Part shown: positions 1-35,432 of the stretch, piece by piece
Numbering within the stretch: position 1 is the first letter of the stretch
How the letters are laid out: each line of letters starts with the position of its first letter
Origin: an uncultured Bacteroidales bacterium
GTDB taxonomy: Bacteria > Bacteroidota > Bacteroidia > Bacteroidales > FEN-979
NCBI GenBank assembly: GCA_903875045.1
Contig: CAIQUS010000141.1
Coordinates: 1-35,432, forward strand
DNA: 35,432 bases
Direction: 5' to 3'
Translations under genes and position numbers: made by a program
Notes under the pieces: generated by a model
Database searches by the model: none
Told to the model about the DNA's origin: nothing
Seen by the model: the letters and a program-made list of their open reading frames with translations, nothing else

Positions 1-2889
1 ATTGATATCACAGTAGGTGGCGGAACCGGTGCATATAATTATTATTGGTACTCTTTACCTGATCCAGGTTCACAGGGACAGGGAACACCACACGTTTTCA
101 CCCTTGATGCAGGAACCTACTTTGTTACCGTAACGGATGCCAACAACTGCAAGTTGATTGAAAGCTGGCTGATTACCCAGCCTGAGAAACTTTCAGGAAA
201 TGGTGTAACGAAAGATGTTACATGCTTCGGAGGTAACGATGGAACTGCTACAATTAGTGGTACAGGTGGAACCCCGCCGTATGCATACAAATGGATCACC
301 AATTCAACTGAACAGTTGATCACAGGTCTGAGCACCGGTTTCTATGGTGTAACAATCACAGATGCCAATAGCTGTTATGCCTTTACAGGTCAGTATGTCG
401 GTCAACCTTCGGAAATTACCATTCTTGGTGGTTCAACAGTTGTGACATGTCATGGTGGAGATAACGGTGCAATTACTACAACCGTTTCAGGCGGAACACC
501 TGGTATTGCCCCAGACCCATTGTATACCTATTTATGGAATAACAACCTGACAACTTCCGGGATTGATAATCTCACGGCAGGTACTTACACCGTGACTGTA
601 CAAGATTCCCATAACTGTCCGATGATTAAGACCTTCCTTGTAACTGAGAACCCAGCACTCTCTATTTCTCGTGTCGGCTTTGCAAATGCACTATGCCATA
701 CAAGCAATGATGGATGGATTCAAGTAAATGCAACAGGCGGTCTTGGTGGTTACTCATATCACTGGAACAACGATCAGACAACTGCTACGGCCACTGGCCT
801 TACCGCCGGTACCTATACTGTAATCGTTACTGATGCAGGTTCTTGTACTGCAACTGACAGTTGGGAAATTACTGCACCCGCTGAACTTACTGTTACAGTA
901 CCCACAACTACACTTCTGTGTTATGGTTACTCCGATGGATCGCTTACTGCAAATGCAAGTGGTGGGGTTACTGCCTATAATTATCTCTGGAATAATGGTT
1001 TAATGGGTCATACCATCACCGGACTTTCAGCAGGTACTTATTATGTAACCGTAACCGATGCAAACAGTTGCAAAGCTTATGGTACAGGAGTAGTTGATCA
1101 ACCTCCGATGTGGTCTGTTGGCCTCAATGGCGATCTTACTGCATGTTGTAACATTACGACCAACCATCCTACTTACACTGCAAACGTTGGCGGAGACCTT
1201 GGATTTATACCAGGTACGACAACCCCTTGCCCGTCTTCCTCGATTACTTATGAATGGGTAGTTATTGGCGGCTCGATTATTTCAGGCGCGAATACTTCCC
1301 AAATCACAGTTGACTGGGATTGCTGTACACAGGGTTCAGTCACAGTGACTGCTACCAGGTGTGATGGTTGTATGCTGTCAAAGACTATCCTTGTTGCTGT
1401 CAATCTGCCACCTGCACCTGTAATCACGGGTCCTGTTTCTGTTCTTTCAAACTCTACTTCCACATACTGTACACCAAACTTCTCAGGTCCTCCGGCTCAT
1501 CTGTATACCTGGACTGTTGTGGGTGGTTCTGTTACCTCAGGCCAAGGTACCAATTGCATTACAGTGCATTGGGGTCCTTTCCCACCATGTGGATGCGGTA
1601 CAGTAACAGTTTGTGAAACTGATCCTGCAACAGGCTGCATGGGTTGTACGACTATGGCAATAACTATTCTTCCTGAAATTATTGGATCTCAGAATATTGA
1701 AGGTACAGTATTCTATAAGAATAATTATAACATCGCACTCAATGGTGTTACTGTTAAATTGAGAAATCCATCAACAGGAACTATCGTTGCAACAACGGTT
1801 TCAGCACCAAACATGAATGCACCTCTTTTCACTGGTGATCCTGGTTACTTCGCTTTCACGAATGTACCTAACGGGACTTACCAACTCGAAGCCACTTTCA
1901 ATGGAACATGGGGCGGAAATAACGCAACAGATGCTCTTCTTGTCCAATTGTATGTTTTGAACCAATACTCCTTTGAAAGCGAACTCCACAAAACTGTTGG
2001 TGATGTTAATGCCAGTTTAACATGGAGCGGTCTGGATGCATTGTATATCAAACTACGTACTGTTGGTTCGATTACTTCATATCCTGCCGGCGATTGGAAA
2101 TTTGATAATCCTGGCGTGATAGTTCCAACTGTAGCAGCTCAGAATATTTTGGGTCTGTGTGTTGGTGATGTCAACGGTTCCTACATCCCCTCTGGTTTGA
2201 AGGAAGCTTCCTTTATGACTGTAAAGGATGATGCCATCCAAACAATCCCGGTTAACGAGTCGTTCACATACGACATTAAGAGCAGTGCAATTGCCGACCT
2301 TGGCGCTATGACCTTGTTCATGGGTTACGATCAGAACCGTTTTGAAATCGAAAACGTGAATACTTCACTCGAAGGAATGAAGTACGTAATCGAAAACGGT
2401 AAGATCGCGCTTGCTTGGTCTGACACAAAGTCTCTCTCTGTCAAGAACGATGAACCAATCATATCCCTCACGATGAATGCTAAAGAACTTGTATCAGAAG
2501 CTACACAGATCTTTAACCTCATCCCGGGCAGTGAATTTGCTGATTCCAAAGCCAACAGGTTTGACAATTTTGACCTGAAAATGTCAAAAGTTATTACTCC
2601 CAACGGCCTGAATGAGTTCAGCATGTTCAACTACCCGAACCCATTCAAAAACACCACGAATATCGTTTACACACTGCCAGAATCCGGCAAAGTGCGTCTC
2701 GTACTAACCAACATGTATGGTAAGACCGTCCGCGTACTTGTAGATGAAATGCAGAATGCTGGCTCTTACACAGTCACAGTTAATCCTTTTGACAACGCAC
2801 TTACTCCAGGGGTATACCTGTATAAGATTGAAGTTGATGGAGCTACTGATACCTATGTAAAGGTCAACAAAATGATGTTCACACGGTAA
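1..2889 (+). CDS. SprB-repeat, dockerin/cohesin-like T9SS-secreted surface protein (5' end outside window)
   Basis: The frame is open from base 1, giving at least 962 residues; the TTG at 154 is inside a repeat and is not the start. Numbering from base 1, about five SprB-type repeats (about 1-370) each show a C-x-G/Y-x-x-DG start, a GG-Y-x-Y-x-W core and an AGTY-x-V-T-V-x-D-x-x-x-C end. Two Cys-rich PKD-like domains follow (about 414-468 and 471-555). Next are a carboxypeptidase-regulatory-like sandwich (about 565-640), a dockerin-like region ending in GDVNGSY (about 641-728), a cohesin-like domain (about 739-835) and a T9SS type A sorting domain (about 872-962, with NYPNPF and PGVYLYKI). Known for the families: SprB repeats occur in gliding adhesins, and the sorting domain directs export through T9SS and cell-surface attachment. 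An adhesin or structural role is inferred. It is the first of four similar secreted-protein genes on this strand. Confidence 0.88.
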   Translation: MDITVGGGTGAYNYYWYSLPDPGSQGQGTPHVFTLDAGTYFVTVTDANNCKLIESWLITQPEKLSGNGVTKDVTCFGGNDGTATISGTGGTPPYAYKWITNSTEQLITGLSTGFYGVTITDANSCYAFTGQYVGQPSEITILGGSTVVTCHGGDNGAITTTVSGGTPGIAPDPLYTYLWNNNLTTSGIDNLTAGTYTVTVQDSHNCPMIKTFLVTENPALSISRVGFANALCHTSNDGWIQVNATGGLGGYSYHWNNDQTTATATGLTAGTYTVIVTDAGSCTATDSWEITAPAELTVTVPTTTLLCYGYSDGSLTANASGGVTAYNYLWNNGLMGHTITGLSAGTYYVTVTDANSCKAYGTGVVDQPPMWSVGLNGDLTACCNITTNHPTYTANVGGDLGFIPGTTTPCPSSSITYEWVVIGGSIISGANTSQITVDWDCCTQGSVTVTATRCDGCMLSKTILVAVNLPPAPVITGPVSVLSNSTSTYCTPNFSGPPAHLYTWTVVGGSVTSGQGTNCITVHWGPFPPCGCGTVTVCETDPATGCMGCTTMAITILPEIIGSQNIEGTVFYKNNYNIALNGVTVKLRNPSTGTIVATTVSAPNMNAPLFTGDPGYFAFTNVPNGTYQLEATFNGTWGGNNATDALLVQLYVLNQYSFESELHKTVGDVNASLTWSGLDALYIKLRTVGSITSYPAGDWKFDNPGVIVPTVAAQNILGLCVGDVNGSYIPSGLKEASFMTVKDDAIQTIPVNESFTYDIKSSAIADLGAMTLFMGYDQNRFEIENVNTSLEGMKYVIENGKIALAWSDTKSLSVKNDEPIISLTMNAKELVSEATQIFNLIPGSEFADSKANRFDNFDLKMSKVITPNGLNEFSMFNYPNPFKNTTNIVYTLPESGKVRLVLTNMYGKTVRVLVDEMQNAGSYTVTVNPFDNALTPGVYLYKIEVDGATDTYVKVNKMMFTR

Positions 2890-2898
2890 ACCCCATTT

Positions 2899-2940
2899 GG
2901 AAGGAAGGCAACTTTTTCATACATTTGTTGTCTTCCTTCC
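2899..2940 (+). terminator. Hairpin after the SprB-repeat gene
   Basis: A 14-base left arm (2899-2912) pairs with a right arm at 2927-2940; the only exception to Watson-Crick pairing is one G-U pair. The loop is 14 bases. It starts 10 bases after the stop codon. The sequence after it is AT-rich but not a clean U-tract, so it may be a terminator or an mRNA 3'-end stabiliser. Confidence 0.6.
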
Positions 2941-2969
2941 ATCTTAAATTATTGTTATTATAATAGAAA

Positions 2970-4043
2970 ATGAACACACTTCCTACATCAATGAAAAAGC
3001 TAAAAGAAGCATTTAATGTGCTTGTTATTATGCTGTTTTCTTGTGTATTAACGACTGGGCAGGCTCAAACACTAACCCTTGGTTCAGTGTTGGCCTGCTC
3101 AGCCCCGGAAGTGGTTTTACCTGTTACAGGCACCAATCTTGTTAATATCAGTTCAATTACCCTTTTTATTACCTTTGACAGTACCCAGTTAACATATCAA
3201 TCGGTAGAAAATGTTGATCCGCAACTTAACGGAATCTTATACTCCCTGAATACCACACCTTTTCAACTCGTCATTGTTTGGAGCAAGGTGAGTCCTGTTG
3301 ATTTTATTCAGAAAAAACTTTTCGATATCCGTTTTGCTTATAAGGGCAAAACATCCTCTGTTACGTTTAAACAGAATTGTGAAATTTCAAACAATCAGCT
3401 TCAAATTCTTCCTGTCAATTATATCAGCGGTTCTGTTGTTGCAGAAATCTTTCCTGAAATTACACTGCAACCGAAGGATACCACCGTTAAACCGTGGGCG
3501 CACACAACTTTTACAACCAACGCATCTAATAATCCAAACTTCATTTGGAAAGAAAGCACAGACAATGGTCAAACCTGGTCTGATCTTTCAGATAATTCAT
3601 TCTATGAGGGAACCCATACACCTCAATTGTCACTTGCCTATGCTCCTCCCGCTTTTAATAAATATCAGTATATTTGCAATCTGAATACACAACATTGCAC
3701 ATCAACCACCTTGTCCGCAATTCTAACTGTTGATACCCTGGCTTCGATTTCAGGTTATGCAGCAGAAAACGATTTTTTAATGCAAAACAAACCAAACCCT
3801 TTAAAAGAGTTCACAATTATTGAATACTCCCTGCCAGACAACGGCAGTGTTACCCTTGAAATTCTGGATATTTGTGGAAAATTAGTTGGACAACCAGTTC
3901 GCGAAATTCAAGTTAAAGGCACTTACAAAATTCATTTCGAAGCATCAGTTCTTTCGCCTGGGATCTATTTTTACAAGTTAGTTTTTAAAAATCAAAATTC
4001 AGGTTTTACAGCCTGCAGAAAAATGATCAAACAGTTTAGTTAA
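2970..4043 (+). CDS. Cohesin-like domain protein with T9SS sorting domain
   Basis: A 357-residue exported protein. A signal peptide covers about residues 1-33 and ends GQAQ. A cohesin-like beta-sandwich (about 35-155) has the pattern seen in the next gene: V-LPV near the start, FDSTQLTY, an IVWSK strand and a KLFDIRFAYKG strand. An Ig/PKD-like domain follows (about 165-255, with an NGQTWSDLS strand). The C-terminal 85 residues are a T9SS type A sorting domain (KPNPL, LSPGIYFYKL). The start at 2970 has an A-rich leader; an ATG at 2991 would give a shorter, equally good signal peptide. Cohesin domains classically bind dockerins, but the partner here is unknown; the neighbouring genes carry dockerin-like modules. 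Probably a surface or extracellular protein. Confidence 0.82.
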   Translation: MNTLPTSMKKLKEAFNVLVIMLFSCVLTTGQAQTLTLGSVLACSAPEVVLPVTGTNLVNISSITLFITFDSTQLTYQSVENVDPQLNGILYSLNTTPFQLVIVWSKVSPVDFIQKKLFDIRFAYKGKTSSVTFKQNCEISNNQLQILPVNYISGSVVAEIFPEITLQPKDTTVKPWAHTTFTTNASNNPNFIWKESTDNGQTWSDLSDNSFYEGTHTPQLSLAYAPPAFNKYQYICNLNTQHCTSTTLSAILTVDTLASISGYAAENDFLMQNKPNPLKEFTIIEYSLPDNGSVTLEILDICGKLVGQPVREIQVKGTYKIHFEASVLSPGIYFYKLVFKNQNSGFTACRKMIKQFS

Positions 4044-4105
4044 GCATTTTACATATAACCATATACATCTTTAGTAAATATTAATAACCTTTATACTTTT
4101 ATCTT

Positions 4106-6304
4106 ATGACAAAAAAATTTACATTGATGATGCTCTTCCTCGTGTTATTGGGAGCAGCCGTACATAGTCAAACAGTTACTCTGGCTCCTGCGGTTCTAAC
4201 CAGCCCAGGTGAAAACATTTCAGTTCCCCTGAACGTAACAGGCTTTACTGGCATCGGAGCCATCACTTTTTATATCCAATTTGATCCTGCTGTAATGGAC
4301 TTTAATGGTATTACATTGCCTTCCGGGTCTCCAGGTGGTTTTTTGCCACCAACAGTTACAGGAAACGTCATCAACATCGTTGGCACATGGTCAACCTTCG
4401 TGACATTTGGTAACGCCGCAGGAGATGGAAAGCTGATGGATTTAAAGTTTTTTTATAAGGGGATGACAACTAGTCCTCTGAATTTTCTTCATGCCAATCC
4501 CACTAATTGTGAAGTTACGCAAGGCCTTACTGTCATCTATCCAACCTATACCAATGGTTCAGTAAGCATGAATACCGGACTTGCTCAAAAAGCCAATTTA
4601 GTGCCAGCAACCGCAGCAACAGGAGGTAATGTGACGATACCACTTGAGTATACTTCTCTACCATCAGTAGCGGCTATCACTCAAAAGGTTCATTACGATC
4701 CAACAAAATTGACATTCGTCAGTGTAACCGGAATTGGTACCTTATTGTCAGGTATGAACTATAATTCAAACGCCAGCACAGGTGTTATTACGATCACATG
4801 GACTAACACTAATTCCGGTGGTGCAAATGTGAATGCAAATTCAAACAAGTTTTTATTAAACTTCGTTTATATTGGAAGTACGGTCACCAACGTTGATTTT
4901 ATCGGTGGCTGCCTCATTTCAACTCCAACTCCTGTTACCAATGTTCCAATATCGTACTCGGGCGGAACCGTATCTCTTGCAGCACCAACTGCAACTGCAG
5001 TGCTGGGCTCGATCACAACTGCTGTCCAAGGAATTGACTTTGAAGTTCCTGTAACCCTCACAGGATTTCCAGACGGCCCTTCCGGAGGAACACAGGCTTT
5101 TACACTTACCATCCCTTACGATTCCCCCAGATTATCATTTATCGGCATAGCCAGCCCGGTTCCATCAGGGTTGTTTGCAAGTCAGGCTTCCGGAACTCTT
5201 ACGATTACATGGTCGGACCCCACTGCTCCAATTATCAACGGCATTTTTTTCAAACTTAAATTCAAATACAATGGAATCGGCCAGGCAAATGTTAGCTTTG
5301 GCAATTCCTGCGTATTCAATACCTATAATTCCGGAGTTGTTGGTACAGTTCAGGTTGCCTATACTAATGCCACAGTTACACCTGCTCTTGCTCCCTCGAA
5401 TGCTACACTTGGGTATGTTACCGGAGTCTCAGGTTCTGCTGTTGAAATTCCTATTAGTTTCTCAGGTTTACCTCTGAGTATGGGTGCGGCAGATATAAGA
5501 GTTAGTTACGATTTTACCAAGTTGAGTTATATCGATGCGATTAATACCAAACCAGGTACCGTAATAAATTTGGACCTTCCCAATCATAGGATTTATATTA
5601 CTTGGTCCAACCCGGCAGGCGCCGACATCAATGGTGAGTTTCTTAAATTACGTTTTGACTATAGCAATGGAGGCGGTTGCGGGGCAGCAGTCAGTTTCAA
5701 TGACGGGTGCCTGTTAACAGGGATTGTAGATCCCACACCACCAATAACAGTTCAGACCGTTCCTGCAAACTGGATTCAAGGTGGTATTGACCTGCTGTTT
5801 AAAATCAGTGGTATACTTACCTATGATGCCCCTTCCAGCGCGCCACTGGACGGTGTTACAATTCAAATTAAAAATGGTGCGGAACCAATTCCTCCTGCCA
5901 TTGCGCCCCTTCCGGCAACCCTCTATACTGCAACAACAGACGCCAATGGATACTACGAAGTTTTTGTACCCAATGGCTCATATTATATTTATGCCAGTAC
6001 AACAAAAGCTTGGGATGGTGTTGACGGATCGGATGTAACCAACATCAGGCGGTATATTGCTCTTTTGTCGAGTACGCTTAACTCTCCGCTTCGCCTGCGA
6101 TCGGCGGATGTGAGTCAAAGTGGCACTATTGATGGAACTGACGTTACTGCCATCAGAAGAAGAATCGCCTTGTTAACACCAAATCCCAGCTTCAAAGCCC
6201 CGGATTGGATTTTCCAGAACCCGAATGTCCTGATCAATTGTGCAAATCTTCCCAATCAGAACTTCACGGGTCTCTGCTCCGGCGATGTAAACGGTTCTTA
6301 TTAA
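4106..6304 (+). CDS. Four-cohesin scaffold-like protein ending in a dockerin-like module
   Basis: A 732-residue secreted protein with a signal peptide (about 1-21, ending AVHSQ). Four repeated cohesin-like domains lie at about 22-156, 163-292, 297-426 and 432-568. Each has an I/VPL or VPV entry strand, an (F/Y)D...L.F/Y motif, an ITW(S/T) strand and a (L/K)F.YxG strand. A prealbumin-like segment (about 569-633) precedes a dockerin-like pair of helices. The second calcium-loop motif is canonical (D668, S670, S672, G673, I675, D676, D679, then TAIRRRIAL). The first keeps only its last part (D640, D643, then TNIRRYIAL). The protein stops right after GDVNGSY and has no T9SS sorting domain, unlike its neighbours. 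The plan resembles a cellulosomal scaffoldin, but no carbohydrate-binding module or glycosidase is seen here. Role in extracellular assembly is inferred. Confidence 0.85.
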   Translation: MTKKFTLMMLFLVLLGAAVHSQTVTLAPAVLTSPGENISVPLNVTGFTGIGAITFYIQFDPAVMDFNGITLPSGSPGGFLPPTVTGNVINIVGTWSTFVTFGNAAGDGKLMDLKFFYKGMTTSPLNFLHANPTNCEVTQGLTVIYPTYTNGSVSMNTGLAQKANLVPATAATGGNVTIPLEYTSLPSVAAITQKVHYDPTKLTFVSVTGIGTLLSGMNYNSNASTGVITITWTNTNSGGANVNANSNKFLLNFVYIGSTVTNVDFIGGCLISTPTPVTNVPISYSGGTVSLAAPTATAVLGSITTAVQGIDFEVPVTLTGFPDGPSGGTQAFTLTIPYDSPRLSFIGIASPVPSGLFASQASGTLTITWSDPTAPIINGIFFKLKFKYNGIGQANVSFGNSCVFNTYNSGVVGTVQVAYTNATVTPALAPSNATLGYVTGVSGSAVEIPISFSGLPLSMGAADIRVSYDFTKLSYIDAINTKPGTVINLDLPNHRIYITWSNPAGADINGEFLKLRFDYSNGGGCGAAVSFNDGCLLTGIVDPTPPITVQTVPANWIQGGIDLLFKISGILTYDAPSSAPLDGVTIQIKNGAEPIPPAIAPLPATLYTATTDANGYYEVFVPNGSYYIYASTTKAWDGVDGSDVTNIRRYIALLSSTLNSPLRLRSADVSQSGTIDGTDVTAIRRRIALLTPNPSFKAPDWIFQNPNVLINCANLPNQNFTGLCSGDVNGSY

Positions 6305-6339
6305 ATTAAACTTAACATCTTAAAAATAAAATTAAAAAT

Positions 6340-8406
6340 ATGAAAAAGATAGCAACTTTCTTGGGATTACCTGTGCTGGCATTGTTTCTTGTCCTTTGGA
6401 GCGGAATTGCTACTGGACAAACTTTAGTCACTCTGCAACCTGACCAATCATCCCTTGTTCCTGGTCAAATTGTGCAAGTCCCGGTATATGTGAAATCAAC
6501 TTTTGAATCTGCTGATTTATATTTATCTTATGATAAAGCTGTTTTAACACCAGCTTTGCCATTTGTTACTGCATTGTATACGGGTTTTAATGCAGCTGCA
6601 ACAAATGCATACTATAATTCTACAACTTCATACATTGGAATAATTGGATCGGGCACTAACGTGGTATTTAATATTCCAACTGTACTGCTAACCTTACAAT
6701 TTATTTATAACGGTGGCTCAACAGTTATTCATTTGAGAAAAGCTCCCGTTGACCCTGCGCCTGTTTCTAAATTTTATGATGAGTTAGGAGATCCCTTATC
6801 AGTACTTTATACCGATGCAACAATGAGTGGATCAGGGTTTCTCTCAGTTAAGTCTGTCACGACAGGAAGTGCCTTATTATGGAGGAGTGCTGCTACTTGG
6901 CAACTAATGAATGGGAGTGCAGTTCCAACAGGTTTTATGCCAACAGGAAACGTAAATGTTAGCATAACCGGGGATATCGTAAAAATTGACTCAAATACTA
7001 CCTATCCTCCAAGTGCAAGAGATCTTATAATTAATCCTGCTGGTAAACTCACTGTTATTGCTGGTAAATCACTGAGCGTTAAAGGTAACATGTGGATTCA
7101 GGGTGATGCTACAGCAACCGGATCATTTGTCGACCTGGCAAATAATACAACCGTTGTCGGTTCTACCACAGTGCAACGCTATACGACAGGTAACTGGGTG
7201 GGCTGGCCGCCAACTACTATCACCTGGCACTATATATCGTCGCCTGTATCAGGCGCTACAATCAGTTCCTATGCCGGTTCGCTTTTGAATGAATGGAAAG
7301 AAGATACATTGACCAATGGATACTGGAAACCCCTTACCTTACCCCTTACCAGGCCCTTGGTGCCTAAAAAAGGATATTCTGCAGCAACTCCCTCAAATCA
7401 GGTTATTGTATTTACAGGGGGGTCACTGAATTCAGGAAACCAATCGTACACTGGCTTAACCAACTTACATTCAAAAGACACAACAGGATTTAACCTGATC
7501 GGCAATTCATTCCCGTCAGCAGTTAAATGGAATTCCTCTGTAACCAGAACGAATGTAGATGCAGCAGCGTATTTTTATGATGGCGTAACTTACATCACCA
7601 GACTAACCACGGATGCCTCAACTTATGCAATCCCGGCAGAACAAGGTTTTTTTGTGCACGTAACAGCCGGTTTTACCAGTGGCTCCCTCACCATTCCCAA
7701 TGCAAACCGTGTACATTCTGCGGGTGCCTATGTTAAAAGCAGCTCCAGTGGAGAATTAAGTCTTAAAGTGAATGGCATCAATCTGGAAGATGAGACATCT
7801 GTTCGGTTTAATAGCGATGCTACGGAAGGTTTCGATAGCGAATATGATGCTTATAAATTATTTGGCTTCAGCAATTGTCCTCAGATTTATTCAATCACGG
7901 CAAATAATAAACTTTCAATCAATTCCATCCCGGAAATGACGGCACAAACCGTAGTGCCGATTGGATTAAAGGCAATTGTAAACGACACCTATACTATTAC
8001 AGCTTTAGGAGTTGAATCCTTCTCCCAGGAACCAGACATTTACCTGGAAGACCTTCTTTTAGGTAAAACCCAAAACCTGAATTTGAATCCGGTTTATGAA
8101 TTCACTGCTGGTCCTGGCGGAACAGCACATAGGTTTAACCTTCGCTTTTCACCTGTGTCAGGCGTAGGGGAAAACACCAGTAACAATATCAAAATCTATT
8201 CATCAGAAAATATTGTTTATGTCAATATTGCGACGGATTTGCACGGAGAGATTGTAATTTATGACCTTCTTGGCAAACAGATCAAAATTCAATCTATTAA
8301 GGGAAATTCAATCAACAGAATTGACCTCAATGTAGAGTCAGGCTATTATCTTGTCAAAGTGATTGGCGACAAATCGACTTCTTCAGAAAAAGTGTTTATC
8401 CGTTAA
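6340..8406 (+). CDS. Cohesin-like T9SS-secreted protein
   Basis: A 688-residue exported protein whose gene starts 35 bases after the previous stop, with an A-rich leader. Signal peptide about 1-26 (ends TGQ). A cohesin-like domain at about 27-168 keeps the YDKAVLTP and LLTLQFIYNGG strands. Residues about 175-280 look like a beta-strand-rich stretch of the kind common in Bacteroidota secreted proteins (WRSAATW, then ITGDIVKID and LSVKGNMWI strands). A middle region (about 290-470) has W/Y-rich strands including YISSPVSG, FNLIGNSFPS and EQGFFVHV. The last 75 residues or so form a T9SS type A sorting domain (IVIYDLLGKQI, SGYYLVKV, KVFIR). Likely cell-surface; specific function unknown. Confidence 0.82.
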   Translation: MKKIATFLGLPVLALFLVLWSGIATGQTLVTLQPDQSSLVPGQIVQVPVYVKSTFESADLYLSYDKAVLTPALPFVTALYTGFNAAATNAYYNSTTSYIGIIGSGTNVVFNIPTVLLTLQFIYNGGSTVIHLRKAPVDPAPVSKFYDELGDPLSVLYTDATMSGSGFLSVKSVTTGSALLWRSAATWQLMNGSAVPTGFMPTGNVNVSITGDIVKIDSNTTYPPSARDLIINPAGKLTVIAGKSLSVKGNMWIQGDATATGSFVDLANNTTVVGSTTVQRYTTGNWVGWPPTTITWHYISSPVSGATISSYAGSLLNEWKEDTLTNGYWKPLTLPLTRPLVPKKGYSAATPSNQVIVFTGGSLNSGNQSYTGLTNLHSKDTTGFNLIGNSFPSAVKWNSSVTRTNVDAAAYFYDGVTYITRLTTDASTYAIPAEQGFFVHVTAGFTSGSLTIPNANRVHSAGAYVKSSSSGELSLKVNGINLEDETSVRFNSDATEGFDSEYDAYKLFGFSNCPQIYSITANNKLSINSIPEMTAQTVVPIGLKAIVNDTYTITALGVESFSQEPDIYLEDLLLGKTQNLNLNPVYEFTAGPGGTAHRFNLRFSPVSGVGENTSNNIKIYSSENIVYVNIATDLHGEIVIYDLLGKQIKIQSIKGNSINRIDLNVESGYYLVKVIGDKSTSSEKVFIR

Positions 8407-8446
8407 TACAATATTCAACAGCTATAAAAACAACATATATCAGACT

Positions 8447-8692
8447 ATGAAAACATTGAAAATAATTTTTGTTCTTTTTTGCATTATGGCATTGCCGTTA
8501 CTTAGTATTTCTGATGTGCCGCCCCCACCAAATGGAGGCGGGACAGGCGGCCCGGGTGGTGGTGGTGTGCCAGTAGGCGCTCCCATCGATGGAGGGATGG
8601 GGATCTTACTTGCCTTGGGCTTGGCCTACGGCGGTAAGAAACTTTACACCATGCGTAAAGAGAAATCCCAACCGGATGAAATAGAAAACTAA
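8447..8692 (+). CDS. Small PID-CTERM (PIDGG) sorting-signal protein
   Basis: An 81-residue protein. The frame extends upstream into the previous gene, but the ATG at 8447 begins a normal signal peptide (MKTLKIIFVLFCIMALPLLS). A Pro/Gly-rich linker (about 24-45) leads to a PIDGG motif (47-51), a short hydrophobic span with G/A residues (52-62) and a Lys/Arg-rich tail. This tripartite end matches the PID-CTERM class of putative protein-sorting signals found in Bacteroidota small proteins; the processing enzyme is not established and none is seen in this window. The gene lies 40 bases after the preceding one and is followed by a terminator, so it may be the last gene of the secreted-protein series. 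Confidence 0.78.
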   Translation: MKTLKIIFVLFCIMALPLLSISDVPPPPNGGGTGGPGGGGVPVGAPIDGGMGILLALGLAYGGKKLYTMRKEKSQPDEIEN

Positions 8693-8743
8693 ACCTTCAG
8701 TAGGTTGCTATTTTCGATTCTATCTGGATAAATTTTATGAAAT

Positions 8744-8802
8744 CTGATTTTCTTACTTGAGATTGCTTCAATATCAATCATTGTAAGAAAATCAGTTTTT
8801 TT
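8744..8802 (+). terminator. Rho-independent terminator
   Basis: A perfect 13-base stem (8744-8756 with 8783-8795) encloses a 26-base loop and is followed directly by seven T residues (8796-8802). It lies about 50 bases after the PID-CTERM gene and before the PepSY-like gene, separating the two transcripts. Confidence 0.85.
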
Positions 8803-8825
8803 ATTCACTTAATAAATATTTAACA

Positions 8826-9257
8826 ATGCTAAAGAAAACTATTTTATTATTAATTGGTGGATTATTATTTTCAGGCTTTTTGCTTGCCCAGGATGCCAGC
8901 AATATAGTCGTTCCGACTGCTGTTAAAAACGCTATGCTTTTTAAATTTCCTCAGACTCAGGCTGTGCCTGTTACCTGGGTGAAAGAAGGAGCTAATTATA
9001 GTGGTACACTTTTAATCATGCAAAAGCCTGCTTTTGCAGTTTTTGATTCAACCGGAAAAATATTACGCGTTGAGAAAAGACTGCATATTTCCTTCCTGCC
9101 AAAAAAAATCATAACCCAGATGAATAAGCAATACCCAAATAATGAAATTCTGGATATTTATGAACTAACTGATGCTGCAGGGAAAGTGACCTATAAAATC
9201 ACCTTCCAGTATAAGCAAACTTCTGTCTTCAATGCCGATGGGGCGATTGAAAAATAG
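8826..9257 (+). CDS. PepSY-like periplasmic protein
   Basis: A 143-residue protein with a clear signal peptide (about 1-21, cleavage likely after LLA). The mature part looks like the Bacteroidota PepSY-like fold: VPTAVKNAMLFKFPQ, then a W/Y strand, then F.DSTGKILRVEK, a second helix (KIITQMNKQYP) and YELTDAAGKVTYKITF, ending with an FNADG turn. In this family the repeated lobe covers a helix followed by antiparallel strands. The function is unknown; such proteins are periplasmic and often proposed as inhibitors or regulators. It follows a strong terminator, so it is probably transcribed separately, and it converges on the minus-strand gene ending at 9296. Confidence 0.72.
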   Translation: MLKKTILLLIGGLLFSGFLLAQDASNIVVPTAVKNAMLFKFPQTQAVPVTWVKEGANYSGTLLIMQKPAFAVFDSTGKILRVEKRLHISFLPKKIITQMNKQYPNNEILDIYELTDAAGKVTYKITFQYKQTSVFNADGAIEK

Positions 9258-9295
9258 TAGTGCTCAAGAATTGAGATCGTTTGAATTGCATCGAA

Positions 9296-11077
9296 CTATA
9301 AAACACCACCCCGTTTTCTGAATTCACGGGCGAAATATTCGATCGAATCGCGGTTGGTGGTGTTATTGAGATAATAAAAATAGAGGCTTCTATATGCTTC
9401 TTTAAGTTCAGGATCTATTACAAGTGAGCGGCGCCATAGTGGTGCCGCTTTTTTTTCCTCTCCGCAATATACCATGTACAACCCCAGGTTATATATAGCT
9501 ATTGAGTTTAAAGGATCGAGGGTTACAGCAAGCTGCGAACGTTCAACAGCCTTTTTATATTGAGCCTGTTCGAAGAACCGCCGTGCAGTTTCAACACACA
9601 ACTTTACATAATTGGCATTTCCTTCAGGTTCCGTGAATCCTAAAGCCCGAGCTTCATTGAAAAGTAAAAAAGCGGAATCATAAGACTTCTTGTCAACAAA
9701 ATAGATCATACCTAAATGGTAAAGAAATCGTGGATGCTTTTTTATGCTGATGGCTTTTCTCAGGTGATATTCAAAGGAGGGATAATCCTGTTGTTTGAAA
9801 TAAGAGCGCCCCAGGAAGTAATGAAACCAGGCTTTCCCGGGTTTATAAACAATAGAAGAACCCCAAAAAGAATTGGCATCTTTGTATCTTGTTCCCAAGA
9901 ACATGGAATTAATGGCAAGTGTAATCATCACAATAGTAAGCCAGGCAATATTTATGCGCAAATTGAGCTTTACCCATCTCTCTGGAATAATAACCAATAG
10001 TGAAATCAGTAATCCAGCCAGCGGCAAATATGACCGGTGGACAAGGTAATCATAGTTATCGGCAGATGTATCCAGCCTGACAAACATATTCGGTAAAGAA
10101 AAAGCCACGTACCATATTATTCCAAAAACAAATAGCCAAACAACTTTCTCTTTACTGATCAGGAAAAAACCTAGAATCAATATTGATATCAGTATACCTA
10201 TTCCTGTGTAAAGAGAGGTGTAAACTGGTGTTACTGCCAGATTGAACGGAAGAAAAAATTTTGCAATGATTTCGAATGGAAAAGGGAAATTCGCCCATAT
10301 AGCCCAAAGTCCCAGTTGCCAGGTGCCTACTCTTGAAATAGATGTTGTTCGAAGGATAAACCAACCAATGGTGATTAAAACTATTCCAGAAAATAGCATA
10401 GCCGTCCTCTTGTCCCAGGTTAATTGCTTTGTTGAAAAGAGATAAATAATCAATAAAACAGGTAATAAAATTCCAGATTCTTTTGAAAAAAGTGCTAATG
10501 CGAAAGAAAAAATGGAAGCAAGGAGTAATAAAGGTTTTCTTTGCCGGAACCAGATAATGCTAAGTGAAAGGAAGAGTAATCCAAAAAGAGTAACCAAAAG
10601 ATCATTTCTTGCAGGAATCCAGAAAACTGCACTTGCCATCAAAGGGTGAATTGAAAAAATAACAGAACCGGCAAATGCTTTTTCACGACTTAACCCAAGA
10701 AGTTGAAGCAACCAAAGCAGCGTAATGCAACAAAGTATATGATACAGCAGGTTCATGAAATGATAGAATCCCGGTTTTGTTCCCGCCACCTGTGAATCCA
10801 ACATCAATGAAACATTGAGCATAGGCCTGTAATAAGGGCTGGTATTGTTAAAAAATGCATCCGTTTTAAAGGTCTTTAAAAAATTATCAGGGTTGGTAAT
10901 TTTAGCCTGATTGTCGAGGATCAGAATATCATCATCAAAATAGACATAGCCATTGCGCAAAGAAGGAATAAACAATACCAATGGAATGATTATAAGCAAT
11001 AAGTATGAATACTTTAGCACTGCATTACCAGATTCTGATTTTTTATTCTTCTGTGAAATATTAGAAACTCTCTTCAT
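9296..11077 (-). CDS. TMTC-like membrane protein with TPR repeats (subfamily B)
   Basis: A 593-residue inner-membrane protein. About 10-11 hydrophobic spans precede C-terminal TPR-like repeats (about 420-590; HYFLGRSYFKQQDYPSF and NLGLYMVYCGEEKKA are two of them). The first external loop carries YFDDD (acidic residues 48-50), the position of the metal/lipid-sugar-binding acidic motif of GT-C glycosyltransferases. Later signatures are PYYRPMLNVSLM, HPLMASAVFWIPARNDLL and YDYLVHRSYLPLAG. This architecture matches TMTC (DUF1736) proteins, whose animal members are O-mannosyltransferases; the bacterial substrate is unknown. It is closest in this window to the protein at 29188-30963. The ATG at 11077 is preferred over one at 11137, because it gives a short Lys-rich cytoplasmic tail like its relatives and has GGGGA about 10 bases upstream. 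Confidence 0.8.
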   Translation of the reverse strand: MKRVSNISQKNKKSESGNAVLKYSYLLLIIIPLVLFIPSLRNGYVYFDDDILILDNQAKITNPDNFLKTFKTDAFFNNTSPYYRPMLNVSLMLDSQVAGTKPGFYHFMNLLYHILCCITLLWLLQLLGLSREKAFAGSVIFSIHPLMASAVFWIPARNDLLVTLFGLLFLSLSIIWFRQRKPLLLLASIFSFALALFSKESGILLPVLLIIYLFSTKQLTWDKRTAMLFSGIVLITIGWFILRTTSISRVGTWQLGLWAIWANFPFPFEIIAKFFLPFNLAVTPVYTSLYTGIGILISILILGFFLISKEKVVWLFVFGIIWYVAFSLPNMFVRLDTSADNYDYLVHRSYLPLAGLLISLLVIIPERWVKLNLRINIAWLTIVMITLAINSMFLGTRYKDANSFWGSSIVYKPGKAWFHYFLGRSYFKQQDYPSFEYHLRKAISIKKHPRFLYHLGMIYFVDKKSYDSAFLLFNEARALGFTEPEGNANYVKLCVETARRFFEQAQYKKAVERSQLAVTLDPLNSIAIYNLGLYMVYCGEEKKAAPLWRRSLVIDPELKEAYRSLYFYYLNNTTNRDSIEYFAREFRKRGGVL

Positions 11078-11267
11078 TGGTTCATCCCCATTAAAAACAT
11101 TTTGTAAATATGCAAAAAAATAGCAGATTAATCGCATAATGATTCTTTATCACTGAAGGATTCCTGAAGTTAAAAGCAATCAAAACAATCATACAGAAGC
11201 AATGAATGGAGTAACTACAAAGATGTCATTCCTTGCTGATTCACCTATATGTAGTTGAGATATTTTC

Positions 11268-11275
11268 TATATTTG
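11268..11275 (+). promoter_or_regulatory. Candidate Bacteroidota -7 promoter box
   Basis: TATATTTG fits the Bacteroidota consensus TAnnTTTG and lies 20 bases before the ATG at 11296, in the divergent gap (11078-11295). No convincing TTTG -33 element is seen at the usual spacing, so the call is tentative. Confidence 0.4.
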
Positions 11276-11295
11276 CCAAATTAAAATCGCATCCA

Positions 11296-13854
11296 ATGTT
11301 AAAGAAGAATAGTGAACCGTTTTTTCAGTCGAAGATATTGTGGAGCGCTGTAATTTTCGCGGTTACACTGATTGTTTTTTTCCCAACCTTATTCAATCAA
11401 CTTACCAATTGGGACGACCGTGTATATATCAGTGAGAATTCCTATATCCAGGTGATATCATGGGATCACATAAAATGGATTTTCAGTAATGCTTACATGG
11501 GAAATTATCATCCATTAACAATGATTTCACTTGCCATTGATTATCAAATCAGTGGAATAAACCCATTTACCTATCACTTTACCAACCTGTTACTGCATGC
11601 AAGTAACGCAGTGCTGGTATTTCTTATCATTTTTGCCTTAACCGGGAAATTTAACCTTTCTGTAATTGCAGGATTGCTTTTTGGTGTTCACACCCTTCAT
11701 GTTGAATCGGTTTCGTGGGTTTCTGAAAGAAAAGATGTATTATATGCTTTTTTTTACCTTCTTGCGCTGTATAGTTACGTCCGGTACAATAAGAAAAAGG
11801 AAAGGAAATGGTATTGGTTCAGCATCAGCTTCTTTATCTTGTCACTTTTCTCTAAAGGTCAGGCAGTTTCATTGGCTGTTACCTTGTTCCTGGTTGATTA
11901 CTTACAGGGAAAAAAATTATTTGATGCTAAGAGTCTGATTGATAAAGTTCCCTACTTTATTCTGGCTGCAATATTTGGTATGGTAGCCATCCAGGCCCAA
12001 CAGGGTGTTTCAGCCACTGAGATGGTTCATACTGAAGGACAACAGCGAATTTTCTTCTCCTCGTATGGCTTTCTTCTATACCTTGGAAAACTGATCCTGC
12101 CGATATTCCTATCAGCTTATTATCCATATCCGAATCTTTCACCAGGCGCAGATTTACCAATAATCTACTATCTTTCACCCATTTTTGTTGTTGCATTTTT
12201 TTCGCTACTCTTTTTTACTTTTAAACGGTCAAAACCTGTATTTTTTGGATTGAGTTTTTTTCTGGTAAATATATTCCTCCTGTTACAGTTGCTGCCTGTG
12301 GGGGGAGCTATCATGGCAGACAGGTATGCCTATATCCCCTCTTTCGGATATTGTTTTCTGTTTGGATACATAATTACAGAGAAAAAATTTCTACCCAATA
12401 TCAACGCTCCATATATTTTTGCCGGTATTTATTTGCTGTTATTGGGTGCAATGACATTTGGGAGAACAATGACCTGGAAAAATAATTTCACACTTTGGAC
12501 GGACGTTGTTCAAAAGAACAGCGAGATTCCTCTTGCATGGTACAATCTGGGCAATGCACATAGCGATACCGGAAATTATGCAGTTGCCATATCAAATTAC
12601 GATCAATCAATACGGGTTTCTCCTTTGTATTACAGTGCGTATATCAACAGGGCCAATGCAAAAACCAAGACAAACGATTACGTAGGGGCCATTGAGGATC
12701 TTAATTTCGTTATTTCGCATGATTCATCGCTTGTAAATGCGTACATAAACAGGGCCCTTGCGCGACGTAGTTTAAAGGATTATAAGGGTGCCATTGCTGA
12801 CTATGAGGTTGCTATCAGGATGAAGCCAGATCAACCTGAACTTTACCTGAGCAGAGGGAATGTACTCTTCGACATGAACGATAATACCGGTGCTTTAAAA
12901 GATTTCACCAAGGCACTGGAAATAAAACCCGGAATGTTAGATGCCTATGCCAACCGGGCTTTTGTAAAGAAGGCGATGGGAAACCTTGCAGGAGCCATCG
13001 GTGATTATGACAAAGCTATTGAAATCCAGCCCGAGAACAGTGAATTTTATAATAACCGGGGGAATCTGCGCTTTCAGTTGGGGCAAAACAAGGAGGCGAT
13101 CGCTGATTACGGACGCAGTATGAAAGCTAAACCTAAGGATTATCTTGCCTATAAAAACAGGGGAGCGATTTACTTTATACAAAAGGATTACCAATTGGCA
13201 TTAAATGATTATTCGGAAGCCATCAGGTTCAATACCGGGATGGCTGATCTATGGTTTACAAGGGCACTCATTAAAAAGGCTATGAATGACATGACCGGTG
13301 CAACAGCTGATTATAAAAAAGCAGTTGAAACTGATCCCAATTTCGGTGCCGAATCCTACAGTAAAAACTTAGGACTAAAGCCAATACAAACCACCCCACC
13401 GTACGAGCAATTCAATAAAGACGCACAGGTTTTAGATGGTCAGGGGAAATATCAGGAAGCGATTTCAATGTATAAGCGTGCGATTGAGCTGAAAGCAGAT
13501 TACTATGAAGCATGGTTTAACCTTGGGAACACATACGGAAAAACAGGAAAGTTTGTGGATGCCATTGCCTCTTTCAACCGGGCCATCGCCGCAAAAAAAG
13601 ACTATGCAGAAGCATTTGCCGGCCGAGGTATTGCCAATGCAAGTGTTGGAAAATTCCAGGAAGCATTGAAAGACATGAGTGCTGCCATCAAGATAAAACC
13701 TGATTACGCCATGGTATTTTTAAACCGTGCCTTAATTTATCTTAACACCGGAAAAAAAGACCTTGCTTGTGTTGACCTCCAGAAAGCTGTTCAATTGGGG
13801 TATAAAGAGGCTTACGAGATATATCAAAAAGAATGTCAGGGGAAATCAAAGTAA
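11296..13854 (+). CDS. TMTC-like GT-C/TPR protein with long TPR domain (subfamily A)
   Basis: An 852-residue membrane protein. The N-terminal half (about 1-410) has around 10-11 membrane spans, with NWDD in the first external loop (D40, D41), NYHPLTMISLAIDY, HTLHVESVSWVSERKDVLY and MADRYAYIPSFG motifs. The C-terminal half (about 420-850) holds about twelve TPR units of 33-34 residues, many ending with alternating helix motifs such as AYINRA and AI.DY..AI. TPRs normally mediate protein binding. Family knowledge (TMTC/DUF1736) suggests an extracytoplasmic glycosyltransferase using a polyprenyl-phosphate sugar; the acceptor is unknown. The frame extends upstream to a TTG at 11233, but the ATG at 11296 gives a normal Lys-rich tail. 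The next gene starts 26 bases after the stop. Confidence 0.85.
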   Translation: MLKKNSEPFFQSKILWSAVIFAVTLIVFFPTLFNQLTNWDDRVYISENSYIQVISWDHIKWIFSNAYMGNYHPLTMISLAIDYQISGINPFTYHFTNLLLHASNAVLVFLIIFALTGKFNLSVIAGLLFGVHTLHVESVSWVSERKDVLYAFFYLLALYSYVRYNKKKERKWYWFSISFFILSLFSKGQAVSLAVTLFLVDYLQGKKLFDAKSLIDKVPYFILAAIFGMVAIQAQQGVSATEMVHTEGQQRIFFSSYGFLLYLGKLILPIFLSAYYPYPNLSPGADLPIIYYLSPIFVVAFFSLLFFTFKRSKPVFFGLSFFLVNIFLLLQLLPVGGAIMADRYAYIPSFGYCFLFGYIITEKKFLPNINAPYIFAGIYLLLLGAMTFGRTMTWKNNFTLWTDVVQKNSEIPLAWYNLGNAHSDTGNYAVAISNYDQSIRVSPLYYSAYINRANAKTKTNDYVGAIEDLNFVISHDSSLVNAYINRALARRSLKDYKGAIADYEVAIRMKPDQPELYLSRGNVLFDMNDNTGALKDFTKALEIKPGMLDAYANRAFVKKAMGNLAGAIGDYDKAIEIQPENSEFYNNRGNLRFQLGQNKEAIADYGRSMKAKPKDYLAYKNRGAIYFIQKDYQLALNDYSEAIRFNTGMADLWFTRALIKKAMNDMTGATADYKKAVETDPNFGAESYSKNLGLKPIQTTPPYEQFNKDAQVLDGQGKYQEAISMYKRAIELKADYYEAWFNLGNTYGKTGKFVDAIASFNRAIAAKKDYAEAFAGRGIANASVGKFQEALKDMSAAIKIKPDYAMVFLNRALIYLNTGKKDLACVDLQKAVQLGYKEAYEIYQKECQGKSK

Positions 13855-13880
13855 AAAATACAAATGTCAAAATAAATCAC

Positions 13881-16376
13881 ATGAAGCAAAAACAAACCCA
13901 TAAACCTGTAAGCAAGCAGTCCACCAAAACTCCGGTAAAAAAGGAACTAAGTAAAACACCAACTACTCCGTTTTTTCTTGATCCTTATTTACAAAAACAT
14001 GGTTTATGGATCACACTGGGGCTTGTTTCGTTATTAATTCTATTGATTTTTCACAATTTTATTCTTGGCAATGTTTATTATTTATTCAAGGATATAGGGA
14101 GTGATACCGTTAATCAATCTTTTCCAATATATAAATCCTTAACAAAATACCTCAATTCTGAAGGTTTTCCACTGTGGTCGTTTGACCAGGGAATGGGGCA
14201 AGAAATAATATCTACAAGTTTAGTCGATCCATTCTATTGGATAATTTATTTTTTTGGTGAAAATAATGTCATGTATGGAATGCTATGGACTGAATTAACC
14301 AAAATTATTTTAACAGCTTTTGTTTTCTTCCAATTTCTTAAAGTCTTGAATTTGTCGAATACGAATGCCTTAATTGGTGCATTACTCTACTCGTTCAGTG
14401 GATTTATGATTGTCGGCGGCTCCTGGATCGTGTTTTCGGCAGAGGCATGCTACCTTGCGATTCTTCTATTGGGGTTTGAGAAATTATTTAAGCAGAATTC
14501 ATGGTACCTCTTCCCTATTGCCATAGCACTTATATGCATAATGCGACCCTTTGATCTGTATTTTTACGGTCTTTTCCTGATAATATATTTTCTTTTCAGA
14601 CATTTTTCATCAGATGATTTTTCATGGAAAAACCTTTTTTTCAATGGTGTTAAATTATTTGGACTGGCTTTACTAGGGATATTCATCAGTACTTTCTTCT
14701 TTGTTAGTGGCGTACAATTAATGTTAGACAGTCCGCGGGTTAGCGGAAGTTCTTCCTATTTCAACCTTTTACTTTCAAGATCCATATTCTTTATTGAGCA
14801 ACCTATTCATTATGTCACTGTACTTTTCCGGACTTTTTCAAATGATATGCTTGGTAATGGCAGCAATTTCAAGGGTTGGGGCAATTATCTCGAGGCCCCA
14901 ATGACGTATATCGGGATACTACCTCTGGTAATTTTTTCCCAGGTTTTTACCATATTAAACAAGAAGAAAAAAATCGTCTATGCAATTTTTCTTGCAGTTT
15001 TTATTATTCCGATCATTTTTCCGTGGTTCAGGTATGCATTTTGGGCATTTGCCGGCGATTATTACCGTGGCTTTTCTATTTTGGTCTCAATAACATTGTT
15101 ATTTTACAGCCTCCAGGTAATTCATGAAATTGAAAAACAGAATAAAATCAGTTTGGTTTTATTGCTGATAAATTCGGCTATCCTTCTCGTTCTCCTTTAT
15201 TATCCGTTTATCGGAATTGATCAGGTAATCAACAAACCACAGCAACTCATTGTCGCCTTGCTGATCATTGTATACAGTATATTAATTTACCTTCTGAGTT
15301 ATACCAATAAAAAGGGACCTGTGATGGCTTTGATTGTGATTGTCGTATTTGTAGAACTGGGTTATTTCAACTACAAGACGGTAAATGACAGAGTGTGTAT
15401 TACACACACAGAGCGCCTTCAAAAGGTCGGATATAATGATTACACCGTTGAAGCCTTAGATTTTATCAAAAAGCAAGATAATGGCTTTTTCAGAATGAAT
15501 AAGGACTATAATTCAGGCCCTACCATCCATAACAGCTATAACGATGCCAAGGCGCAAGGATATTTTGGGACGATGTCATACTATTCGTTCAACCAAAAGT
15601 ATTATATCCGGTTTCTTGAAGAAACTGAAGTTATTCATAAAGGGAATGAAACTGAGTCGAGGTGGGCTCCAGGATTGTCGGGACGGCCATTGCTGCAAAT
15701 TTTCGGAAGTGTTAAATATAACCTGAGTAAAAATCCCAGGCCGGTTTTTATGCAAATGGGCTATGATTCAGTAACTCAGATTGGAGACGTAAAGGTTTTA
15801 CAAAACCGGTTTTTCCTCCCTCTTGGGAATACTTATGATAAATATATTACGATCTCAAAATATCAGAAATTATCACGTTTACAAAAAGATCTTGTTCTAT
15901 TACAGGCTGTTGTTGCTGAAGAGCCTGTGAGCAGCGAATACTTGAAATTAAAGGAATTCAGCATTACCGATACCATGAAAATTCCGACCTGGGAGGCTAT
16001 CGGAAACGCTTGCCATGACCGGAAGCGGGATACACTTCAGATCACACATTTTTCGAATAACAAGATCAACGGCACAATTGATATTATGGAGCCCCAACTT
16101 TTATTCTTTAGTATACCTTTTGACCGCGGTTGGAATGCAAGAATAGACGGTAAGGAAGCAAAACCCATCCTTTGCAATCTTGGATTTAACGGTTTAATTT
16201 TAGATCCAGGCCGGCATAGCATTGAGTTATATTATAAACCACCATATTTCGCCACCACAATTATTCTTTCATTTGTTGGCCTGCTAATATATCTTATTCT
16301 GGTTGTAATTGACATCTCATTCAAAAGGAAAAAACAATCGAAATTAAATTCTGTTACTTCAGAGCCCAGTATTTGA
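13881..16376 (+). CDS. YfhO family GT-C membrane protein
   Basis: A protein of about 831 residues with around 12-13 membrane spans. The N-terminus is Lys/Thr-rich and cytoplasmic. The first external loop has DIGSD, then FPIYKSL and GFPLWSFDQGMGQ, which is the YfhO pattern. The large C-terminal external domain ends with the family signature: LLFFSIPFDRGWNARIDGKEA followed by a glycine-rich turn and the last membrane span. Known YfhO proteins in Firmicutes help glycosylate cell-envelope polymers from lipid-linked sugars; here the acceptor is unknown. An ATG at 13833 in the same frame would overlap the TMTC gene by 22 bases; I prefer 13881, just after that gene's stop. It is probably co-transcribed with the TMTC gene. 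Its 3' end overlaps the convergent GtrA-like gene by 23 bases. Confidence 0.82.
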   Translation: MKQKQTHKPVSKQSTKTPVKKELSKTPTTPFFLDPYLQKHGLWITLGLVSLLILLIFHNFILGNVYYLFKDIGSDTVNQSFPIYKSLTKYLNSEGFPLWSFDQGMGQEIISTSLVDPFYWIIYFFGENNVMYGMLWTELTKIILTAFVFFQFLKVLNLSNTNALIGALLYSFSGFMIVGGSWIVFSAEACYLAILLLGFEKLFKQNSWYLFPIAIALICIMRPFDLYFYGLFLIIYFLFRHFSSDDFSWKNLFFNGVKLFGLALLGIFISTFFFVSGVQLMLDSPRVSGSSSYFNLLLSRSIFFIEQPIHYVTVLFRTFSNDMLGNGSNFKGWGNYLEAPMTYIGILPLVIFSQVFTILNKKKKIVYAIFLAVFIIPIIFPWFRYAFWAFAGDYYRGFSILVSITLLFYSLQVIHEIEKQNKISLVLLLINSAILLVLLYYPFIGIDQVINKPQQLIVALLIIVYSILIYLLSYTNKKGPVMALIVIVVFVELGYFNYKTVNDRVCITHTERLQKVGYNDYTVEALDFIKKQDNGFFRMNKDYNSGPTIHNSYNDAKAQGYFGTMSYYSFNQKYYIRFLEETEVIHKGNETESRWAPGLSGRPLLQIFGSVKYNLSKNPRPVFMQMGYDSVTQIGDVKVLQNRFFLPLGNTYDKYITISKYQKLSRLQKDLVLLQAVVAEEPVSSEYLKLKEFSITDTMKIPTWEAIGNACHDRKRDTLQITHFSNNKINGTIDIMEPQLLFFSIPFDRGWNARIDGKEAKPILCNLGFNGLILDPGRHSIELYYKPPYFATTIILSFVGLLIYLILVVIDISFKRKKQSKLNSVTSEPSI

Positions 16377-16770
16377 ATCCAGTAAAATTAATAACTATTA
16401 CTAAAGGAAGGATCAGGAACTGCAGGTAAAACGGGTCGGCCTGTGTTGTGGAAACCAATATTTTCAACAGCAATAAATTCAAGGTATAGGATAAGCAATA
16501 AACGATAAAATATTTAGGCAGCCTTTTTCTGAATTCCAATTTTTCGTCAGGTTTAAAGACTAACAGAAAATTAATTACATAGGTGAGTAATATTCCGAAC
16601 AACCAGGATATGCTAAAAGCCCAAAGATAGTGCATCGTAAGTATCCGAAGGCAAAAGAGGTAAACAAGCGTTGACAGTGCTGCATTTACCAATCCCACCA
16701 GAACATATTTATAGAACTGCAGGCTGAAAATATTTTGTCGGATAAGCCGTACCACAGGATGATTGATCAT
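16354..16770 (-). CDS. GtrA-like membrane protein
   Basis: A 138-residue protein with four hydrophobic spans (about 21-43, 48-70, 84-105 and 114-135) and the GtrA-family pattern: FYKYVLVGLVNAALSTLVY at the start, an N in the second half (TYVINFLLVF) and FxxKYWALK at the end. GtrA proteins are thought to flip polyprenyl-phosphate-linked sugars across the inner membrane. The start codon overlaps the preceding gene stop as ATGA, so translation is likely coupled. The gene is the last of the nine-gene minus-strand operon. With the two genes before it, it completes a gtr-type flippase/loader/transferase cassette. The 3' end overlaps the convergent YfhO gene. Confidence 0.85.
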   Translation of the reverse strand: MINHPVVRLIRQNIFSLQFYKYVLVGLVNAALSTLVYLFCLRILTMHYLWAFSISWLFGILLTYVINFLLVFKPDEKLEFRKRLPKYFIVYCLSYTLNLLLLKILVSTTQADPFYLQFLILPLVIVINFTGFKYWALK

Positions 16771-18572
16771 TTTTTCAGTCTGTAATAATTTAATCCGGTA
16801 TACTGATAAAATGATGGTGTAATATTTGGAATCTGTTCAAAATAATAATCCTGTTTGTACAGAAAGTGATAATATGCTCTTAAAAAATTATTAAAATTAT
16901 CATCCGAGACAAAAACCACGTTATTCATTTCGCTTATTTTCTTAAATAATTCAGCGTGGTCATACGTTCCAAACTTACTAACAAGTTGATCCTGGGTTTC
17001 AGGAGCCAAAGAAAGTTCGATTGTTAAGTAGACATAGCAGTTTTTATTTTTAAAATTCACTTCATGCACAGGATCTGTGGCGTTATGCATTTCCCAACTC
17101 CTCAAGTTGGTAGGGATGAAAATGGTATTACTAAAATTTGAGTTCATGTCGTCGAACATCAAATGATTTATTTTCCCAAATGATTTATAACCAGCTATCA
17201 ATTTACTATTAGCCTGTGAATATTGTGGCACAGAGAAAAGTGCGGCAATAATGGGAATAGATAATGTAAAATACCACAGCTTTTTTTCAAACTTAAACAT
17301 AGAAAACAAAAATAAGATGTTTGAAAAGGTTAACAGCACGATTAAGGGATTAAAAATTCTGGCAGGCAGCTTCATGTAGTAACTCATGCCTGCAATTAAA
17401 AGGATGAAAAATATCTGAAACAGCAGATATTTAAGAAACCCAATATAGTTTCGCTTTACAGATGTGATGAACCAAATGAACAGGATAAATAACAGGGCAA
17501 CGTTAAAATTTTTTGCAATATTGTTCGCCTCATCCAAGCTTTTTATGAAAGCCCCAAATTCATCCTTAAATTTCAATTGATTGCCACTTTCAATTAATGG
17601 TGATTTATTGGTTAACTTCTTAAGGAAGTCGATTGAAACCACCTTATCGTCACTGCAATATCTCGCATTGATCATTGCATTGTATGCTATTGTGTCATTT
17701 ATGTTTTGGGGAATAAAAGCGGCGGCATTTCTATAATCAATTAGTTGTCTGATTATTTCAGTTTTTTCCAGGAAAGCGGCGTTTCTACTGTTATTCCTTT
17801 TAGAAACTGCATCTATCATGGTAACAAGAAGAATAAACAAAACCACCGGCAGTATAAATTTAATGAGAAAGGGAAGAATATTTTTTTGAAAAATAATGAC
17901 CAACATAATGAAAGAAAATCCAAATACGAAGCCCAAATATCCTGCATCAAGTCTTGTACAATGACCAATCATGTAAATCACAGCAGGGAAAAGTAAAATC
18001 CACTTGTTTTTTTTCAACACCTCAGTATTCAAATATAAAGCCCCTAAAAGAATGATAAAACTTGATGTTGCCAGGATTGAAGGCCGGGTAAAGTTTATCC
18101 AATAAATATTTTGAAAAAATATCCCAAAACAAAAAGCAATAAATATTGATATTATCAAAGGGAAGGAGATTCGGTTTTTTGCAAATAAATACAGCGTAAT
18201 ATAGAAATTAAACAATGAACCCAAAAGCAATAAGAACATTGAATATCCATACCAGCCAACATTTGGGAAGTACTTGTACAGGAGGATATACAACGAAATG
18301 GTAACCTTATAAACCGAAACGAAATTATCATAGGGCAACGGGGATGCAAATCCTTTCATGGCCATGACATATCGAGGGTCGTCATTCATTTCAAAATAAG
18401 AACCAAAATATTGATAACAGACAACAAGTAAAATCAAAGAAATTAAAAATCCAATCCCGGAAACAATTTTAAAATTGTACTGTACAGGGGTTCGCTTAAC
18501 AACATTCTGAACCTTTTTGCCTTTGGGATTAATTTGTTTCTCTTCTTTCGAATAATTGCTTCTTTTTTTCAT
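16767..18572 (-). CDS. Polytopic membrane protein, candidate GT-C transferase of the gtr-type cassette
   Basis: A 601-residue protein with a Lys-rich cytoplasmic start (about 1-30) and about 10-11 hydrophobic spans up to about residue 450. A C-terminal external domain of about 150 residues follows, without membrane spans. The first loop holds EMNDDPRY (E61, D64, D65), the acidic motif position of GT-C enzymes. I do not recognise a named family. It sits between GtrB-like and GtrA-like genes, with four-base ATGA overlaps on both sides, which is the position of the variable glucosyltransferase in Shigella-type gtr cassettes. I therefore infer that it transfers the sugar delivered by those two partners onto an extracytoplasmic acceptor. 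Confidence is high that the gene is real, moderate on the role. Confidence 0.68.
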   Translation of the reverse strand: MKKRSNYSKEEKQINPKGKKVQNVVKRTPVQYNFKIVSGIGFLISLILLVVCYQYFGSYFEMNDDPRYVMAMKGFASPLPYDNFVSVYKVTISLYILLYKYFPNVGWYGYSMFLLLLGSLFNFYITLYLFAKNRISFPLIISIFIAFCFGIFFQNIYWINFTRPSILATSSFIILLGALYLNTEVLKKNKWILLFPAVIYMIGHCTRLDAGYLGFVFGFSFIMLVIIFQKNILPFLIKFILPVVLFILLVTMIDAVSKRNNSRNAAFLEKTEIIRQLIDYRNAAAFIPQNINDTIAYNAMINARYCSDDKVVSIDFLKKLTNKSPLIESGNQLKFKDEFGAFIKSLDEANNIAKNFNVALLFILFIWFITSVKRNYIGFLKYLLFQIFFILLIAGMSYYMKLPARIFNPLIVLLTFSNILFLFSMFKFEKKLWYFTLSIPIIAALFSVPQYSQANSKLIAGYKSFGKINHLMFDDMNSNFSNTIFIPTNLRSWEMHNATDPVHEVNFKNKNCYVYLTIELSLAPETQDQLVSKFGTYDHAELFKKISEMNNVVFVSDDNFNNFLRAYYHFLYKQDYYFEQIPNITPSFYQYTGLNYYRLKK

Positions 18573-19498
18573 TTTGATTTGAATACGTCTTTAACAATAT
18601 AATTGGGTTTATGTTTGACTTCATCATAGATTCTCCAGATATACTCCCCTATTACGCCCAGCATTATCATCAATAAACCACCAATGATCAAGAAAAGCAT
18701 CATGAGTGGCGCCCATCCACTAAAAGGAGTTTTTTCGATAAAATAGGCATGCAGAATTGATAGAGAATAGAGGAACCCGGAGACTGCCGTGATAAATCCG
18801 ATTAATGACATTAAACGGATCGGGAAATAACTTACATTGAGAAATGCTGACATGAAATTACCAAAACGCTTTACAAAATTATAGCCAGATTTACCGTGCA
18901 CTCTTTCAGCTCTCTGGTATGGTAAATATTTTATTGTAAACCCGACCCACAAAATATCACCCTGATAAAACCTGTTTTTCTCCGTGAGACTATTTAAGGC
19001 ATCCATTGCTTTCCGGTCTAACAGAGCATAGTCAAAACCTCCGGGAGGTAACGTAGGTAATGAATATCTGAACAGTTTATAGGCAATCCTGGATGTAATC
19101 GCAGATGAAGTACTATCATTTCTGGCTTCCCGGTAATTGATTACAATTTCATTTTCGTGTTCCCATTCCTCCAACATTTTTGCGATTAATTCGGGAGGGT
19201 CTTGTAAATCAGCGGAAATATTAACAACCGCATCCCCTGAGGCATATTTCCACCCTGCCAGAATTCCTGCCATTTGGCCAAAATTCCGAGAAAAGTTGAT
19301 TACCAGCACTCCCGGGTCATTATGCTGCAAACCTATCAGGATATTTAAAGAATTATCTTTCGAACCATCGTTGATAAAAATCAGCTCATAAGTAAATGAG
19401 TTGTTGTATGACTTAATTGTTGAAATAAGTCTTTCGTACAAAATTTCAAGTGATCCTTCATTATTGTAGACAGGAATTACAACAGATATTTTTTTCAT
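18569..19498 (-). CDS. GtrB/DPM1-like polyprenyl-phosphate glycosyltransferase (GT2)
   Basis: A 309-residue protein. The GT2 domain (about 1-225) shows ISVVIPVYNNE, FINDGSKDNS, NFSRNFGQMAGILAGWKYASGD, ADLQDPPEL (the acidic UDP/metal site), a GGFDYALLDRK loop and RAERVHGKSGYN. Two C-terminal membrane spans (about 229-252 and 264-288) end with GVIGEYIWRIYDEVKHKPNYIV, typical of the GtrB/ArnC-like subgroup. The reaction expected from the family is transfer of a sugar from a nucleotide to undecaprenyl phosphate on the cytoplasmic face. It is the loader for the downstream transferase and GtrA flippase, and overlaps the downstream gene by four bases (ATGA). Sugar specificity is not readable; glucose is the usual default. 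Confidence 0.88.
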   Translation of the reverse strand: MKKISVVIPVYNNEGSLEILYERLISTIKSYNNSFTYELIFINDGSKDNSLNILIGLQHNDPGVLVINFSRNFGQMAGILAGWKYASGDAVVNISADLQDPPELIAKMLEEWEHENEIVINYREARNDSTSSAITSRIAYKLFRYSLPTLPPGGFDYALLDRKAMDALNSLTEKNRFYQGDILWVGFTIKYLPYQRAERVHGKSGYNFVKRFGNFMSAFLNVSYFPIRLMSLIGFITAVSGFLYSLSILHAYFIEKTPFSGWAPLMMLFLIIGGLLMIMLGVIGEYIWRIYDEVKHKPNYIVKDVFKSK

Positions 19499-19526
19499 GG
19501 ATTGAATTTAACCGTTTATTTCTGTT

Positions 19527-20270
19527 CTATTTCCCTTTCTCACACATTAAAAAAATACTCGAACAAAGATCGGGATATTGCTGCCCCAATTGGAAACAGC
19601 CTTCTAGATACTCAGGTGAAATAATATCTGTATTCAGCAATTTATCCCACTGAAAATTCGCCAATGCTTTAAAAAAAATACCGGAACGGTGGACTACCTT
19701 TAATCCTCCCAGCCGGGCATCTCTTTCCAGTGTGTCAAGCGTATATGTAATTCTATGGCCATGCTCTGATTCTGCAGGTGTTACGGCTGAATTACTACTT
19801 ATTAAACCCATTTTGACAGCAATTTGCCTTGAAGGAGCATTTGCATTTGGACAGACCAGGAAAAACCTGCCATTATCAGACAACCATTCATCATTTATTC
19901 TTCTTAATAACTGGACAGGATTGTCGATATGTTCCAGCACATGTGTTAAAATAATATTATCATATTTCACCGGAAGAGAAGCATTTTCAAATAGGGAGTT
20001 CACAAAAACAACTTTATCCCCAAATTCTTTCTTTGCCACTGCAATAGCCTGATCCGAAGCCTCAACACAAGTAATATCTTTAAAGTAGGGAAGAATTCTT
20101 TTTGTAAAATGTCCTTTGTAACTACCCAATTCCAAAAAATTCCCCTGTTTAAAAAACGGGATAAATGATTTCAACATAAATGGGTGCATTACATCAAAAT
20201 CGAAGCTATAGCCGTATTTATGGTCTGCAGTATCCTTTAATTCTTCATTGTAGTTTCTTGTGTTACTCAT
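19527..20270 (-). CDS. Class I SAM-dependent methyltransferase
   Basis: A 247-residue soluble protein with a Rossmann methyltransferase core. Motif I is FLELGSYKGHFTK (about 42-54), the motif II acidic residue is in CVEASD, and a later strand is ILTHVLEHIDNP (about 108-119), the HVLEH pattern of the UbiE/Methyltransf_11/23 type. The first 40 residues contain DHKYGYSFDFDVMHPFM, a pattern often found in sugar or lipid methyltransferases of polysaccharide clusters. It is 28 bases upstream of the GtrB-like gene, inside the operon. A sugar O- or N-methyltransferase is the most likely role by context; this is inference. Confidence 0.82.
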   Translation of the reverse strand: MSNTRNYNEELKDTADHKYGYSFDFDVMHPFMLKSFIPFFKQGNFLELGSYKGHFTKRILPYFKDITCVEASDQAIAVAKKEFGDKVVFVNSLFENASLPVKYDNIILTHVLEHIDNPVQLLRRINDEWLSDNGRFFLVCPNANAPSRQIAVKMGLISSNSAVTPAESEHGHRITYTLDTLERDARLGGLKVVHRSGIFFKALANFQWDKLLNTDIISPEYLEGCFQLGQQYPDLCSSIFLMCEKGK

Positions 20271-20327
20271 CGTCTTCGGATTTTAAAAATAGATAATTTT
20301 CTAAACGTTTCTGATTGAATTCCGTTG

Positions 20328-20777
20328 TTAAAAAACAAGTTTCATTATCAAGGAAGTTCCTTTTTTTTCAACCATGGTAAATCCATATTTTTCATATAAC
20401 TTCACTGCTGGCAAGTTTGCTATGTTTACTTCCAAAATAATTGTTGAAAAATTATTTGTTCTCGCCTGAAGAATAGACATTTTCAACAATATTGAAGCAA
20501 CGCCCAACCCCAAATATTCCCTTGTCACACTTACATTGGTAATATATGCTGACCGTGCTTCAAAGTCATTGAGATACACGGCAACCAATCCTACTAATCT
20601 GTTATTTCCCCATGCTTCAAATGTTGTAGCATTTTGGTGGATTTTTCTTGCGTATTCCTTAACATCAACTGTTTCCCTGAGATCCGGGATGAAATTACTG
20701 CTACATTCGATGAGGTGAAGATAAATTTCTTCCTCGGATGCGATCTTGGTTTTATATGTTATATCCTTTTGATTCAT
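20328..20777 (-). CDS. GNAT family N-acetyltransferase
   Basis: A 149-residue protein with the GNAT fold: a beta strand LVGLVAVYLND, AYITNVSVTREYLGLGVASILLKMSI (the V-x-x-x-x-x-x-G-x-G-x-A acetyl-CoA pyrophosphate loop, about 77-102), then NLPAVKLYEKYGFTMVEKKG near the end. The ATG at 20777 is 24 bases after the upstream stop; an in-frame TTG at 20798 is also possible. In an operon with a sugar aminotransferase, N-acetylation of the new amino group is the obvious role, as for aminosugars of O-antigens. Acetylation of a different substrate cannot be excluded. Confidence 0.82.
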   Translation of the reverse strand: MNQKDITYKTKIASEEEIYLHLIECSSNFIPDLRETVDVKEYARKIHQNATTFEAWGNNRLVGLVAVYLNDFEARSAYITNVSVTREYLGLGVASILLKMSILQARTNNFSTIILEVNIANLPAVKLYEKYGFTMVEKKGTSLIMKLVF

Positions 20778-20801
20778 ACCTGTATTTGAATGAAACAACT
20801 G

Positions 20802-21755
20802 TTAATCCTCAAGAACAGCAAGTCCAAACCCAAAGCGGCCAAACTCATTGCCATTGTATAGCATCAGCAGTTTATCGTCACAGTGAAAAACGTGCGGGTA
20901 ACAAAGCATATCTGAATCCCAACCGGTTTGAGAAACATAAATTCCTCCCTGATCATCATCTCTTTTCCAATTCACCAGATCATCGGAAAACGCATATCCA
21001 ATCCTATATGCGTTATTTTTATTTTGCCGAAAGCCAGCAACTTGTCTATAGCAAAAATACATGTGATATTTTCCATTGTATTCAACCACGGTGGGGAGTG
21101 CCTGGCATTCATCCGCATTAAGATAATCAGTGATTAATTGTCTGCCGGTTTTTACCCATGATGATCCATTCTCAGAGGTTGCATGTCCAATTTTGTAAAC
21201 ACGCTGAGGGTATTCTTCATCCGGATGGGTAATCCATCTCACACCATAGATATACCACATGTGATATGTGGATCCACTGATAGAAACAAATGGATCGCCG
21301 ACTAAAAATGGTTCATTTAGTGAGGAAGTTAAAACCGGTCCGTTTCCAATCCTGCTAAATGTCAAACCATTGTCATGACTTATTGCCAAACCGATAGAGG
21401 TTTCAACGGAAACTGATACTCTCCTGCTCCAGCCACCGATATATCCCAGCACGCTATCTTTGTCTTTTAAAATATTTAAGGGGAAAATTCCATGTTCGTC
21501 ATAACAACCAAGGGCACCTAATTCAATTACAGTGTGAGAAGAGATATTCAAAATTTCTTTAAAACTTTTATCCATGTCGACGAATGATATATGGCTCAGG
21601 TATTTGCCTGATTTATCTTTCTGTCTTGTTGAAAAGTAAATTCGGACAAAATTATCAAACACCAACGTTTGAGGTGATTGCGCAAAATCGACACAGTTAT
21701 TCGCTAGTTTGTGTTCTGTCGGATCAAATATTTTTCCGAGTTTCCTCCATTTCAT
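20802..21755 (-). CDS. Beta-propeller glycosidase-like protein (copy 1)
   Basis: A 317-residue soluble protein without a signal peptide. It has repeated blade motifs of the five-bladed propeller superfamily (GH32/43/62/68/130-like): GGWSRR, SIGLAISHDNGLTFSRI, NEPFLVGDPF, YHMYFCYR, YRIGYAFSDDLVNWKRD and GWDSDMLCYPHVF. Such proteins occur in surface-polysaccharide gene clusters and are sometimes annotated as glycosylases. Catalytic residues cannot be assigned from sequence alone, so it may be a glycosidase, a phosphorylase-like enzyme or a non-catalytic sugar-binding protein. It follows its paralogue by 20 bases. Confidence 0.75.
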   Translation of the reverse strand: MKWRKLGKIFDPTEHKLANNCVDFAQSPQTLVFDNFVRIYFSTRQKDKSGKYLSHISFVDMDKSFKEILNISSHTVIELGALGCYDEHGIFPLNILKDKDSVLGYIGGWSRRVSVSVETSIGLAISHDNGLTFSRIGNGPVLTSSLNEPFLVGDPFVSISGSTYHMWYIYGVRWITHPDEEYPQRVYKIGHATSENGSSWVKTGRQLITDYLNADECQALPTVVEYNGKYHMYFCYRQVAGFRQNKNNAYRIGYAFSDDLVNWKRDDDQGGIYVSQTGWDSDMLCYPHVFHCDDKLLMLYNGNEFGRFGFGLAVLED

Positions 21756-21775
21756 AAATAAATCTCCTTTGAAAA

Positions 21776-22735
21776 TTACAATTCACCTTCCAGTTGAGCC
21801 AGACCAAACCCATATCTTCCGACCTGATTTCCTAAATACATCATATAAATTTTGCCATCAAGATCAAACACATGGGGATAAGAAATCATTTCTGAATCCC
21901 ATCCTTCTTCTGAAATATCGATGCCGGCTATTTCATCATTTCTAACCCAGTTCACTAAATCGACCGAAGTTGCATAACCAATTCGGTACCCATTCTCCCT
22001 TCCTCTGAAATTTAAACTATACCTGTAGCAAAAAAACATGTGATACCTACCATTATGGAAAAACACATCCGGGCTTGCCTGAGCTTCATTTTCTTCAACT
22101 TTGCTATCAATAAGATTTTTATCCGTTTTAATCCAATTAATGCCATCATCAGAAAAAGCCATTCTTATTTTATAGACCGGTTCAGGATTGCCATTATTCT
22201 CAATCCATTTTTGCCCTGCAATATAAAACAAATACCACCGATCGTTGAATTTTCTAATTTTTGGTCCACTTAAAACAAAAGGTTCATTAACCGTGTAGGA
22301 TAATACTGGCCCGCTTCCTGCCTTGGTAAAAGTTTTGCCATCATCATGGCTTATGGCAAGTCCAATGGCAACATTAAAAGGGACCGATTCGCATCTTGTC
22401 CACCCACCATAATAAGCTAAAACAACTCCTTCATTCCGGATTACCGATGTTGGATATACCCCAAATTCATCAAAAGTTCCCGGCTCACCCAAGCTTAAAA
22501 TTGGATTTTCTGCAATATTCAATATTTCAAATAAATTTTGCCTGTTTAAATCAACAAAAGCGGTATTGCTAACATATTGTCCATTAGAATCCCTGGGTGG
22601 CCGGCATGAAAAATAAACCCTGATAAATTTCTCAAATACCAATACCGACGGAGCCTGTGCAAATTCCTGCATCCAGCTGATATTCTTAACTTCAGCCGGA
22701 TTAAATACCCTTCCAAGTTTTTTCCATTTAAACAT
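21776..22735 (-). CDS. Beta-propeller glycosidase-like protein (copy 2)
   Basis: A 319-residue paralogue of the gene at 20802-21755. The two align along their full lengths, with near-identical blade motifs: GGWTRC, AIGLAISHDDGKTFTKA, NEPFVLSGPKI, YHMFFCYR, YRIGYATSVDLVNWVRND and GWDSEMISYPHVFD. By eye roughly 40-50% of positions match. No signal peptide is seen, so it probably acts in the cytoplasm on a sugar nucleotide or oligosaccharide intermediate. The tandem arrangement points to an old gene duplication. Starts at the ATG at 22735, 34 bases after the ATP-grasp gene's stop. Confidence 0.75.
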   Translation of the reverse strand: MFKWKKLGRVFNPAEVKNISWMQEFAQAPSVLVFEKFIRVYFSCRPPRDSNGQYVSNTAFVDLNRQNLFEILNIAENPILSLGEPGTFDEFGVYPTSVIRNEGVVLAYYGGWTRCESVPFNVAIGLAISHDDGKTFTKAGSGPVLSYTVNEPFVLSGPKIRKFNDRWYLFYIAGQKWIENNGNPEPVYKIRMAFSDDGINWIKTDKNLIDSKVEENEAQASPDVFFHNGRYHMFFCYRYSLNFRGRENGYRIGYATSVDLVNWVRNDEIAGIDISEEGWDSEMISYPHVFDLDGKIYMMYLGNQVGRYGFGLAQLEGEL

Positions 22736-22769
22736 ATTCGTAAATAATTATCAATGTTTGAAAGCAAGG

Positions 22770-23969
22770 TTAATACAGATCTACAAAAATATGGTCAGTC
22801 ATTCTATCAAGGTAGAAAATCATTTCATCCTGATTGTTAAACTTAAGGATAAAAGTTCCAAGTGTATTGTTGGAACCGTTAAATTTACTTACAGCATCCC
22901 CGGGTTTAATCAGGATATTCTTTTGTATTATTTTCGAACTCATTTCTTCATTGATATTGATACTTCTGACTATCCCATCGCTTTTTGCATGAAGGATATA
23001 TGAAGAATAAAACCCTTCAGTTTCAACCATTTTCAAAGCGGAACAATCTTTCCCAAGCGCACTATCAACAGACCAGGCGATCAAATCAACTCCTGTTGCG
23101 TGTTTTATTACTTCCGGGATTAAATTGCCCCCACTTCTGGGTCCTATTTCAAGTATAAAAATATTTCCATTTTTATCAGTCAGGTATTCAATGTTGAGGC
23201 CTCCCAGCCTCATGTTTAATTTGGTCAGGATGGATTCAATGATGTCATGGGCCTTTTGCTGAAGCGATTTTTCCTGAATGTACGGGAAGCTGATTCCCAT
23301 CGGAACATAAGGATTACAGTCCAGATCGTTATGCTGATTGCCAAAACATCTGAAGGCCAGTTTGCCCTGCCAGACAAATCCATCGCCATCCATTTCATAA
23401 ATTGCCTTTTCAATAAAATCTTCAACAACTACTATTTTAGCCAGAGAATACTTCAATGCACCATTGAATGAATCTTCAAGATGGTTAATGGTCAAATGCT
23501 TGGTAACGCCTTTAGATCCAGATGAATCAGCAGGTTTAACAACAATTGGATTACATTTAAGTCTTTCAAATGCGAATTCTTTGGCTTCCCGGAAATCGGT
23601 AAATGAGGCAGAAATTGGCACCAAGAGCCCATTGCTTTTTAAAAAATCCCTGAAAAGATCTTTTCGCTGCAGGATTTTAACCGATTCGTATGGATTCCCC
23701 GGAAGTGATAGTTTTTCGGCCACGTAAGCTGCTGCAGGAGCTCCCGGGTCGGAGGCATAGGAAACAATCCCATCGATTCTAAGCTTTTCAGCCAGTTCTA
23801 AAACCTTCTTCTCATCAGTAGTGCTAACATTATAATATTCATCTGAATATTTATGTCCAGGATTTTCGGGCAGGTAATCAGCTGTAATTACATGATATCC
23901 GGCATTTTTAGCATATTGTATTGCAGGTATCTGGAAATGGCTGCCGCCCAGCATCAGAATTCTTTTCAT
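22770..23969 (-). CDS. ATP-grasp domain ligase
   Basis: A 399-residue protein. The pre-ATP-grasp Rossmann-like part (about 1-95) starts RILMLGGSHFQIPAI and includes ADYLPENPGH and IDGIVSYASDPGA. The ATP-grasp fold follows, with VVKPADSSGSKGV (K145, glycine-rich lid; about 143-155), then E261 and EIGPRSGGN (E274, N282), the metal-binding end. ATP-grasp enzymes join a carboxylate to an amine or thiol through an acyl-phosphate. The overall form is that of carbamoyl-phosphate-synthase/PurK-like ATP-grasp ligases found in polysaccharide clusters. The ATG at 23969 follows the aminotransferase stop by four bases, so the two are very likely translated together. An amide linkage of an amino acid or other acid to the new amino sugar is my inference. 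Confidence 0.8.
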   Translation of the reverse strand: MKRILMLGGSHFQIPAIQYAKNAGYHVITADYLPENPGHKYSDEYYNVSTTDEKKVLELAEKLRIDGIVSYASDPGAPAAAYVAEKLSLPGNPYESVKILQRKDLFRDFLKSNGLLVPISASFTDFREAKEFAFERLKCNPIVVKPADSSGSKGVTKHLTINHLEDSFNGALKYSLAKIVVVEDFIEKAIYEMDGDGFVWQGKLAFRCFGNQHNDLDCNPYVPMGISFPYIQEKSLQQKAHDIIESILTKLNMRLGGLNIEYLTDKNGNIFILEIGPRSGGNLIPEVIKHATGVDLIAWSVDSALGKDCSALKMVETEGFYSSYILHAKSDGIVRSININEEMSSKIIQKNILIKPGDAVSKFNGSNNTLGTFILKFNNQDEMIFYLDRMTDHIFVDLY

Positions 23970-23973
23970 AGAA

Positions 23974-25086
23974 CTATTTCCCAACAGATTTAATTAGTTC
24001 ACAAATTCTCCTAACATCCGAAAGTTCCAGATCAGGATAAATTGGCAGGCAAAAAACTTGTTTTGTTTTGAGTTCAGCAACGGGTAAATTAGCAGGATTG
24101 GAAGAAGCCAGTCCTTTGTAGGTTGGGAATTGACTAATTAACGGGTAGAAGTACCGACGTCCGAAAAATTGATGGCTTTTCATCAACTCGTTGAGTTCAT
24201 CCCGGCTCATGCCAAAAGTTTTTTCATCAATAAAAACCGGGAAATAGGGGTAGTTGTGTTTAACCCCGCTAAGTTGATTCTGATAAGTGAGACCCTTGAC
24301 ATCACAGAGTAATTCTTTGTACAATTCACAAATGATTTTTCTTTTTTCGATGGCATGTTCTACATATTTTAGCTGAAGCAAGCCAAAAGCCGATTGTACT
24401 TCATTCATTTTGGCGTTTATCCCGGGTGCTACAACTCTTAATTCACCATCATAGCCAAAATTCTTAAGGAAATCGATACGTGTTTTGGTTTTCTCATCGT
24501 GACATATTATTGCACCGCCTTCGATGGTATTAAAAACTTTTGTTGCATGAAAACTCAAAACAGATAAATCGCCAAAGTTCAATAACGAGTTGCCATTAAT
24601 CTGAACACCAAAAGCGTGACAAGCATCATAGATGACTTTTAATCCATAAGCATCGGCGATTTTTTGAATTTTATCCACCTGACAGGGATTGCCGTAAACA
24701 TGAACTGGCATGATAGCTGTAGTCTGCGGTGTAATAGCAGCTTCTATTTTATCGGCATCCAGGTTGCAAAAGTCAGCCTCAACATCGACAAAAACCGGTT
24801 TAATTCCATTCCACCATAAAGCGTGGGTGGTAGCGACGAAGCTAAACGGGGTGGTAATCACTTCACCGGTAATTTTCAGGGTCTGCAGGGCAGTTATCAA
24901 TGCCAGCGTCCCATTCGAAAAAAGTGAAATATACCTGACTCCTAAGAAATCAGCGAGTGCTTGTTCAAATTCCTTGTGAAAAGGTCCGCTATTGGTCAGT
25001 ATTTTATTATCCCAGATTTGTTTCAGTAATTCGGTAAATTCTTCAAGTGGAGGAAGAAAAGGCTGGGTTACAAATATTGGTTTCAT
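23974..25086 (-). CDS. DegT/DnrJ/EryC1/StrS PLP sugar aminotransferase, VioA-like
   Basis: A 370-residue fold type I PLP enzyme. Seen: TNSGPFHKEFE, SNGTLALITALQ, TTPFSFVATTHALWWNG (substrate loop), VIYDACHAFG (D154, binds the PLP pyridine nitrogen) and SFHATKVFNTIEGGA with the Schiff-base lysine at K183, then GINAKMNEVQSAFGLLQL. The pattern closely matches VioA-type enzymes that make dTDP-4-amino-4,6-dideoxyglucose (viosamine); the assignment is from memory of the family, and relatives acting on C3 are possible. The ATG at 25086 begins the operon; an in-frame TTG at 25092 is a weaker alternative. The supply of the dTDP-keto sugar (RmlA/RmlB) is not in this window. Confidence 0.85.
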   Translation of the reverse strand: MKPIFVTQPFLPPLEEFTELLKQIWDNKILTNSGPFHKEFEQALADFLGVRYISLFSNGTLALITALQTLKITGEVITTPFSFVATTHALWWNGIKPVFVDVEADFCNLDADKIEAAITPQTTAIMPVHVYGNPCQVDKIQKIADAYGLKVIYDACHAFGVQINGNSLLNFGDLSVLSFHATKVFNTIEGGAIICHDEKTKTRIDFLKNFGYDGELRVVAPGINAKMNEVQSAFGLLQLKYVEHAIEKRKIICELYKELLCDVKGLTYQNQLSGVKHNYPYFPVFIDEKTFGMSRDELNELMKSHQFFGRRYFYPLISQFPTYKGLASSNPANLPVAELKTKQVFCLPIYPDLELSDVRRICELIKSVGK

Positions 25087-25112
25087 GTACAAGATTTTTT
25101 CCGTTCAATTGG

Positions 25113-25120
25113 CAAAAATA
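25113..25120 (-). promoter_or_regulatory. Candidate promoter box for the glycan operon
   Basis: On the minus strand this reads TATTTTTG, which fits TAnnTTTG, and lies 26 bases before the ATG of the aminotransferase gene. The gap to the upstream gene is 113 bases (25087-25199). No upstream TTTG at the expected spacing is clear. Confidence 0.35.
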
Positions 25121-25199
25121 TTGATTAATTTTCAACCTTTGTAAAAAATCTGTCAGTCAATACAATACAGAACTCCATTTCAAGGTAACCTGGGAAATG

Positions 25200-27194
25200 T
25201 CACCCTCCCTTTCTTTTCAATGTCTCCAGCAAACTTTCAGAAACCGGGTAATTGAGTGATTTGGCTTTTATGGCATATTGGTAAGCCTTATGGTAATCTT
25301 TCAGTTCGTTGTAAATTGCAGAGATGTTATAGTTTGCATGTCCATTTGCCGGGTTTAATGCAAGACATTGCTCGAAATCGGCCAGTGCTTCGGTACGCTT
25401 TTTAAGCATTAAGTAACAGTAGCCTCTGTCAAGAAAGTAATCGGCATTGCGGGGGTCTGATTTGATTACGCGAGTCAAATCAACAATAGCATCTTCATAG
25501 CGGCCCATATTCCGAAACATGACGGATCTGCTGATGTAGATTTCCATTGCGGCAGGATTTAAGGCTATCGCCTTATCATAATCCTTTATTGCCAGGTAAA
25601 ATTGTTTTGACGTTGAATAAATAACCGCTCTGTTCAACCTGGGTTTTGGGTCGAGGCTGTCAAGATCGATGGACTTGGAATAGGCAGCAATTGCTTTTTC
25701 ATTTTCACCACGAAGTTTGTATCCATTCCCAAGATTGTTGTACACCCGTGCATTATCCTGCCTGATTTGAACAAAGGCCAAAAAATCCGTCATCGCTTTA
25801 TCATAATTTTTCTGATTTACATAGTAAATGCCTCTGTTTTCATAGGCACAATAGGCAGTAGGGTATTTTGCGATTACATCGGTCCAAAGAGTTTCGGAAT
25901 TTTTCCAGACCATTGATTGTTTAAACATTATTGTTCCAAGGAAAATAATATATAAAAGAAATACACCTGTCAATATCCATCGAATTGAGCGCAGAAATTT
26001 GTTTTTGCTATAAAAAGCCTGCTCAAGATACCATGCAAAAGCGAAAAACAAGCCGATTGAACTGATATAGGCATAACGGTCGGCCATGATGGCATTTCCA
26101 ACCGGCATAAATTGCAAAACCAGCACAATGGAAAGAAAATAGAAAAGAAATCCGAAACCGAGTACTTTGGTAAACCGAACTGAATAGACTACCAGCCCAA
26201 TCAGGCCGGCAGCAATAAAAGGCGACAGATAAAAGATCAAAGGAAGACTCCCGGAGACAGTGACGTTCGGATATGGGTAGAAAGCAGACAGTTTCAGAGG
26301 CAAAAGCAAATGGTATGGATACATGAAAAAACCATAGGAAGCAAACATTACACGCTGAAATACAGTAAACACCTGCAAACCCACCTCGGCAAGATGTCCT
26401 TGTATCGTCATTGTAATAACTCCGAAAATAAATGAGAGGATTATAAACGGGATTTTTTCAAGGATCACACCAACCGTAAATTTTCTGTCATAAAAATAGT
26501 CGATTGAAAGTAAAATAAGCGGAAACACAACTGCCGAAGGTTTGGAAAAAAGTGAAGCTAAAAACAACATCCCTGTTATCAATAACCTCATCCACCCTTT
26601 TTTTTCAAGATATTGCATATAAACAACAAGCCCGGCGAGAAAGAAAAAGGTATATAAAACATCTTTCCTTTCGGAAACCCATGCAACCGATTCAACATGC
26701 ATCGGGTGAATAGCAAAAAGCAGGGTTGTGACTGTTGCAACGATTAGCCGTTTTCTTGACAACCTGTAGATAAAAGCAAAAACCAGCATTACATTCAGCA
26801 AGTGAAAGATCAGGCTCGTTGTATGAAAATATGAGGCATCCGGTTCAACGGCTTCTCCGGGAATGCCACTATTTTTCATAGCCAGCTTATAATCAATGCT
26901 TAATGATAACATTGTTAAAGGGTGATAATTGCCAGCTGAAGCATGGGTAAAAAAATACCGTACATTTTGCAGCACTGGTTGCTTTACCTGGTTATTTTCA
27001 AGGACATAAAGTTTATCATCCCAGTTTGTAAAATGGTTATTAATGGATGGCTTATACAGTAACCATGTAAGAATCAACAAAAATGCAACAACCACCCAGG
27101 GAAGCCATACCGGGGTAACAAATTTGTCACGCACACCGGTCCTGATATTGGGCGTTGATTGTTTTGTATCCTTCTTTTTATTGCCTTTTTTCAT
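25200..27194 (-). CDS. TMTC-like GT-C/TPR membrane protein (subfamily A)
   Basis: A 664-residue membrane protein starting with a Lys-rich tail. NWDD lies in the first external loop (D59, D60), then NYHPLTMLSLSIDYK, HPMHVESVAWVSERKDVLY and MADRYAYISSIG. About 10-11 spans end near residue 425. Six TPR units follow, the first beginning AYCAYENRGIYYVNQKNYDKA and the last YNISAIYNELKDYHKAY. It closely follows the pattern of the proteins at 11296 and 27205. The gene starts 10 bases after the preceding gene's stop, so it is the last gene in a three-gene TMTC-like operon. Acceptor and sugar are unknown. Confidence 0.85.
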   Translation of the reverse strand: MKKGNKKKDTKQSTPNIRTGVRDKFVTPVWLPWVVVAFLLILTWLLYKPSINNHFTNWDDKLYVLENNQVKQPVLQNVRYFFTHASAGNYHPLTMLSLSIDYKLAMKNSGIPGEAVEPDASYFHTTSLIFHLLNVMLVFAFIYRLSRKRLIVATVTTLLFAIHPMHVESVAWVSERKDVLYTFFFLAGLVVYMQYLEKKGWMRLLITGMLFLASLFSKPSAVVFPLILLSIDYFYDRKFTVGVILEKIPFIILSFIFGVITMTIQGHLAEVGLQVFTVFQRVMFASYGFFMYPYHLLLPLKLSAFYPYPNVTVSGSLPLIFYLSPFIAAGLIGLVVYSVRFTKVLGFGFLFYFLSIVLVLQFMPVGNAIMADRYAYISSIGLFFAFAWYLEQAFYSKNKFLRSIRWILTGVFLLYIIFLGTIMFKQSMVWKNSETLWTDVIAKYPTAYCAYENRGIYYVNQKNYDKAMTDFLAFVQIRQDNARVYNNLGNGYKLRGENEKAIAAYSKSIDLDSLDPKPRLNRAVIYSTSKQFYLAIKDYDKAIALNPAAMEIYISRSVMFRNMGRYEDAIVDLTRVIKSDPRNADYFLDRGYCYLMLKKRTEALADFEQCLALNPANGHANYNISAIYNELKDYHKAYQYAIKAKSLNYPVSESLLETLKRKGG

Positions 27195-27204
27195 CTATTC
27201 AATT

Positions 27205-29172
27205 TTATTGCGGGCAATATTGTTTCAAAAGAGGTTCTGCCGCATTAATCCCCAGTTTGAGCGCCTTTTGAAGATCATTGCAACAACTATCTGATTTACC
27301 TATTTCTTTGTATGACAAAGCCCGATAATAATAAACAAATTCAGAGGTTGGGTTGAGTGCGATGCAGGTTGAAAATGAATTTACTGCTTCGCTGAAATTT
27401 TTATCAAAATAGTAGGCCAAACCAAGTGAATAATAACATTTCGAGCAAGAAGCATTGAGCTTAATTGCTTCCTGAAAATCAGGAATGGCCTGTGCAAATT
27501 CTTTCAACTCATTTTTAAGGATACCACGGTTAAAATAGGCTTCTTCATTTTTTTCTTTTTCAAGAACCTTATCAAGGTCAGCCAGTGCACCAGGGTAATC
27601 TTGTTTCATCGCTTTCGCAATAGCCCTGTTGATATAGGCTTTTGTATACCCGGGAGAACACTTGATCGCCTCATCAAAATCTGAAATGGCCAGCTGGAGT
27701 TGTCCGCTCTTGCCATAAATACTGCCTCTGTTAAAATAAGCGTTGGGATTGTTCTTATTGACCTTTATCGAATTGGTATAAAGATTAACCGCCTCCTGTT
27801 TTTTGCCTTCCTCTTCATTCAGTAAACCCAGATTATTAATGGCAGGATAAAAATGCGGATATTTAACCATTACATCCGTCCAGAAGCTGCGACTGTCGTG
27901 CCAAACCATGCACCGTTGAAAGGTAATTGCTGAAAGCACCACAACATACAATATCAGCCCGGAAAACAAAAACACCTTTGCCGATTTGAATTTCTGAAGG
28001 AGAAAACCAAAGCCCAATGCCATGAGGAAAAAGATGCCAAAGGAAGATAAATAGGTATAGCGGTCGGCCATCACGGCACTTCCTACAGGGAATAGCTGAA
28101 GAACCAATAACACATTCAGGATGAAAAACAACATTCCAAATACTATTTTACGGTCGGGCCGGACAAACCAATAATAAAACAGCAAAAGGACAAAGGCCAA
28201 AGCCGGAATTAATGAAAAATAGTACATTCCCGGCACGTAGCCCGTTGCCAGATCAGGATAGGGATAGTAGCCGCACAATTTGTAAGGAAGAACCAGCTTT
28301 ATCAGGTATTGTGTCAGTCCAAACGAGGCAAAAACAATCTTTCCCAAAAAACCGGCTTTTACAATATCGGTTGCCCCCTGTGCCTGCTGAACCATTATGG
28401 CAATAATTCCAAAAATCAAAGAGAGCAGGAAAAAAGGAATTTTTTCAAGAATAACTGATTTGTTCATGAGATCTCTCCGGTAGAAATAATCAAGAGCTAC
28501 CACTGATAATGAAAGTGTAACTGCCATTCCTTTTGACAGCAATGACAAAACAAAGAAAACCAGGGCTAAATAATAACTTTTTAAGGATTTTTTATTCAGG
28601 TACCTGATATATGACATCAAAGAAAGAAGGTAAAAACAGGTGTAGAGCAGATCCTTTCTCGCTGCTACCCAGGCAACTGATTCAACATGCAATGGATGGA
28701 TGCCAAACAAAAGGGCGGTGAGGGAGCTTAGCATAACCCCGTACTGAAGTCCGGGGTTGGAGTCGGACCTTAGCCGGACAAATAGCAGCATGGCCAGTTG
28801 AAAAACCAGGAATGTATTAAAAAGATGGATAAGGATGTTGGTAAGATGAAATGCGGTTGGATTGAGTTCAGAGAAAGCGTAATTGACCATGTATGTTAAC
28901 AGTGTGAGGGGATGATAATTCCCCAGGTTGTTAGCATCTTCGAACAGAATGGTTTTCAAATTAGTTCCGGAAAATCCTTGAATAAATTTATTTCCATTCA
29001 CATATTGACCATCATCAAAGGTGATAAACAGATTCTTTATGGCCGGTATGAAAACAATGAAAGTCAGAATCAAAATACCGGTCAACCACAGATAGCTGTT
29101 TTTTGCCGGAAAGTCAGCGCGTAATGTTTCAGCAGGTTTCTTCGAAGGTTTCTTCCGCGGTTTCTTTTCCAT
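27205..29172 (-). CDS. TMTC-like GT-C/TPR membrane protein (subfamily A)
   Basis: A 655-residue membrane protein with a basic N-terminal tail (MEKKPRKKPSKK), FDD in the first external loop (D53, D54), NYHPLTLLTYMVNY, HPLHVESVAWVAARKDLLY and MADRYTYLSSFG motifs. Six TPR units occupy about 450-650. The ATG at 29172 is 15 bases after the upstream stop; the TTG at 29187 is an unlikely start. It is flanked on both sides by relatives, the middle gene of the trio. Functional inference as for the neighbours: a GT-C-type transferase with a TPR platform. Confidence 0.85.
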   Translation of the reverse strand: MEKKPRKKPSKKPAETLRADFPAKNSYLWLTGILILTFIVFIPAIKNLFITFDDGQYVNGNKFIQGFSGTNLKTILFEDANNLGNYHPLTLLTYMVNYAFSELNPTAFHLTNILIHLFNTFLVFQLAMLLFVRLRSDSNPGLQYGVMLSSLTALLFGIHPLHVESVAWVAARKDLLYTCFYLLSLMSYIRYLNKKSLKSYYLALVFFVLSLLSKGMAVTLSLSVVALDYFYRRDLMNKSVILEKIPFFLLSLIFGIIAIMVQQAQGATDIVKAGFLGKIVFASFGLTQYLIKLVLPYKLCGYYPYPDLATGYVPGMYYFSLIPALAFVLLLFYYWFVRPDRKIVFGMLFFILNVLLVLQLFPVGSAVMADRYTYLSSFGIFFLMALGFGFLLQKFKSAKVFLFSGLILYVVVLSAITFQRCMVWHDSRSFWTDVMVKYPHFYPAINNLGLLNEEEGKKQEAVNLYTNSIKVNKNNPNAYFNRGSIYGKSGQLQLAISDFDEAIKCSPGYTKAYINRAIAKAMKQDYPGALADLDKVLEKEKNEEAYFNRGILKNELKEFAQAIPDFQEAIKLNASCSKCYYSLGLAYYFDKNFSEAVNSFSTCIALNPTSEFVYYYRALSYKEIGKSDSCCNDLQKALKLGINAAEPLLKQYCPQ

Positions 29173-29187
29173 GGTAAAAAGCAACAA

Positions 29188-30963
29188 CTAGTTTTTGTTA
29201 TATTTCAGATACTGGTTTTCAAAATAGCTTGCTGAATCCTTAAGATTAGTATTATTGGTGTAATAAAGAGCGAGATTTTTATAGGCACTGGCAACGGAAG
29301 GATCCGTTTGAATCACCTTTTTCCAAAGGGAAACAGCTTTTGGATGGTTTCCGAGGTTGATGGAAAAAAGGGCAAGATTCATCATGGCCACAGGATTTGA
29401 CGGATCATATTTCAGTGCGATCTCAACCCGTTCAGATGCTTTGGCATAATCACCGGTTTTTGAGATAGCGATTCCTGACTCCAGGCAAAGATTTACAAAA
29501 TTTTTCATCACATCCGGTTTGGTTTCACCCAAGCTGATGGCTTTGGTAAAATATGAAAAGGCACCTTCGAGGTTCTTTTTTTTCATCAATTCTATCATTC
29601 CCAGGTTGTAATAAAAAGTTCCGTACTCTTTTAAGCGAACAGCTTCAAGCAACTGTTCTTCAAACTTCACAAAATTTTCCTGTTTGAACTGATACCGGCC
29701 ATAAAAATGGTGAAACCAGGCCCGGTCGGGTGAAACTTTTAAAACAGATCCCCAGAAAGCCTCCCCATCCTTATATTTTCTTTCCTGTAACAGCGAGAAG
29801 AATCCAAGGATGATGAGCAGAATGGCGAGGATGACCCTTATTTGTTTTTTCTTCAAATCGACCCATGCTTCAGGACAAATTACAAGCAGCATCAACAGCA
29901 ATCCGACGGAAGGTAAACATGCCCTGTGTTCCAGATAATCATAGGAATCGCCGGCATTAAACATCCGGATGAACATATTGGGAATGATGAATGCCAGGAA
30001 CCACGCCAAACCCAGAAAGACAGTGGTGGTATTTTGTTTCCTGGTAAAAACCATCATGGCAACAAACGCAAGGATAATGATCAGGCCCGATAGTGTATAA
30101 AACAGAGAAAATACAGGCATCACAGCCAGGTCGAACGGAAGAAAGAACCGGGCAACAATCTCAGGAAGCATGGGGAGGTTTTTTATAATAGCACCTAATC
30201 CCTGCTCGTCACCCTGAAGTGTGCCGGTTGAACTGTTGCGTAAAAGGAACCATAACAGAATTATCATCAGCCAGCTGATGTACAATGTAATTTTGTACCG
30301 GTCAATTATCTGAATTTTGTTGATTAATATATAGAAAATAAACAGCAGCGGCAAGGCAATGGCTGACTCTTTTGAAAAAAAAGCGCAAGTAAAAAACAGT
30401 ATATGCAAGAAAAAGAATCTCCAGGATTTCTCACGGATAAACTGTAAAAAGCTTGCGAAGGCTAGTATTGCAAAAAGTGTGATCAATAAGTCATTGAGGG
30501 CCGGTATCCAAAAAACCGCATTGGCAATAAGGGGGTGTAAGGAGAACAGCAGTGCACCGATCAGTGACTTTGATTTGCTGAACCCAAGAAGCGTCAGCAA
30601 CCAAAGCAGACTGACGCAACTCAGACAATGAATGAGCAGACTTATCAGATGATAGACCATTGGACTGGTCCCGCCCAATTGAGCACCCAGCATAAGTGCA
30701 ACATTCAGTAATGGCCGGTAGTAAGGAACAGTATGCCCTAAAAAGACATCTGTTGTAAAGAGCATTCCCAGATTTGAGGCATTGCTGAGTTTGGCCTGGT
30801 TTTCGAGTACGAGTACATCATCATCGAAATATACAAAACCAAGATTCAGTGAGGTTAAATAGAGGGCAAAAGGAACAAGAAACACAATGATGCGCGAATA
30901 GTTAAATAAACGGTCGAATGGATCCGGTTTTACTTTTTTCACAATTGTATCATCTAAAAACAA
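29188..30963 (-). CDS. TMTC-like GT-C/TPR membrane protein (subfamily B)
   Basis: A 591-residue protein with YFDDD in the first external loop (D47-D49), PYYRPLLNVALM, HPLIANAVFWIPALNDLL and YDYLEHRACLPSVG, and about four to five TPR-like units from about residue 420 to the end. It is the closest relative of the protein at 9296-11077. No ATG is in frame: the longest frame starts with TTG at 30963, and GTG at 30942 is an alternative. An ATG at 30967 is out of frame by one base. It is the first of the three-gene TMTC series, 24 bases downstream of the rubrerythrin-like gene, so that gene may be its operon leader. Confidence 0.78.
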   Translation of the reverse strand: MFLDDTIVKKVKPDPFDRLFNYSRIIVFLVPFALYLTSLNLGFVYFDDDVLVLENQAKLSNASNLGMLFTTDVFLGHTVPYYRPLLNVALMLGAQLGGTSPMVYHLISLLIHCLSCVSLLWLLTLLGFSKSKSLIGALLFSLHPLIANAVFWIPALNDLLITLFAILAFASFLQFIREKSWRFFFLHILFFTCAFFSKESAIALPLLFIFYILINKIQIIDRYKITLYISWLMIILLWFLLRNSSTGTLQGDEQGLGAIIKNLPMLPEIVARFFLPFDLAVMPVFSLFYTLSGLIIILAFVAMMVFTRKQNTTTVFLGLAWFLAFIIPNMFIRMFNAGDSYDYLEHRACLPSVGLLLMLLVICPEAWVDLKKKQIRVILAILLIILGFFSLLQERKYKDGEAFWGSVLKVSPDRAWFHHFYGRYQFKQENFVKFEEQLLEAVRLKEYGTFYYNLGMIELMKKKNLEGAFSYFTKAISLGETKPDVMKNFVNLCLESGIAISKTGDYAKASERVEIALKYDPSNPVAMMNLALFSINLGNHPKAVSLWKKVIQTDPSVASAYKNLALYYTNNTNLKDSASYFENQYLKYNKN

Positions 30964-30987
30964 CCATTTGCCTGAAATATATCACTA

Positions 30988-31443
30988 TCAGTTTTCCTTC
31001 AGGATATAATCATCATACTCAATCTCAAAAGCAAGTTTATGCTTTGACTCCTCCTGGGCAAGGTTTAAAAACAAAGATTTCACCTGAGGGTTTTCAGCTT
31101 TTTCGGCCAGATTGGTGTACATCCTGAATGCTGCTTTCTCCTTTTTCATTGCCAGTATCAGGGCATCCTGATATGACATGTTGGCCGTTGGTTTTACATC
31201 AACGAGGTATTCAGCGATTTTAAGGTCTTTCACATTTTCATCTGTCAACGTAAAGTTTCCATTTTCCTTGATGGATAACAGGTTTGCTTTGTGCCGCATC
31301 TCCTCTTCGGCATACTCCTCAAAAACCTTTTGGGTTTTCTTATTTTTTGACTGAGCTGCGAGATGTAAATAAAAATCGACAGCTGCCTGCTCTTCCCTGA
31401 TGGCAAAGTCGAGGATTTCGGTTATGTTGGTGAACTCTTTCAT
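30988..31443 (-). CDS. Rubrerythrin-like ferritin-family protein
   Basis: A 151-residue four-helix bundle. The diiron ligand pattern is E18, E48-x-x-H51, E102 and E132-x-x-H135, found in REEQAA, EEEMRH, KKEKAA and EESKH. There is no rubredoxin (C-x-x-C) domain, so it is an erythrin-type domain alone. The family acts in peroxide detoxification or iron handling, often in anaerobes. It lies 77 bases from the oxidoreductase gene, separated by a hairpin repeat, and 24 bases upstream of the TMTC-like gene; its link to either is unclear. Confidence 0.85.
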   Translation of the reverse strand: MKEFTNITEILDFAIREEQAAVDFYLHLAAQSKNKKTQKVFEEYAEEEMRHKANLLSIKENGNFTLTDENVKDLKIAEYLVDVKPTANMSYQDALILAMKKEKAAFRMYTNLAEKAENPQVKSLFLNLAQEESKHKLAFEIEYDDYILKEN

Positions 31444-31475
31444 GTGATTTAGTTTTAAGTTGCCTCACCCCCCGA

Positions 31476-31499
31476 CCCCCTCTCCTCAGGGAGAGGGGG
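31476..31499. repeat. C-rich palindromic hairpin repeat
   Basis: Left arm CCCCCTCTCC (31476-31485), loop TCAG, right arm GGAGAGGGGG (31490-31499): a perfect 10-base inverted repeat with flanking C and G runs. It lies between the stop of the oxidoreductase gene and the rubrerythrin-like gene. Similar C-rich palindromes occur repeatedly in Bacteroidota genomes (recalled, not searched). On the minus strand it can also act as a terminator-like structure. Confidence 0.65.
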
Positions 31500-31520
31500 G
31501 GGATGGATCGGATATAAATA

Positions 31521-34500
31521 TTAATGGCTAATAAAAGACTTTGCGAATGCTTCTTCGAAACGCTTGGTAACAATATCGCATCCATGGTTATAATTGCGTT
31601 TATTGTTATCCTCCTTGGTTGGGCGCATGAGCAGTTTCCCATGTTCCTTTTTTTCCGGTAAAAGTGAGATGATTTCAAGAAGAATATCATGCGGGTTATC
31701 GGGGGTATTGATCCCAAACTCTTTGAGAATAGCGGCCAATTGCTCCAGAGAATTCATCGTAACATGCGGTTTCATTGATTTTTCAAATTTCTGGATTACC
31801 TTCTGGGCGTTTGTGAAGGTGCCTCCTGTTTCAGCCGGGAATGAGGCAGGTAACACCAGATCGGCTGCCTTGGCTGAGTCTGTCAGGAAATAATCCTGAA
31901 CAACTTTGAATGAAGCATGCGAGAAAACTTTTTCAATGGCGTTGCGATCGATGGCACAACCCACCGGGTCTTCGCCAAAAATAAACAGGTTCCGGATCAC
32001 CGCCTCGTTCAAACTTCCCTGCAAACACTCGGTTTCTTCTGAGCTGATCTCCGAAACGCCCCACGAATTCTTCAATCGCTGGACATAGCCCTGATCTGCA
32101 ATATCCTGTCCGCCAATTCCAAGGTGGGGACTTACCCCCATATCAAAAATTCCCTGAGCGTTATTTTTCTCCTTCAAAGCAATTAGGCCGTTGGCCGATT
32201 TGCCTAATTTCCCGGTAATTTTTGCCAGGTTGAACAGCTCCCTGGATGTATTGCCTGAAGTCTCTTTTTCTGAAAAAACAAGAATCGCATTGATTTCGTT
32301 GTTATAAGCTTCGGCGAATGCGGCAACCTCATCGGAACTGATCCCGGAAGCAGAAACCAGGGTGTTGAAATTTTCCTTCAGCAGCATGGCTTTATACCCC
32401 TCAAAACCATCCACGCGGTCGCGCAGGAAAAGCGCATTTTCCAATCCTTTGGAAAGTAGATAATGGTTCACTGCCTTTACAAAATGGTAATAGGATTTTA
32501 CCACGATTTGTTGTGTCACCTTGTGGGACATGCTGTTTTCTGGTCTTTCAGTGACCATGATGACCGGTATTTTCTTCAGAAAACGGGCATTTTGAACCAT
32601 AAATCCAACCACCGCATGATCCTTATTAATTTCGGTTCCAAGGAGGTATATTGCGCTGGCATGGCCAATTTCGGCAAAAGAGGCGTTCAGATCGCAATTA
32701 TTACGGTATCCTTCACCCCTGCCCAGGTAATGAAAACTACCAATATTGTTGGTTTTGGCTGCGGCACGTGCCAGTTTATGGATCAGATAGAGTTCTTCAT
32801 TCGACAACCGGGCACCTCCAAAAAAGGCATTTTCGACAGGAGCAACAGATTGGATTTGTTCGTGGATTAATCTGAAGGCTTTTTCAAAAGAAATCTCTTC
32901 AAACTTTCCATTGATTTTCAGCATTGGTTTTGTAATGCGGCTGGCATCATTGAGGTACTGGTAGCCAAATTTGGGAAATTTGCAAATGTTTCCATCAGAA
33001 TTGATCAGGCCATTTTCACCCGTCACCTTCAGAATGAATTCATTTTTATGGTGAAATCTGATGGCACAACCAACAGAACAGTAATTGCAGATAGAATCTA
33101 CCTGATGAGATTTTACCGGTCCGGGTTTAAACAAAACATTTTCGGTAATCGCACCTGTGGGACAGGCAGAGATGCATGAACCACACGATTCACAATAGGT
33201 GTCCTGTAAAGCTTCGCCCATGCTGGGGGCTACATAGGTGTGAAATCCGCGGTTGATCAACCCCAACGCATTGGCGCCAACGACTTCGCGGCAGATTCGT
33301 ATGCACCGGGCGCAAAGGATGCATTTGTTGTTGTCGATTTCGATGAATGGATGGCGAAAGTCAACCTGGTACTCCCTGAATTCGCCCTCAAAAGAATTTT
33401 GCCGTGCATCGTACTCGTTTGAATATTTCTGCAGGCCACAATCAAAGAAAGCAACACAGCCACATTCGAGACAGCGCTGGGCTTCGTGCTGTGCCACAGC
33501 TTCACTGGCATAGCCCAACTCCACTTCGTTGAAGTTAGATCTGGCATCAGCAGTCAAGGTGGGCATTTCTTCGCGAACCTGTGCTTCAACACTGCCAATG
33601 TAAGCTTCTTTCTGCTGCTTCTTAAAATTATCCCGCTTGCTGGTGAAAGGCTTTTTGACCGGTTGTAAGGGCATCCCCATGAGAAACTGGTGTGCGCTGG
33701 TGGAAGCAATTCGTGCCTGAGCAATGGCTTCAATAATGGTGGCAGGACCGGTTACACCATCACCGGCGGCAAAGATTGAAGGAATCCCGGTTTGCAAGGT
33801 CATTTTGTCGGCTTCGATGTCGCCCCATTTGGTGATAGTCAACTCACCACCTTCAGCATGTTGATTGATGTCATCGATGAAATTCACTTCTGTTTTCTGC
33901 CCGATTGCGGCCAAAATATAATCCACCCTGAGTTCGAAGTCAGAACCTTCAACAGGAACAGGTCTCCGCCGGCCTGATGCATCAGGTTCTCCGAGTTCCA
34001 TTTTGATACAGGTTACCGACTCTACTTCACCTTGTGCGTTTTTGCTGATCTTTTTCGGAAGTGTCAGAAACAGGTATTCCACTCCTTCTATCTTCGATTC
34101 ATGAATTTCAATCGGGTTGGCCGGCATCTCTTTTTCTGTACGGCGATAGATCACATACACTTTATCAGCTTTACAACGGATGGAAGTACGGCAGCAATCC
34201 ATGGCGGTGTTGCCACCACCCACCACTGCCACGGTTTTTCCACGGAAATCGTAGCGTTGACCAGTAATCTCCATGTTTTTCAGAAAATCGATCCCCGAGA
34301 ACACATTGCCTGCATCATCCCCCTCACAACCAACACCTGTTCCCTTTTGCGACCCGATGGTGAGGACAGTAGCATCGTATTTTGTTTTCAGTTCCTGATA
34401 GCTGAGGTTTTCACCAAGCTTTTTATTGTAAAAAATGTTGACTCCAAGATCAGTAATATTCTTCACCTCCTGATCCAGGATATCATTCGGCAGGCGATAT

Positions 34501-35225
34501 TCGGGAATTCCGTATCGCAGCCATCCTCCGGATTTAGGGGCGGCTTCAAAAATGTCAACCTGATGACCTTCAATCTGCAGGAAATGACCAACAGACAAAC
34601 CGCCCGGGCCGGCTCCGATAACCGCAACTTTCTTTCCAGTTGATGGTTTCACCTGCGGTATGTATTTTCCGGGAGAGGCCAGATCGTAGTCGGAAGCAAA
34701 CCGCTTCATGTAATCGATGCCGACGGGGGTGCCTTCATCAAGGAGATTCCGGCGGCATTCGGCTTCGCAAGGACGAACACAAACGCGGCCACAGATGGCG
34801 GGCAATGGGTTTGTTTCCTTGATCAGTGCGACCGCTTCGCTGTACTGGCCTTTGTCGATAAGAGAGATATATCCCTGAACATCCACTCCGGCAGGACAGG
34901 TTTGTTTGCAGGGACCGATGCAATCGGCATAATGGTTGCTCAACATGAGTTCCAATGCCATTTTTCGTGATTTGCGAATTCCATCATTATCGGTAATGAT
35001 CTTCATTCCTTCTGTGAGCTTTGTAGAGCATGAGGGTTGATGCCCCCTCATGCCTTCCACCTCAACAACACAAATATAACACGAGGAAAATGGTTCGAGA
35101 CGGTTATCATTGCATAAAGTTGGGATTTCAATTCCGTGGCGGTTTGCCAACTGCAGAATGGTTTCCCCCGGGTTACCTTTTACAATATTTCCGTTGAGTA
35201 TGATGTTTAATGAATTGTCGGCCAT
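31521..35225 (-). CDS. Fused 2Fe-2S / GltD-like FAD-NAD(P) / 4Fe-4S / molybdopterin-oxidoreductase-like protein
   Basis: A 1234-residue multidomain electron-transfer protein. In order: a 2Fe-2S ferredoxin (C38, C49, C52, C66), an Fe-S region with H98, C102, C106, C110, and then C145, C149, C153, C157 of the GltD-type N-terminal clusters. The FAD motif is GAGPGG (204-209), the NAD(P) motif VVGGGNTAMD (334-343) and a closing FAAGDG (485-490). A cluster region (C585, C588, C590) is followed by two ferredoxin-type motifs (C635/638/641/645 and C678/681/684/688), then the molybdopterin-type Fe4S4 motif (C713, C716, C720, C748) and a MopB-like half (about 760-1160). It resembles NuoG/formate dehydrogenase alpha fused to a glutamate synthase beta-like reductase. 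The typical C/U-H catalytic motif and the final molybdopterin-binding domain are not evident, so an electron conduit is more likely than a formate dehydrogenase. Confidence 0.82.
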   Translation of the reverse strand: MADNSLNIILNGNIVKGNPGETILQLANRHGIEIPTLCNDNRLEPFSSCYICVVEVEGMRGHQPSCSTKLTEGMKIITDNDGIRKSRKMALELMLSNHYADCIGPCKQTCPAGVDVQGYISLIDKGQYSEAVALIKETNPLPAICGRVCVRPCEAECRRNLLDEGTPVGIDYMKRFASDYDLASPGKYIPQVKPSTGKKVAVIGAGPGGLSVGHFLQIEGHQVDIFEAAPKSGGWLRYGIPEYRLPNDILDQEVKNITDLGVNIFYNKKLGENLSYQELKTKYDATVLTIGSQKGTGVGCEGDDAGNVFSGIDFLKNMEITGQRYDFRGKTVAVVGGGNTAMDCCRTSIRCKADKVYVIYRRTEKEMPANPIEIHESKIEGVEYLFLTLPKKISKNAQGEVESVTCIKMELGEPDASGRRRPVPVEGSDFELRVDYILAAIGQKTEVNFIDDINQHAEGGELTITKWGDIEADKMTLQTGIPSIFAAGDGVTGPATIIEAIAQARIASTSAHQFLMGMPLQPVKKPFTSKRDNFKKQQKEAYIGSVEAQVREEMPTLTADARSNFNEVELGYASEAVAQHEAQRCLECGCVAFFDCGLQKYSNEYDARQNSFEGEFREYQVDFRHPFIEIDNNKCILCARCIRICREVVGANALGLINRGFHTYVAPSMGEALQDTYCESCGSCISACPTGAITENVLFKPGPVKSHQVDSICNYCSVGCAIRFHHKNEFILKVTGENGLINSDGNICKFPKFGYQYLNDASRITKPMLKINGKFEEISFEKAFRLIHEQIQSVAPVENAFFGGARLSNEELYLIHKLARAAAKTNNIGSFHYLGRGEGYRNNCDLNASFAEIGHASAIYLLGTEINKDHAVVGFMVQNARFLKKIPVIMVTERPENSMSHKVTQQIVVKSYYHFVKAVNHYLLSKGLENALFLRDRVDGFEGYKAMLLKENFNTLVSASGISSDEVAAFAEAYNNEINAILVFSEKETSGNTSRELFNLAKITGKLGKSANGLIALKEKNNAQGIFDMGVSPHLGIGGQDIADQGYVQRLKNSWGVSEISSEETECLQGSLNEAVIRNLFIFGEDPVGCAIDRNAIEKVFSHASFKVVQDYFLTDSAKAADLVLPASFPAETGGTFTNAQKVIQKFEKSMKPHVTMNSLEQLAAILKEFGINTPDNPHDILLEIISLLPEKKEHGKLLMRPTKEDNNKRNYNHGCDIVTKRFEEAFAKSFISH

Positions 35226-35270
35226 TGGGTAATAGGATTTATAGTTTTTGGTTCAATTTGGGTTTGTGGT

Positions 35271-35410
35271 GACGCGTGACGCGTGACGCGTGACGGGTGA
35301 CGGGTGACGGGTGACGGGTGACGGGTGACGGGTGACGGGTGACGGGTGACGCGTGACGGGTGACGGGTGACGGGTGACGGGTGACGGGTGACGGGTGACG
35401 GGTGACGGGT
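35271..35410. repeat. 20-copy 7-bp tandem repeat with internal 63-bp duplication
   Basis: Twenty exact 7-base units with no gaps: sixteen GACGGGT and four GACGCGT. The order is 3 GACGCGT, 8 GACGGGT, 1 GACGCGT, 8 GACGGGT, so bases 35285-35347 and 35348-35410 are identical 63-base blocks. It starts 45 bases upstream of the oxidoreductase start on the minus strand. Confidence 0.95.
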
Positions 35411-35432
35411 GCATGTTAAGATAATAAGATTG

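Follow-up and report, generated by a model that had tools for sequence, protein, structure and literature searches.

The window, by which we mean the whole stretch of DNA analysed, comprises 35,432 nt of contig CAIQUS010000141.1 (GCA_903875045.1) from an uncultured Bacteroidales bacterium of the FEN-979 lineage, and all coordinates are those of the forward strand. The original prediction had placed five GT-C/TPR genes and one YfhO gene between positions 9296 and 30963; all six reading frames were found open, intact and at the positions given. The features of the window are as follows:

1..2889, + strand: T9a, giant SprB-repeat protein truncated by the contig start, its C-terminal part and type IX sorting tail being present
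2970..4043, + strand: T9b, secreted protein with a type IX-type tail, the seed of the local tail profile
4106..6304, + strand: cohesin (four stretches) and dockerin-like protein (Pfam)
6340..8406, + strand: T9c, type IX-sorted protein (Por_Secre_tail 23.5 bits, below the cut-off of 27)
8826..9257, + strand: small PepSY-like protein (PF11396 23.1 bits, below the cut-off of 28.3)
9296..11137, - strand: GTC1B, GT-C/TPR protein of subfamily B (Pfam, alignment, tree)
11233..13854, + strand: GTC2A, GT-C/TPR protein of subfamily A with a long TPR tail (Pfam, alignment, tree)
13833..16376, + strand: YfhO-family membrane glycosyltransferase, PgfM2-like (PF09586 233 bits)
16354..16770, - strand: GtrA-family candidate lipid-sugar flippase (PF04138 76 bits, cut-off 26)
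16767..18572, - strand: 601-aa membrane protein, an NDD motif following its first span
18569..19498, - strand: GtrB/ArnC-type GT2, candidate polyprenyl-phosphate sugar synthase (structure match 5eke)
19527..20270, - strand: methyltransferase (Pfam)
20328..20798, - strand: GNAT acyltransferase (Pfam)
20802..21755, - strand: GH32/GH130-like protein (weak Pfam matches; NCBIfam 44 bits, cut-off 450)
21776..22735, - strand: GH32/GH43/GH130-like protein (weak Pfam matches)
22770..23984, - strand: ATP-grasp ligase (Pfam)
23974..25092, - strand: DegT-type sugar aminotransferase (PF01041 336 bits)
25200..27194, - strand: GTC3A, GT-C/TPR protein of subfamily A (AlphaFold models, Foldseek)
27205..29187, - strand: GTC4A, GT-C/TPR protein of subfamily A (Pfam, alignment, tree)
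29188..30963, - strand: GTC5B, GT-C/TPR protein of subfamily B (PMT_2 above its cut-off)
30988..31443, - strand: rubrerythrin-like boundary gene (Pfam; same flank in G004, G013 and G017)

The T9a reading frame, open at base 1, contains four stretches matching Pfam SprB and a Por_Secre_tail match above cut-off; its N-terminal part is probably carried on contig C166. Relatives of T9b occupy the same position in congeners, one of them with Por_Secre_tail above cut-off, and the relatives of T9c in congeners possess the tail by the local profile. The protein at 4106..6304 matched Pfam Cohesin with an E value of 1e-30 and Dockerin_1 at 22.7 bits, just under the cut-off of 22.9. Pfam and NCBIfam searches with the 601-aa protein gave no match, and it is possibly a further GT-C. 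GTC2A has two possible starts (TTG at 11233 or ATG at 11296) and its 3' end overlaps the start of the YfhO gene by 22 bp.

Pfam TPR matches (E ≤0.01) were obtained for all five GT-C/TPR proteins, those of GTC1B lying below cut-offs, which bears out the C-terminal TPRs of the original prediction; at the same E value all five matched the GT-C family PMT_2, above its curated cut-off in GTC5B only. A reference set of 124 family sequences was compiled after dropping reading frames that were open at the end of a stretch or had a short or weak profile match. From these, 72 were aligned over their full length, and the second model was based on an alignment of 64 GT-C domains. Alignment and tree agreed in dividing the window's proteins into subfamilies A (three genes) and B (two genes), both present on each side of the operon as had been proposed, and a third subfamily, C, occurs elsewhere in the genome, which has 25 family members on 14 contigs, five of them in the window.

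Fold, topology, catalytic residues, gene order and co-occurrence were assessed from sequence or by prediction. AlphaFold models of the gene at 25200, the one gene modelled, displayed a GT-C fold followed by a TPR tail (pLDDT 94 and 96), as the original prediction had anticipated. A Foldseek search with the full-length model returned no GT-C enzyme among the 50 matches listed, TPR and other helical-repeat proteins being on top, and a model of the GT-C part alone (pLDDT 95.6) was therefore built. Against the PDB, the titles at ranks 1–18 for the latter were those of GT-C enzymes, with one exception, a translocon complex named at rank 8; just two of these matches had E <0.001, and the best TM-score was 0.54 (query-normalised), to Pmt4. 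The best matches comprised OST/PglB, Pmt4, ArnT and Pmt1-Pmt2. A search of the PDB sequences with the GT-C domain sequence gave no useful match.

Against the 10–11 spans claimed earlier, simple hydropathy detected 6–10, while model helices and loop charges fit 11, with the N-terminus inside and the TPR outside. Across the 72 sequences, and with span limits placed by hand from the model, the K+R fraction was 0.21–0.27 in cytosolic loops, 0.055–0.11 in outer loops and 0.126 in the TPR tail. The TMTC/ArnT catalytic set (EL1 DD, EL2 Asp, EL3 Lys and EL5 Arg), as given for human TMTC1 in passages of PMC7801869, is predicted to face the periplasm. By eye, this set is kept in all 25 members of the genome. 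In the alignment the Asp pair within the acidic motifs (NWDD, FDD and FDDD, as originally described) and the EL3 Lys are invariant (72/72 each), the EL2 Asp is found in 67/72 and the EL5 Arg in 66/72, the latter being an HR, shifted in position, in subfamily B. High copy number and varied TPR tails could also be accounted for if many of the paralogues were no longer enzymes and now served as TPR assembly factors for surface fibres, but the intact catalytic set in 25/25 members makes this highly improbable.

TMTC enzymes have been studied as animal cadherin mannosyltransferases. Like animal TMTC1-4 (CAZy GT105), the proteins described here have a GT-C fold, 11 predicted spans, a C-terminus outside, a C-terminal TPR array and the same catalytic residues. 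They differ in their bacterial host, in the association with a swappable sugar cassette, in copy number and in the TM7-TM8 loop domain DUF1736 (PF08409), to which none of the window's five genes gave a match at E ≤10. For this last reason we name the five TMTC-like, the label already given to them, rather than TMTC; full TMTC status is unsupported by this search. Other members in the same genome did match DUF1736, two sister paralogues on C166 scoring above cut-off. Prokaryotic TMTC homologues are mentioned in the part of PMC7801869 consulted, and acceptor choice by differing TPR domains has already been proposed, unproven, for human TMTC1-4 (PMC11292533, from an excerpt).

The assignment of the YfhO-type protein was confirmed by PF09586, which scored above cut-off. 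Its best NCBIfam match was PgfM2 (97 bits, cut-off 1500), with PgfM1 at 47 bits (cut-off 1400), and a search against PDB sequences gave no match. The GT2 aligned over residues 3–306 of 309 with 5eke (glycosyltransferase sll0501; E 3e-62), has two spans by hydropathy, and found PgfS as its best NCBIfam match (224 bits, cut-off 500). The GtrA protein is one of two in the genome. Three-component periplasmic glycosylation is familiar from GtrA/GtrB/GtrC and from CsbB-GtcA-YfhO. The window locus resembles these systems in possessing a GtrB-type GT2 with two spans, a GtrA and a YfhO GT-C; dedicated GT-C transferases are represented by the PF09586 protein and the five GT-C/TPR genes. Unlike them, it adds TPR-bearing GT-C enzymes and secreted-protein genes and is found in Bacteroidota; its polyprenyl-phosphate sugar intermediate is putative. 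The NCBIfam matches also recall Pgf of Streptococcus mutans, although the GT2 and YfhO scores are far below the equivalog cut-offs and the host and sugar genes differ. According to the abstract of PMC5856776, Cnm and WapA are surface proteins modified by the pgf operon; four Pgf genes are named there, none of them described as a TPR GT-C.

Conservation was examined at 12 loci, namely that of the window's own genome and 11 from congeners picked from the match list for having the GTC1B/GTC2A pair or a GTC2A-like match (G005, which also had a match, was left out). The orthologous GTC1B and GTC2A genes stand divergently, back to back, in 12/12 loci, with the PepSY-like gene kept in position beside them in every case; a T9c-type protein adjoins the pair in all 11 loci where the contig extends far enough, and YfhO lies immediately downstream of GTC2A in 10/12. 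The window's glycan operon, however, is common to just one of the 11 congener loci. The operon is thus a swappable cassette, and the pair, YfhO and the secreted proteins form the core that is conserved in related genomes. Among the ten cassettes with more than 4 kb in view, nine have a GT2 relative (one of them weak) and four have GtrA by local profile (the window, G004, G002 and G018), the profile not finding it in the six others; the GT2 and GtrA genes overlap in G002 and G018.

Swappable sugar cassettes would fit a variable surface glycan, the GT2/GtrA pair is typical of three-component modification systems, and ArnT is among the structural matches; all of the GT-C enzymes might consequently modify LPS, capsule or lipid-linked oligosaccharide in the periplasm, in the manner of ArnT or GtrC-type enzymes, with the secreted proteins as bystanders. 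We regard this as unlikely, since eight of the nine structures that outrank ArnT are protein-glycosylating enzymes by title, the large, predicted-periplasmic TPR tails fit protein acceptors, and the conserved neighbours are secreted-type proteins.

The family itself is patchy in the phylum, being found in 26/147 other genomes. Copy number ranged from 10 to at least 29 in 16/61 related genomes; high values are lower bounds, since up to 29 candidates were scored per related genome and up to 12 per genome of the phylum sample. A YfhO of the locus type was present in 16/16 genomes with at least 10 family members vs 5/45 others (Fisher 1e-10), and in the phylum sample YfhO set against copy number gave 3/26 and 0/121 (p 0.005), Fisher values that overstate independence because the relatives share ancestry. 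At L062 a GT-C/TPR gene and YfhO overlap by one base, and 7 of 11 further YfhO sites are without a family member in the stretch examined.

The idea that the whole family travels with the glycan operon was not supported by operon-gene counts (blastp, E 1e-6, half coverage). Around the other members of the genome, operon genes were found in 0/13 regions (the Pfam scan of neighbours there covered 19 genes). Among 80 external loci, the best 80 of at least 589 relatives, YfhO occurred in two, DegT in two and GT2 in one, and none of the remaining seven operon genes was found. Family-wide operon linkage was accordingly rejected. These counts bring in the possibility, which we consider real but well short of even odds, of two independent systems in one surface-gene hot spot: the cassette and YfhO would act on a glycan or lipid, and the TMTC-like enzymes on proteins with a donor made elsewhere, for instance by the DPM-like GT2 of C166. 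Most family members are indeed far from such cassettes, four congeners carry relatives of that GT2 (83–88% identity) next to TMTC-like genes, and L111 and L081 each contain a family gene with its end overlapped by a DPM-like GT2; moreover, in the part of PMC7389260 consulted, the GtcA-dependent three-component system of Listeria and Bacillus modifies lipoteichoic acid. On the other side, GTC2A directly precedes YfhO in most of the 12 loci, overlapping it in the window as a family gene does in L062, and the presence of YfhO follows copy number. A candidate Dpm1-like enzyme on C72 was rejected, its best matches being other GT2 families.

Type IX tails were not significantly enriched beside family members, whether in external loci (14/143 adjacent genes vs 56/785 of all genes, p 0.21) or in the genome including the window (3/29 vs 5/106 in control regions, p 0.37), with 150 of 357 tail candidates scored. 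A general adjacency of the family to type IX substrates was hence dropped.

Our preferred explanation, to which we assign a probability of about 0.5, is that the locus is an island for glycosylating surface proteins with sugars carried on polyprenyl phosphate. It draws on the GT-C fold, the intact catalytic set, the GT2 and GtrA genes, the conserved pair, the co-occurrence with YfhO and the overlaps in L111 and L081; the unlinked family members elsewhere, the type IX result, the YfhO sites without a family member and the occurrence of GtrA in 4/10 cassettes speak against it. The original prediction is supported in part, namely in the GT-C fold, the TMTC-type residues, the predicted topology, the surface-glycosylation setting and a partly conserved locus. 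For such an island we infer the donor, acceptor, reaction and order of steps as follows. Enzymes of the cassette would make an unusual (amino-)sugar nucleotide, from which the GtrB-type GT2 would place the sugar onto polyprenyl phosphate; GtrA, or another flippase in other cassettes, would flip the lipid-linked sugar outward. Acting in the periplasm, the TMTC-like GT-C/TPR enzymes and YfhO would then move single sugars from polyprenyl phosphate to exported proteins gripped by the TPR tail, the likeliest acceptors being the adjoining SprB and cohesin beta-domain proteins prior to type IX secretion.

TMTC relatives together with secreted adhesion-type proteins and swappable sugar genes suggest a little-explored bacterial sugar-coating of surface proteins. 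No title or abstract opening among the literature matches listed describes such a bacterial system, subscription papers being mostly outside the scope of that search. More tentatively, the island may be a bacterial counterpart of animal cadherin O-mannosylation, in which tens of TPR GT-C paralogues per genome each recognise, by their tails, particular beta-sandwich repeats (SprB, cohesin and other type IX-exported adhesins) and the sugar is set by the exchanged cassette, such that adhesins could be re-coated without sequence change. The locus supplies candidate transferases for surface protein glycans and a bacterial setting in which the TPR-guided acceptor choice proposed for TMTCs becomes testable.

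Bacteroidota general O-glycosylation, with its motif D(S/T)X, shares the phylum and an extracytoplasmic site with the proposed island; it has been described as phylum-wide, in contrast to the patchy TMTC-like family. As an acceptor signal here, D(S/T)(A/I/L/M/T/V) was rejected on comparing observed counts with those expected by shuffling: 5 vs 64 in SprB proteins (n=11) and 5 vs 19 in cohesin proteins (n=9), counts to which we give little weight since these proteins are repetitive, the control motif N(S/T)X is also depleted in both sets and the reversed motif is enriched in SprB. The corresponding values were 19 vs 25 for T9c (n=11), 45 vs 34 for other type IX-tail proteins of the genome (n=16) and 167 vs 111 for control-region genes (n=111). 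Unlike the SprB and cohesin proteins, T9b (n=14) was enriched in the motif, with 24 observed vs 12 expected.

All six ORFs of the original prediction, five encoding GT-C/TPR proteins and one encoding YfhO, are intact in the window, which is a complete contig (C141) of a 5.96-Mb genome in 253 contigs. The last letter of each GTC name denotes the subfamily (A, B or C):

9296-11137, minus strand, GT-C/TPR ORF GTC1B, intact
11233-13854, plus strand, GT-C/TPR ORF GTC2A, intact
13833-16376, plus strand, YfhO ORF, intact
25200-27194, minus strand, GT-C/TPR ORF GTC3A, intact
27205-29187, minus strand, GT-C/TPR ORF GTC4A, intact
29188-30963, minus strand, GT-C/TPR ORF GTC5B, intact

A profile built from the five window GT-C domains identified 25 family members over 14 contigs of the same genome. 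At least one member was present in 43 of 61 genomes (own and relatives), in 18/19 genomes within the genus and in 26 of 147 further phylum genomes. Scanning of genome contigs confirmed at least 589 relatives; most of the best 80 carry names of Bacteroidota groups, and a few are labelled Eisenbacteria, Pontiellaceae, Proteobacteria, Deltaproteobacteria or plain 'bacterium'. From these named relatives the window's genome is placed in Bacteroidota, probably Bacteroidales. A 601-aa membrane protein of the window (16767-18572), with NDD after its first span and a counterpart at 75% in congener G004, gave zero matches in Pfam and NCBIfam searches; it could be a further GT-C.

Comparison with TMTC/GT-C structures, proposed at the outset, was carried out for GTC3A and supported a predicted GT-C fold. 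The full-length model of GTC3A (alignment of 72 family members; mean pLDDT 94.3, pTM 0.91) displayed six TPR helix pairs, by our own count, C-terminal to the membrane part. When the GT-C part was modelled alone (64 sequences; pLDDT 95.6), the top PDB matches were oligosaccharyltransferases (yeast OST, PglB), Pmt4 (TM 0.54), ArnT and Pmt1-Pmt2, with E <0.001 for two matches only. Simple hydropathy gave 6-10 spans in the five window proteins. Under an 11-span layout that we set from the helices of the GTC3A model, the K+R fraction was 0.21-0.27 in cytosolic loops, 0.055-0.11 in outer loops and 0.126 in the TPR tail; a periplasmic location of the TPR tails fits this bias of the loops. For TMTC1, passages of PMC7801869 describe a DD in EL1, an Asp in EL2 with a Lys in EL3, an Arg in EL5 (AER) and an SHKSYRP stretch in EL1. 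The EL1 DD and EL3 Lys were found in 72/72 aligned family members, the EL2 Asp in 67/72 and the EL5 Arg in 66/72, and the TMTC1-type catalytic set, judged by eye, was complete in 25/25 own-genome members. In the latter, the EL5 form is DRY/ERY in subfamily A, HR in B and ERF in C, and every member bar one has YHP or YRP in EL1.

The Pfam TMTC-loop model, PF08409, matched none of the window's five GT-C/TPR proteins. Two subfamily C paralogues of the own genome, both located on C166 (stretch L119), exceeded its cut-off; three further subfamily C members gave weak matches, and three subfamily A members from outside the window matched at E 1-3. The five own-genome subfamily C genes, with PF08409-type loops, are located as follows:

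L119:7170-15079 (C166), subfamily C GT-C/TPR
L117:7593-9644, subfamily C GT-C/TPR
L128:9585-11633, subfamily C GT-C/TPR

Because PF08409 matches only paralogues outside the window, and subfamily C reads most like TMTC in sequence, the window's five proteins are named TMTC-like and not TMTC. A/C clusters of differing size occur in five congeners (G002, G003, G004, G013 and G018), where they adjoin an SprB-type gene or share its contig.

The neighborhood was surveyed in 12 loci, from the own genome and 11 congeners, picked for a GTC1B/GTC2A pair or a GTC2A-like match. A subfamily B gene stood back to back with a subfamily A gene in 12/12 loci, a conservation that is partly a selection effect because of how loci were picked; the neighbors are free of that effect. 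In all 12, a PepSY-like gene flanked the B gene on the side away from the A gene; next came, in 11/11 loci with enough contig, a T9c-type protein, each with a type IX tail (local profile). Where the stretch extends, the order SprB protein, T9b, cohesin protein, T9c was repeated with minor variants. YfhO was immediately downstream of GTC2A in 10 of the 12; in G015 a 138-aa ORF separates the two and YfhO is split into two ORFs, and in G014 YfhO was found on a separate contig. In the tree, the 12 GTC2A rows formed a single clade (support 100/100), and the GTC1B rows fell inside one subfamily B clade that includes the GTC5B genes. In these loci the pair, the PepSY-like gene, T9c and, mostly, YfhO are conserved, whereas the window's sugar operon is common to G004 only.

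That operon has nine genes with counterparts in G004 (62-93% identity), where DegT and GTC5B follow one another without GTC3A and GTC4A. In the remaining congeners, different genes occupy the stretch after YfhO. The far flank is a rubrerythrin/oxidoreductase pair in the window, G004, G013 and G017; its window gene at 31521-35225, kept in those three congeners, encodes a 1234-aa fused oxidoreductase (2Fe-2S, FAD/NAD and molybdopterin parts). Ten cassettes could be read over more than about 4 kb; of these, nine had GT2 relatives (weakly in G013, 50 bits; none was found in G003), seven had DegT relatives (window, G004, G018, G002, G013, G001, G017) and only four had GtrA (window, G004, G002, G018). 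G002 and G018 have overlapping GT2 and GtrA genes adjoining a DegT gene. The G002 cassette reads:

L148:807-3705, GtrA, DegT, hexapeptide transferase and two FdtA-type genes

FdtA-type genes were likewise detected in G018, G003 and G017 (local profile). The G002 cassette, with its FdtA-type, DegT and hexapeptide transferase genes, looks like a route to a 3-amino-3,6-dideoxy sugar. In G019, a gene for a small TMEM234-like membrane protein (L165:13997-14368, under cut-off) overlaps a GT2 gene; this protein could be another type of lipid-sugar flippase.

A YfhO relative was present in 16/16 genomes with at least 10 family members vs 5/45 others (61 genomes; Fisher 1e-10), and in 3 of the 147 other phylum genomes, every one with the family (3/26 vs 0/121, p 0.005); these p values are optimistic because genomes share ancestry. 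Within the genus, the 13 genomes with YfhO had 10-27 family copies, the high counts being lower bounds, and the six without had 0-3. Genome size correlated positively with copy number (Spearman 0.53), and the sizes of the two genus groups overlap. The YfhO relative and a family member are separated by one gene in G196 and overlap by one base in L062; around 11 further YfhO places, a family member was absent from view in seven. Family members outside the island had mixed neighbors, e.g., tRNA synthetase, elongation factor, hydrogenase and chloride-channel genes. Co-occurrence of the family as a whole with the operon was not supported, each operon gene being found near family members at no more than 2/80 external loci and 0/13 other own regions. 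Nor were type IX tails significantly enriched beside the family, whether externally (14/143 adjacent genes vs 56/785 overall, p 0.21) or in the own genome including the window (3/29 vs 5/106 in control regions, p 0.37).

The window GT2 aligned over residues 3-306 of 309 with structure 5eke (sll0501), which we take to be GtrB; ArnC was the next structure match, and dolichol-phosphate mannose synthase matched the first part only. DPM-like GT2 genes lie beside other GT-C/TPR genes:

L119:15161-15982, DPM-like GT2, adjoining the subfamily C cluster on C166
L111:11953-12711, DPM-like GT2, overlapping the end of a GT-C/TPR gene
L081:11844-12590, DPM-like GT2, overlapping the end of a GT-C/TPR gene

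Identity to the C166 gene is 83-88% for relatives from four congeners and 63-66% for those from L111 and L081; the GTC1B/GTC2A pair is about 44-54% identical in the same four congeners. The G018 relative had as its top PDB match 5mlz, dolichol monophosphate mannose synthase (E 6e-10, residues 5-173 of 248). At its end, C166 (L119:3-1583) encodes the N-terminal portion of a giant SprB protein, which matches residues 1-529 of its G004 counterpart at 74%, and window 1-2889 encodes the C-terminal part, by similarity to G004. The two contigs thus carry, probably, the two ends of one SprB-repeat protein, the assembly having probably broken within its repeats; the join is graded probable only, because contig C185 likewise begins within an SprB-type protein. 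If it is true, the island would hold nine GT-C/TPR genes and two candidate donor synthases. L119:2680-6432 encodes a protein of 1250 aa that contains several internal repeats; its relatives are a repeat protein of G004 and a gene in own-genome control region L133.

We put at about one half the probability of a surface-protein glycosylation island using polyprenyl-phosphate sugars, for which we infer donor, acceptor and reaction; the detection of GtrA in only 4 of 10 cassettes lowered this estimate slightly. The GT2 enzymes would make polyprenyl-phosphate sugars. Once flipped outward, these would serve YfhO and the TMTC-like enzymes as periplasmic donors. As conserved neighbors, the SprB and cohesin beta-domain proteins are the foremost candidate acceptors. 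The D(S/T)(A/I/L/M/T/V) motif was scarce in them (window 1-6304 and orthologues), as was a control motif in these repetitive proteins; T9b proteins had twice the expected number. Parts of the literature describe parallels: recruitment of cadherin domains has been proposed as a role of the TPRs in human TMTCs (PMC11292533), lipoteichoic acid has a known three-component pathway that depends on GtcA (PMC7389260), and streptococcal surface proteins are modified by the Pgf system (PMC5856776). Two proteins of the last are the best NCBIfam matches here, PgfS for the window GT2 and PgfM2 for the window YfhO. TMTC homologues of prokaryotes are already noted in passages of PMC7801869; among the titles and abstract openings listed in the literature searches, none described the expansion of paralogues, an adhesin-GT-C-YfhO block or a swappable cassette.

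Elsewhere in the own genome, at L116:14316-16694, a GH92 gene (alpha-mannosidase family) adjoins a tandem GT-C/TPR gene pair and is flanked on its opposite side by a type IX-sorted subtilase. The predicted type IX secretome of this genome is very large; its sorting tails number 150 or more (357 candidates, 150 scored).
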